Part shown: in pieces, positions 1-64,000 of the stretch
How the letters are laid out: each line of letters opens with the position of its first letter
Position numbering within the stretch: position 1 is the first letter of the stretch
Origin: Rugalucina vietnamica
Lineage: Eukaryota > Mollusca > Bivalvia > Lucinida > Lucinidae
DNA length: 64,000 nucleotides
NCBI GenBank assembly: GCA_964017185.1
Contig: OZ024871.1
Coordinates: 65,910,866 to 65,974,865 of the forward strand
Direction: 5' to 3'
Program-made: the position numbers and the translations under genes
Notes under the pieces: generated by a model
The model's input: only the letters and a program-made list of their open reading frames with translations
Told to the model about the DNA's origin: nothing
The model's database searches: none

Positions 1-1345
1 CATGACATTTTCCTATTTGTTCCCATTCAAATGCATGGGCGACCTAAGTTGACCTTGCCGTAAAATAGGTCAAGGTCATTCCAGGGTCATGATTTATATA
101 AACTTTGTAGAGCTCCATTCCCAGATGCTGCATAATAAGTTTCAAACTCATAGGCCTTCTGGTTCTGAAGAAGAAGATTTAAACGTTTTTGCTATGTATA
201 GCCATGGCGACCATCTTGGTCATGTGACCTTGACCATTTATACAAACTTTCATTCCCTCTTCCTAAGGATGCTTCACACAAAGTTTGGCTTTGATTGGCC
301 TAGCGGTTTCAGAGAAGAAGATGTTTCAATATTATGGTCATATGCTGTACATGTATATAGCCCCGGGACAGGGGCAGACAACTCCCTGGGCCCAAAATAT
401 TTTCCTAAACATAAATCTTATGTCCATTTGCTCATTTCTAGCAAGTTTTCTGCCATTTAATTACATTTTCCTATTTTTCCCATTCCAATGCACTGGAGAC
501 CTAAGTTGAACTTTCCGTGAAATAGGTCAAGGTCATCCCAGGGTCATGATTTATATAAACTTTGTAGAGCTCTAGTCACTGATAATTCACACCAATTTTC
601 AAAATCATAGGCCTTCTGGTTCTGGAGAAGAATATTTTAAAACGTTTATGCTATTTAGAGCCATGGCGGCCATCTTGGTCATGTGACCTTGACCATGTAT
701 ATAAACTTTCTTTCCCCTTTCCCAAGGATGCTACATATGAAGTTTGGCTTTGATTGGCCAAGCAGTTTCAAGGGAGAATATGTTTCATTATTATGGAAAT
801 ATACATGTATATAGCCCCGGGGCAGGGACAGACAACCCCCAGGGGCTAAAATTTTCCATTAAAATTAATCTTCTGTCCAATTTGCCTTTTCCCAGTACAT
901 TTTACCCATTAAATAGCATTTTACCATGTTTTCCCATTCAAATGCATTGGCGACCTAAGTTAACCTTGCTGTAAAATAGGTCAAGGTCATCCTAGGGTCA
1001 TGATTTATATAAACTATGATGGGCCCGCGTCTCCAATGCTACATACTAAGTTTCGTGGAAATCGGCCCACTGGTTCTGGAGAAGAAGATTTTTAAAGGTT
1101 TTTGCTATTTATAGCCATGGCGGCCATCTTGGTCATGTGACCTGTACCATTTATATAAACTTTCATTCCCCTTTCCTAAGGATGCTCCACATGAAGTTTG
1201 GCTTTGATTGGCCAAGCGGTTTCAGAGGAGAAGATCTTTGAAATTGTGAACGACGGACGACGGACGACGGACGGACGGACGACCGGAGCATGGGTTTACT
1301 ATAAGCTCGGCTGTGAGCCTTCGGCTCAATTGAGCTTATAAAGAT
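1..1345 (+). repeat. Tandem ~455-bp dispersed repeat with GGACG array and terminal hairpin
   Basis: Three units recur with a spacing of about 455 bp. Each starts with a GGTCAAGGTCAT..GGGTCATGATTTATATAAACT block (near 68, 523 and 979). A GCCATGG..CATCTTGGTCATGTGACCT block and a TTTGGCTTTGATTGGCC block follow. The array ends in a GGAC-rich microsatellite (about 1250-1285) and a stem-loop at 1300-1340, with TATAAGCTC and GAGCTTATA as outer arms. The same unit recurs at 53.7-55.4 kb and, reversed, at 44.0-44.6 kb and 60.0-61.7 kb. Short open frames inside it are not conserved between units, so it reads as a non-coding mobile or satellite-like repeat. The element class is not identified. Confidence 0.8.
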
Positions 1346-1925
1346 TGAAAGTCAATATTATCAAATCCATCATATACATAACACTACAAAATCTTGACCC
1401 TTGACTGATTAAAATACATTTTGCTTTAATAAATTTGAAACAGATAGTTTGGTGGATTTAGAGTCACAGTGTTACATAAAAAATGGAAACAGCAATTGAT
1501 ATTTCGTTAGTTTCTAACTGCCCTCAGTATATGCGACAACCCTGGACCATCTTCAGTTTGGATTATGAAACACATGAGGGAAATGGAAGATTGTGTATAA
1601 CTTTTGTTCTTTACTTTTTATTATTTTCTAAAATCAATCAGATTGAAACCCAATTCCGCTTACTGGCGGGCATAGTTGAGCTAAGATCGAGCTTTATTTA
1701 CAATATACGGTTGTATGTTGTGTAAGAGATTTAATTGATAACAATATTGCCTATAAATGTCCATTATGATTTTCAGTACATACAATTTTAGACGCCTTAA
1801 AATCAATAAAGAGTTTCCTAAAATAAATTGGTTATATCCATAAGTAGAGAATAAAATGACACCCCATACATCTACTCATTCACACTCTGGCAAAGGTCAT
1901 TTACAGTGAGTTAGTTTTGAAAATG
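1346..1925. other. Unassigned AT-rich stretch
   Basis: No coding, RNA or repeat signal was recognised here apart from short chance ORFs. Confidence 0.4.
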
Positions 1926-4589
1926 TATGTTGAAAACACATCTTTAATTTTTCTGCTTATTTGTTATGTGTTTTGATGTCAGTTTTTTTTACTGTTTGCA
2001 CGTTTAATGTTGGTGCGCATAATTATATTTGGTTAAGTTCAGGTAACTGAGTGGCCACGTTTTGTGAAACAGCTGCTCGATCGTCTTACCTAAAGTTTTG
2101 TATTACTACGAGTATCTTTTTGAATTGTATTATGTTTTATGGTGGACCTATAGTTCTTATTGCACATTTTCCTTGGACATTTTACTTGGACATACCGCTC
2201 CTGATGTCTTAATATAACATCAATGTCTCAGTTACAATGATAATGTGTGTCGATTTCTTTCCAAGAATATAACTAGAAAGACAAATTTGTACATAATGTA
2301 ATAGCTTGATCAGCGAAATATGACCAACACAATAATTGCCTACCAGGCAAAACGTAGTTTAATTAACTAGATGATGCTGAATTGAAACAAGATACAAGAC
2401 AATCAATCTCTTTGACTTAAGAAACAATTACCAGTATCGTGCTTATATGACAAGAACATTGGCTGTATAAATGATGCGCTTGTGCCTTGAAAATATATTT
2501 GGTTTGCATAAACATGAGATTTACTTCATTAGTATCTCCCTTCACGAACGTTTTTTAAAAGCGGAGAGATCGTGAAAATGACGAAAATGGAATGAGATGA
2601 TAACAATATTCAACAATTCTTCCTATTTTGGTTTTTGATGCTTAAGCTGCTGCTTAATGTAATATTCGCGAAATACATGAAAAAAATATTTGCGGTCAGA
2701 GCATTTCATAATTGACGAGATGGAACGGCTTTCAAAGGTAAATACAACTAACGATCAGGAAATGGTGAAATCAGAACAAAAGTCCCACTCCTAGAGCCGA
2801 GGTGTGAAAACTACATTGACAATCAGGTACTAATACAAAGACAAGAATTGTAAGCCGACTGGGCTGCAATTTCCCAATAGGTAGCCACTTAGTTTAATCA
2901 AGTGTAGATTCAAATCTCTATTTGTTGAAATATACTTAGACTTAACATACCCAACGGGACGCTTTAGCACAGCAAGCCGTCCAGGAGTATATTTGGAATT
3001 ACTACTCGGATTCTCATGTTCATCAGCTATCTGCCAATCACCTCTTGTAGGAGTAACTGAAGCCTTGAGGTGGGTCACTGTCAGCAGCATTAATGATAAG
3101 GAGAATGACATCCAAACACGCGTAACAGGTGGCAGACCCATTGTATCTCATTATACAAATAAATATATTATTTATGTTGATTCATTTTTATGTATAAATC
3201 AACAGTCACTAGGTCATTGGTCATGGTTTTTAAGTTTGCGATGTTTGGAATGGTATACGGCCTGCTTATTGCTCTTTAAGGTTTTGTTTGATATTCCGTG
3301 TTTTTCACTCGGAAAAGATCCTTTAGTTGGAAAGGATCTCGGAAGAAAGTCTATGTTTCCCGCCTAAATTTTGAGCGTCTCTGGCGGCTTCTGTGTTATT
3401 TGTATAGAATATCTGTTGCATTCTCAGTAAAATATAACATTTGATAAATGCAACAACATGGAGGAAACCTCTTGATGTTACATACCTGCAACATAAATCT
3501 GTGTCAAAGGGGGACGGGGTCAGATTTTTTCAAAACATTATTTTGTCAGAAAACATATTTTTTGCCATAGATTATCAAGAAAATACAGCAATATGCTTAT
3601 TGCAACCTAAAGTTTTGGGTACAAACGATTAATGCACGAATAACAGGTGCATCATCTTTATTAGATTGATAATTATAAATAACACTGTCCATCACTTATG
3701 CAAATACCTGTACCTTTAATATACTATGCAAAATATATTTAGCAACTTTTACTTTGAACATTGACTCTGTATGTTTATTGACATATGGGAAATTCTCCTG
3801 ACAATATCTTGCAGTCATCAAATTAGGGTAAAATCATTCATTGCATGGTGCTGAAGTGACATTAGATTTTAAGTCCACGGAGGCATATCTCAAATAAAAC
3901 ATAAAGCATCAAAAATTGATAAACATATTTTGCACAGTATACTTATATGCATCAGAGTGTGTACATTTTGTGTATACCTGCTAAAATAGGACAGGTAGTT
4001 TGTTCATTCGGGTAGAACATGCATATACAGTATATTTCCATAGCCTTGGTACATTAAAATAATTGCGCTGAGCCCATTTATCGGTTTTGTTGCTTTTTGA
4101 CAGCCTTCCCCCCCTTGCCCAAACATGGCATTTCGATATAATATGTCAATTACAAAAATACAGTTGTGTTCAAAATATTTTGATTGGGCAAGGGGGGGAA
4201 CATGGTCTTATAAAAAGTTTCCTATTTCCTATATGAATCTATGTTAAATTCAAAGATTTTGTCCATTTTTCATAGAAGTCACTGCTTTACTCATACACAA
4301 CATTACATGTCTAAATACAACAGAAACTTATTTTTCGACTGCAATAAACTTCATTTCAGTGCATGGAGATTTTAAAAATTTCTTGGGCAACCTCACAATA
4401 GAATTCTTCCGAGATCCTTTTGACATAATTTTTACTGATAGATAACTTACAACGAGATTCGAGGTTCACCACCAGGACCAAACCACTAACTAAATGTTGT
4501 GAGCCACTGCAGAAGCTGAGAGTGAGGTTAGGATCCTGTATAACTAGTTTAAGCACAAGTAATTTTATATCACTGATCGTTCCAACGCG

Positions 4590-5850
4590 ATACTTCTGTG
4601 GTGGTTTTTTAGTTTAATTTTTGGGCTCTTTGCGCCTGGTGTGTTTTTCATATTTTACGTTAAGTTTTGGAAATCCATTGGCCACCTATAGTTTGAGGCG
4701 TATTCGACTGTTACGTCGTTGACTTTGAAGACGAAGTTGGATTTATTTATAGAGGGATTGCGGAAGTGGACAATATTTGATTTAGTTGTGTTAATAGACA
4801 ACTTATTAGTATAACACCAATTTCCCAAAGCATTAAGATCAGTCTCATTTTCAGCTAAGCGAACAACATCATCAGCATATAGTAGTATGGAAACTATCTC
4901 ATCATCTAACTTAAGTTAACATTTTGTTGTTCAGTCCGAGGTTTTCTAGTTTATACCTTAAAATGTCCCTGTTTATAGAATCGTATGCTTTTTTAAAATC
5001 GATGAAGGCACAGAAAGTAGATAATTTTAACTTTTTCCTTGTTTCTATTATTTGTGTAAGAGAACTTCTATGATCAATTGTGCTAATCCATTTTGCCCCT
5101 CAAATATTAGCTTGTTATCCTCAGACCAGGTCTTAATTCTGTCGTTAAGAAGACTACAATATAATTTATAGACAACTGGCGTGATTGCAATACCTCGATA
5201 AGAAAGTGGATCACGAGGATCACTTGTCGAGCATTTAGGAATCGGTGATATAACAGACTTATACCATATTTCTGGAATTTTGCCAGTCTCATTTTGTGTT
5301 AAAATGATATAACGCTGCCATTTTTGAGGACCTCTCCCGGCATTTCGTCAAACCCAATCGCATGGTTATATTTAAGATTACAAACAACTTTCTGGGCATC
5401 CAACAACGAAAATCCGCGATCTAAGGAGCTTTCATCAGTAATACTATCTGCGTTTTGCATAACGTCAATACGGTCGAAATCAGGTTCTTCATCGTCAATT
5501 GGATTTAAAAGATCAAAAAGTCAGATTTCCATTTGTCAAAAACAGTGTTGCTATCTGTTATTACACTGCCATTTTTTATCTACGGTTTCCATGGGAATTT
5601 CGTTACGTCTATTATCTCTAATCCCTACCCTGCCGATCGATTTCCAAAATTCATTTTGATTATTTGAGGCGTTATATAATATTTCGTTCTGCGTTTCGAA
5701 CCAGTATGTACGTTTTCGTCGTTGTACAAGCTTATCAAATAATTTTCGCTTTTGAGCAAAGCTGCTCAATCAGCTTACAATATTGTTTTCTTAGCATAAA
5801 GTACCTGATTTGTTAATTTAGTTTTTCCCACCTCCGTATTTTGAAGTGGG
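4590..5850 (-). pseudogene. Decayed LINE (non-LTR) reverse transcriptase
   Basis: Read on the minus strand in three frames, this segment gives the landmarks of a non-LTR retrotransposon polymerase. At about 5770-5551 there is a linker with FWKSIGRVGIRDNRRNEIP. At about 5290-5100 come the pieces SVISPIPKCSTSDP and YRGIAITPVVYKLYCSLL. Near 5013-4975 lies motif A, AFIDFKKAYDSINRD. At 4879-4868 lies motif C, YADD, followed by LNALGNWCYTNKLSINTTKS and IVHFRNPS. Frameshifts and stops break it. The palm between motifs A and C is deleted, since the frame jumps from NNKMLT almost directly to LDDEIVSILLYADD. It is therefore a dead 5'- and 3'-truncated insertion. The family recalls RTE/CR1-like elements common in molluscs, but the clade is not certain. 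It lies in duplication copy A, and no counterpart was seen in copy B. Confidence 0.88.
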
Positions 5851-5974
5851 AATTTCTTTCTGATTGCGCCATTTCCTGTTCACTGGCTATTCTTACCTTT
5901 CTGGTCTACTGTAAAATCTATCTGATTCTAATTAGTATCATCAATTTAAGTATTGAACTTAAACATGAAAAAGT

Positions 5975-6092
5975 ATGCTCCAATAACCCCCAGTTTTATT
6001 ATACAAAAGTGGAGAGTGGTTGGGTTTTCATTACACGGTCAGCATGTCCGTGTAAACCCAATGGCACTCCACTTTTTCCTGATGAATTGTCC
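5975..6092 (-). repeat. F1-like remnant, present in both duplication copies
   Basis: A CCCCAGTTTTATTATACAAAAGTGG block followed by a CCTGATG end resembles the reversed 5' part of the F1 element. The arms GTGGAG..GGGTTTTCATTACACGG and CCGTGTAAACCC..CTCCAC form a local inverted repeat. A related block with the same neighbours occurs at about 36000-36070. Confidence 0.55.
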
Positions 6093-6528
6093 CAACACAT
6101 AGTTATGTTATTAAGGTAGCAAGTGTCTGTCTTTTGTTGACATTTAATTATTGGTTTAATGCAGTAGTACAGCTAAACTTATTGAATACACTATCAGACT
6201 TATCAGTATCTCAGTGTCCCGGACAACCAAAATTGATTCTTTTTGTAGAGTTCCAGTTTCATTGAAACACCATTATGTGTAAATAATCCTTGTAACGAAG
6301 GGAATTATGCTCGTTGAGAGCAATATGTTATTATTGTTTAGAGCGAATCTGTCATTTTGTTATTTGCGGAATGCTAATTTCACATCGAATGATAAATGAT
6401 AATTGCTGAAATGATTGCATTTCTTTCATTAAGATTTCTGTACTTGTCAAAAATCAACTTACACTTGCTGAAAATGATGAACAAATTTCGCTCTAATTAA
6501 CCAGCACTGAAATGCAAGCTTATACATA

Positions 6529-6559
6529 TTGAAAAAAAAAACAAAAAAAAAAAAAAAAA
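6529..6559 (+). repeat. Poly(A) tract
   Basis: Almost pure A run with one C interruption. It may be a retroposon tail or slippage product. Confidence 0.8.
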
Positions 6560-7593
6560 CTACCGGGGTACCCTTGTTTTACAAATATAGATCTATTTAT
6601 GTTGCTTCATTGTTAATTACATGTATGCTATTTTTCTTTTGATTCTGGTTTCATGGACATGTGCTTTAACAAGCATATGTTTATACCATTCTCGGTCATT
6701 CTTGTGTATGGCACGTTTGTTGCTCATTTGGTCGGCAACCTAAAATATGTATTGCAATTATTCAAGAAAATCCTCTTGTTTAACGCACATAACAATATCA
6801 AAGCGTCATTCAGTAAACAACATATACATCTGCAAAACCATTATAGGAAAATAAACCCGATTTGACACAATATGGGTCACACAAGTCCAATAAGAAAAGC
6901 TATAAAAGCACAACTAGACCGGTTATAAAAATAATGCAGTTTACTTAGTTTGCAATAACAGATATAACACCAGACTTTCGCGTTTTCACCATTGTCTCAT
7001 TGGAGAGACAAAACTGTTTTAAAATGTAATATCATTTATTTTATTGAGAACGATGATTTTATTTAGTTTTCCAACAATATTTAGCTTCTAACTAGCTGCA
7101 ACAGCCAGCTGCCAGAAATGTTTTATTTTGTGAGTAGGCGGCGTTTGCAAAATAAGTAATATTTATATTACTGAAAACGGGAACAAAAATTATTTTAGTC
7201 AGTCGCTGTCCTTCAAAGCTGAAAAGTTGAATAATGCAGGCCGCGTGTCTGCTCAACATCATAGAATGAGTTCTCCGTGACATTTAGAGACCGTATCTTA
7301 CAACCAATAACAATGTCCTCTCAACTAGATTTTTCATTCAGAAATTCTATTCCGTGTTTCTGGGAATCTGTAATTAGGCTTAGGGACGTTAAAATATCTA
7401 CCGCGATTTTCAGAGCAAATGACTTAAATCAACGCATATGTCTGACCAGTTCCCTCAACTTGTCGCTATCTGCTTTGGTTTCAAACAACTAGTATCAAAG
7501 CAAGATGCTGCATTTCAACAGTGGACAGGCTTACTTGACCCAAACATATAAAACCTCACAGATAGATATTTTATCTACATAACTCGGCAAATG

Positions 7594-7677
7594 ATGGCAT
7601 TGCGTTCCAATCTCCTCAGGCTATCGGAGATCCTATTCAGCACAATTCCGGAAATTGCTATGACAATTGGTCATTAA
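7594..7677 (+). other. Conserved 27-codon small ORF in copy A of the duplication
   Basis: ATG to TAA encodes 27 residues starting MALRSNLLRLS and ending IPEIAMTIGH. The matching frame in copy B (38785-38868) is intact, with no indel and four substituted residues (E/T, S/N, T/S; one synonymous change also seen). The whole 115-120 bp island including flanks differs at only about 8-9 positions, clearly less than neighbouring aligned sequence. It could be a micropeptide, a regulatory element, an ncRNA, or recent gene conversion. Coding status is not established. Confidence 0.25.
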
Positions 7678-8087
7678 CCCATTTCTGACGAATGGACTCG
7701 CGCATCATTATCATTCGGGTGAGTCCATTTTCATATAAGGTACATTAGGAGTCGTAGTATATTTAAATTTATCGATGACTCTCCTTGAATCAAATAGAAT
7801 ATATCCAGATGAATGTTGCGACGTCATGTGTGACATCTTGAATTATACTGTTTGCCTATGTTTTTCAAAGAGTATACAATGATTATGTTGGTATGAGATA
7901 ATTCCGCTGCGCTATCATGCTAGGCGCTATCCACAGATCTGAATGCAGAACATAGGCTATGGTCAATTTGGTTAACAAACTTGTCTAAAACTTGACCACA
8001 GAATGCAACTGGAAAAAAAAATCTTGATTTTAATGTCCTAGGCATACATGTACACAAGCTTTAAATTCGCATTAAAGCCAAAATATA

Positions 8088-8817
8088 TGTGTGTTTCCTG
8101 TTTCATGCCAAAACTTTTAGGGTCGGTAGGTCTGTTTTTCATTTTTTGTTATAATTTTTCATAAGTAAAAAAATGTTTATGGCGTTAACCCTTAAGACCT
8201 TATGCAATGGTGATAAGATATCTATACATCTTTTCATTACAGATCTAATGGAATAGGCCGAAATGAACACTTGATAAAACACAGAAAAATTTGTTTAATG
8301 CAATTACTTTTCTATGCTTCATTTGCTACTTTTCAATCATCATTGACAAAAGATGTAATAGAATTCAAAAATTCTTACTCGCCAATTTTACTTCGCCATA
8401 TTGGCTCGCCAATTTTATATCCCACCGATGATTTGCAAATTAACTTAAGTCTTAGATTGTAAAAACGCGATTTCCAAGCAATAAATATCATTTAAAGATT
8501 CAGTCAGATTGTAATTTTCCACACAGAAACATTTCAAGTGATTCGGCGGCTCGATCTGTGCCTTCATACCCGAACAAACGATGCCGGCGAATAATAGAAA
8601 CAGATGATCCTCTCAAAATGATTGGGCGAGGAAATCTGAATGGACACCGACAGCAGCGAACAAAAAAGGTAGAGAGATATTTTACATTTTACACCGGGAA
8701 ATTGGCATTTTAATTAGGGTCGGTCGCGCAAACTTTTTTGAGAGAACCCCCCCCCCGAAAAATCTATAAGAGTCCCTGGAAAAAATAGGGTCGGTCGTGA
8801 AACCGGAAACACACACA
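8088..8817. mobile_element. Non-autonomous TIR element, ~730 bp
   Basis: The ends TGTGTGTTTCCTGTTTCATG and the reverse complement TGTGTGTGTTTCCGGTTTCA are imperfect inverted repeats. GGTCGGT motifs sit just inside both ends. Comparison with copy B supports an insertion: sequence before 8088 and after 8817 matches nearly adjacent sequence around 39.98-40.08 kb. No transposase frame was seen. Confidence 0.65.
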
Positions 8818-10100
8818 TTATTTATGCCTAACCACTTTAGCGAAGGTCATCTCGTGTTAAAGATTCTAATGGTACTAGTTTTTGTTCATTGTCAATATTT
8901 ACCCCCCCCCCCACCCTCAAAAAAAAATAATTAAGAATATATATCATGCTTATTATACATAGCTCTCGCGTTGTCACTTAGTAAACAGATAGCATCGTCA
9001 CGTTTTCAATCACGTTCGATTCTTTCAACACATCTCATCATTTACGAAGTGATAACAAGAAACGTGAGAAAGAAAAAAAATATACATTTATTAATGAATG
9101 TATTGAAATGCCCTACCTTAATATGTCGAAAGAGTAAAACATAATAACGTTCATTAAGGATGAACGATGAACGATGTATATAGCACTAACAAGTAAAAAT
9201 AGAAGGCACATGAATTGATAGGCATCATCCACAGTGCAGATTATAGTTTCCCATTGGTCCTATGAGATCAGCGAGGGCATTCTGAGAAGTCTGAAAATTA
9301 TTATCGGTTTAGATTCATTTTCTTACCAAAGTTTAATATATTAGGCACCATTTGGTGTATCGGATACCCTGTTGATAGATGCAAAATTACAGTAGTTCTC
9401 CATGTTGCCAAATCTATAGGGTCACTGAAGAGGCTTAAGGAGCCGAAACCGCGGTATGGCCCATCTGCTTTAATTTCTCATTAATATGTTCAATGTTCTT
9501 AAAGGATCTGTTTTATCTTTATTTGCTATTACTGCAGCTGGTGTAGTGCCGTGTGGTGGCCCTAAACGTATCCCCATATATCATCCATAGTGCATATTAT
9601 ATCCCTTGAGATCAGCGAGGGTATTTTCAGGAATCAAGAAAGTATTATCGGTTTCGATTTACTTTCTAACCAACGTTTAATATAGTTGGCCCCATTTGGA
9701 TTTAAATTAACTTTGTGTCGACTGCCGTGTTGAAAGATGCACAATTATAGTAATTCACTTTGGCTCCATGTTGCCAAATTTATAGGGTCACTAAATAGCC
9801 TTAAGTAGCCGAAACCGTGGTATGGCACATCTCCTTTCTAAGAATATGTTTTATTTTTCTTTGCTATTACTGCAGCTTGTGCTGTGCCGTTTGGCGTCCC
9901 TAAAAAGTCAAGTCTCCCCATACACCATCAATAGGTCAGATTATATTTTCCTTCTTGTCCTATGAGATCAGCGAGGGTATTCTGAAAAATCAGAACAATA
10001 CTATCGGTTTAGATTCATTTTTAACCAATGTTTAGTTTATTTTGAACCATTTGGATTTTATTAGTCTTTGTATCGACTACCCTGTTGAAAGATGTAAAAT

Positions 10101-10380
10101 CATCAGGAAAACATGTCCGTGTAATGTATACCCCCTTGAACCCCACTTTTATATAGTAAAACTGGGATTTACAGGGGTATACCTATTTTTTTATTTTTGC
10201 TCCAAAACATAGATTGTGGGTACTCGTTAGAACCGCCTCGCCGAGGCGGTTCTAACGTGTACCCACAATCTATGTTTGGAGCAAAAATAAAAAAAATCGA
10301 ATTTTTTTCCGATGAAATTTTCAATTTTCACAGGTAAAAAAAAATCTCTATATATATTGCATGGGCAAGTTTTCGTAATG
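10101..10380 (+). mobile_element. F1 hairpin element, full copy
   Basis: It starts CATCAGGAAAACATGTCC and ends GGGCAAGTTTTCGTAATG, which are imperfect inverted ends. Palindrome 1 spans about 10129-10180 (GTATACCCC to GGGGTATAC). Palindrome 2 spans about 10185-10300, with arms TTGCTCCAAAACATAG.. and a GCCTCGCCGAGGC centre. It interrupts the third unit of the local tandem array between ..GTAAAAT and ATTACAG... Sister units read AAAATTACAG, consistent with a 2-bp AT duplication. Confidence 0.88.
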
Positions 10381-11122
10381 ATTACAGTGATTCTCTTTGG
10401 CTCCTTGTTGCCAAATCTATCGGGTCACTGAAGAAGTTTAAGTTGCCGAAACCGCGATGACCTTATATTTATGTAATGTGACATTAAATACTGTTCATTT
10501 GAGTCCTTACGTTTTGGAAACTTCGTGCAGGAAGTGAGTCATGTACCTTAACACGCGTAAAGATGAGAACAGAAAACATTGTTTTTTATGTGCAATCAGA
10601 ACCTAAGTCCCGTCATAAATAAAACAACATTAAACCCAGTCTAACAGTCGTATAATTTTGGATCTTGCATTAAATGGAACCATTTTCAGAGAAAGAATAT
10701 TTATTGGGATTTGCTATGCTAGTGAACACATCAGCTATTATTTAAGTATTCGCAATGTTAGAATCTTGCAAAGGAACACTGTCGTAAACTTTGCTTGTTT
10801 AGCTGAATATACGGTCTTGCCATCATCTGCGGGCTTGCATTATGCTGATTACACGTAGTCTAGGCTCGTTTAGCCAAGTTCGAGTTCTGGATTACTTGGT
10901 TGTTATACGACATTTCTAATAATACTTTACACAACATTCCTTGTAATGTCCTTGTAATGATTTCAACGGGAGCTTGTGCTTCAATTAGCTCAAACAGGAA
11001 ATTTGTCATTAACCTTGTTTGCGTCTTAAAGAGGGTTTGATAAATAGATTGCGAGAATCATTTGAAACGAATAGATGTATAGTTAACTGAATCGTAAAGT
11101 CTGTTTGTGAGATCTAAAGAAA

Positions 11123-11398
11123 TTGGGTCGCAAAGAAATTTGGTCGCGTTTCCGCTCTTCAGCTGTGACCAGCATTTCATCTAGAAAAAGGATATTCCAA
11201 AAGAAATCATCTGATTCAACGGTTCAAAAAGCGATACAGCAACATGTTGTGGAACATGCAGAACGTGACAAGGCACTAAAGATGTTATGGTCAACTACGG
11301 CATCCAAAACCAACTCCAGACGTCTTGACCTGTGTCTTGACTCTAGGCGCAGCTGGGTGAGGACGAGTTGGCGAAGTTGCACTCCTCATCCTGACTAA
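11123..11398 (+). other. Unassigned 91-codon open frame
   Basis: A single open frame with no recognisable motif, no paralogous copy in duplication copy B and no clear splice context. It is most likely chance. It is noted only because the surrounding 11080-11560 carries no other feature. Confidence 0.1.
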
Positions 11399-12450
11399 AA
11401 TCCAATTTCAAAGCGCACGTCATCTTATTTCTCAACACACTAGAACTTGCATACACAACAATTTCATCACACATGCACTCACATCCTTATTCAAGAAATA
11501 ATGATGGTCTTCCTCACTAGTGAGAGACGAACTTTATGTTCACAGCTCTAAGGATGTCAGTTACAATTATATTTGCTATTACTGCAGCTGGTGTTGTGCA
11601 GTGTGGCGGCCCAAGAGTCTCCCCCGTACATTATCTATAGTTCAGATTACATTTTCCTTTTGGCCCTTTGAGAAATCAGAAATTTATTATCGGTTAAGAT
11701 TCGTTATCTAACCAGCGTTTTATATATAATATTTGGTCTAAGTTCTTTGTTGAAAGTTGCAAATTTACAGTAATTCACTTTGGCTCCATGCTGCCAAAAC
11801 TTAAGTGACACTGACGAGGCTCAATAAGCTGAAATCGTAACATGGCCCATAGCCTTTCTCATTAATATGTTTCCTGCTCTAAAAGGACCTCATTTTTAAT
11901 TTGAGCACCGCATGAGTATATAACTCCACCGTGCTATGTCACAGTTGAGAAACACATGGTATGGAATTGGTGACGTACAATGCAATTCAGGACGAAGTTG
12001 ATGTGAAAACAAAATCGAGTTTTCTCCTACAGCGTTCATTCTATTGACTGATTGATAAGTGCAGAAGTTGAACATTGTATTGAATGAAAGTAACATAAGG
12101 AATGCAGATTATTTCGTTTTCGCAAATACTAAAGAAAAATTAACATCTAGTACTTCCATCAAACATTGAAGTGTTTTGAGAAAACGAAATAAGCCTTTCT
12201 TATTCTACTTTCTTTCAATAAATGTTCAATTTCTGCATTGCCTGTACCTATCTATCAGTCAGCAGAGTAAACGCTGTAGAAGAAAACTCGAAAAATCAAA
12301 CTCAACCTCGGTCTAAATTGCAACGTGTGTCACCGATCATTTAGCTGTTTGTATGTATACACTACCACGTGATTCTCTGTAGTGTATGTGTTGGAGCAGG
12401 CCTCAGAATTCAAATATGAATTTCCCAGGGCCTTTCATTTATTTGATGTA

Positions 12451-13465
12451 CATGGTGTCCCAAAAAAAAAAACGCAACCACTACTAAACAATGTTTTTTT
12501 TTTTAAATAATACAGATATAAGTAATTAATTAACACAATATTATCAACTTATATTTGATCCTTAATCAGACACCCGTTTTGCTAGGCGGTTCTTCATCAG
12601 AAAGTGAAGTCATAGCAAATCTGTGATGTCCTGTTGTCTGCTGCAACTTGCATTCATAGTAATGCTAGACAGTTAACAGCTACAATTTCCAACCGTTCTC
12701 AAGCCTTTATTCTCTCGCAAAAGTGGTATAACGTTGAGAAAATTGCCATGATAATCACAAAATTAAGAGAGCTAGTTCAAAAATGGACAACATTTGCTAA
12801 ATGCCAATGAAAATTGTATTCCAAAATACCATCAAAAGTTAGTGTCATGTAAAAATTCAAATATTCCGAAAGCAGTTCGGTCATTCCGGATATAGGTGTA
12901 CATGTAGTACAATAACACTTAATATTATAAATATGGAGACATTGTTTTGAATCATACCTCTGCTAAGTTTGATTTACATGTATTAGTTTTCTGTAAAAAA
13001 TGAAGTTAAACAGAAAACAGGCATTGTAGCGGGTTACATTCTCATTGGAAATTTTACATGACACTTTTTATCTTCGATGGTCATGCATCTCCCATTTCGG
13101 AATAAATTTTGTATATCCAGCAAATGCTGTCCACTTTTTAATAAGTTCCCTTAATTTTCATAAAATTATGGCAACTTTATCTACATTTTATCCATTTCAA
13201 GAGAGAATTAATGCTTGATTGCTTAAAAATTGCATTTTGTTAACTGCTTTCCATTTCCAGGATTGCTAATTGCAGCAGACAACAGGAAGTGACATCACAG
13301 ATTTGTTATGACGAGAGTTCCTGTTGAAGAACCGCCTAGCAAAACGGGTGTCAGATTAAGTATCAAATATAATAGAACTACTATAATTGTGTTAAATGTC
13401 TTACTTGAATTGTAAAAAAAGTTATGCACTGTTTAGTAGAGGTTGCTTTTTTTTTGGACACCCTG
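12451..13465. mobile_element. Mariner-like fold-back element, ~1 kb, flanked by TA
   Basis: Ends CATGGTGTCCCAAAAA and reverse complement CAGGGTGTCCAAAAAA are inverted and bordered by TA (12449-12450 and 13466-13467). This matches the TIR and TA target habit of Tc1/mariner elements. The arms extend inward for about 450 bp as an imperfect inverted repeat. Both carry GACACCCGTTTTGCTAGGCG, GTTCTTCA, AAATCTGTGATGTC and CCTGTTGTCTGCTGCAA. No transposase frame remains, so it is a non-autonomous snap-back derivative. Confidence 0.8.
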
Positions 13466-13467
13466 TA

Positions 13468-13956
13468 CACGGGGACCCAACTGTTAATCGTGATTATTGA
13501 TGCGACGTGGAATGTTAATGCATGCCATTATGAAGTTTCGTAAGCGTCGGCGAGTTCGTTTCGAATGCGACGTTCCACATTCTCTGTCCTTAGACGGTAA
13601 GTACCACATGTTTTGCTCGCGTGAAAATAAACAAAGCCCAGTTTACAAAATCGGCGTCCACTATGATCTTCAAAATTCTTCTATATTCCCACTTGAAGTC
13701 AACTGGAATACTTACGGCACTTGTGTTTTTCAGCTAATGGTTTATAAAGTTGACAGGTAGATACAAAATTGCCACGAATACACATTACATTCTTAAAGTC
13801 CTTTTGTTTTTCTAATTCTTGGTCGTAAACTAAGAAGTATAACACAGTCCTATCGGTGTCTTTATTGAAATATGTATCAAAATGGCGTTGTAAATGCACA
13901 TTATCTACTGAGCGTGAAAAACAGTAAGATAAGTATCTTTTGTATGCATCGAAGAT
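13468..13956 (+). repeat. Left arm of a 489-bp inverted repeat
   Basis: Starts CACGGGGACCCAACTGTTAA and runs to about GCATCGAAGAT. Its reverse complement occupies 14721-15209 with roughly 90 percent or higher identity by eye. The 764-bp spacer shows no internal symmetry. The mariner-like element was inserted exactly at the TA beside the outer end of this arm. Confidence 0.85.
13500..13760 (+). other. 86-codon ORF in left inverted-repeat arm
   Basis: Starts MRRGMLMHAIMKFRKRRR and ends VYKVDR. The opposite arm keeps the same frame and stop on the minus strand, with about 12-13 substitutions and no indel. No family was recognised. Inside the frame lie a strong donor-like GTAAGT (after TTAGACG), an acceptor-like TGTTTTTCAG and another donor-like GTAGAT, so this may instead be an exon-intron fragment captured by a transposon. 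It is basic (RKRRRVRF) and carries no signal peptide. Confidence 0.3.
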
Positions 13957-14340
13957 GAAGATACATACTACTAGAATGAGTCATGGAAGAATTAGCATTT
14001 TGTTGTGCTCTTACAAAAGTTATTTACGTCAATGCAGAAGCATAACTTGCGCCTTTATCAAGCACAATATTGCATGGCGTATTTTTTCTTAGTACTACAT
14101 GTACTTCGTTGAGCGAGCTTCAAAGCATGTGCCACTTTTATTTTGAATGAGGTCACAGAGTGGTTTTCTGATATAGCAGTTTGTCAACATTCGAGTGACT
14201 TCTTGCCTCGAAACAGCTAATCATTTTCGGGCATATCAGTGACATAGGTAATATGTTTTCTAACATTAAATGACCACTAAGGTTAAACCAAGTATTATTT
14301 GATCATTTAATATCGGTGGCTCCATGCATTTTGATAAGCG

Positions 14341-14361
14341 GCGGTGGGCGGGGCGGGGGGA
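14341..14361 (+). other. G-rich tract, possible G-quadruplex
   Basis: GGTGGGCGGGGCGGGGGG in an AT-rich setting has four G-runs with one-base loops. It lies in the spacer between the inverted-repeat arms. Confidence 0.5.
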
Positions 14362-14720
14362 GAAAAAAAGAATTAAAGGGATTTGTGCGAGTTTTAGGTG
14401 CGGTTATCAATCAGTTTTCCATGGGAATGGTGTGTTGTACAAGAACAGCGATCAACTATGGTTATTTTATTGCAACTAGAAGAGTCTTTCGGAAGCCCTT
14501 TGAACCCTCGGCCTCAGGCTAAAACAACTTTTTCCAGCCTCTGCAAATGTTAATACAGTATAAAAACATGGTTGACCCCTTTAACATGTATCTAGAAAAT
14601 ATTAATTGAAGAAAATGCATCACTGTCTCCATATCGTAACATTTGCTATCTTATTATACTGATTCATCGGTCTCAATCTTCCACGATGCATTTCTGTGTC
14701 GCATATCAAATTTTAACAAA

Positions 14721-15209
14721 ATCTACGATGCATACGAAAGATGCTTATCTTACTGTTTTTCACGCTCAGTAAATAAGTGTGCATTTACAAAGCCATTTTG
14801 ATACATGTTTCAATAAAGACACCACAAGACTGTGTTATACTTCTTAGTTTACGGTCAAGAATTAGAAAAACAAAAGGACTTTAAGAATGTAATGAGTTTT
14901 CGTGGCAATCTTGTATCTACCTGTCAACTTTATAAACCATTAGCTGAAAAACACAAGTGCCGTAAGTATTCCAATTGACTTCAAGTGGGAACATAGAAGA
15001 TTTTTGCAGATCATAGTGGACGCCGATTCTGTAAATTCGGCTTTGTTTATTTTCACGAGAGCAAAACATGTGGTACTTACCGTCCAAGGACAGAGGATGT
15101 TGAGCGTCGCATTCGTAACGAACTCGCCGACGCATACGAAACTTCATAATAGCATGCGTTAACATTCCAAGTCGCATCAATAATCACGATTAACAGTTGG
15201 GTCCCCGTG
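14721..15209 (-). repeat. Right arm of the 489-bp inverted repeat
   Basis: Reverse complement of 13468-13956. Its outer end reads GGGTCCCCGTG followed by CTGTACATC. The flank GATGTAC is shared with the left side once the mariner-like insertion is removed. Confidence 0.85.
14917..15177 (-). other. 86-codon ORF in right inverted-repeat arm
   Basis: Starts MRLGMLTHAIMKFRMRRR and ends VYKVDR, the mirror of the left-arm ORF. Both are intact despite divergence at silent and replacement sites. Function is unknown. The donor- and acceptor-like sites of the left copy are also present here. Confidence 0.3.
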
Positions 15210-16000
15210 CTGTACATCTGAACAAGGTGGCTTAGTACAGAAAACATTTTAAGGAAGTTCAGACACATACCGTTTTCCGGAATTCAGGTAATGATATGGC
15301 CTATTTTCGCGACACTTTTCTTGGAATAAAAGCTACTTACACGTAGTTCTGGTAATATGATAATCACGACATTAAAAAAACGTGACGATTGACACATTTT
15401 TAAGTTCGATGAACTACAGTTTACACTAAAGGAAACCCTTTCTTTAATTGCTTTTTGCCAAAGTGTTAAGTAAAAACTCTTCCGTTATTAGTGAATTACC
15501 ATAAATTGCGACGCTGCTATCCTTATCAAATTACATAGAAGTATAAGACAATAACCCAACAATGATGATATATTGAACAATGCATTTGCAACCCATTTTA
15601 ATTGCTTTAAATCGGTAATTGTATGCCAGTGAAAAAAGCTTTTAGAAAGATCAGGTAATGGCATGACAGAAAATCAGGGAATCCTTAAATTTTGAATCTT
15701 GAAATATTTTCTCTTGCAAAATACGAGGAGTGTTCCTTAATTCTTGACATCGACTCATTTTCCCCTGAACCAGCATCAGTACCAAAAGTTGATAATTGGT
15801 AGTTATGAATACGTTCTTTGCGATATTGAACATGTTGAAACCATCAAACCATTTTAGGATGATGCAACTAATCTTTGCAATCTGAGTCTCTAAAGAGGGA
15901 CACCCTTATGGCACTGCAAATACCTACTTCGGCCTGTACCAACAGACAGTATAACGTTTGATTTCAAATGGTTGGAAGAACGAGTTTATACTTGCGGAGT

Positions 16001-18298
16001 CTTCATATGATCTTGCTAATATATAGGTAAAAAATTATTTTACTAAAACAGAAAAGCATTTTAAGAGGACTGTAAACATATCACAACGCCTGTTTGTTAT
16101 GAATTGATAAATTGAATGAAAGTAAGAATACATGTAGAAGTTTCAAAGCCTCATAATTTCATGTCCATTTATGACTGATCCTGGCTATTAATGCTGTTTT
16201 GTATCTGATCTTTGCTAATTCCATTGATAAAGGTTTTGGATTCTTTATCCTCTTAAACCTTGATTTATATGTAGTTATATTTTGAAAGAAAACACAAAGT
16301 TCATTTAAAGTAGGTGTTCATACCACAATGTAACCATGTGCTAACAACACTACAACTTACGAAATTTATTTACTGGGTAAGTTTAAGAAGCGTTTTGATA
16401 GACGCTTAACTCAGAAAATATGACTAAATTTTAGAGATGGACAGCTCTGTTAGAAACTGTGTGAATGCTTCACTTTAAAGCTAACGTAATTGTTAAATTG
16501 CCACCTTAGCAATTTGCAGCCAATGTCCATTTAGACCATTTTATACAAATTAAGATAACAATAAATTTGAGATATTCATATTCACCATATACGAGGGTTT
16601 ATCACAATTACGTGGACTTTTTCCATAACTTGACAACGGTTGAGGCAAACATATTCAAATTCAGCTGACGATAAACTTGCTTAAATCCACTAGATTTTGA
16701 AAGTGTGGTTAATCTTAAGTGTTTTATTAGCAGTTGGTGATGGTTTTACTTACCCCCCTCCCCCATAACGGAGCACGTCAGAAATGACGTTAAGCTTGGC
16801 ACAGCAGTATCGCATGTCGTGTGCGTTTTCTTCAAGACGGTTCTGTAGATCACAGCCAAACGTGTCATGTGTTTTAATGAATCCATAACAACACAATTTA
16901 TGCTTACGGTGGCCGGTTGTGCACCTACGTTGTTTTGCTTAGGCATACATGTTTGCTTTTTCAGAATGTTTAAGCGATGTCTGAATTTCATGCAACACAG
17001 ATCAACCAGCAATATTGTTCAATTCCCATTTGAAACAAATCCTAATTTCTTATTTGCCGGTAAAACTTCAACTGTGATAAAGCATTACAAATGAAACATT
17101 GCACACACGTTTGCACAAATAGGACCAAAATATATATATCAGAAATTCATATGCGTCATTTAAAAGGTTCTAACGTCTAAATCATAATGTTAAAAGTCAG
17201 CATCAATATGCCCAGTCCAAATTTATTCTCAAATTAAGGCAATACATTAATACTTTTATACAGATATGTAATTTAAACCATGCACAAATAGTGGACAAAT
17301 GTTTAACATACTTTGAGCAGTAAAAATGTAAAAATCAGTAGCCCTGTAAAGCACATTTTGTGGTTCAATATCAGTGTTTTTGCGTCGATGTCAATGACGT
17401 CATCGGAGTGCTCCATGATGGCGAAAGTTGGTGTTTTCATTTCACAATAATTTTGTAACTGCTGCATATTACATGGGTCCATGTGGATTGAGAGTTTGAG
17501 TAGAATTGAGTCATATAATTTTTGATAATCCATCGAACACCAATATACAAAATATGAAAACAATGAAAGGTGTAATATGTGCAGTGGTTTTAAATGACGT
17601 ATATTGAAAATATCATTACGTCATAAAGCAGGGGGAATAATTCTTTAAAGTCAAAGTGAAAACATTCTACTAAATGTTTCCTGATGCCCATATGAATGGC
17701 AAATTTATGTGTAAAATGAACGTGGGTCTGTATTTATTGTTGCAAATTGAAATTACATAGTTTAAATTAACTGGAAGACAGCATAGTGGAATCACTGTAT
17801 TGTACTGTGTTTAAGAATGTGATTACTATAATTTATGACCGTAATTTATGACAATTAATTTTGATACCATTTTTACCAAAACAGATTTAGCTTTCACCAC
17901 AAATAAACGACATTCTCGTTGATCGTCCACATGAGAAATCAATCAAGAAAATGACAAGAATTAGAAAAAAAAAACAACCCGCGTAATGTGTGGAGCGTTT
18001 CATTTTAAACTGTGATAAACAGCTTTATTCAATTTTCGCAAGGTTTTCGATGTACGCATTAACCATAGGATATATTACACAGTATAGTAAAACACAGTTG
18101 CTACTAGAATAAAATTACACTAAATTCTTGAAAACGAAATGTTGAAAAAGGTAAATATAACAGGTCCGTAAAATAGTCAACAAGTACAAAATAGATAGGT
18201 GTTATTTTCTGATTACTTGATATATAGAAAAAAATCCTGAATTAAACTTTAGAATATATGGATGAAAGAAAAGCGTTGTTGATCATACATACAGGTAT
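16001..18298. other. Mostly unassigned intergenic sequence
   Basis: AT-rich sequence with few repeats. The only coding-like hint is the block at 16754-16924 listed separately. Confidence 0.4.
16754..16924 (-). other. Exon-like block of unknown gene
   Basis: On the minus strand a frame reads CDLQNRLEENAHDMRYCCAK followed by LNVISDVLRYGGG and then a consensus donor GTAAGT (16753-16748). An AG lies just upstream at the other end. The amino-acid composition is protein-like, but no family is recognised and no partner exon was found. A second overlapping frame is also open, so chance is possible. Confidence 0.2.
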
Positions 18299-18307
18299 AT
18301 CCTGTAG

Positions 18308-19081
18308 GGCTGACAATCACTTGGCCAAATACCTCACTTGGCCAAATACTCAGATGGCCAATTAAAAAATCATCAGATGGCCAAAAAAATTAATACTCAC
18401 TTGGCCAAGTTATTTATACCTTACCTGTACTTGTGGCTAGATTTCCACCTGAAATGCGGGCAGCATCACCAAATGAGTCAGCTATGCGAACAACAAATGG
18501 TGCCGAGGCTTTCAATCGCCACATCAAGGAGTCAGTTGGCAACGCTCATCCAAATATTTTCTGCTTGGCTAATGTGCTCCTCCAGATACAAGAAGAAACT
18601 TATGTAAAATTACAGAGTTCAGAGAGTGTGCGCCGAATGACCAGGAGTGATCGTGAAAATGCTCATGCAGTTCTATCAAACTACAATCTGTATGCAAATG
18701 ATGACATCTCAGTGCTGGACTACCTACGGAGAATATGTTTTAAATTTCTGCCCTTCGAGTAGACATTCTGGAAGTCGGTAACAGGATGCCGTGTACATGA
18801 TTCCCCAGCAAACATTTTAAAAACAAGATTTTAGTTTTAAACAGAACTAATAAAATACCCTAACTTCGCCAGGTTCTGCCTGTCGGTCCCCAGCCCCAAA
18901 AAGAAGGAGGATGGTATTTTAATAAAGGTGTGTTATGGAAATTCTATTTTGGCCAATTGAGTATTAATTTTTGGGCCATCTGATGATTTTTTATTTGGCC
19001 ATGTGAAGATTTTTTATTTGGCCAAATTATGTGTGAAATTTGGCCAAGTGAATGCGTGTTTTGGCCAAGTGATGTTTTACC
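18308..19081 (+). mobile_element. MULE-type element with 9-bp target duplication
   Basis: Perfect 9-bp direct repeats ATCCTGTAG flank it (18299-18307 and 19082-19090). The ~110-bp terminal regions are inverted and are built from repeated CACTTGGCCAAA or CAGATGGCCAAA words. Both contain AAAAAATCATCAGATGGCC and TTAATACTCA. A transposase fragment lies in the middle. A 9-bp duplication together with long TIRs fits Mutator-like elements. Confidence 0.88.
18433..18762 (+). pseudogene. MULE transposase C-terminal fragment
   Basis: The frame reads RTTNGAEAFNRHIKES, then HPNIFCLANVLLQIQEETYV, and ends FKFLPFE with a stop. The pattern T-N-G-x-E-x-F-N/H-x(3) with a downstream H-P-x-I and a helix of L, Q and E matches the region after the DDE domain in animal MULE and FLYWCH-associated transposases. 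There is no methionine at the beginning (GTG at 18433). The catalytic part is missing, so this is a captured or deleted C-terminus inside a non-autonomous element. Confidence 0.65.
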
Positions 19082-19090
19082 ATCCTGTAG

Positions 19091-20068
19091 ATCGTTCTCT
19101 TTTTGTAACACGCGGCATTTTTGTAATTGTATTTTGTTTGGGTTTGGTTGAAATAAGAATAGAGGGACCAGGAATCGGTACAATAAAAATTGAATTCTTA
19201 TCATAGACACCATCGGGGAGAGGCCCCTAATCACAGAAATAAAGGAACACAAAACGTCTCTTTTTCCAACAAAACGAATGATTAAAGGTCTGATTGTACG
19301 AATTAAGTAACCGCGTATATTCTTTTTTCTCTCCTACCTTGCGCTCGATTAAGGCACCTGCTCTCGAGAATTAGTTACTAAGCTATAAATGTCACTTCAA
19401 GGCAATCATTTGTTTAAAGTTTTATTCCAACAAAATAATAGTTTATCACATTCAATAAATAACACATAATCCCACAGTAAACAACAAATGACTTAATCAA
19501 TATTAAATGACTAAGACGATAGGTCGTCAGTATAACAAAAGTCAAGAAATCGGACAGTTTTCTGACAGAGAAAGGAATCGTTTATTACTTCATTTTTCTG
19601 TACCTATTACTTCATGCAATCGAAGAGATATCCAGCTTCCTAATTCTGTATACAAATTTGAAAGCATTTCATTCGCGAAAGACACATGTATCCCTTTCAA
19701 AATCGAAATAATCTTACAGTTATGCTGTCGCTTGGTAGTCAACGCTGTTGACTTAATCTCAAATCTAAGATGACTGTAATGGTTTCGACATATTATATAA
19801 AAAGTGGGATTTGGATCATTAATGACTCCTTTGGCATTTTATCACAGAGACTTACGCCCGGGGTTTGCAAAATTAAGCAGGATTTTCCTATACGTCGTGT
19901 ATTTTTACTAAATTTTGGTAACTGATAAGCCTTGAATTCTATAGATTTTGGTAACTGATAAGCCTTTAATTCTATAGGTGTTAAAATCCGAAACATCACG
20001 ACTGAACAGTGCATGTATCTTGATAATATTTTAATGAAGTGATGTTTGTAATTCACAATACTTTAAAT
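19091..20068. other. Intergenic; one 34-bp direct repeat
   Basis: Nothing coding recognised. ATTTTGGTAACTGATAAGCC.. is repeated back to back at 19911-19944 and 19945-19977 with one difference. Confidence 0.5.
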
Positions 20069-20725
20069 AGCAGTCACACATTAGCGTATAACCCAAACGC
20101 GCGCCGGGCGTATGAAAAATGTCAACACGCTGAAGATTTTGGACGTATAAAAATAATTTGTATCCTTAACTCGCTTTAGCAGTCACACATTAGCGCGCGA
20201 CTGAGGCGTGTGCCGGACGTATAAAAAAATCTCAAAGTTTAAGAGTACGTTTGTCTTACGTCCCAGACACGCTAAGCACACGCTATGGGCGCGCAGCGAA
20301 CGTTCAACGCGCGCCGCACACACGCTTGGGGCACGCTACTGAAGCAATATCTCATAAAATCGGAACGCGCGTGGAGCGTACACTGGCGTGCCTCAAACGT
20401 GCGCCAAACTCGTTCAAAGCGTATTCAACGTGCCTGTAGCGCGCGTGGAACTTTTTCGAAACGTATAAGTCACACGCCCGGGACACGCCGAGCTTCTAGA
20501 AAATTTTTAAGCATGTTTAAAAAATTTTTGATCCCAAACGCGCACGAAACGCGCAGTGATTTTTAGCGACAAACAGCGACGCGCGCCGGACGTACACCAA
20601 GCGTACACAACGTACTCGTAACGCGTTTCGAACGTGTCTCCGACGTGTGTCTGGCGTATGTGGAATTTTGCAATTTTTCAACACGCCCGGCGCGCGTTTC
20701 ACTTATACGCTAATGTGTGACTGCT
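20069..20725. mobile_element. CpG-rich TIR element, ~657 bp
   Basis: A perfect 23-bp terminal inverted repeat begins AGCAGTCACACATTAGCG (20069-20091 and 20703-20725). A further copy, AGCAGTCACACATTAGCGCG, lies internally at 20178. The interior is packed with ACGCGC, ACACGC, GCGTGT and CGTACG words and is strikingly CpG-rich compared with the AT-rich surroundings. It lies about 270 bp downstream of the receptor stop codon. No transposase is encoded, and the open frames are arginine-rich artefacts of CG repeats. Confidence 0.85.
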
Positions 20726-21000
20726 GTTTAACACAGTTGTACGTTAATAGTTTGATATCCATTTCGCTGTATATCATTGATCAAGGGCTTAAGTGTCATC
20801 AAGCCTCACAACTTTTGTTTGTTCCTTGCTACAAGGATAGTTATACATATTCTGACAAGCCAAACATCTTAAGTTGAGCATACTGATTGGAAACGTATTT
20901 AGTTTTTAATCCAGTTGCTGAATCACTGAATCCGACATACAAATGATCAAACATCCGCCTTTTTGTCACGTGACCAGCAGTTTAAGCATTTCAGTGCTAG

Positions 21001-21766
21001 TCAGTCATAGCTAGTATTTTCACAGAAAGTATTTGTACACTTGGTGCTCCGTAAGCTTCCATCTTTCCTCTTATTCAATTTCAGCGTGATTTGTCCGTTT
21101 GCGTAATCCACCGACATACCCCGTGAGCTACTGAACCGACTTTGGCGTCGTGGGAGGTCTGAGGAAGACCGTGAAGAGCAAGATAAGAGAGTTATCGTTC
21201 GTTTTCTAATAGCTTTTGAGAAGAAACAGTAAATAATTGGATTCATTCCAGAATTGGCCTGTCCGAGCCATTGTGCAATCGGAACTGCAATATTCACGAG
21301 AAAATCCTGTTCAGCAGAATCCTCGGGTGGCGGATTGAAGAGCATTTTGATAAAACAGGTGTAAAGTGGAAGCCATGACAACGCAAATAGAAGGACAACG
21401 ATAACGAACATTTTGACAACCTTGACCTTGGATTTTTGTATCACTTTGCTGTAGCGGAATATTCCAGGGGCGTTTCTGTTCCAAACCCTCAGTGCTATCA
21501 TGAGATAACACAAAATAATCAGCGTTAGAGGAATGATGTAACACACTGTGACCAATAGGAGAAAATAAACCCGCTTTCCATTTTCGAATGGCCATTTTTC
21601 CAAGCAGAGATAGAAGACTTGATGTCCAACGTCGACCCTCTCCAGTTGGTGGTAGAGTAACCATGGTATTACGAGACAGAGGGAAAATATCCAAATGAAA
21701 ATCATGATTATTTTTGCAATTTTCCATGTCATTTTGTGTTGGAGAGAAAAGCAAATTGCTATGTAT
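21001..21766 (-). CDS. SIFamide/NPFF-type neuropeptide receptor, exon 3 (TM4 to C-terminus)
   Basis: Last coding exon of a class A GPCR that should signal from the plasma membrane through heterotrimeric G proteins on binding an amidated peptide. The acceptor is TATTTCAG at 21774-21767, and the first base completes the Arg of the DRY motif (DR|YIAICFSLQHK). TM4 ends in VIPWLLYHQLE. ECL2 has the conserved Cys in YLCLEKWP. TM5 contains CYIIPLTLIILCY. ICL3 has WNRNAPGI and SKVKVVKM. TM6 contains FALSWLPLY. TM7 contains GQANSGMNPIIYCFFSKAIR, with the NPxxY variant NPIIY. The tail is Ser/Arg-rich, ending NTSYD and a TGA at 21003-21001. The WNRNAPG and KSKVKVVKM signatures recall SIFamide receptors and their NPFF relatives. 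Family membership is firm; the ligand is inferred. Confidence 0.93.
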
Positions 21767-21839
21767 CTGAAATATAAATAATAAAAAAGAATAAACATTT
21801 GTAATGTATGGTGAGACTTTGGCAATGACTGATATATAC

Positions 21840-22072
21840 CATCAGGAAAACATGTCCGTACATTGAATACCCCCTTAAAACCCACTTTTATATAGTAAAA
21901 CTGGGGTTTACAATGGTATACCTAATTCTCAGCGAGGCGATTCTAACGTGTGACCACAATCTATGTTTTGAGCAAAAATAAGAAAAATATATATAAAAAA
22001 AATGCTAATGAAATTTTAGATGTTTTACAACCAAAATAATTCTGTATATTGCATGGGCATGTTTTCGTAATG
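21840..22072 (+). mobile_element. F1 hairpin element in receptor intron 2
   Basis: CATCAGGAAAACATGTCCGT start and ATGTTTTCGTAATG end. Palindrome 2 is degenerate because the first arm is lost from TTTTGCTCC to the centre. It lies 73 bp upstream of the exon 3 acceptor in transcript terms. Confidence 0.85.
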
Positions 22073-22586
22073 AGTAATTATTCGACTGTCCATCAAAACA
22101 TCTATGAGAATGTCTAGTGATTATAATCTGTATAACTTGTAGCAAATACTCAGTCGTTCTAATAGACGGAGGATCTTTTAATGGAATATGCTCACAAAGT
22201 TACTTTTTATTTACAGAGTAAATGTTTCTGTTACTATAAGCAAGTACGCAAAACAATCTTTTCAATGAAAATTGGCCAAATGGCTTACAGTATTAGAACA
22301 TGCAGTTACATGTAGTATACAACTATGGCTTTTAAAATTCTAGAACTGTCAGAAGATCTGAATATAGTATCGCTCAAGCGAAAATGATTATTCTAGATGT
22401 TTTTAATTGCAGTATATATACATGTATCTGGCTATCGTTGCCACTGATGAGGGTTCAGTACCCGAAATTGCGCAATATGATCCATACTACAACCCGTTTC
22501 ATTTTAGTAAGCGTACAAAATTTGTACGAACTCTTGCAATGTGTAATTGTTTAATATACATTTAACCTTACATTGATTATATAATC

Positions 22587-22853
22587 CATCAAGAAAACAT
22601 GTCCGTGAAATGTATACCCCATTGAACCCCACTTTTATATAGTAAAACTTGGGTATAAAGGGGTATACCTATTTTTCTTAATATTACTCCAAAACATAGA
22701 TTGTGGGTACTCATTAGAAACGCCTCGGTTCTTACGTGTATCCACAGCCTATGTTTTGAGCAAAAATAAGAAAAATATCATTTTCTACTAAATTTTTTCA
22801 ATATTCCCACCTGAAACAATCTTTATATATTGCATGGGCTAGTTTTCGTGATG
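22587..22853 (+). mobile_element. F1 hairpin element beside exon 2 donor
   Basis: CATCAAGAAAACATGTCC start and GGGCTAGTTTTCGTGATG end, with both palindromes recognisable. It ends 18 bp inside the intron from the exon 2 splice donor. Confidence 0.87.
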
Positions 22854-22871
22854 ATCACACCATTGACTTAC

Positions 22872-22971
22872 CTATCAACTGCAATGACCGCAAGAGTATT
22901 GACTGATGCACTGACGGATACACCTTGTAGATACGGCGTCACTTTACACATAATGGCCCCGTAACGCCAGC
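22872..22971 (-). CDS. SIFamide/NPFF-type neuropeptide receptor, exon 2 (ECL1 and TM3)
   Basis: The 100-nt exon has acceptor TAATTTCAG (22980-22972) and donor GTAAGT (22871-22866). Joined to exon 1 in phase 1, it reads (N)G-WRYGAIMCK, then VTPYLQGVSVSASVNTLAVI and AVDR, with the Arg codon split into exon 3. It carries the ECL1 Trp, the conserved disulfide Cys at the start of TM3 and the DR of the DRY motif. SVSASVNTL is characteristic of NPY/NPFF/SIFamide-type receptors. Protein-level continuity on both sides makes the exon call secure. Confidence 0.92.
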
Positions 22972-23818
22972 CTGAAATTATACATTTATAAAATGATAAC
23001 AATACAATACACTTCGAACGGAAAACCGACTTTTTGGCATTCCTGTCGTTGTTATAGCTTTGAGTTGGTTATTAATCGTATGAGGTTCAAAAATACCCTA
23101 TAAGTTCAGATAGTTTCTCTGGAACTTGCGAATTTAAGATTCTCATTTATAAAGCATCTCTATTAGCAATTTAGACTACATGAGCACTCATTCGCAAATT
23201 CAATATATATGTAGATATGTGTCACTGACATGTATTATTTGAAAATGTTATGTTAGATAATGTGGCAGGATATAGGTCAAAAGTCGGTTGGTTTCCTTTG
23301 GTTTTTTTGGCTTCCTCTACCAAGTATTGCCTTCAAGAACACGTAAATTCAATGCCTTTCTGCAGACTTGAAGGTTAGATAATGTTTAATGATTTGGGTT
23401 GCAACATTTAATCGCGTTCCTCCAAATTGCAATTCTTTAAACTCACTCTTGGCAAAACATTGCGGTGTAAATGAACGTGATTTCATCGAATTAGAATGTT
23501 TAAGTCGTAAATTAATGAGTTTCCGTTAATACATCAGATTTTGTATTCTGTATTTCACAGAATGCCACAATTTAGATGAAGATCTAAGTCGCATGAATAA
23601 AATGATGTATTTCTACCATAATTATCTTATTGATACATCTTTGTTTAAATAAACGTAAACAACAGTAAGTTTGAATTTATATTATTAAATATAAAATCCA
23701 AACTCAGACATCGTGCAGAAAAGAAAAGAGCAATACGAAGAATATACTCAAATGTGTGAATAGAAAAATAACCTGCGGTTTTCCGGCAAGATGGCCATTT
23801 GTTTTGCTTCAACAAAAT

Positions 23819-24053
23819 GAGCCGCATCGTGAGAAAAACGGATTTTTGCCTATGCGAAAACAAAGGCGCAGATCAGCTTCGCGGTAACCGCGAAGCTGAT
23901 CATCGCCTTTGTTTTCGCCACTCGGATAGTACAATTCCTCTTCTTCTTAAATCCAAAATCTCAAGCTTCTAGCCATCTTCTTTAACTGTACAGACCGGTT
24001 TGTGTCGGACCTGGTCGAAAACCCCGAAGACCGGTTTTCTCGCGTCGCGGCTC
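23819..24053 (+). mobile_element. F2 hairpin element, copy 1, TSD AAAT
   Basis: Ends GAGCCGCATCGTGAGAAAA and reverse complement GAGCCGCGACGCGAGAAAAC. AAAT repeats flank it (23815-23818 and 24054-24057). A near-perfect palindrome at about 23857-23922 runs from GCGAAAACAAAGGCGCAGATC to its mirror, with a GCGGTAACCGC centre. A related sequence at 24192-24270 has the same flanks joined without the element, giving an empty site. Confidence 0.9.
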
Positions 24054-24315
24054 AAATATGACGTGTACAACATAGAGCAAGACGCATTTATTCCCCAGAG
24101 TAATGGTCAATACCCAGGAATCGGTGGCTCCGTCCCCACGCCAGCCAGACAAGTATACATTACAGAGAATATTCTAATAGGTTCGACTAGAATGATGACC
24201 TGCTGTTTTTTGGCAAGATGGCTTTTTGTTTACCTTCAACAAAAATATGACGTGCAACACAGAGACAGACTAGACAGACAAAAACGTGAACATTTCGAAA
24301 AAATGCACGTGCCAT

Positions 24316-24545
24316 AGACAGATATTTTTAAGTTGTAAAAATGTTAAATTTTCAGTAGATTGTTTTCTTATTCTTGTTTAAAACATAGATTGTAGGTACA
24401 CGTTATAACCGCCTCGACGAGGTGGTTCTAACGAGTACCCACAATCTAAGCAAAAATAAGAAAATTAGGAATATCCCCGCAAACCCCAGTTTTTTCTACA
24501 TAAAAGTGGGGTTCAGGGACATTTCACTGACATGTTTTCCTCATG
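24316..24545 (-). mobile_element. F1 hairpin element, truncated
   Basis: Reversed F1. The 5' TIR is kept as CATGTTTTCCTCATG, and both palindromes are recognisable (GCCTCGACGAGG centre). The 3' TIR region is lost before ACAGATATTTTT. Confidence 0.8.
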
Positions 24546-24732
24546 GTTAATCACAATAGAACGTCAGTTGAGTGGTCGTTCTAGAAAGCTGCTAGTGGTT
24601 ATTTTTGAAACTTTGCTGAGAGCATAACTTGTGTATAATCGACCATTTCGTAATAAGTGGTCATTACATTTGAATTAATTTTGATTTCTATTTGCTTTCA
24701 TTGCTTGTGAATGTGGTGATGTACAAGTCGAA

Positions 24733-24999
24733 CATTACGAAAACTTGCCCATTTAATTAACAGAATTTTTTTTATCTTTAAAAATTGAAAATTTTCGAAA
24801 AAAAAAATGATATTTTTCATATTTTTGCTCAAAACATAGATTGTGGGTACATGTTAAAAATGCCTGTTCTAACGAGTACCCACAATCTATGTTTTGGAGC
24901 AAAAATAAGAAAAATAGGTAAACCACTGCATACCCCAGTTTTACTGTATAAAAGTGGGGCTCAAGGGGGTATAAATTACAAGGACATATTTTCCACATG
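24733..24999 (-). mobile_element. F1 hairpin element
   Basis: Reversed copy from CATTACGAAAACTTGCCC to GGACATATTTTCC. The big palindrome has lost most of its GC centre (AAAAATGCCTGTTCT). Confidence 0.85.
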
Positions 25000-26407
25000 A
25001 TATAGTGTCATTTAATGTTTCTCACAACAGGTTCATATATTTGTCTATCGCTGTTTCCATTAATTAATCAATTGTTATGTTTTAGAATTAGCTTTACATC
25101 AGCTTGGTTCTGTTCAAGCTGACAGACAATGTGTTGAAAAAACAGTTGTTTCAAGAATAATTATTGCTTAGAATGTGGTATGTGATGACAACAGAATAAT
25201 TGAAATAACATATCTATTATGAACAAAAACGAAGGAAACGTTACATTTGTAGGCAGAAACTAGCCATCCAAATAAGCTTTTTATCAACAGTCATCTATAA
25301 ATGATGATCATCCATCGTTTAAAACGACCGCATGATCAACATTGAAAATTGATATGGTGCAAATGCAGTTTAAGCATTTTAAGTAATAATGCCAGGTTTA
25401 CGCTAAAATGAGCATGAAAAAACGCTGAAAAGCATTTTAAGTAATAATGCCAGGTTTACGCTTAAATGAGCATGAAGGCAATTGACGTGTGGAGCGTCGG
25501 AACGACCCGAAACAAGTCAGTCAGGGCGTGGTAAGATACCAACGCCGACGAAACGTGATCCTTAAACCATCCCACCACATTTTCGCCCGAGGTTAATGAC
25601 GGTAAATAAAACTTACAGATGACGTATCGTTTCAACTGATTTCATTAGAAACATTTATCAAAACAGACATTTTAACAGTGATATGACCGAACAACTAACT
25701 TAATCACCCTGTATACCGTTGATGCAACTGAATATGTTACGGCACAGATTGATGCAACATTTCACGAGGGTAGGGAAAAACGGAGAACGGTAAGTTGACG
25801 ATTATTTCAATTTTACAGGCATAAATACGAGGATGTCTGGGTCGTGAGTTGTAGGGAGAGCAAAGTAAGGATGCTTCCAGTTTTTGCCATAAGAAGTTTG
25901 TTAGAAAACCTTACCTTGTGATAGAAATTATACATTTTATTGGAGGAATATGCCACCAGAGACACGAAAATTGATTACGTTTGCTAATTGCTCGAATCCT
26001 TCATCATCGTTTTTCAATGTCAAAGTTTCGGTATATACCGGAATCATTCCTTGTTTCATACCACCAAACGACAATCCCGAACTCAAACCGGCTTTTGTAC
26101 AATACGGTGTTTACACACCTAGATTGGAACGTTTGGGAAACAACGTACGTCAATGTGTTCATTGCCTGGATGCAAGCTACGTCTAAGATGTGTTGTTAAA
26201 GAATGAGGCTACGTACGGCGGATCTTTGGGCCGAAAATGATATTTCTTACGGCGGACAAATGGTAGAATGGAAATAATGTTCAATTTTAGACGTTTTCTG
26301 CTGTGAATTGACAGATTCAATATCAATTTGGATAAACATATAATTTTTATATATCGCTTAACATATTTGTTGTACTTATCTACACTCGTTGCAGAATTAT
26401 CAATATA

Positions 26408-27208
26408 CTTAAGGAATAAAGAAACGCAACAAACACTTTGGGTCACTGTAGTCAGGATGTGTGATGCAAGTCTGTGGTGAAACTGGTCTTACTACATGAT
26501 CGCAATATCTTTACGTCAAATTACAGCAGTTAAAGCCTTTATGTCGGTTACGTTTGCTTGATGGCGTGCGCATAACCTCACTGGCCCACAGTCTCGCACT
26601 CTGGAAACATGATCAGTAAAAGTCAAATTTGAACCAAAACCAATTTTATTGTTCCAAAACCAATTTTATTGTTTCCAAATCTGCTAAAAGTGATTGCAGA
26701 GGTGATCATTAACCGTGGGTAGCATTTGTTGTGATTTGGGACGTTTAACACCACCTACGTCAATGCCAAAACAAATGTTAGGTGCACCATTACTACAGTA
26801 ATTGTGGCGTCATTGTTGCTTGAAAAGCATGCCGTGTCGTCTTTTGGTTCGATGAATACCGTATAAACACAAAACGTCTACATCGAAAATTGTAAATGAC
26901 GTTAATTGCTTATCATTCATTATTGTGCACTTTTGCAGTTTTGACGCAAAATGGCATGACACCCAACATATTACCAAGCATGTACAGTATTTGGAATATT
27001 CACCTTCGCCCCGACGCTTGCGTAACAATTTGCTTTTTTCCATGGTTTTTGACGTTTTGACGTTAATTTTATCAACAAAATGACGTTTTCTCATTTCATC
27101 ACATGCCACATGCAGTCTGCAAGACATTTCTAGAAAAGATTTCATCAAAATGTTTAAAGCATACGTTACAGTTGAACTTTTATGTGTTGCGTATTTTAAT
27201 TCCTTAAG
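26408..27208 (+). mobile_element. Element E, copy 1
   Basis: Ends CTTAAGGAATAAAGAAACGC and reverse complement CTTAAGGAATTAAAATACGC form a ~24-bp imperfect TIR. The body aligns with 55489-56555 (shared TATGTCGGTTACGTT.GCT, TGGCGTGCGCG, AAAAGTGATT.CAG and CACCTTCGCCCCGA-like text). The first ~100 bp also belong to the left arm of the surrounding fold-back element. Confidence 0.7.
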
Positions 27209-27388
27209 TATGATGAAGAGTATGGAACCATATATACACCCTAATGCAGCGAGTACCTTACATTTGACGGAAGGATATATTTCCACAAATATTGCACAAA
27301 TCGGGCATATAAAGTTTGAAAAGAATAAAATATATAAGTTAGATCCTTTGGAAGCAATGAAAACGTTGAAAGGTATGTAATATAATAT

Positions 27389-27641
27389 GGGTCGCATCGT
27401 GAGAAAACCGGATTTTTGCCTATGCGAAAACAAAGGCGCAGATCAGCTTCGCAGTGACTGCGAAGCTGATCAGCGTCTTTGTTTTCGCTACTCGGATATC
27501 ACGTTTTCTACTTCCTACAAGCTTCTAGCCATCTTATGTGCTTGTACAGCTCGGTTAGTGTCAGACCTGGTTAGTGTCAGACCTGGTTAGTATCAGACCT
27601 GGTTGGAAACCCCGAAGGCCGGTTTTCTCGCGTCGAGGCTA
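27389..27641 (+). mobile_element. F2 hairpin element, copy 2
   Basis: Begins GGGTCGCATCGTGAGAAAAC and ends TTTTCTCGCGTCGAGGCT. The palindrome AAAGGCGCAGATCAGCTTCG.. has a CAGTGACTG centre. Near the right end a 16-bp unit, GTCAGACCTGGTTAGT, is repeated three times (about 27557-27603). Confidence 0.85.
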
Positions 27642-28444
27642 AATTATGATATGTGACGCCGGTAAAGATATTGCGCTCATGTAGTAAGACCATTGCATCA
27701 CACATCCGGACTACAGTGACCCAAAGTGTTTGTTGCGTTTCTTTATTCCTTTAAGAATATTGATAATTCTGCAACGAGTGTAGATAAGTACAACAAATAT
27801 GTTAAGCGATATATATATGTTTATCCAAATTGATATTGAATCTGTCAATTCACAGCAGAAAATGTCTAAAATTGAACATTATTTCCATTCTGCGATTTGT
27901 CCGCCGTAAGAAATATCATTTTCGGCCCAAAGATCCGCCGTACGTAGCCTCATTCTTTAACAACACATCTTAGACGTAGCTTGCATCCAGGCAATGAACA
28001 CCTTGACGTACGTTGTTTCCCAAACGTTCCAATCAAGGTGTGTAAACACCGTATTGTGTAAAAGTCGGCTTGAGGTCATGATTGTCGTTTGGTGGTATGA
28101 AACAAGGAATGATTCCGGTATATACCGAAACTTTGACATTGACAAACGATGATGAAGAATTCGAGCAATTAGCAAAGGTAATCAATTTTCGTGTCTCTGG
28201 TGGCATATTGCTCCAATAAAATGTATATTTTCTGTCACAAGGTAAGGATTTTTAACGAACTATTTATGGCAAAAAATGAAGGCATCCTTACTGTCGTTTC
28301 CCTAAAACTCACGACTCGACATCGTCACTTTAGTTGAAATAATCGTCAACTTACCGTTTTACATTCCTCACTAACCTCGTGAAATGTTGCATCAATCTGT
28401 GCCGTAACATATTCAGTTGCATCAACGGTATACAGGGTGTTAAT

Positions 28445-29860
28445 GTTCTGAACCACTGCAGAATCTGGGGTTATGGTTATGGCCGCGAAAACCGGTTTAA
28501 ACCGGACAGTAATTTTATATTACTGATCATTCCAAGGCAATAATTCTGTTGCGGTTCTAATTGTTTTATATTTCGGTGTTGAATTTTGTGTTGTTTGCAC
28601 TTTATGTACGTTTTCATATATTTACTTACGTCCGGGAAACTGAGTGACAGCCAACTGGGGAATAGCCGCTCACTCGGCTTATGATATGTTCTCTTAGTAC
28701 ATGCATCAGTACCAAATTTGGAGTGGGAATCTCATTCTGCTCGTTCCATTTTTTGATCATCGCCTACCTTTACCTTTTTGTAGTTCTTTGTTTTTCATTT
28801 ACTCGATATCTGTATATAACAATGTATATATTATATATATGGAAAGGCCGCCCTGGCGAAAGCTCTTTGTCTTATTTACTGAATCAAATACACAAATTTA
28901 CGGCATGTGAATCAGCGTGTAATTTTATGATATGAGTTTTGTCTATAATATCTGAGTCTTGTCTCAATTCCTATCATAGTTTATCAGATCACATAAGGGT
29001 TAGCTTATTTTAGTGTGTACTTCTCTCTCTCTCTCTCTCTTTTTTTTTTTTTTTTTTTTTTTTTTTCGGCTACCTTATGATAGCCCAATTAATCTCCCCG
29101 TAACATGATGTGCAGAGGGTCGGGTGTGTACTTCTCGACGAGTCGATAACGCCGCTAGTTCCATTTCTTTATAAATTGGAGTGAAGTTCCAGAATCGAAA
29201 CGGACTTCATAACGAATGAGATGATTAAGAAGGCAAGTGTCAGCCTAGTTTGACAGTAAATGATTGCTGTAATCCAATTACCGCCCCGTTCATCAGGAAG
29301 GATATTCTCCGTCCTTTTAAGCTTACACCAAAGGTCTAAATGGAATTCATAAACGAGATGCGATCGGCAAGTGAACTAAACAAAAACATGGGTATTTTTA
29401 ATAGAATTACTCATCCAAACAGTCATAGACTAGTTGTCTTAAAGTGCAAACAGTTCATGAAACAACAAGCAGCCACCTAATGAAAGATATAACCAGAAAG
29501 ACGTTAAATATATCTGTCAAACATGATTTGAATCGTAAGTTATAAGGACAGTGTAAGTCCACAGTTTCGTTCTTGTAATTAACGGTGTTGTTTCACCACT
29601 TTCGTTGTTACTTTGGTTAAAAAGATCTAAAGTTTGCACGGTTTAATAAAAAAGTTTATTGACTATAATTTTTCATTATGAATTATAATTTTCACATGTA
29701 AATTAGATTAGATGACATAAATTCTATATAGAATTTCCTTATATAAATTGGCAATATGGTATGGCATAAAAGGAAAACAAAAACAACGACACCCCCATAC
29801 AGCAACACTTTGACACTCTGACTCATGACATTAAATGTAATGAGGAAATTTCGACAAATG
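28445..29860. other. Intronic, mostly unassigned
   Basis: A (CT)n run followed by poly(T) lies at 29023-29066. Otherwise no coding or repeat signal was recognised. Confidence 0.4.
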
Positions 29861-30564
29861 TGGGGTGGCAAACACATTACTATTGATTCTTCTACTGAGA
29901 ATGAGGTTTTTATATTTGTTTTATGTCTTGATGTCAATTTTGAACACTTACACCTTTTATACATGTACATGTATTTACATATTATGTTAAATTTATGAAA
30001 CTGAATGACAACCTTTTTTAGAAACAGCTGCTTGATCGTTTTACCGAGTAATTTCTTTGTATCACTACCTATTCCAATTCTTGGTTGTTTTATGGTGGAA
30101 CTATAGTTCTTATTGCACCAGTTCCTGGACATTGTTAATTTCCATGATTTTTTCAAAATAAAGTACAAGTGTCTTAGTAACAATGATTATGTCAATAAAA
30201 TATGACTAACACAATACTTGCCTACTAGGCAAAACGTTGTTTAATTAAAATATGATGCTGAATTGTTAAGATAAAAGACAATCAATCTCCTTGACTAAAG
30301 AATACAATTACCAGTATCGCGATTATATGACAACAGCACTAACTATATAAATATATAGATGGTGATGAATTGATACAAGATAAAAGACAATCAATCTTCT
30401 TGACTTAAGAAACAATTACCAGTATCTTGACAAGAGCAATATCTGTATAAATTATGAGCTTGTGCTACGAAAGTACATTTGAAGTATACTACTACATATA
30501 TGCAACTGATAATAGCCCGTCGTCCATTGTATGGGACATAGGCAATAAGTAAAATAGCCCTAAA

Positions 30565-30700
30565 TTTGTTTGTTTGTTTGTTTGTTTGTTTGTTTGTTTG
30601 AATTGATGCTTAACGTCCAAGTCAAGAGTTAAGGTCATGTCGGGACGTTGCCTCCATTTTATGGGATTTTTACCCAAAATGAGGATGGCATAACATCCAA
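30565..30700 (-). repeat. SINE tail remnant, reversed
   Basis: (TTTG)n at 30565-30600 followed by GATGCTTAACGTCC reads on the minus strand as GGACGTTAAGC..(CAAA)n, the tail of molluscan tRNA-SINEs. A related reversed tail occurs at about 41023-41100. Confidence 0.6.
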
Positions 30701-32277
30701 CAAGTGCTTAATATATAACCATCCAGCATAGCAACAAAGGCTTATACATGTATATGTGGATGGTTCGACTTGAAACCACTTTTCCTGGGCAGGCTTAGAC
30801 TTGAGTGGTTAACCAGTAATCTGATAGTCAGTCAGATGTGTACAAGCTTTGCCTGGAGGCACAAGCAACCTATCTATTTCTTTGAGCCCCTATGGGCAGG
30901 GGAATGACGCCACACAACACGGCGTACGATCTCTTCTAGGGCAATTCTGTTTGCTTTGAAGCATAATTTGAAAAATGACTTAAACTGTTAAATCCGTCTT
31001 GATGCCCTTGAAGATGAACGTGAAATAATAATCATGGACATTTTAATATAGGGAAGGTGTTTGAACACATGGCCACAGGCCGCGTGTACAAACCCCTCCC
31101 GAGTGATCCAGCGATTGTTTGAACACTGAAACAAACCATGGTTGATCGCTATTCTTGCATTTCCTCTCTAATCCACTTAAAAGCTCTTGAAAATAACATT
31201 AACAGCGTAAAAACTCTTCGAAAACCGCGGATCTTCTTCAACGTCGGCGATTTTGTTTCTACGAAACACATGACGTCACGTCGCAATGACCAATGACGTC
31301 GCCCCAAACCCATGTTCAAACGGCACTTGAATTTCATGACTTGAACATGGGTTTTGCTGTTTGAACACGGCTTTCGACCGATTGAAAACGGCTTCAAATA
31401 GCTATGCGCATAGATATCTATGCAAGAATTCGTATTTGCGCTCCTAAATATATTAACGTACACATTTACATTTCAGATCCCTTTCCTTTAGAAGTTGGTA
31501 ATATAAGTTTTGAAGTGGAGATCGAGAAACTGAAAAAGATGACAACGACAATACTAAACATTCTTAATTTTTCAATTTTGAGTGTAGAATGTAGTTTTGC
31601 TTGTATCTAGTACCTGGTTAATGTTTACTGTCGCGAACTACAGGTGGAAAAAAATCGAATTATTAAAGTTAACCAACCCAACGGTACGCTTCAGATAAGT
31701 AGATCGTCCAGACATAATATATTTGTAATTATTCCTCGCAATTAACCTGTTTATTCGTCTTCCTGTCAACAGCTATCGGCCAATTCGTGCATAACTATTA
31801 TCTCTCGTGTGAGTAACTGAAATTGCGGACGAAACATTGGCAATACCAAAATTCAAACAATAGAAGCCATAGACGCCTGAGTTGTGTCTGTCAGCAACCT
31901 TTAATAATTAGAAGAATCGTGATGACATTCAAACACACGCAACAGGTGACAGACTCATTGTTTCTCATTTACATGTAACAAGTAAATATGTTATTTATGC
32001 TGATTCTATTCTATGTGTATTTCAACAATCATTTTGTCTTTTTGTCAAGGTCTGTCTCGATGCGATTTTTAAAAAAGTTGATACCTGCTCATTGCTCCTG
32101 AAGGGTTTGTTTGATATTCCTTATTCTATGGTAAGAAAAAGAAACAATAAACGTTAAATTAAAATTAACGTAAGTAAATTGATAGGCTGAATATTGATGA
32201 TCGAGAGCCTTAAAACATATCACCATGTGAACATTTTATGCTAATTCTGATACAAATTTCCATTGTTTTACGCGTTT

Positions 32278-32532
32278 CATTACGAAAACACTTGAAACCT
32301 ATGTAATTTACAGATTTGTCTGAAGTTTTAAAACTTGAATAATTTCAGTAGAAAAATTTTCATTTTTCTTATTTTTGCCCAAAACATAGATCGTGGGTAC
32401 AGGTTAGAATCACTTCGGCGAGGCGGATCTAACGAGTACCAATAATCTATGTTTTGGAACAAAAATAAGAAAAAAGGTAAATCCCTGTATACCCGAGTTT
32501 TACTATATTAATGTGGAGTTTAAAGGGGTATA
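32278..32532 (-). mobile_element. F1 hairpin element, head-to-head with the next copy
   Basis: Reversed copy starting CATTACGAAAACACTTG. Its 5' TIR is missing where it abuts the next copy at GGGGTATA|CATCAGC. Confidence 0.82.
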
Positions 32533-32809
32533 CATCAGCAAAACATGTCCGTGAAATATTTACCCCCTCAAACCCCACTTTTAAATAGTAAAACTGGGGT
32601 TTGCAGGGGTATACCTATTTTCTTATTTTTGCTCCAAAACATAGATTGTGGGTACTCGTTAGAACCGCCTCGCCGAGGCGGTTCTAACGTGTACCCACAA
32701 TCTATGTTTTGAGCAAAAATAAAGAAAATATCAATAATTTTCAGCTGATTTTTTCAGTTTTTAAAGCTCAAAAAATCTCTGTATATTGCATGGGCAAGTT
32801 TTCGTAATG
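32533..32809 (+). mobile_element. F1 hairpin element, near-perfect palindrome
   Basis: CATCAGCAAAACATGTCCGT to GGGCAAGTTTTCGTAATG. Palindrome 2 (about 32617-32729) is almost perfect through GAACCGCCTCGCCGAGGCGG. Confidence 0.9.
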
Positions 32810-34298
32810 TATTTCACGGATATGATATCCTGATGCAAATATCCAATCCACATTTGATTAAGATTGTAGTTTATTTTCTGATTAATGTGATGTGCTGATT
32901 TTTATCAGAGAATGCCAGATACCACTAACAGCTTGAGATAGCTGATATCTTTGAACTCAAACTTTCAATTAGTTTTGAAGGTAAAAATGTGATTTTTCAT
33001 CTATTTTCACTGATTTTTTCTTTCAATGATATCCACTATCAGTGTTCGTGGGAATTCAGTTCGTGCCTACATATATGTAACTATGCGGTCTTTACAACCG
33101 GATACCTCGCAGACAAATACGAAGGAAGAAACGACATTGTGCGATGTCTAAGTGCGGTGCGATGTCTAAGTATACTTAGCAAAAGTGAAAACTCTACATG
33201 TCACTGTAATTATATTCCAGACAAAGTATCAGAAAAGTGGCATTAAATCAGTTTCTATAATGTTTTCCAGGCTTCCAGCAAATGTTTCGTGAAAATTTCA
33301 TCGATTGGTCTCATTTGATATCTGAGTTAAGGGATCATTATGCGTTTAAAGTTTTTTCGATAAATTATGCATGTGCGCATGCGCAAGAAAAGATTTTTTA
33401 CGCTTTTTAAAACGTACGATGCCCGTGTTACATTAAAACGTTTAAAAACTTGACTAATCCTTTGAAACAAGCTAAGAAATCAATGTCTAATTTTGCCATT
33501 TTGCCAATTGTCTCCCTTTGACATAAACAAATAGGGAATATTGAATGTTCGGTATTCTCCGGTGTATACCGATTTTCCAAAAATTTCTTTTGCCAATTCA
33601 TTAAGGTCTACAAACACATCATTCCTACCATTTCTCGATTAGGAGTATCTTCAAACGTCGATGTAACAACAGGTTCATTATCCTATGGAGATTACATTGA
33701 GAAAATTTCAAGCATTGCGATTTGATGAAAAATACACTTTTCAAGGTTGATTTTAAAAACCATCACATAAGCTTGTGGTGAATCGTTTACAGTTTCTGAC
33801 TGACACATGTCCTGACTACATATCCAAGCAATTCCACATGGTTGAAACGTTTACTCTTGGTTTTCTTAAGTCGTAAACTGTGTGAAATTTCTGTTCAAAT
33901 TGCACACATAAAAAATGGTACCCTGACACACTGAATGGGCGGTTCTGTCTTTTTTGTGACAATAATCGTATCATGTTTAGTGTTATGGGCAGCCAAGTCT
34001 TTAAACATTTCAAAACACTTTCATTTGATTTGAGGGCTTGTTTCATTTTTCAGAAATTTGACAAACAATTAAGGTGTAGCGTTTTCACTTTTGTTCAGTA
34101 TATTTCGTAAACAAAGTAACGTTCCGTTCATGACTGCCATGGTCGAAGTCAAGTATGTAACGATATTGTGAATAGTTAGCAACAAAATACATTTTACTCA
34201 TACTTTACAACTACATTAAACGAGAAATACAATGTTACATGTGAAAATGTCATTGGATAAAATGGTTTGAAAATTAAGGTACATTGTAAGAATATATA

Positions 34299-34959
34299 CC
34301 GTATTCGTTCTAAATTAACGCACATGCTCAAATAAGCGCACACCCTGGTCGTTTCTGAAAAACATGAGCATAAGCGCACACTGTTCGACTGGCATATTGG
34401 TATTTTGTACCAATTTTACACATTAATGTCGTATTAACCGCATTTAAACCTATCCTTAAATATAATATAAGAATCTTATATGGGGTTCTGTTCTAGATGG
34501 AAGTTTCCAACCCAAGGGATGACCGTGCTGAGCGGAACCGAGGCTCTGCCGAGGTTCCGCTCAGCACGGTCATCCCGAGGGTTGGAAACTTCCATCTAGA
34601 ACAGAACACCATATTAGATTCTTTTTCTTGCACAACAACCCCCAAAATCTGGTTTATTTCAAGGTTTTGCGTATTTTTTTTTAGCCTGGGTGAGAACACC
34701 TGGGTGAGATGCAATTTTATCACCCAGGCAAAAAGTGTGGCAATTTCTGTCTGGTGTGCAAGAATATATTATATAATAATAATGGAACACTATTTTTCGA
34801 CGATTGTAACACTTAAAAGACATCATTTTTTTATATTTTGACATGGTTGTTGCAGAAGTTTTTGTATTTATCGTTCGTAGTGTGCGCTAATTTGAAAGAT
34901 ATTTTGTTACCTTAATTTTTAAGTTATTTTGGAGTGTGCGCTAATTAGAACGAATGCGG
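34299..34959. mobile_element. TIR element with TA flanks and a central ~75-bp-arm palindrome
   Basis: CCGTATTCGTTCTAAATTAA and reverse complement CCGCATTCGTTCTAATTAGC are inverted ends, bordered by TA (34297-34298 and 34960-34961). Subterminal copies of TAAGCGCACAC or TTAGCGCACAC occur on both sides and could be transposase-binding sites. A nearly perfect palindrome spans 34471-34621 (TTCTGTTCTAGATGGAAG arms). No transposase frame. Confidence 0.82.
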
Positions 34960-35929
34960 TAGATTGCTCAGGAACTCATATAACTAAAGGTCAAAGGAAA
35001 AATCAAGGCAAACCAAACTATATATATTCTGGTCAAAATAAGTTAAGGATCAAACTTTAAAGGATGCATTTTTGGGCCAATCAATAATTAATCAAGTTTT
35101 CATTTATATGTTGGATTAGCAGTATTATCGCACTTTCATATGCCACCAATTTTGAAATTGTGCATCATTTGACTCAAGCACAGCTGTTCTAAAATAAAGC
35201 ACACTACCCTGAAAACCAAAGTGATAAAAAGTCAATTAAAACTGATTCCACGAAAAATTCGTTTTGCCAATTCATGAAAATTTTGGGAATTTGCATGATA
35301 AACATCAAGATTCATCATTTCTAAGGTCAGCCTGCTAAAATGAATGGAAATTGCTAGTCATTTTAAAAGTTTTGCACGAACAATCTTACACACCATCAAT
35401 TCTCTATGGGAATTTCATACCACTTTCATTTTAAGGGTAGTCCGACTTAAAGCCTGGTCTTGTTGAATGCAAAGACTATTATTTCGATCCTCAAGTGTAC
35501 AAAACTTACAGATGATACAAATGCTTCATTTTACCAGCAGTTCGAAATCTTGAAGAAATTGTGCGTTAAAAGTTTGATCCCCAACTTTATTTGTCCAGTA
35601 ATGTAATTACATAATGTAATTACCAAAATCATACAAAAATACTGGAGAAAGACGATATATTGATGCAAACTAAACCTATACATTTTTAAACGAAACATTC
35701 TGACATAACTTTTCGTATGAGAAACTTCATCATGGTATTCTCCTATTTATGTGAATAAATGTATGGAACGCGGATATTTTGTCCCAGTCTTTTCAATGGA
35801 TTGGACATTGTGCTGAGTAAGAGGAAAACATGCATATTAAATAAACAGAGATTTTTTTACAGCTTTATAAATAAAAAATATATATGAATTAAATGTTTGA
35901 AAATTTTCTTTCGTTTTATGCAAAGCTTA

Positions 35930-36066
35930 CGGATGCTAAAGAGTACCAACAATCTGTGTGTTTGAATTAAAAATAAGAAAAACATTATGCTCATGACAAC
36001 CTAAATTTTATCACATTAAAGTGGAGAGTAAGTGGGTTTGCAAAACAGACATGCTATCCTGATGAA
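35930..36066 (-). repeat. F1-like remnant, counterpart of 5975-6092
   Basis: Contains GAGTACCAACAATCTGTG, AAAAATAAGAAAAA, AAAGTGGAGAGTAAGTGGG and TCCTGATGAA, a worn reversed F1. The flank TTTAATTATTGGTTTAAT downstream is shared with copy A. Confidence 0.5.
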
Positions 36067-36562
36067 CTCTACCATTACACAGTAACGTTTTTTCGGCAGC
36101 AAATAACATACTTTCTTTGACATTTAATTATTGGTTTAATCCAATCTGAATGTAGTTCAGCTAGAAGTGTCTCCGAACTAGAAGAGGCTTTATCAGTAGT
36201 ATCAGTGTCTCGGTGATGTAAAATTATTTCTTTGTGTTCCAGTTTTTTGAAACACCATTATGAGTAAATTAGATGGGCTTTGTATAGAAATGAAATATTG
36301 AACTCAAAGTGAGCGCAATATATTAATATGTTTCACTGTTTAGAGCTTATCTGTCATTTCGTTATTTCTGGAATGCTAATTTCACAACGACTAACTTAAA
36401 AATTACATTACACTGCTGCTATGTTTGAAGTTCTTTCTTTTTTCTTTCTTTTTTTCTGTCCCTTTTTTTTTTTTTTTTGGTTTGTTTGTTTGTTTGTTTG
36501 TTTGTTTTCCGCGTGCTTGTCAAAACAACCCAGACTTGATTGTATGGGATTTTAGTTGCTGA

Positions 36563-36788
36563 ATCAGGAAAACATGTCCATGAGAAATATACTCCCTCAT
36601 ACCCCACTTTTATACAGAAAAAATGGGATATACAGGGAATCCTTTTTTTTTTTTTGTTAGGTCCAAAACATACAACTAGGTTGTTGGTACTCGTTACTTA
36701 ACGTATACCCACGGTCAATGTTTTTTGGGGGTTTTTTTCACAGCAGAAAACAATCTTTGTATATTGAATGGGCAAGTTTTTCGTAATG
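36563..36788 (+). mobile_element. F1 hairpin element, degenerate
   Basis: ATCAGGAAAACATGTCC start and GGGCAAGTTTTTCGTAATG end. The centre of palindrome 2 is reduced to CTCGTTACTTAACGTATACC. Confidence 0.82.
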
Positions 36789-37488
36789 TTTCGTTCTGAT
36801 TTACCAGCACTGAGTATACATAATTATTTACGGTTTATAAATACATTTTGGAAAAAGGTGGCTACCTCGTTTTACAATATAATGTAGGTGTTCTAATGTT
36901 GCCTGATAGTTAATTTAGTTATTTTTCATTTTGGTCTCCTGGAGATGTGAATATTTTTATAGCATTTCCTTGTCATTTTCCTTTAATTTTACGTGTATGA
37001 CACATTTGTTGCTCATGTTGCGACTCGTTTGACGGCTAAAATGGATTGTGCATTGCATTTATTGAAGAAATCCCTTTGTTTAATGCACGTAAAACAATAA
37101 AAGTGCCATTCCGATAACATTAAGATACATTTGCTTAACCATTAAAGGAACATAAACCCGATTCAACACAATTCGGGTCACACAAACCAATAAGAAAGAG
37201 GAAAAAAGTTATCCTGGCGTATGGAAATTGCGCAACCAGAACGGAAGCCCCGCTCAAAACACCGAAGTGGGAAAACTAAACTGACAATCAGGCAGTAGTA
37301 CAAAGAGAACAATATCTGGAACCGAGTAAGTGGCAATGTCAAAGGTATCTAGTTGTAAGTAACTGTCAGTGGGACATGTTTTATCCATCAAATGAAAATA
37401 AAATGCGAAGCTTCCTTAACAGCACGAAAACTGGTACCCCGAAAGATTTGTTTGAAAAGCGTCATACCGAAAACGTTTGGCAGACTAG

Positions 37489-37753
37489 CATCAGGAAAAC
37501 ATGTCCGTGCAATGAATTCCCACTTAACCCACTTATACAATAACTTATGCAGGGGCATACCTGTTTTTCTTGTTATTGCTCCAAAGCATAGATTGTGGGT
37601 ACTCGTAAGAACCGCCCTGGCGAGGGGGTTCTAAAGTATACCCGCGACCTATGTTTTGAGCAAAAATAGTTTGTTTGTTTTTTCTGGTGAAATTTTCAAT
37701 TTTTACAGATGAAAACAAATTTCTGTATATTACATGGGAAAGTTTTCGTAATG
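37489..37753 (+). mobile_element. F1 hairpin element
   Basis: CATCAGGAAAACATGTCC to AAAGTTTTCGTAATG. Palindrome 2 centre is ACCGCCCTGGCGAGGGGG. Confidence 0.87.
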
Positions 37754-38357
37754 ATCACACACAGACACGACCTGTTATTCTCGCTGAGTATATTTTAAAA
37801 TTCTTTAAACGGTTTGAAATCACGTTTTTTACGTAATAAAGCCCCGACATAACTTGAGATGATATACATACTGACTAAAATCTGATACAATAAGAACAAA
37901 ACTAATTCTACTGAAACCAAAGTCTTCAATTATGCTTTTCAGTGTGTATTTTAGCCATATTTACACAAATAAAATGATTATAAGAAAATGTAGTTTACAC
38001 AGAAAATCAACAGAATTTCGTGTTATTACTATTTTTCTCACTGAAGACGCAGAAAATTATTTTACAAAATAGTACTATTTAATTTTACTTAAAAGTACTA
38101 TGACTGGCGTTCCATTGATATTTCGCTTTGAACAGTTACACTTATCAGCAGCTAGAAAAGTTTCATTGTGTAACAGAATATATAATACACTCCCCAAAGT
38201 AGGCGGTGTATAAAAAGTAAACATGTATAGTAGTACAATCTGGAATCTAACACGAACTATTTGTTATTCGTTGTACTTCAAAATTGAAAAAGTGGGATAA
38301 TGCAGGCCGCCAGTCCTACCAAGCGATCCCCGCGAGATCATCCACAACTAACAATCA

Positions 38358-38511
38358 GGGGCCAGTTGTTCAAAAATTTGTTAGCTTAACGCCATCGTTA
38401 AGACATCAACTCGTTTTAAATGCCGACTACATAAGCAAATACACTGTTATGTTTTGTTGATAAAATGTGAGAATCCTTTGCATTGCATCGTTAATTTTGA
38501 ACAACTGGCCC
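38358..38511. mobile_element. F3 short TIR element
   Basis: Perfect 17-bp TIR GGGCCAGTTGTTCAAAA (38359-38375 and 38495-38511), followed inside by GTTAGCTTAACG. Related copies at 38940-39243 and 40350-40606 share GAATCCTTTGCATTGCAAAG-type text. Confidence 0.8.
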
Positions 38512-38784
38512 GAGTAATATTGTCCTCTTATTTAAACTTGAGCTTTCATTCATAAGAATCATTCCGATCATGGGAATCCGTAATTAAGCTCATTGACGAT
38601 AAAATACCTGCTGTCATTTTCAGAAAAAAAAAAAAAAAAAAAGATCCGTATGTCTGGCCAGTGCCTTAAATTGTCGCTGCCTGTTTTGGTTTCAAATACA
38701 GCAATCCCACTATGAATAGGCTGTACTGGACCAAACTTGAAAACCCCCGGAGATAGAAATTTTATCCAAATAACTCAGCAATTG

Positions 38785-38868
38785 ATGGCATTGCGTTCCA
38801 ATCTCCTCAGGCTATCGACGATCCTGTTCAATTCAATTCCGGAAATTGCTATGACAATTGGTCATTAA
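38785..38868 (+). other. Conserved 27-codon small ORF in copy B
   Basis: Counterpart of 7594-7677, reading MALRSNLLRLSTILFNSIPE then IAMTIGH and a stop, with no indels relative to copy A. See the copy A entry for alternatives. Confidence 0.25.
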
Positions 38869-38939
38869 CCCATTTCTGACGAATGGACCTGCTTGTTACT
38901 ATCATATGGGTGATTCAACTTGTAATTTTATGGAAACTA

Positions 38940-39243
38940 GGAGTCAGTTGTTAAAAAAAGGTTCTCACATTTTTTCAACAAACCTTTGCAATGCAAAGGA
39001 TTCTCACATTTGTTCAACGAAATGCAAAGGGTTCTCACATTTTTCAACACAAAATAACTGTTACAGTGTCCTTTTTTTCAACAACAACAACAAAAAAAAA
39101 AAAAAATAAATAAATAAATAAATAAATAAAAAAATAAAAGATAAAAAATAAAATAAAAGTGCATTTGATTTTTAAGTCGATATATAGTAAACAAATTGAG
39201 GGCTCAACGATAGCGTTAAGCTAACTTTTGAACAACTGGGCTC
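38940..39243. mobile_element. F3 TIR element, diverged, with A/T-rich run
   Basis: Left GAGTCAGTTGTTAAAAA and right TTTTGAACAACTGGGCTC. GCAATGCAAAGGATTCTCAC-type text is repeated inside. A 60-bp A/AAAT run occupies 39091-39150. AGGAGT is present on both sides of the insertion. Confidence 0.65.
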
Positions 39244-39328
39244 AGGAGTTATTTTAAAATTTGATTTTTCCCGATGAAATTACTGTTTGCCTATGTTCCA
39301 CAAAGAGACCACCGCGCTTACATGTATT

Positions 39329-39596
39329 CATCAGGATAACATGTCCGTGCAGTGAATACCCCCCTGAACCCCACTTTTATATAGCAAAACTGGGGTATGC
39401 AGGGGTATACCTATTTTTCTTATTTTTGCTCCAAAACATAGATTGTGGGTACTCGTTAGAGGCGGTTCTGACGTGTACCCACAATCTATGTTTTGAGCAA
39501 AAATAAGAAAAATATCCAAAAATTTCCACTGAAAATTTTCATTTTTTTTACAACTGAAAAAATCTCTGTTTATTGCATGGGCAAGTTTTCGTAATG
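39329..39596 (+). mobile_element. F1 hairpin element
   Basis: CATCAGGATAACATGTCC to GGGCAAGTTTTCGTAATG. The GC centre is shortened to GTTAGAGGCGGTTCTGAC. Confidence 0.88.
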
Positions 39597-39740
39597 TTTA
39601 GATTAACCCTTTTTTGACGGATGGATTTTTCCCATCATTATCATTATCATTTGGGTGAGTCCACTCTCATTTTAAGGGACATCAGGAGTGATTTTGAATT
39701 TTTATCTCATTTTTTGATGAAATTTCTTTAAGAAAACAAA

Positions 39741-39805
39741 ATAGCCCCAGATGTGACGCCGCGTTCTGCGGTCTTCGCGTTTTGCGGCGTCACATCTGGG
39801 GCTAT
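39741..39805. repeat. 22-bp-arm perfect hairpin
   Basis: ATAGCCCCAGATGTGACGCC.. pairs perfectly with its mirror across a 21-nt loop. The equivalent site in copy A (about 7800-7855) keeps only traces (ATCCAGATG.., GTGACATCTTG..). Confidence 0.75.
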
Positions 39806-40349
39806 ACTGTTTGCCTATGTCCCATAAAAAGGACGCCATGCTTAAATGAGTTAAAGATAATTTCTTTTCGCTACCATGTTATGCCTTATTTACTGAACAA
39901 GTATGTCAGATATAGAAAATTCTGAGCGCCGAGAATAGACATGGGCCCGTTTTGTTATCAAACCCGTCTTGTTCTATATGGACAAAAATAAAAATAATGT
40001 CCCAGGCCTACAGACGCTTTTGTAAAATTACTTTAGCGAATGTCATCTCCTGTTCAAGATACTTATGGTACCAACATTGTTAATTGCGAGAAAAAGCAAA
40101 AATAAACCAAGTGGTAGGGATTATACGAAATAGATCTTTCATTGCCACGAAGTAATAATAGGACATTTCCATGCTTTCAACCACGTGCTGTTTTCGACAC
40201 AAATAGTCGGCATTTAGAAAGTAATAAAAAGATACACGGAAAGAAAATATTAATAACGTTTTTTTAAAGGATCAACCTTAAGGTGACGAAAGAGTTAAAC
40301 AATGGCGTTCATTAAGAATAAACGATAAATGGTCTATACATGTACATCA

Positions 40350-40606
40350 GGGTCCATTTGTTCAAAACTTCGTTAGCTTAACGCTATCGTTAAGACCGGA
40401 ACTCGTAAATGCCGACCGCATAAGCAATTATACTGTTATTTTTTGTTGATAAAATATGAGAATCCTTTGCAATTATGAAAATCCTTTGCATTGCAAAGGA
40501 TTCTCACACTTTTTCATCAATAAATAACAGTGTATTTGTGATATTCATGTTTGAAATCTTAACAAATCGTTAACTAACGATGTCGTTAATTTTGAACGCT
40601 GGGCCC
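40350..40606. mobile_element. F3 TIR element, longer copy
   Basis: GGGTCCATTTGTTCAAAA and TTTTGAACGCTGGGCCC ends, with a palindrome CCTTTGCATTGCAAAGG inside. It shares GCTTAACGCTATCGTTAAGA with the 38.4-kb copy. Confidence 0.72.
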
Positions 40607-41412
40607 AGGTCATTTATAATATTTAAGGTCTATGACCATCAAGGTTATAAACGTACGTGTACATCCTCTGATGCAAACTGTCCTTGGAATGTGAAATGTG
40701 TTGCTACTGTATTGCTACAATGTTTCTTTCATTTACTTAATAGAGAATCTTACACGATCTTACACGAAGCTTAGATTATTTATCTTTCACATGAAATGGC
40801 CATCAGAGTAAGATTTGTTTTATCCTATAACCTTAGAAAAGGATTTAACTGTCCCCAAATTCTCTTTAAAGAGAATATCATTCGATAAAAATTTACATTG
40901 TTTTACGTTGGTCGTCAACGATTTTAAGTAAAAGTGTCGATACAAGTGTGGTTATAACATTTATATAATGCGTTATTCACATCACAGGAAAACAGCGGCG
41001 TCATGTGACAAAATGGAATAGTTTGATTATTTGTTTGAGTTAAAGTTTAACGTCTCAGTGAACAGTTATGTTTATGTCGGGATGCTGCCTCCATTAGGAT
41101 ATCATAACACCCCCCCCCCCCCACACACACACACAAAACCCTATTGTTCGAGTAGTTTTCTCATTGCTAGACTCCTTTTTCCCAGTCATAGTAATTCTAG
41201 TTCTAGATAAATTTGTTGTCAACGACATTCCAAATACGAACTTAAAAAGAGCATTCCTTGTAATGATTTCAACAGGATCATGTGCTTCAGTTAGCTCTAA
41301 CAGGAAATATGTCGTTAACAATGTTTGCGTCTTAAAGAGGGTTTGATAAATAGATTGCAGGAATCATTTGTAACGAATGATTTTTTTCATGGTGTAAAAT
41401 TTTAGACACACA

Positions 41413-41570
41413 CACCGTTTTCCGGATGATTTATTTCGGCTCGTCTCGACGAGCCGAATATACGATAGGATTTTGGCTGGGAACCTACGAAAAATACCGA
41501 ACACTCCGCATGACTACACAGGTTGGTTTCCAATCTACACTAATTACTCATCCGGTAAGCCGAAAACATG
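41413..41570 (+). mobile_element. F5 short hairpin element
   Basis: Ends CACCGTTTTCCGGATGA and reverse complement CATGTTTTCGGCTTACCGGA. Close to the left end a perfect stem-loop lies at 41435-41458 (TTCGGCTCGT, loop CTCG, ACGAGCCGAA). The plan matches F1 and F2. Only one copy was seen, so membership of a family is inference. Confidence 0.5.
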
Positions 41571-42154
41571 TGATGTTTTAAACGTTAGCAGTGATTGGTT
41601 TAATGAAATCCAGCCAATCATCATTTTTCTTTTAAGCAAAGTTCGGATGTAGACCATTTTGCGTATGCTGATATCGGGGCCGTAAGGGTCGACTAATTAC
41701 CGAACAGGAAATCCAGAAAGCAGGTCATCTCTGCCTTTTTACATTTCGGTCTTACCAAGTCCACTCGGCCTTTTTTTCCTTTTTAATTCAATTTTATGTC
41801 CCTTTTAAGATAATTTCAGCTCATATAAGTGGGTGGTACGAAAACGGGAGGTCCACAAGAAATACCATCTGGCAAACCGCAAGCAGAAGGTCTCGCACCG
41901 TGATCAAAGGGACCCCACTTTCACTGACACAATTCACACCAAGTAAACCATGTACACGACTTCCATACATTGGACCGTGTCTGTTCGCCTCCGAAACACC
42001 TCTAATTTTTATAGCTATTTCATTGCAAGCAGTACTGTGGCCTTTGCCTACTTAATGACTGATTAGTGTGGGTCGGAAATCAACATATTTTTATCCCACT
42101 TGTCCATTATGTTTATGCACACAGAGCCGTTTCTAGCCTATAAAAGTGCAACGG

Positions 42155-42155
<1 letters not shown>

Positions 42156-42249
<94 letters not shown>
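42156..42249 (+). repeat. (CT)n(AC)n compound microsatellite
   Basis: About 35 CT units followed by about 12 AC units. The Ser-Leu / His-Thr frame across it is an artefact. Confidence 0.97.
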
Positions 42250-42310
42250 TTTACTTTACGACTTATTCTCATGAGATCAGTGTGAGAGTAATCTTGAGCT
42301 CATGCACATC

Positions 42311-42337
42311 AAAAAAAAAAAAAAAAAAAAAAAAAAA
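42311..42337 (+). repeat. Poly(A) tract
   Basis: Uninterrupted run of A. Confidence 0.9.
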
Positions 42338-43104
42338 GAAATTAAGAAATTTGTTTTCTGAGAAACAACTAGCATACAAGTTTATTTGTTTAAAAAATGA
42401 ATAGATTTCCAAAATGGTGTGGTCATAATACAAAATGCAAAACGAGCCGCTTCTAGCTTTTTTAAAAGCTATCCTTGTGTAAGGATATGGCCCATTTTAG
42501 TCGACCCTATTTCTTTGAATAAAAGCTACTAACTTCTTTTAATTTAATAATCAAAGCATTTAATAAAAACGTGACTATTTACACATTTTTGAGTTCCACG
42601 AACTACGGTTCACACTTAAGGAAACCCTTTCTTTAATTGCTTTTTGTCAAAGTCTTAGATAAAAGTCCTTCATTTTTTGGTGAATTACCTTAAATTGCGA
42701 TGCCATCCAAATCAAACTACAAAGAAGTACAAGACAACACCCAACAACGGATGAAAATTGACAAATGCATTTGCAAACTCATTTATTTTCAATAACCGCT
42801 AATTGTATGTCGATGTAAAAGGCTTTTAGAAAGATCAGTTAAAGTCGAGGTGGAAAAAACAGGGAATCCATATCTGTTTAGTGAAGCTTTTAAAGTTAGA
42901 ATCTTCGAAGAAATCACCCGTAATAGATAGTTTATAGGCTTGTCTGCTGTTTGATGCACCATGTTTCCAATGAAATTACAGTCTACTACAAGGCTGCAAA
43001 TACCATTTTCTTAAAACAAAAAAAACACGAATGTTTAAATGGTAAACATAATCATCAAGAAATGGTCGTTCCACGACGTTTGACTAGTATTGTAACCTAA
43101 AAAT

Positions 43105-43338
43105 GAGCCGCCTCGTGGGAAAACCAACAATGTGGTTTCCGAACAGGTCCGACACAAACCGGTCTGTACAAGCACAGAAAAGAGCTAGAAGCTTGAAGTT
43201 TTGGAGTTAAGTAGAGGAGGAATTGTACTATCCGAGTAGCGAAAACAAAGGCGCTGATCAGCTTCGCGGTTACCGCGAAGCTGATCTGCGTCTTTGTTTT
43301 CGCCTATGCAGATTGTTGGTTTTCCCATGAGGCGGCTC
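43105..43338 (-). mobile_element. F2 hairpin element, copy 3, TSD AAAT
   Basis: GAGCCGCCTCGTGGGAAAACC to GGTTTTCCCATGAGGCGGCTC, with AAAT on both sides (43101-43104 and 43339-43342). The palindrome lies near the right end, so the copy is reversed relative to copies 1 and 2. The centre is CGCGGTTACCGCG. Confidence 0.9.
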
Positions 43339-43446
43339 AAATGTTTGATTGTTTTTTACTTCTATTTGAAGTTCCCCAATGCCGGTAAATTATGGAGTTG
43401 AGGTGTGAAGTTCTTTCGAAAACATTCATCTTCCCTTCATACGATA

Positions 43447-43727
43447 CATTGAAGGGCAAGCAACATCCGTGAAATGTATACCCCCTCAAAATCCACTTTT
43501 ATGTAGAAAAAAATGGGGTTTACAGGGTTATAACTAAATTTCTTATTTTTGATTCAAAACATACATTGTGGGTACTCGTAAGAACCGCCTCGGCGAGGCG
43601 ATTCTAATGTGTACCCACAATGTATGCTTTGAGCGAAAATATAAAAAAATCTAATTTTTTCCAATGAAATTTTCATATTTTTCTTCTGAAAAAAAATCTC
43701 TGTATATTGCATGGGCAAGATTTTGAA
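43447..43727 (+). mobile_element. F1 hairpin element, worn ends
   Basis: ACATCCGTGAAATGTATACC, AACCGCCTCGGCGAGGCG and TGTATATTGCATGGGCAAG are all present. Both extreme TIRs are degraded. Confidence 0.8.
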
Positions 43728-43980
43728 AGAATCTTAATAGAAAATGTCTTATCAAAGATAACTATCTCATAGCCATCTAATAACGATGTATGATTATAAT
43801 CAGATGATAAAGCACATTTACATGGATAACAAGATGTTACCAGCAAAATCTTGCATGTAATCAATGAAAATATATGCAAGTCTAAATTAAAGAACCAAGA
43901 TGACTCCTTTGGTTTACTTTTTTTTTTGTAAAACTCGTCACAAAAATATACCTTGAACCTTGGCAAGAAGCATCGGGTAA

Positions 43981-44635
43981 TTGAGCTCTACAAACTATAT
44001 ATAAATCATGACCCTGTTTTACGGTAAGGTCAGCATAGTTCGCACATGCATTTAAATGAGGAAAATTGACAAATTGTCATTTGAAGGGAAAAATGGCAAA
44101 TGGACTAAAGATTTATGATTCTGAAAACAAAATGGACCCCAGCGGCTAGTGTGCCGCCACCCCGGGACAATGCACATGTATATTACCATAATATTCAACA
44201 AAATTCTTCTCTGAAATCGCTTGGCCAATCAAAGCCAAATTTGTTATGAAGCATCTATAGGAAGGGGGAGCCAAAGTGTACATAAATAATCCAGGTCACA
44301 TGACCACAATGGCCACCATGTCCATATATGATAAAAAAAAAAAAACTTCAAAAATCTTCTCCGGAACGGTGGACACATTTCGACTTAACTTGGCACGTGG
44401 CATCTGAATGGGGAAACCAGTAACAATGTTATTTGAAAGGAAAAATAAACTTTCAGGAAATGGGCAAATTGAAAGAATATCAATGATCTTGAAAATATTT
44501 TACACCAGTGGGTGCGTCTGTCCCCACCCTGGGGCTATATATTTGTTTATGCCGATCAAATTCAAACATGTTTATTTGTATATATATCAGATCTCAGGTG
44601 AGCGTTTACAGATCCATTGGTCCTCTGGTTCAAGT
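43981..44635 (-). repeat. Dispersed repeat, reversed partial copy of the 0-1.3 kb type
   Basis: Contains TATATAAATCATGACCCTG, GGTCACATGACCACAATGGC and GCTTGGCCAATCAAAGCC. It ends CAGGTGAGCGTTTACAGATC then TTGGTCCTCTGG, the same end as at 61.69 kb. Confidence 0.78.
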
Positions 44636-44639
44636 TTTG

Positions 44640-46250
44640 GAAATTACGCTACAAGGCTTCACTTAAGGTTACTGAGCCAAACGGTAATGACATTTTTTTC
44701 GCATTTTAATGTCTAGCCGACATATGCTGGTCAGCAATCGCCAATGAATAAACTGGGTACAAACGTTTTGGTTTTTAGAGCACGGATCACTGAGCTCGAA
44801 TCTGATTGGTCAAAACAGTTATGTTGGTGCCATGCACCTCATGAGAGATTCTGAAAGAGAAAAATTGATATTTTGACTGTAAAAGTATCCATGCATACAT
44901 GTACCTAAATAGGCAAGACAGGCAGACACAAACTTATCTTCAACTTGGTGTTGTGGTACCTGAATTTTTACAGATACTATCTGATAGATCAGAAACTTTT
45001 AAAAGGATATGTTCTCTAATTTACATGTTGTGGTGTATTTATAAAGCCAGGCGAGCCCCTGTGAAATCATGGTAACGGTATTTTTGGCCCTGTCTTGCAC
45101 AAACCTCTTGACACTCTCACGCATAGATATAATATATCAACTACAACCTTGTGATCAACTCAACCTTGTGTAACAAGGGGGTTGATCAGCTTGTGCATAT
45201 GTGTTTTTTGATCCTCGCCCTTGTTCATAGGGTCTATGATCCGTTCTGTTCACGTTGGGGTCCATACAGAGCTTTAACACTATTTTCTGCATTCTTGTTA
45301 TGCCGATCATTGTGTTAGTTATATAAAATAAACTCGCCAATATTGTCAACATGCCTCTAGCCTAGATTATCTTACATTTCGTTTCGGTAAGGTTAACTGA
45401 CTTGGGCCCGTGAGGATTTGGTACTGAGCTGTAAAAGCGAAAATTTCATATGCTAGATATGGCACTCTTATGCGAAATGTGGTACATGTAGATACCATTA
45501 AATGTATATGTTGTTTTACACCTTTTTTCATGATTGCTTCTGTTTGTATTGTCATTTACATGTATTATGATGTAATTTGTATATATGTATTTCATGTCTA
45601 TATGTTTATTGCCAATGTGTTTGTCCATTGTCATTGTTCATTGTTTAAATGTCATAATTATGTAACTCTCCTGTCAATGGAGGTAATAAAGAATACTTAC
45701 TTAGTACTTACTTCTAAAATTGCGCAGGTATAATCTTGAAAACCGACATTAATTTCTAGGGTACGGATACGCGTCACATGTCGCGTTCTTGAAAATCGCA
45801 ATGCATTTTATTTTTTTTTTGCAAAGACCCTACCTCTGTAAAATGATTCATTACTTTAGACGCATAATGCAGAATATTACATCCAAGATGTTGTGAACTG
45901 TGTCGATCTTCCGGCAATCAAATGCAGTGGGGACAAAGTTTATTTGACAACGTTCCGCTGTTAAACGTTTAAAATAAACCGTTGTTGCGTTACAAGATTG
46001 GCTCAGTATAAATTCAAACACCTAAATAGTTTTCTTCAGTAAATTCTTTTTTGACGAAGATCCATTTTAGTGCGTTCGCTTTGTTTGACATGGAATAATA
46101 TCATGTTTGTTGTAAATCGCGAAAACCGCTTAAGACTCTGGTTGTTATTGCCTTATCCAAGTAATTATACATGCAATGATCAACGATCGCTCCTTTACAA
46201 TCCATGCTTACAATATTTTGTCAGGCCACAAAGTATTTCTTAGTTGGTTT
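44640..46250. other. Mostly unassigned; possible retroposon 3' tail near 45.7 kb
   Basis: GGAGGTAATAAAGAATACTTACTTAGTACTTACTT at about 45678-45713 has a poly(A)-signal-like AATAAA followed by ACTTACTT repeats, as in 3' ends of some invertebrate LINEs. No reverse transcriptase was found upstream. Confidence 0.3.
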
Positions 46251-46254
46251 AAGT

Positions 46255-46440
46255 GCGAAAAAGTCAGTGTCAGATCCCCAAAGCAGTACCGTGTTGTGTC
46301 CTTGAGCAAGACACATTAACTCCCTACAGTACTGGTTAAACCCAGGAAGCGTTGGCTCCATCCCGATATGAGTGAAAAATTGTTGACTGGGACGTTAAGC
46401 CTCAATGCAAACAAAGAAAGAAAGAAAAAGCCAGTGCGTT
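46255..46440 (+). repeat. SINE body and tail
   Basis: Contains CCTTGAGCAAGACAC, CCGATATGAGTGAAAAATTG, GGGACGTTAAGC and (AAAG)n, the 3' half of a tRNA-derived SINE. The promoter head is missing here. Confidence 0.65.
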
Positions 46441-46552
46441 TTTTTTTTTGTTTTTTTTTTTTTTTTTTTTGCATTACTCTATAATAGTTTTAATTTGTTT
46501 TTATTTTAAGTTTCAAGTTTTCTTATACTTTCAACAAGATTTCAAAATATAC

Positions 46553-46630
46553 TGAGCCGCGGTAGTGTAATGGATAGCGTATTCGCTTAACAATCAAGAG
46601 GTTGCGGGTTCGAAACCCGGCTGGTACATA
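46553..46630 (+). repeat. tRNA-like Pol III promoter unit, SINE head rather than tRNA gene
   Basis: Box A-like GTAGTGTAATGGAT and a consensus box B GGTTCGAAACC are spaced as in a tRNA. The acceptor and anticodon stems do not pair properly, so a functional tRNA is unlikely. Confidence 0.6.
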
Positions 46631-46981
46631 TGCCTGTCATGTTGGTGACAAATGTTCATCCTGACGTAATAAAGGCAAACCGCCCATAGGGTGTAACATA
46701 GGGTTAAATTTGATTTACTTTGTGGTTTCATCGATAATTCCGCATAATTGTAGCCCAATCATCGTCAAATACGATCTGTGAAAATCAGCCACCAGACCCC
46801 TTTCGTTCATCAACAATTGCGGATAAACTGACGAAGGGGTCATTTTGAAAATGTCAGAAAGCAGCGATTGTGAAGAATTTCTTGCTTCTGCTACCCATCT
46901 TAATTTTTTAAGCACCAAACCACAGTAAAATGAATTTTCCAAAGCTGAGATACACAAAATTCAATGCGGCTAGGTTGCCAA

Positions 46982-47006
46982 CGAAAAAAAAAAAAAAAAA
47001 AAAAAC
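46982..47006 (+). repeat. Poly(A) tract
   Basis: Almost uninterrupted A run. Confidence 0.85.
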
Positions 47007-47399
47007 ATGTGATTGACATCTTGTGTGACGTCGACCACGTGACAAAGTGACGTTTAACGCATGAAAACAAGCAATTTACGGCTACCGAAAATCAATGGTG
47101 GTTTCCTGCGTTGTGTCGTAGGTTTAACATAGAAGTCGCCATAAACTTAACAGACGACCTTCCACCAACAATTGAAACTTGTGCAGTGTTTCGAAAAAAC
47201 TTGAGCCCGCGCCCGAGAGGCACAGAAAATGCATTTTTGTACCCTGATGCAAGTTCTCGCGCATGCGCACAAAAACTTCACATAAAGATTTTCGTCATTT
47301 TTATGCAGCTGATTGGGCACAAACGTTTTCAGATAATTGAACAATTTAAAAGCTAAGTGGAAAAAATAAAACGTGGAACTCTGTACATTATGTTGCAAT

Positions 47400-47905
47400 G
47401 ATGAATAAACAGTTTCTTTCTCATCGTTGATCCTTATAGATAGATAGGATGTTCAAAGGATGTAGGGCATAATGTTTTCAGTCAATAAATATTCTGGTTC
47501 CGTTTTAGACATACGACTTAATTTTCATTTATTCTAATTTTCGTTTCAAAAATTTTCGTTTCGCTTAAAATTGCAGTTTCAATATCAGGTTACTGTCCTC
47601 TTAATAATTCGTCACTGATACACGGTTACCATTTATTAGCAATAACTTTTTCGTAAAATAACAAACACACATAATAGACAAATGCTCATTAAAAAGTATG
47701 TTAGGCGCTTTGCATCAAGAATATTGTTTTTACATTTGAAATACTATATGCTATTTAAGCACATGCTGTTTTAAATGTCAATGGCAGATTCAGCAGGACG
47801 AAAATGTACATTTTTCTACATAAAAAGAAAATGCAAGAATACAAAAAGAAAGACTAATAGATGAATGGGAACTTAACAGATCAACTTATTGTTTCTTCCA
47901 AATCC
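47400..47905. other. Unassigned intronic sequence
   Basis: No feature recognised. Confidence 0.4.
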
Positions 47906-47910
47906 TTAAA

Positions 47911-48662
47911 TAAGTCTTAAGTGCAAATTTATACCCCTGTAAATTTACTCCGGTATGTAAATTTTACTCGGGGTAAGCAAATAGCGCATGCGAACGCAAA
48001 TACAAGCAGTTGTAAATTTACCCATGAGTAAATAAACTCCCGGGTATGGCCAGATGCAAATTTTCTCTTTGCGTTTACATACGTGTAAATATCACTATAA
48101 TTATATTCCATGCGAACACAAAGTAAAATTTACCTATGAATAGTTTTATTTCAAGTCAATATCTGCAATTAGTTACATGTAGGAACTTTCACATTTTTGT
48201 TCTTTACTTGCTGAAACTGTTGCCATTGTTGTTGAATAAGAGTTTATTGCCATTCAACACATTTTAGATCATATGGAGTGCAGTCAGCCACACTGTTTCT
48301 TCATCATTCTTGGTGAGGATTCCTGTGGCATTTCATAGTGAAAGAATGCGAATGGGCTGCTGTATACCAGTAAAGATTAAGCTTGACCATTAGAAGATTC
48401 TCCTCTGCTGCCAATGTTGACCAAGTCCTACAAGAACACCTCGAAGCAGTCCCTTCTTGTTTTGCATATACAGAAAACTTAAATGAACAGGTTTTAATCC
48501 AGAAATGATTTATTTACACATAAAAATACTCCAGGTGATAAAACCCATGTGAACGCACTTTAAATTTACCCAAAGGTGGATTTGCACACCGGAGTATATT
48601 TACATACCGGAGTAAATTTACTCGCGTATAATTTTGGCGCACGCAAATTGGACTTTAGACTA
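47911..48662. mobile_element. Candidate TIR element with GTAAATTTACTCC subterminal repeats
   Basis: Left TGTAAATTTACTCCGGTATG and right, reverse complemented, AGTAAATTTACTCCGGTATG lie in inverted ends that contain several GTAAAT..ACTCC words. The interior shows no recognised protein. Confidence 0.6.
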
Positions 48663-48822
48663 TTAGAGGTTTAACTGCTATTAGCAAATGAAAGACGGAT
48701 GACGAAGGGAAATGACGGATGCAAAGGCTGCAATTTTCACTAAAATCCATAGAATGTTACAAAGAATGTCCGCCCGAACGAATAATATAGTGCATTGGTA
48801 GAACCCAAATATCATCTCCATA

Positions 48823-49007
48823 CATCAGAAAAACGTGTCCGTGAAATTTGTGTACACCCTTAAACCCCACTTTTATATCGTAAAGCTGGCGTATGCAGGG
48901 GTATACCTATTTTTCTTATTTTTGCTCCAAAACATAGATTGCGGGTACTCGTTAGAACCGCCTCGCCGAGGCGGTTCTAACGTGTATCCACAATCTATAA
49001 TATTTTG

Positions 49008-49041
<34 letters not shown>

Positions 49042-49139
49042 AAAAAAAAAAAAAACAATTTTTTTCAACTGAAAATTTTCATTTTTTACAACTTTAAAAA
49101 TTTATGTATATTGCATGGGCGTGTTTTCCGAGCGTAATA
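48823..49139 (+). mobile_element. F1 hairpin element beside receptor exon 1 donor
   Basis: CATCAGAAAAACGTGTCCGT to GCATGGGCGTGTTTTC. The last ten bases are disturbed by a short insertion (CGAG). Palindrome 2 is strong, with an adjoining A-rich run at 49012-49055. It ends only about 14 bp from the exon 1 splice donor. Confidence 0.85.
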
Positions 49140-49153
49140 TATACTGTACTCAC

Positions 49154-49463
49154 CATTATACAAACTTTGCAGCAGAGTAATAGGCATGCAGAACACGGCC
49201 ACTAATATGTCCGCCACGGCAAGGTTAACAATGAATAGATTGGTCAAGTTATGCATCCTCCTGTTTCTTATCACCACGGCAACTACCACGATATTACCGA
49301 ATAGCGCAAACAGAAATATAATCCCATAAGCCATAGAATAAATAACGACCATGTAGACGGGCTGCCGTATGTCAGGGTAGAGTTCTAGGGAATCGTCACC
49401 AATGCTTTTGTTTTGCAAAGCAGATGGGATTGGGGAAGTTGTGGTCCCTAGTTCTAAAGCCAT
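49154..49463 (-). CDS. SIFamide/NPFF-type neuropeptide receptor, exon 1 (N-terminus, TM1, TM2)
   Basis: Starts MALELGTTTSPIP. It has an N-glycosylation sequon NKS at residue 18, and no cleaved signal peptide is apparent. TM1 runs about residues 36-65 and contains FGNIVVVAVVI. ICL1 is RNRRMHNLTN. TM2 contains LFIVNLAVADILVAVF with the NLxxAD motif. The exon ends after LLQSLYN with one base of Gly, followed by GTGAGT at 49153, phase 1. Exon 2 begins GC-TGG, restoring Gly-Trp of ECL1. The summed exons make 1176 nt including the stop. The 26-kb intron to exon 2 is long, so exon 1 belonging to a broken paralogue cannot be fully excluded. Confidence 0.88.
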
Positions 49464-50167
49464 CTTTGCAAACTTATTTGTATGAAAAGTACAACAGATT
49501 TGTAAGTAAATCCTTTTAATGCTTTTCAGTTATGGAACACTTCTTTAATATTGTTTAATAACTTTGTTTGAAAATAAGTTAAGTTTATAACATTGCAAGC
49601 ACGTTTTAATTAACGCGAATAAGTTGAGCGAACGTCTACGATTGCATCTTTAATGCACCCCTCTTTTTCTCCTGAAACAGTAGAATTGTTTATAGACAAA
49701 CATTTTTCTTGCTCTTCCGTCTTAGGTCTCTCAATAACTACTACTTAATCCATCACTTCTACAGATAATTTCTGACAAATTAACCACCTAAAACTACAGC
49801 CGAAGGTATAGGTTGATATTGTAGTTAGAGAAGCCAGCATCACATCTTAAATACAGCAGAGTTTCCGTTAGCAGAAACCCTGTCTTTGGACGTATCTGCC
49901 AATGCTGACACAAACGGATCTTAGCCGTCGTAGAGACTAGCTACGTCATCAAGATGTTGACTTGAGCAATACGAAACGTAATCCTATCCTAAAAAGCGAT
50001 GCACCAATGTTCTCATCTAAGTGTACGGAACACCAGGCTGATCTGTAGCTTTGTACCTTATTCAAGGCAAAAACCTAATATGTCATGATGAGATTCAAAC
50101 GCTTGCGTCTCCGTATTGGAAAAAGCAAAGACAAGAATAAAGGATCGATCTTCTAACTGACAAACAG
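49464..50167 (-). other. Upstream region of receptor gene (5' UTR/promoter, undetermined)
   Basis: AT-rich sequence upstream of the ATG. No TATA box or initiator was convincingly identified, and further non-coding exons are possible. Confidence 0.35.
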
Positions 50168-50717
50168 CATCAGGAAAACACGTCCGTGCAATGAATACTT
50201 CCTTGAACCCCAAATTTATATATAACCGGCTCCGAGATCGGGAGGTACCGGGTTCGATTCCGGGCCGCGACATACCGAAGTCGTTAACAATGGTACTAGT
50301 TGCTCCCCGCTTGGCACTCGGACTTTCGGGGTAGGGTTACGACTGGTCGCTCCGGTGTCAGTATAATGTGACTGGAGGTGGTATCAGGATTTGATACCAC
50401 AGTGAGGCAGCACTATAAAAGTGAGCATTGAGCTCTCTGTCACAACCAAACACCGTCGTGATATGACAGATGATGTTGAAAGCGACGTTAAACCCGAACA
50501 AACAAACAAACAATATTATATAGGAACACTGGGGTATTCAAAGTATACCTATTTTTCTTATTATTGGTTCAAAACATAGATTTTTGGTACGTGTACCCAC
50601 GATCTATGTTTTGAGCAAAAATATTCAAAAAGTCAAAATTCTTCTAGTGAAATGTTCGATATTTTTTTTCTCAGCTGAAAACATCTCTGTATATTGCATG
50701 GGCGTGTTCTCGTAATG
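50168..50717 (+). mobile_element. F1 hairpin element split by a SINE
   Basis: Left part CATCAGGAAAACACGTCCGT to AATTTATATAT (50168-50224). Right part from TATTATATAGGAACACTGGGG to GCGTGTTCTCGTAATG (50516-50717). The SINE entered the loop of palindrome 1. Confidence 0.87.
50225..50514 (+). mobile_element. tRNA-derived SINE inside an F1 copy
   Basis: The head holds box B GGTTCGATTCC at about 50251. The body contains TTGGCACTCGGACTTTCGGG and GTGAGGCAGCACTATAAAAG. The tail is GCGACGTTAAACCCGAACAAACAAACAA. AT-rich flanks (TATATA-like) represent the duplicated target in the F1 loop. Confidence 0.82.
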
Positions 50718-50904
50718 GGATCGGAACAATTTACTGAAGTCAGTGATTTGTTTCAATCGGCTTAAGCTGTAAGTAATTATCATGTTTTAATGATCAATGA
50801 TTAATTGACTTGTAACAAAAGTATTAATCTTTTCATAAAGAAACTTCATCAACGAGATTGAAAGATCGAAGCCTGGCAACGAAGCTAAGTATAAATTACA
50901 CTTC

Positions 50905-52013
50905 GTTTACCCCTTAAAACCCCAGTTTTTATCGCACCTGCTTATAGCAGGGTGCGATATAGGAGTCCAAATTTCCCTCCGTCCGTACGCCCGTGCGTTC
51001 AGCCGTCCGTCCGTGCGTCAATCCATCCGTCAACATTTATGTCGAAGTTTTACATTTATGTCGAAGTTTTACATTTACGTCGAAGTTTGGTTTTCTCTGC
51101 ATCAGTGATAGCTGAGAGTGTGAAACCTCGCAGAGTAATTGTCCTTGACATACCCTTCAAGCATGCACCTTGACTCGGTGCCCTTGACCTATATTTCACA
51201 GTCCATTGACTTTGTTAATTTTTATGTCGAAGTTACGTCATAGTTTGGTTTTCTCTGCATCAGTGATAGCTGCGAGTGTGCATAGTAATTGTCCTTGACA
51301 TACATTTCAAGCATGCACCTTGACCCGGTGCCCTTGACCTATATTTCACGGTCCATTGACTTTGTTACTTTGTACGTCGAAGTTTGGTTTTCTCTGCATC
51401 GATGATAGCCGCGAGTATGAAACGTTGCATAATAATTGTCCTTGACATACCCGTCAAGCACGCACATTGACCCAGTGTCCTCGACCTATATTTCATGGTC
51501 CATTTACTTGGTTAATTTTTACCCCAATATCGATTTTCTCTGCATCAGTGATACCTTGCATAGTAATTGTCCTTGACATACCCAACAAGCATGTACCTTG
51601 ACCCGGTGCCCTTGACCTATATTGACTTTGCTAATTTTTATGTTGAGGTTTGATTTATTCTGCACCTGTGATAGCCGCAAGTGTAAAACCTTGCATAGTA
51701 ATTGTCCTTGACATACCTATCAAGCATGTACTTTGACCCAGTGACCTTGACCTATATTTCATGGTCCATTGACTTTATCAATTTTATGTCAAACTATGAT
51801 TTTCTCTGTACCTAAGGTAGCTGCAAATGCGAAACCTTGTATTGTAATTGTCCTTGACATACCCCTTCAGCGCACACCTTAACCAGGTGCCCTTGACTTC
51901 TATTTTACGTGTTTAATTATTATGCCCGATGCAGGTGCGATATCGACCTCCGTAGCGTTCTTGTTTCTACATATAAATGGGGTTCAAGGAGGAAAATAGT
52001 GTCCTGATGTTTT
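50905..52013 (-). mobile_element. F1 fragment split by the 51-kb repeat element
   Basis: TTTACCCCTTAAAACCCCAG (to 50939) resumes at 51969 as ATAAATGGGGTTCAAGG..TGTCCTGATG. Together these give the reversed 5' end of F1. Confidence 0.65.
50940..51968 (+). repeat. Element with ~145-bp internal tandem repeats
   Basis: Opens with a stem-loop TATCGCACC..GGTGCGATATA and a CCGTCCGT-rich stretch. About six units then follow, carrying AATTGTCCTTGACATACC, CAAGCATGCACCTTGACCC and GCCCTTGACCTATATTTCA. It closes with GCAGGTGCGATATCG, inverse to the opening. Not coding. Confidence 0.8.
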
Positions 52014-52673
52014 ACAGACGGAAAAGTAGTAATAAAGAATGTTTGTACTATACGCTTCGACATACGAAAAATCAGACACCTACGCTTAATTTATATCAAT
52101 TTCAGCCTATACAATTTTGCACATAAAATACTGGTATTTTATGTAAAACGCAAGCAATTTATGGTCAGTCAACAATGGATTTTACCTCATATGCAGCTGC
52201 GCAATTCTAGATAAACAGAAATAAAAACGGGTGTCGACAAATGTATTTGGAATCAAAGTAATAAAATAAAATTAAACAAAAAACTAAAATCATTGAATTT
52301 GCACTTTAAAAGCAATGCCACCAAAATTTGATATTATAAGTTTCCGTAAACATGTTTATGTCACGAATATCTTGACACCAGCCTCAATGCCTTGCAATGA
52401 AGCATTGATGTTAGTCATGTTGAGAAAAAGACACTGGTAGAGCGCTCTAAGCAGAAAATCTCAACGTGAGGCTCAGATTGTCATATAAAACATATGCTGG
52501 TGATTACAGCTGATGGTTTGAGAAAATTCTTTTAGAAATTGTATATACAGTTCGCAGCTATTCTAACTCATTAGTTATTATTTGACGTTCTGATTTAATT
52601 ATGTTGTTATCAAACACGAGTATTTGCATAACTGACCGTTTCTAGGCGTAAGCTATTGTGACTCTCTTTGTTC
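52014..52673. other. Unassigned
   Basis: No gene or repeat recognised. Confidence 0.4.
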
Positions 52674-52909
52674 CATCAGGAAAATATGTCCGCGAAATAC
52701 ATACACCCTTAAACCCCAATTTCATAAAGTAAAACTGGGGTATACAGGGGAATGCCTATTACTGGGGTATACAGGGGAATGTCTTATTTTTGCTCCAAAA
52801 CATAAACTGTGGGTACTCGTTATTACCGCTTCGGGGAGGCGGTTCTAGCGTGTACCCACATTTTTTGTCAGAAAACCTCTGTATATTGTATTGACAAGTT
52901 TTCGTAATG
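52674..52909 (+). mobile_element. F1 hairpin element
   Basis: CATCAGGAAAATATGTCCGC to GACAAGTTTTCGTAATG. It contains a short direct duplication of ACTGGGGTATACAGGGGAAT. Confidence 0.85.
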
Positions 52910-53127
52910 TGTTGTTTAAGTGTCTGTTTCAGTAGAGCTTCTACTTTGTGCAGGTATAAATACATAAAGATAGATTAGAGTAATATGAGTGGTCACATTT
53001 TGGGAAAAAGCTGTTCATTCAAATGACAAATTGTTGTAATTTTTATCATAACTTAATTTGTTATTTTTGGTATTTCCCAGCTGTACATGTAAGTGAATAG
53101 AATTTTGTTTTGGGAATTTCGATCTGC

Positions 53128-53384
53128 CATAACGAAAACTTGCCCATGCCAAATACAGAGATTTTTCCGTTTAAAAAGATGAAAATGTTTTCAGCTGAAA
53201 CATTTTGATATTTTTTCTTATTTTTCTTATTTTTTGCCTCGACGAGGCGGTTCTAACTAGTACCCACAGTCTATGATTTGGAGCAAAAATAAGAAAAAAG
53301 CGTATGCCCCTGCATACCCCAGTTTTACTATATAAAAGTGGGGTTCATGGGGGGGTATACATTACACAGACATGTTTCGTGATG
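53128..53384 (-). mobile_element. F1 hairpin element
   Basis: Reversed, CATAACGAAAACTTGCCC to CATGTTTCGTGATG. One arm of palindrome 2 is deleted. Confidence 0.85.
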
Positions 53385-53734
53385 CTGTCCACGGTGCCTG
53401 GTCTTTGCACACGCTTACTGTATTACTTGAGATTTATTTAATCTACAGAAAATGTGTCTATTACAGCTATTTCATTAACATCTGCTGGCCTGTATTTATA
53501 CCATGCATCATTCATTTTATTTTTAATCGTGTGTGCCAGTGGTAAATTCACCATGATTAAGATAGCTTCCAAAGTAACAGCTTTAATGTAAACGTGACTA
53601 ATCGATTGTTAAAACTATCTGTCGATCGAATTATATTTCTTAGCATAATTAAACTGAATAGTATATACAATAAGTAATACGATTCCAGTTGTTTAATCAT
53701 GTTAATTGAAGCGCAATCCTTGATAAATCGATAA

Positions 53735-55368
53735 ACCAGAGAACCAATGGTCCTGTAAATGCTCACCTGAGATCTGAGATATATACCAATACATTTGTTT
53801 GACTATAATATTCATATACATGTATGTATGTAGCACCATGACAGTGTCAGAATAACCGCTGGGTTCAATTTCTTTTTCAAAACCATAACTATTCTGTCCA
53901 TTTGCCCATTTCCTGAAGTTTTTCCTTCCAATGACATTTAAACAGCTTTCAGCAATACGTGACCTAAGTTGACCTCGCCTTAAAATTTGTCAAGATCATC
54001 TTAGGGTCATGATTTATGAACACATTATAGTACGCGGGTTCCAAGTGCTACATGTCTGGTTCATTGCATTATGTTCAGCAGTTCTGGAGAAAAAGATTAA
54101 AGGTTTTTACCTTGTATGGGCATGGCGGTCTTCTTGGTCATGTGACCTGAATTATTTATGTACACATTGGTAACCACTTCCTAAAAATGCTTCATAAAAA
54201 AATTGGCTTTGATTGGTCAAGTGGTTTCAGAGAAGATCTATGAATATTTTTGTAATGTACATGTATATTACCCCGGGGTGGGGACAGACTTTTTAAACCC
54301 ATTTCCTGCAAGTTATTTCCTTCAAATCACATTTTAACAGTTTTCCCCATTCAAATGCATGGGCGACCTATGTTAATCTTGACGTAAAATAGGTCAAGGT
54401 CATCCAAAGGTTATGATTTATAAACCAGCCCACGACGATTCATGTCAAATTTCGTTGAAATCGGTCCAGAAGAGAAGAAGAATTTTAAAGGGGTTTTCCA
54501 TCTTGGTCATGTGACCTGGATTATTTATATACACATTGGTTCCCCCTTCCAATAGATGCTTCATATAAAATTTGGTTTTGATTGGCCAAGGTAGCAATCC
54601 ACAGTTTTTAGAGCATTTTTCAGTTAATTTAGCTAGATCCGCCAAAATGGATAATATTTCTGTCCAATCTGGTGAACAATCCGATTTCTCCCATAAAATC
54701 ATTAAATCAAATGTCTAACAACAAAATAACATCATTTAAATCGCCTAGCGCTGACTATCACCCTACCTGTATTGGGGGTATTTTCCCCTACCCCCTCTTT
54801 CAGACCAGTGAATTTTCGTAAAATATGCCTAAAGTCTGGGCCCCCATGCATATTCTGTGCAAAAGAAAGCCCCATAAATCGCATGCAACTACTTAGAGAA
54901 TCGACCCAGGATCATAATGAGCAGTGCACAAATATGTGCCATCCATCTATTTTTTTCGCTATTTGTGAACAAAGATAACCCCTGCAAAGTCGACAGTGAA
55001 GAGCGTCACCGGCTATGACTGGCGAACGATCCGGGATCCTTATAGAATCCCGGTTTTTACCAGTCTAAAAATAGAAAATAAGTATGTTTCACATGTTTGA
55101 GGCATATTTGATCCGATTTGGGGAAAGATGTCGGCAAATTATTGAAAGAGGATAATTTACAGCCCAATTTCATGCCCTACCCCTTAATATTGAAATTTTT
55201 GGCCCCACCTCAAAAGTACGAAACTGTGAATGGAACCCAAGCGATTTCAGAGAAGAAACTCTTTGAAAATGGTGGACGACGACGGACGCCGACGGACGGA
55301 CGGACGCCGTATCATGGCCATCCTATAAGCTCACCTTGTGAGCCTAACGGCTCGGGGAGCTAAAAATA
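53735..55368 (+). repeat. Dispersed repeat of the 0-1.3 kb type, long copy
   Basis: Begins CCAGAGAACCAATGGTCCTG then GCTCACCTGAGATCTGAG. It runs through the TCATGATTTAT and GGTCATGTGACCT blocks twice and ends in a GACGGACG array (55266-55305) plus a hairpin TATAAGCTCACC..GGGGAGCT. An unrelated block at 54600-55240 separates the units. Confidence 0.8.
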
Positions 55369-55488
55369 GTACACGTGATTTCATAATTTTTGAGAAACGG
55401 ATATAGAAAGATTGTACTACATTAGCTCTCTAGATGACTTTTTTCTTATGCGGTGGCTACCCAGTGAACGATAGCTTTACTTTAATTT

Positions 55489-56555
55489 TTAAGGAATAAA
55501 GAAATGCAACAAATACTTAGTGTCACTAAAAGCATGCTTTGTAATGCAAGCCTGTGGTGTTACTGAACGTATTTATATACGCAATATCTAAACGTCAAAT
55601 TGCAGCAGGTTGAGCCATTATGTCGGTTACGTTAGCTAAATGGCGTGCGCGTAACCACACTGACCTACAGTAGCACACCCTGTAACCATGATCAATAAAT
55701 GTCCAGTTTGAAACCCAAACCAACATTTTGTTTCCAAACCCCCTAAAAGTGATTACAGGTGTAACCATTGATCAGTTGGTAACATTTGATTATGTTATGA
55801 GACGTTTAACGTCACCAACGTCAATCGGAAAAAAAATGCGTTAACAACCAACAAAATTTCTTTCGTCTTGCGTTATATTCAATAAAATGATTATTTCTGA
55901 AAACACTATGACATTTGAACTTCAGACGTCAATAAAACATTCATAATAGCGTCAATATCAAACATCATACTTTTTAAAGACTCTCATTATGTTTTCAAAT
56001 TCACTGATTTAAAAATGATCAATTGCCACACTTTTGATAACGTCATATTCTGTTTTACGAGCGTCAAATCAAACGCTCCGGTGACCTATTTCTACGGTAC
56101 ATTTGACGTCACCGATGATTACAAAGCACGCCGTGTCGTTTGTTAGTTCGATATACACCGTTTAGGTACAAATGGGCCACATTGAATAATTTAAATGACA
56201 TTTATTGCTCATGCTTCGTTATTGTAAACTTCATCACCCGTTAACCAGTTTTAACGCAACATTGGACGGCGCTTAAGTATGCAATGACGGTAGTCTTTAA
56301 TGCACATTATCAAGTCGACGTCACATAACCCAGCATGCAAAGAATTTGGCATCTCTACCTTCGCCCCGATGTTGACGTAACAATTTTCGTTTTTCATGGA
56401 TTTTGGCGTTTTGTCGTTAACTTGGTTAATGAAATGACGTTTTCGCATTTCATCACGTGCAAAAAGCAGTCAGTAGGTCATTTCATAAAAAAGATTTTAT
56501 CAAAACGTCAAATACAAGATGAAATTTAAAGTGTTGCGTATTTTAATTCCTTAAG
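55489..56555 (+). mobile_element. Element E, copy 2, ~1.07 kb
   Basis: TTAAGGAATAAAGAAATGCA start and TGTTGCGTATTTTAATTCC end (inverted TIR). It aligns with 26408-27208 at both ends and has extra sequence in the middle. Repeated ACGTCA words occur throughout. No transposase. Confidence 0.75.
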
Positions 56556-58080
56556 ACCAATTCCACCTAACCACCAAAATATTTTGGCCACGCATAGTCA
56601 GGGATTTCAGTTTAATTGTTTTAGTTATGTTAGGATGCTTAAACAATGAAGGGAATTGATTATAATTTTTAAAAATATGCTTCTGTTACCATGGCAACCG
56701 GGGTCAAACATTGGAAAATCTGAATAAAATTGTGTTTAAGAGGTCTTGGTCTTTAGTTGGATTTCTATGATATCCAAACATTAGCATTTCATTTTTTTTC
56801 TTACCAGAATTGTAGAATATATAATTTTTAGTTGATCAGATGACCCCAAATAAAGATATACACAGGATTGATAAATTTATTGACATTTAAATATGATTTT
56901 TGGGTGAAAAATCTTGGTTTTGGGTGCTTATTTTGATTGAATATTTTTCTAAAAGGCAGGCATTCCTAGTATAGGCAGTATTAGTTTTCTATAGAACACG
57001 CATCAAAATCATGATTTATGAAAAAACATCCGTGGGCCTCTTTGAACCCAGACAGAAATATGACATTGAAGATTGGATTTTAATGGCCTGATATATCATT
57101 AAAAAGGCATTATTATTACTCTGTCAAGGCTTAAAAAAGAGTTTTTGCAAAAATATATTAAATTCCATATTGTGTTAATGGTAAAAAATGCGCTAATACC
57201 AATCAGTTAATGAATTGGGCTTGAGGGAGATCCTTTATAGGGGGATTTCCTTAGCAACAACAACAACACTGAAAGTTACTGTCCCTTGAAGCTCTTCAAA
57301 AAGAAGGTACAACTGAAATCAGGAAATGAAGTATTTGAATGCTCTTATTTTGAAGAGCAAAGAAGAATGTTTCTTCCGAGGGGCCTGCCTCGCCAACCTA
57401 ATATGGTCTTCTTTAATGAGGTCATGAACAGTAAAGATAAATTTGCTTTATTTAAACTCAGTAAATTCTGCAAGGAGATAATTGCTACATTTAAGGTGAT
57501 ACACAGCAACTTATAATAAACATTTTCATTTCTTTTAAAGTTAAGTGAACCAGTACAGAGCTCCTGGTATCAGTTATAAATGGTGGAGCATTTGTCTTTT
57601 CTTGACTCCTGCTGCATGTGCAGATGGGGACATTTGGGACGGGATCAGTTGACAAATCTGTCCGCTGGTGCCGTCCTGGATGTCTATTTGTTTTTAGGGG
57701 AAGAGAGAACTGTTCTTTTCAGCTATTTATATGTCCTGGCTAGATGGATACGAGATACCAGTGGGTCTGATTCATGCATAGTGATATTAATTCATATTGC
57801 ATCTCATGCGGCTCCGATTGTCGTTAAATTGGGCTAGACTTCTTTGAAGCTTTCTTCGATGTATTTCTGTGTTATTGTTTCATATATATATATATATGTG
57901 TTTGCAGTTGGATCTATACCTCGGTTAGGGGTCTCGATCCTTAATAAAATCTTGAAATCTTGAAGTTTATTTTCATGAGAAGTCGAACATTTTCTCATTT
58001 TTAACATAAATTTGAGGGATTGGATTAATTTCAACATGGAAAACTTAAAATAGATAGCTGTCTTAGTATATTTACGCTGA
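56556..58080. other. Mostly unassigned, with one protein-like open frame
   Basis: AT-rich sequence. The frame at 57241-57516 is described separately, and a short (TA)n lies near 57880. Confidence 0.4.
57241..57516 (+). other. Protein-like open frame of unknown identity
   Basis: Opens after a TAG. It reads CPLKLFKKKVQLKSGNEVFE, then CSYFEEQRRMFLPRGLP and later KLSKFCKEIIATFKVIHSNL with a stop. Composition is protein-like (charged, with Cys and aromatic residues). There is no initiating Met at the start and a CCTTAG acceptor-like site stands just upstream, so a terminal exon or a transposon-protein remnant is possible. Family not recognised. Confidence 0.25.
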
Positions 58081-58136
58081 AATCAGGGACTACAGCCGAG
58101 CAGGAAGTGATTTCTTCCCCCAACAAAAACACCGGT

Positions 58137-58154
58137 GAAAGTGAAACTGAAAGT
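58137..58154 (+). promoter_or_regulatory. ISRE / IRF-binding element
   Basis: GAAAGTGAAACTGAAAGT contains three GAAA cores spaced by two bases, matching the ISRE/IRF consensus GAAANNGAAA. An ETS-like AGGAAGTGA sits about 36 bp upstream (58101-58109). A splice donor GTGAGT follows at 58211. This suggests a promoter for an IRF-responsive gene on the plus strand. Confidence 0.55.
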
Positions 58155-58210
58155 AGACTGTTCCCGAGACTGTTGGACAATACAAAACTGTGAAAACACA
58201 TTAAATAGCT
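58155..58210 (+). other. Possible 5' non-coding exon after the ISRE
   Basis: No start site can be fixed. The segment ends at AATAGCT followed by the donor GTGAGTAT. An ISRE normally lies within about 100 bp of the start site, which would place the first exon here. This is inference. Confidence 0.25.
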
Positions 58211-58382
58211 GTGAGTATCAAGTTTTATCCATTTTTAGGTTTTGCTCATGAGCAAATAGTCTTCAAGTTGGACAATCACAGTCATGACAAATATTGTATT
58301 GTATATTTTGTACTAGTATTCGGACAAAACCAGTAAGCAAATCGGTCATAACCTTCTTAAAACTGTCCAGGCTGTCAACTGA

Positions 58383-58496
58383 TTCCTATATTCCTATTAA
58401 ACTCCTATATTTTGGGTCCAAATCCTATATTTTTAAGCACCTCCTATATTCCTATAATTTCTCCTATATTTTGAAAATATTTCCTATATTTTTAGG
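58383..58496 (+). repeat. TCCTATAT-motif cluster
   Basis: About seven TCCTATAT(T) words in 115 bp follow CCAGGCTGTCAACTGA. A second cluster at 62070-62155 is followed by GTTGACAGCCTG. Confidence 0.7.
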
Positions 58497-58814
58497 AAAA
58501 TTTGTTGCCGATGAATATATGGTAAATAGTAGTGCTCTGATACTGCCTTTTGCCTCTTTATTTTTCATTCTTTATTTTTTAAAATAAAATCATATTCATA
58601 CTGTCTATTAAATAGTGCATAAAATTTAATGGTCATCATGTCACTCCTTAGGGTAACTTTCAAGTCCAAAGCATGTCCCATTTTCATAACAATTAATAAA
58701 TTATATATCATAGTTTCCGTGAAAGTTGTCATGTTTTTATATTGTGTCTTTTTTTTTTTCTATTTTCTTTCTTCCTTTGCCTTAATTTTGTGGTAAATTG
58801 ATGCAACTGTACAG

Positions 58815-58858
58815 TGTACAATTGATACCAGGAAAGGCTGAGATCACAGGAGACAAAG
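58815..58858 (+). other. Exon-like block (tentative)
   Basis: A T-rich tract ends in CTGTACAG. The block TGTACAATTG..GAGACAAAG is followed by donor GTATGT at 58859. Coding potential is not determinable. Confidence 0.2.
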
Positions 58859-59055
58859 GTATGTACTCTAGAGCTTCTGGGGGCCGCCTAGGCCCCCTGA
58901 CCCCCGCCTAATTACATACAGTACATGTATTAATAATATTCTATTCTACATTATGGACGTTGGAATTTCAGCTAAGATTCAGAGTTGTGGATTTATTTTA
59001 CCTTTGAGAAAAAATATGATATCTCACTCTTTCCCCGCTATGAAATTTTTATATT

Positions 59056-59935
59056 TTTATGCCCCCAACTTTGAAAAAGTTGGAAGGACATATTGCTTTT
59101 GACTTGTCTGTCTGTCTGTCTGTCTGTGTGTGTGTGCGTCCGTTAACTTTTTAACGGTGAACGCTATGGTTTTGAAATTTCATGTGTGTATTCCTCGTGA
59201 AAAAATAGTTGACCCATATTTTTTTTCATATCCGAGTTATGCCCCTTTTCTGAGTTATGTCCCTTTGAAAACAAAATTTGAAAATCTTGTGTGCAAGATA
59301 TCTCAAAAAGTATTTGAGCTAGAGCCTTCATATTTGGTATACTGGTTATGGCTGAGTAGTAGATGGCCTGATTAACTTTTGAGAATTTTCTGTTGAATTT
59401 TGACAAAAATATGGAATTATGAATTTTTTATTGATTTTTCCACTTTTCGCTGAAATTTGAAACTTTTGAAAGGTGAATGCTAGGGTTTTGAAATTTCATG
59501 TACAGATTCCTCATGAAAAAATAGTTGACCCATATTTTTTTTCATGTCCAAGTTATGCCCCTGTTTGGAGTTATGCCCCTTTGAAAACAAAAAATGAAAA
59601 TCTTGTGTGCAAGATATCTCAAAAAGTATTTAAGCTAGAGCCTTCATATTTGGTATACTGGTTGGGGCTGAGAAGATGATCGCCTGATTAACTTTTCAGG
59701 ACTTTCGGTCAAAGTTTGACAAAATTATCCCATTTTGAAATGTTCACTCCATTTCTAACTTGTCTGTAAAAAACTTACATTCTGTTTCTGGATCGAGGTC
59801 AAAACAGAGGCAACTGGGCAGCTTCTTCAGGAAATTACATTTCACTTCATTCGAATGAAATGAATCATACAAGCTGGCAGTTAAGGGGCAAGCATACAGT
59901 TGGGGGCATAGTGTTTTACAAACACGCATTTCTAG
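59056..59935 (+). repeat. Dispersed repeat with two ~310-bp units
   Basis: Opens ATGCCCCCAACTT, followed by AAGTTGGAAGGACATA (inverted) and (TGTC)n at 59104-59128. Two units follow, carrying GGTTTTGAAATTTCATGT, AAAAAATAGTTGACCCATA and GTGCAAGATATCTCAAAAAG (59160 and 59470). It closes with AGTTGGGGGCATAGTG, the inverse of the opening. Non-coding. Confidence 0.78.
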
Positions 59936-60011
59936 TTTACTATTATAAATGATCAGTGTGAAAAATAAAAGTAGGTCTAAGACGTAGAGAAAAAGTTGAC
60001 CTTAATTTTTA

Positions 60012-61692
60012 GCTCACCTGAGCCGAAGGCTCATAGGTGAGCTTATAGTATACCCATGCTCCGTCGTCCGTCCGTCGTCCGTCCGTCCGTCGTCCGTCCG
60101 TCGTCCACAATTTCAAAGATCTTCTTCTCTGAAACCGCTGGGCCGATTGTTCTCATATTACACGTACACCATCTACAGGTAGGGGGAAAGAATAATTGTG
60201 TTTTTTGTTTTGATCGGATAAGGACTCTGGTTGCTATGGCACCTTATGCTTCCCATAGACTTATAATGGAAAAAAGTGAAAATTGCCAGTTTTTGCTGTC
60301 TTGTTGGAGATATTTGAATTTTGTTTTTGCAGAAATGTTTATTGAGTAGTCCTCTATGTTTCATGTGACTTTTGTCCTAATCCTTCATTTTGATTGGTTG
60401 CAGGGGCCCCATATAGGGCAAAATTTCGAAAAACATTCAAAAATCTTCTGCTCAGAAACTGTCAAGGGGATGAAGCCTGTACTTTGTATACATGTTTCTG
60501 ACAGTGGCCTCTACATAATTTGTGTTTTTTATTCCAGGCGGATAAGAACTCTGGTTGCTATGGCAACTTAAAGTTTCCATAGACTTATAATGGGAAAAGT
60601 GGAAATCGGCTATTTTTCCGCTAAAATTGCAGACATTTGAATTTTAATTTTGCAGAAATATTTATTGAGTAGTGTTTGACGTTTCTTGTGAGTTTTGTCC
60701 TAATCCTTTATTTTGATTGGTTGCTGGGGCCCCATAAAGGGCAAAATTTTGAAAAAAAAAAACATTCAAAAATCTTCTCCTCAGAAACTGTCAAGTGGAT
60801 GAATCCTGTACTTTGTATACATGTTTCTGACAGTAGCCTCTACATAATTTGTGTTTTTTATTCCAGTCGGATAAGAACTCTGGTTGCTATGGTAACTTTA
60901 AGTTTCCATAGACTTATAATGGGAAAAGTGGAAATTAGCTATTTTTTGAAAACTATTGCAGCCTGGGATCTGAAAAGTGGTAGATGCAAACAACTAATGG
61001 ATTAGATGAAGGTATATGATTAATTTAGGTGAAGGTCATCTCTTGACCTTGGCCGGTCTATCGTCCATACACACTTTTCGAAGATTTTTTCCTCTGAAAC
61101 CACTTGGCCAATCAAAGCCAAATTTTATATAAAGCATCTGTACGAAGTGGGAACCAATGTGTATATAAGTAGTCCAGGTCACATGACCAAGATGGCCGCC
61201 ATGCCCATATATGGTAAAAACCCTTAAAATATCTTCTCCAGAACCGGTGAACCGATTTCAACTAAACTTTGCATGAAGTATGGATGACTCAAGTACTACA
61301 ATGTATATATAAATCATGACCCTGTGGTGACCTTGACCTATTTTATGGCAAGGTCAACATAGGTTGTCAATGCATTTGAATGGGGAAAACCTTTAAAATG
61401 TCATTTTAAGTGAAAGTCTTGCAGGAAATGGGCAGTAGGACTGAATTTTAATGATTCTAAAAAAAAAATAGACCCCAGGGGCTCATCTGCTTTTAAAATG
61501 TTATTTGAAGGGGAAAATCAGCAGGAAATTGGCAAATGGACAGAATATTGATTATTCTGAAAAAAGAAAATGGCTCAAGGGCTTCATCTGCCCCTGCACT
61601 GGGGTTAAATACCATAATATTCAAATATGTTTATTGGTATATGAAGCAGATCTCAGGTGAGCGTTTACAGGACCATTGGTCCTCTGGTCTAT
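60012..61692 (-). repeat. Dispersed repeat of the 0-1.3 kb type, reversed complete copy
   Basis: Begins with hairpin AGCTCACCTGAGCCGAAGGC..GGTGAGCT and a GTCCGTCC array. It contains two diverged ~300-bp units with TTTTGATTGGTTGC and GGATAAGAACTCTGGTTGCT, then the GGTCACATGACCAAGATGGC and TAAATCATGACCCTG blocks. It ends CTCAGGTGAGCGTTTACAGG then ACCATTGGTCCTCTGG. Confidence 0.82.
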
Positions 61693-61700
61693 TTATTCTT

Positions 61701-61702
<2 letters not shown>

Positions 61703-61790
<88 letters not shown>
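61703..61790 (+). repeat. (TA)n microsatellite
   Basis: About 44 TA units directly at the end of the dispersed repeat. Confidence 0.97.
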
Positions 61791-61794
<4 letters not shown>

Positions 61795-62069
61795 CAATGA
61801 TAAAAGGCTGTATTTTGCCAAAAGAATGCCTTTATATACAAAAAAAACTTTAGTTCTGTGAGAGTCAGCTAATGGGCCTGTTTAGTATCACCATCCTGCA
61901 TAATGCTTCATCACACATCATCACATGAATGGTCACCTGTCTGGGTTGTGATGCTTTGGAACTGAATGGCTTTATCTAGATATTTTAGACATTAATTAAT
62001 GTAGAAAAAGTGAGTGTGAAGGTAAGGATTGTTAGTATAAGAGCATAGAATGAAGCGATTTTCACGATA

Positions 62070-62155
62070 AAACTCCTATATTTTTCCCTTAAAATGAGCT
62101 AAAACCTCCTATATTTCCTAGAAAAATTTCCTATATAAACTCCTATATTTTTACA
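62070..62155 (+). repeat. TCCTATAT-motif cluster, second
   Basis: Four or five CTCCTATATTT words, then ACAAGACTTGGTTGACAGCC. The GTTGACAGCCTG tail is the reverse complement of the head of the 58.38-kb cluster. Confidence 0.65.
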
Positions 62156-62735
62156 AGACTTGGTTGACAGCCTGACTGTCTTAAATATCATGCGGTAAAA
62201 TGTACATTCGGTGCAGTCCCGTAACATTGCGCACTTAAGGTATTTCATGCCACGCTTCAATGGCTTCAAATATAAACACTGACTACTGTCTGGACACCAT
62301 CTTTTAGAAACTGCATTTTCCCAAATCTCACTTTTGTGAAACACTACAAGAAAAAATTGACTATGTCTTGCAACCCAAAAGTAGTAAAAAGTGCCGCAAA
62401 AATTTTGAAAATACTAGTGCAATTAATTTGAAAATGTGTAATATTCAAGTATAATCTACCCTACCCCCTAAATTTTACTGACAACTAAAATTTTCTGAAA
62501 AGTTGCAGAAAATGGGGTGAAAAAATGAAGTTCCTTAGATTGACAATTTTCATGGCTCATTCAATGCATATCATCAATATGTATCCAAATATAAAATAGA
62601 TATTCAACAAAAGAAAAAAACGGAAGTTGCGAAATATCAAATGTTAAATCCTGTGAATGGAATCAGCTTGAATAAGACAGGTTTTAGCATGATGAAGCTT
62701 ATTTAAAACATGTTTCCTTTGTCATAATATTTCAG

Positions 62736-62863
62736 CATAGTGACGGCTTCTAGCCTACGTGTGGAAGATGCACTTTACAGAGGGGCTGGTCACACTGGTG
62801 TTGTACTCAGTACAGTTCATGTCTAATGATTCAATTTGTTGCGGAGAACATATCATTTGCTAG
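62736..62863 (+). other. Exon-like block of a possible plus-strand gene
   Basis: Acceptor ATATTTCAG ends at 62735, and donor GTATGT starts at 62864. One frame reads ASSLRVEDALYRGAGHTGVV then LSTVHV and a stop, so the block would be mainly 5' UTR if the start is at 63940. Unrecognised. Confidence 0.3.
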
Positions 62864-63006
62864 GTATGTAATTTACATTGGCTTCAAGTACTTTGGCCAA
62901 AAATAAAAATATGTTTGTTTGCCCTCTCCCTACAGTACCTAATCATCAAAATTGTACCTACTCAATGCCCTTTCTTATTTTTTCATTTGTGTTATTTTTA
63001 TTTATT

Positions 63007-63007
<1 letters not shown>

Positions 63008-63043
<36 letters not shown>
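63008..63043 (+). repeat. Poly(T) tract
   Basis: Uninterrupted T run shortly upstream of the SINE. Confidence 0.9.
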
Positions 63044-63045
<2 letters not shown>

Positions 63046-63066
63046 TGCTCGCGAGAAATTGTTTAG

Positions 63067-63311
63067 CGGCCCCCGTGGCCGAGTGGTTAAGGTCGCTGAC
63101 TTCAGTGCTCTTGATCATTCGATCATCTCACCGATGTGGGTTCGCGCCTCGCACGGGGCACGAATTCATATGTGAGACAAGCCATGTTCTGCTTGCGGGT
63201 GTGTCAGGTGGTTTTTCCCCGGGTACTCCGGTTTTCGCCCCACCTACCGATTGATTCGTCTCGATATGAGTGAAAAAGCTTGAAAGGGACGTAAAACTGA
63301 AAAAAAAAAAA
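63067..63311 (+). mobile_element. Full-length tRNA-derived SINE with 13-bp TSD
   Basis: The head has box A GTGGCCGAGTGGTTAAGG and box B GGTTCGCGCC (Leu/Ser-tRNA-like). The body reads GGGTACTCCGGTTTTCGCCC, followed by CGATATGAGTGAAAAAGC and GGGACGTAAAAC. The tail is poly(A). Perfect duplicates AGAAATTGTTTAG flank it at 63054-63066 and 63312-63324, indicating a recent L1-type retroposition. Confidence 0.93.
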
Positions 63312-63935
63312 AGAAATTGTTTAGGTGAGGAAATAAAAAGCTATCCCTGAAAATCATGAAAAATCTGTATTTCTATTAATGTATAAGAAAAAAGGCCTAC
63401 ACACCTACCCAACTTTTCTAGACAAGGTAGGGAAAGGCAAACAGAAATAATTAAATGCGGCCTCACTGTTATTTTGGTTATTTCCCACCTTGGTTTTCAC
63501 ACATTTTCAAACCTGTGTCCCTGCCAGTTGGGGCTGGATGGGTGTTTGTGGATCACTGTGATAAAGTTAGAATAGAGGGACCAGGTGGGAAAAAAAACAT
63601 CACAAAACATGAAACTTTTTTTTCTGACAACACACTCTAAAAGCAGGATGACTAGCTCTTTCCTAACAAGGTAGCCCTCAGGCTAGTCTGAACCAAAGCC
63701 ATAAGGCATTGAGCACTACAGAGAGGCAGACACTATAGACAGAAGATCATATCATGAAGATAAATCACGTTTACTGGGACACTGATTACTGTTGCATTCT
63801 AATATTTAGACAAATACATTTTATCTGTATTATTATTCTTTATGATTCAAAGTTGCAGATATTTCTAGATTTATCATAAAAATAACATGCTAACATTATG
63901 ACTTTCTAATATATTTGATTTTCATTATCTTCCAG

Positions 63936-64000
63936 AACCATGCAGGTAGTGAAATCTTTCATGATACAGTCAACATCCTGGTTTGAATGCAGAGAAAATT
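63936..64000 (+). CDS. Possible first coding exon, partial at window edge
   Basis: ATCTTCCAG acceptor at 63935, then AACC and ATG at 63940. The frame reads MQVVKSFMIQSTSWFECREN to the window end without a stop. It could be the start of the gene whose ISRE and leader exons lie upstream. The protein is not recognisable from 20 residues. Confidence 0.3.

Follow-up and report, generated by a model that had tools for sequence, protein, structure and literature searches.

The length of the target-site duplication is the usual fingerprint by which DNA transposons are assigned to superfamilies. The terminal inverted repeats (TIRs) of CACTA/CMC elements begin with CACTA or CACTG, Helentrons have fixed T^T flanking bases, and Foldback elements have a large inverted-repeat content with long arms built of repeats. 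Among DDE superfamilies, two published sources (PMC4482050 and PMC7492417) describe the PHIS group (Spy, ISL2EU, and PIF/Harbinger) as favoring A+T-rich targets, with duplications of 0, 2, and 3 bp, respectively. Spy inserts within AAATTT without duplication, ISL2EU duplicates the AT of A/AT/T, and PIF/Harbinger duplicates TWA; TIRs usually begin with GG in ISL2EU and with A or G in PIF/Harbinger. The same sources describe rolling-circle nonautonomous elements (Helentron/HINE), widespread in a bivalve, with subterminal inverted repeats, a palindrome, a microsatellite, and in many cases a core of tandem repeats; these elements make no target duplication.

The window, that is, the whole stretch of 64,000 nucleotides of Rugalucina vietnamica DNA analyzed here, contains an abundant repeat family, F1. 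A search with the 279-bp consensus gave 20 pieces between 5926 and 53384 (E values of 2e-98 to 3e-7), which cover 6.4% of the window bases; 9 of the 20 span consensus positions 1 to 279, and three Markov-shuffled windows searched with the consensus gave none. Some elements are broken up by insertions, one by another F1 copy and one by a SINE-like insert, so by our count there are 17 elements (Table 1). A first-pass annotation had claimed at least 15 copies between 10101 and 53384. The abundance is confirmed and copies do occupy that range, but one degraded copy (5926 to 6041) lies outside it.

Table 1. Positions of F1 copies, and of the parts of the best copy, in the window
Feature	Position	Strand	Remarks
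Best F1 copy	10101..10380	+	Full length, 94.3% to consensus, AT (2 bp) duplicated at target
Left TIR of best copy	10101..10130	+	About 30 bp, imperfect
Right TIR of best copy	10351..10380	+	
HP1 of best copy	10126..10182	+	GTATACCCC..ACCCCACTTTTA / TAAAACTGGGRT..GGGGTATAC, C.C mismatch
PAL2 of best copy	10186..10295	+	Near-perfect, almost loopless; opposite-strand self-match
F1 fragment	5926..6041	-	Consensus 14-133, 69%
F1 copy	21840..22072	+	70%, palindrome left arm mostly deleted
F1 copy	22587..22853	+	85%, 8-bp deletion in palindrome center
F1 copy	24291..24545	-	78%
F1 copy	24733..24999	-	87%, 10-bp deletion in palindrome center
F1 copy	32277..32835	-	Split by F1 copy 32533-32809; own left end is 32810-32835
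F1 copy	32533..32809	+	92%, nested in copy 32277..32835; 0-bp junction, no duplication
F1 copy	35824..36064	-	63%
F1 copy	36562..36791	+	Internal loss
F1 copy	37489..37753	+	83%
F1 copy	39329..39596	+	88%, 13-bp deletion in palindrome center
F1 copy	43466..43728	+	85%, degraded left terminus
F1 copy	48823..49128	+	79%, adjoins GPCR exon
F1 copy	50168..50717	+	Split by SINE-like insert (about 50223-50510)
F1 copy	52674..52909	+	Without outer right palindrome arm and most of spacer (consensus 177-241)
F1 copy	53128..53384	-	79%

The element of about 280 bases is noncoding and starts with CATCA, with CATYASGAAAAC as its end string; full copies mostly have CAT..ATG ends. Imperfect TIRs of about 30 bp (CATCAGGAAAAC..GTTTTCGTAATG) enclose a hairpin (HP1), a near-perfect palindrome of about 114 bp (PAL2), and a weaker third hairpin; the first-pass description of the common inverted ends, the first hairpin, and the second palindrome is accurate. 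The DNA fold of the consensus has a free energy of -88.4 kcal/mol (z = -17.9), equaled by 0 of 200 shuffles, and its predicted structure includes a paired TIR stem. F1, with room for no more than about 93 codons, has no transposase-sized frame, in agreement with the earlier annotation. Three open reading frames of at least 150 amino acids (ATG, GTG, or TTG starts) were found in the whole window, one of them a GPCR exon; among seven chosen window frames searched against Pfam, only two GPCR exons exceeded the cutoff, and Rfam and ARAGORN gave no matches in the window. F1 is a MITE-like nonautonomous DNA transposon: it is shorter than about 600 bp and has TIRs, no transposase-sized frame, a high copy number, and uniform ends. 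We term it MITE-like because its target duplication is 0, 1, and 2 bp rather than a length typical of one superfamily. The earlier statement that the double hairpin departs from the standard MITE plan is, in our judgment, only partly apt: inner hairpins are unusual in MITEs but not foreign to them. The variable duplication, absent from that annotation, is the more unusual feature.

The family is very abundant beyond the window. Sampling of the 1.09-Gb R. vietnamica genome (20 stretches of 10 kb each) yielded 39 F1 pieces, which cover 3.5% of the sampled bases; by extrapolation, the genome would hold about 200,000 pieces, and F1 would make up a few percent of it. Copies occur in both orientations, and many are old (median identity of 82.6% for pieces longer than 100 bp). 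The same ends recur genome-wide: a first look gave 4353 candidates, from which 40 were scored as full matches, and 36 of the 40 span query positions 1 to 280. The first and last consensus bases were matched in 30/30 aligned loci, the flanks of which are mutually unrelated. At one of these loci, L008, the left tip lacks the bases right after the first one, and a tip is altered in 6 of 58 full copies.

Of the 58 full copies, 50 had sufficient flank and CAT..ATG ends and were examined for target duplications; similarity had been the basis for picking 24 of these. The last left base equaled the first right base in 29 copies (15.6 expected by re-pairing), the flanks matched over 2 bp in 15 (5.3 expected), and a 1- or 2-bp match was found in 37 (18.9 expected). 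Compared to A+T-matched random sites, the counts were also high for 1 bp (29 versus 18.7; P = 0.002), 2 bp (15 versus 6.7; P = 0.001), and either length (37 versus 21.3, SD 3.4; 0/5000). Matches of 3 bp or more showed no excess in the 50 copies (2/50 versus 1.5 expected at 3 bp), and no copy matched exactly at k ≥ 4. A mixture fit assigned 0, 1, and 2 bp to fractions of 0.39, 0.40, and 0.20, or about 40/40/20% (bootstrap 5 to 95%, 0.20 to 0.56, 0.22 to 0.57, and 0.09 to 0.33, respectively). Relative to this mixture, the log-likelihood loss was 15.3 for 0 bp only, 49.6 for 1 bp only, 139 for 2 bp only, and 6.5 for {0,1}. In the 25 copies of at least 94% identity, the mixture was 0.25/0.48/0.27. 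The target duplication of F1 is variable, at 0, 1, or 2 bp, and a fixed length fits much worse.

Empty sites show the same three lengths directly. Among 56 joined sites tried, 9 had a spanning match and 7 were interpretable, the cases at L004:1501 and L022:1501 being ambiguous. No duplication was seen at L014:1501, window 32533, and L008:2089; 1 bp was duplicated at L030:1501 (T), L007:1135 (G), and L045:7518 (A), and two bases (AT) were duplicated at window 10101. For this last site, each of the four empties shown was shorter by two bases, not always at the same place; one of the four shown for L030:1501 lacks two bases, and one of the two for L045:7518 is without the extra base. From positions -4 to +4 the target is 67 to 85% A+T, versus 61% in the genome sample, and the flanks of the 50 copies show no motif other than this short A+T-rich target. 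The 15 two-base matches were AA (4), TA (3), AT (3), TT (3), GA (1), and TC (1).

The fixed differences between the PAL2 arms were also confirmed, and the claim that the palindrome is inherited and not regenerated is supported. At the TACTCG/TACACG site, the same T.T mismatch is kept in 51 of 58 full copies; the left-arm 10-mer GCTCCAAAAC is exact in 37 and the right-arm 13-mer GTTTTGAGCAAAA in 42. Once a copy is inserted, its arms change nearly independently, with 3 double changes versus 3.0 expected in the 58 full copies and 25 (17 pairable) versus 18.9 in 80 pieces not picked by similarity. Arm-to-arm correction after insertion was rejected, since there is no clear excess of double changes and at most a slight one. 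Inserted palindromes decay, with compensation that is slight at most, and tend to lose their center.

Copies picked by similarity are probably biased toward intact palindromes, because a palindrome used as a query finds its own sequence on either strand. Constraint was evaluated in 34 pieces of at least 84% identity that were not picked by similarity. Shared variants occupied 1 of 110 PAL2-arm sites versus 23 of 163 elsewhere (P = 5e-5) and 10 of 112 in the TIRs and HP1 (P = 0.01). Other substitutions were equally common in the PAL2 arms (0.047), the TIRs (0.046), and HP1 (0.048) and stood at 0.080 in the spacer. Some of the spacer variants are in T-rich, poorly aligning stretches. With all 80 pieces the signal was weaker, with P values, depending on the threshold, of 0.004 to 0.018 against the rest and 0.06 to 0.21 against the TIRs and HP1 alone. 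These patterns of variation suggest, without proving, that the PAL2 arms are under constraint in source copies.

A longer relative with F1 ends and a transposase, which the first-pass annotation proposed to seek, was not found among the ends listed and the transposase matches compared. Among the matches listed on C1 to C3, 55 left and 100 right ends without F1 interior gave one correctly oriented pair less than 60 kb apart, C2:2790180-2802751 (12.5 kb); the chance expectation is 0.16 below 15 kb and 0.63 below 60 kb. Class A, with GAACCCCTCAAAG after the left TIR (9 exact matches and a near-identical one among 100 listed of 327), was rejected as an autonomous relative: judging by the one copy read (L051, 300 bases), it is an F1 subfamily. 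Nor does it prove the outer stem of HP1 dispensable: HP1 is predicted to refold from the remaining CCCC and new neighboring bases (-23.4 versus -27.4 kcal/mol for the consensus stretch), with only the GTATA arm part missing. Tiny left-to-left palindromic derivatives (interiors TAATATACATGTA) were rejected in the form searched, TGTCCGTGN{14,19}CACGGACA, which gave 0 matches. The long inserts in copies L041 and L043 at first suggested a longer relative, but both contain one common sequence that, by eye, resembles the 3' portion of a LINE. Two F1 strings searched in IMG/VR and one searched in prokaryote genomes had 0 matches, as would be expected of a repeat from an animal. Four F1 end strings had no match in the literature texts searched, and no described element was recognized as F1 in the parts of the literature covered.

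F1 is a discrete unit of 279 bp, bounded by inverted ends and found at many unrelated A+T-rich sites, one of them inside another F1 copy. The explanation that we consider probable joins three parts, a nonautonomous TIR element, near-blunt target joining with 0 to 2 nt, and, more tentatively, source copies aided by their palindrome. An enzyme made elsewhere would recognize the TIRs and join F1 to a near-blunt target cut with a stagger varying from 0 to 2 nt. Source copies may keep the PAL2 arms for a role of the palindrome in amplification, in the form of a cruciform or hairpin that could, for instance, draw both ends of the element close to each other, like the predicted fold with its paired TIR stem. 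Inserted copies do not maintain the palindrome, the center of which is prone to loss. That F1 represents a eukaryotic DNA transposon lineage with an integrase that joins TIR ends to near-blunt, A+T-rich cuts of varying stagger (0 to 2 nt) and with amplification dependent on a cruciform or hairpin intermediate of the inner palindrome is a possible but tentative reading.

It is rather unlikely that a known DDE superfamily with short or absent duplication moved F1 and that the variable length reflects a relaxed reaction. The PHIS group would be the best candidate: A+T-rich targets and the range of its duplications agree with F1, which lacks a duplication at some sites, as Spy does, and has 2 bp at others, as ISL2EU does. 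A DDE_Tnp_4 search of the host genome also gave 415 candidates, of which 150 were scored as matches; there are thus at least 150, and many of them lie in long open frames. However, neither the AAATTT target of Spy nor the fixed AT of ISL2EU is seen among the 15 two-base matches, F1 often duplicates 1 or 2 bp, it shows no 3-bp excess as PIF/Harbinger would, and its CATCA start fits neither ISL2EU nor PIF/Harbinger. Weak further evidence against the group is that none of the 54 DDE_Tnp_4 matches compared, out of 150 listed (all 52 on C1 to C5 and 2 of 6 on C6), lay within 44 kb of 100 F1-like left ends among the matches listed.

That end joining at near-blunt chromosome breaks captured pieces of linear or hairpin DNA, with filled-in overhangs as the duplications, is quite improbable. 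Such capture would suit the short, variable, motif-free duplications, the missing left-end bases at L008 (1/30 loci), and the altered tips, but the precise ends of 36/40 scored full matches demand an enzyme cutting at the TIR tips, and no target bases were lost at the three empty sites with 0 bp. Still less credible is a HINE origin. Like Cg_HINE of oyster and Pearl, F1 is abundant and noncoding, has an inner palindrome, and lacks a duplication at some sites; however, its inverted repeats are terminal, it has no tandem-repeat core, the mixture fit places 1- to 2-bp duplications at more than half of its sites, and its flanks are not fixed (T at -1 in 17/50 and at +1 in 18/50). The least plausible account, already disfavored, is that F1 is an ordinary MITE whose duplication had one set length of 2 bp (or 1 bp) and was obscured by later mutation. 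Many copies are indeed old, but among the 25 copies of at least 94% identity there are only 9 matches of 2 bp and 16 of 1 bp, the loss in log units is 22 for a fixed 1-bp model and 66 for a fixed 2-bp one, and the empty sites show all three lengths directly.

A variable 0- to 2-bp fingerprint in so abundant a family means either that an undescribed integration chemistry is at work or that the fingerprint can be loose. The many F1 palindromes, apparently kept in source copies and eroded at the center later, form a natural series for palindrome instability in an animal genome. CACTA/CMC elements are described as duplicating 2 to 4 bp, whereas F1 duplicates 0 to 2 bp and starts with CATCA; hAT, Merlin, and Ginger, with 4 to 9 bp, differ from F1 in a range where its copies have no exact match. 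F1 shares with Foldback elements a richness in inverted repeats and a predicted fold of the whole element, but it has short TIRs and discrete inner hairpins. With MITEs in general it shares a length below 300 bp, TIRs, the lack of a transposase frame, very high copy number, A+T-rich targets, and both orientations, but its duplication is variable, and it carries an inner palindrome and a separate hairpin rather than one simple foldback. What is new in F1 is its junction, and with it the misfit with the transposon families compared.

F1 is a discrete element with terminal inverted repeats (TIRs) that occupies many sites, with duplications of 0 to 2 bp, an A+T-rich target, and a palindrome that decays after insertion. 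Its 279-bp consensus derives from the 30 loci most similar to the copy at 10101-10380. Along with the TIRs, the first hairpin (HP1), and the inner palindrome (PAL2), the consensus has a third, weaker hairpin. The predicted DNA fold (-88.4 kcal/mol; z of -17.9 against 200 shuffles) pairs both TIRs into one stem bearing the hairpins. The window holds 20 F1 pieces, read as 17 elements, compared to none in three shuffled windows. The host animal genome comprises 1.09 Gb in 47 contigs (the window is G000:C3:65910866-65974865), and we sampled 20 stretches of 10 kb at round coordinates. F1 was present in 15 of them (39 pieces, 6922 bp, 3.5% of bases), with a variance of 1.86 times the mean for the counts per stretch. 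Bootstrapping over the stretches gave 115 to 280 pieces per Mb, or 2.0 to 5.1% of bases, and the extrapolated genome total is about 210,000 pieces, many of which are fragments. Identity to the consensus spanned 63 to 98.7% (median, 82.6%; 55 pieces of >100 bp), indicating long-lasting activity, and the closest pair of full copies was 98.9% identical. At three places 88 to 97 kb apart on one strand (G000:C2:64569885, 64666910, and 64755286), an F1-like left end, identical in all three, is followed by AAGTCACTTTTGT; this is probably a tandem segmental duplication.

Features of the F1 consensus and of the window
Feature	Location	Strand	Remarks
TIRs	both tips of F1 consensus		~30 bp, imperfect
HP1 hairpin	consensus about 26-82
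PAL2 palindrome	consensus about 84-198
Neuropeptide-type GPCR exon	window 21001-21921	-	closest PDB matches: neuropeptide FF, orexin, and tachykinin receptors
Neuropeptide-type GPCR exon	window 49086-49529	-
Tandem repeat, 454-bp unit	window 5-1239		separate from F1
Tandem repeat, 150-bp unit	window 51076-51623		separate from F1
Tandem repeat, 316-bp unit	window 59145-59728		separate from F1
Tandem repeat, 329-bp unit	window 60215-60946		separate from F1

The first and last consensus bases were matched in all 30 aligned loci, and the flanks of these loci were unrelated to one another. At L008, the left tip lacks the bases following the first one. Duplications were assessed in 50 of the 58 full copies, those with CAT..ATG ends and sufficient flank; six had an altered tip and two a short flank. 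The last left base equaled the first right base in 29 copies (15.6 expected from re-pairing of flanks), the last two bases agreed in 15 (5.3 expected), and either agreement was found in 37 (18.9 expected), with no excess of matches of three or more bases. Because re-pairing ignores the likeness of neighboring genomic bases, random sites of equal local A+T content served as a second control, and the excess persisted for 1-bp matches (29 versus 18.7; P = 0.002), 2-bp matches (15 versus 6.7; P = 0.001), and either match (37 versus 21.3, standard deviation of 3.4; none of 5,000 draws as high). A mixture of 0-, 1-, and 2-bp duplications was fitted at 0.39, 0.40, and 0.20. With any single fixed length, the fit worsened by 15 to 139 log units; omission of the 2-bp class cost 6.5 log units. 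All three classes persisted in alternative sets of 25 to 60 copies, the share of the 2-bp class ranging from 0.11 to 0.27. Two loci (L015:1499 and L024:1499) share an altered right tip, GTAACG in place of GTAATG; at L015, GTAA is followed by a repeat of CGA from the opposite flank, perhaps reflecting end trimming with a longer duplication.

Empty sites, relatives of a target without the insertion, agree directly with these statistics. For 56 of the 58 full copies, the two flanks were joined and searched against the available DNA, giving a spanning match in nine cases. A 0-bp junction was seen at L014:1501 and, where F1 is nested in other F1 sequence, at window 32533 and L008:2089. Duplications of 1 bp were seen at L030:1501 (T), L007:1135 (G), and L045:7518 (A) and one of 2 bp (AT) at window 10101, and L004:1501 and L022:1501 were ambiguous. 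A second relative of L045:7518 lacks the extra base, and one of the four empties shown for L030:1501 is two bases short. The four shown for window 10101 are all two bases shorter, with the gap not in every case at the junction. The flanking bases had no target consensus. The four flanking positions nearest the element on each side had A+T contents of 67 to 85%, compared to 61% in the sample, and the next eight had 51 to 76%. The dinucleotides of the fifteen 2-bp matches were AA (4), TA (3), AT (3), TT (3), GA (1), and TC (1).

Both fixed differences between the PAL2 arms named in the first-pass annotation were found family-wide. Once F1 is inserted, paired positions mutate nearly independently: among the 58 full copies, double changes numbered 3 in PAL2 (3.0 expected), 7 in HP1 (4.6 expected), and 6 in the TIRs (6.0 expected), and in 80 pieces chosen independently of similarity, PAL2 had 25 (17 pairable; 18.9 expected). 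Missing bases reached 17 to 18% at consensus positions 131 to 150, compared to 0 to 4% at 1 to 80 and 0 at 251 to 279 (55 pieces). The nearly independent arm changes and central deletions indicate that PAL2 has no visible upkeep after insertion and a fragile center. Variants common to several copies were taken as marks of change in source elements, and copies that had brought in L002-L030 were left out of this test. In 34 pieces of at least 84% identity, shared variants occupied 1 of 110 PAL2-arm sites, compared to 23 of 163 elsewhere (P = 5e-5) and 10 of 112 in the TIRs plus HP1 (P = 0.01); other substitutions were as frequent in the arms as in the TIRs and HP1. With all 80 pieces, the contrast was weaker, at P values, depending on the threshold, of 0.004 to 0.018 against the rest and 0.06 to 0.21 against the TIRs plus HP1. 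The stronger contrast in the full-copy set of 58 (no shared variant at the 110 arm sites; P = 4e-5) is to be discounted because that set includes copies picked by similarity to a palindromic query. These results are suggestive of a role for PAL2 in amplification. Two copies (L041:7040-8102 and L043:~150-800) have PAL2 interrupted by one and the same long sequence, which resembles the 3' portion of a LINE; PAL2 may be a target, though only these two cases point to it.

The left TIR pattern without F1 interior had 327 exact matches genome-wide (control, 0). Among the 100 listed, nine read GTGGAACCCCTCAAAG and one more differed by one base. The sole copy of this subfamily read, L051 (G000:C2:31324301-31324600), is an F1 with the left TIR, a recognizable right TIR, and PAL2, and it lacks the GTATA part of the HP1 outer arm. 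The CCCC that is left and a new CAAA opposite TTTG are nevertheless predicted to form a hairpin (-23.4 versus -27.4 kcal/mol for the consensus stretch), so the subfamily is no evidence that HP1 can be dispensed with. In this one case, the predicted stem was possibly kept while its sequence changed.

In the window, both GPCR exons have F1 copies at or beside them, and several copies in both orientations lie between. Another copy contains a SINE-like insert (50223-50510) whose box GGTTCGATTCC is tRNA-like and whose tail is CAAACAAACAAA; the assignment is by eye.

The longer relative with the same ends and a transposase, for which the first-pass annotation had proposed a search, was not found with exact 21-base ends in the part of the genome covered. 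Right-end matches without F1 interior numbered 544. Among 55 left and 100 right places listed on C1 to C3, one pair lay in element orientation within 60 kb (chance expectation, 0.63; 0.16 under 15 kb). This pair, C2:2790180-2802751, has ends 12.5 kb apart with no adjoining F1 interior and is possibly either a chance pair or a long relative. The transposase domain DDE_Tnp_4 had at least 150 matches in the host genome (150 scored of 415 candidates). The comparison took in 54 of these, namely every one of the 52 listed on C1 to C5 plus two of six on C6, and none lay within 44 kb of the 100 F1-like left ends listed. At G000:C9:59103349-59127618 and other places, several DDE_Tnp_4 matches have equal scores and long open frames, four of them of 434 amino acids within 25 kb. 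Because of these, PIF/Harbinger-like transposons look, from sequence, to have been recently active in this genome.

We propose that an enzyme acting in trans would cut at the TIR tips and join them to a near-blunt target cut. Source copies may need PAL2, and the modeled stem of paired TIRs with hairpins could bring both ends together.

Four F1 end strings gave no match in the literature searched, and F1 may already be catalogued in repeat databases such as Repbase. According to one source (PMC4482050), Spy inserts at AAATTT without duplication, ISL2EU duplicates AT, and PIF/Harbinger duplicates TWA, and duplications vary in CMC (2 to 4 bp), hAT (5 to 8), Merlin (8 to 9), and Ginger (4 to 5). 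As described there, none of these matches the 0- to 2-bp duplication of F1. Oyster HINEs (PMC7492417) carry repeats in subterminal positions and, in many cases, a tandem core, whereas the TIRs of F1 lie at its very tips. We therefore assign F1 to none of these families, as each has at least one tested defining feature that F1 fails.
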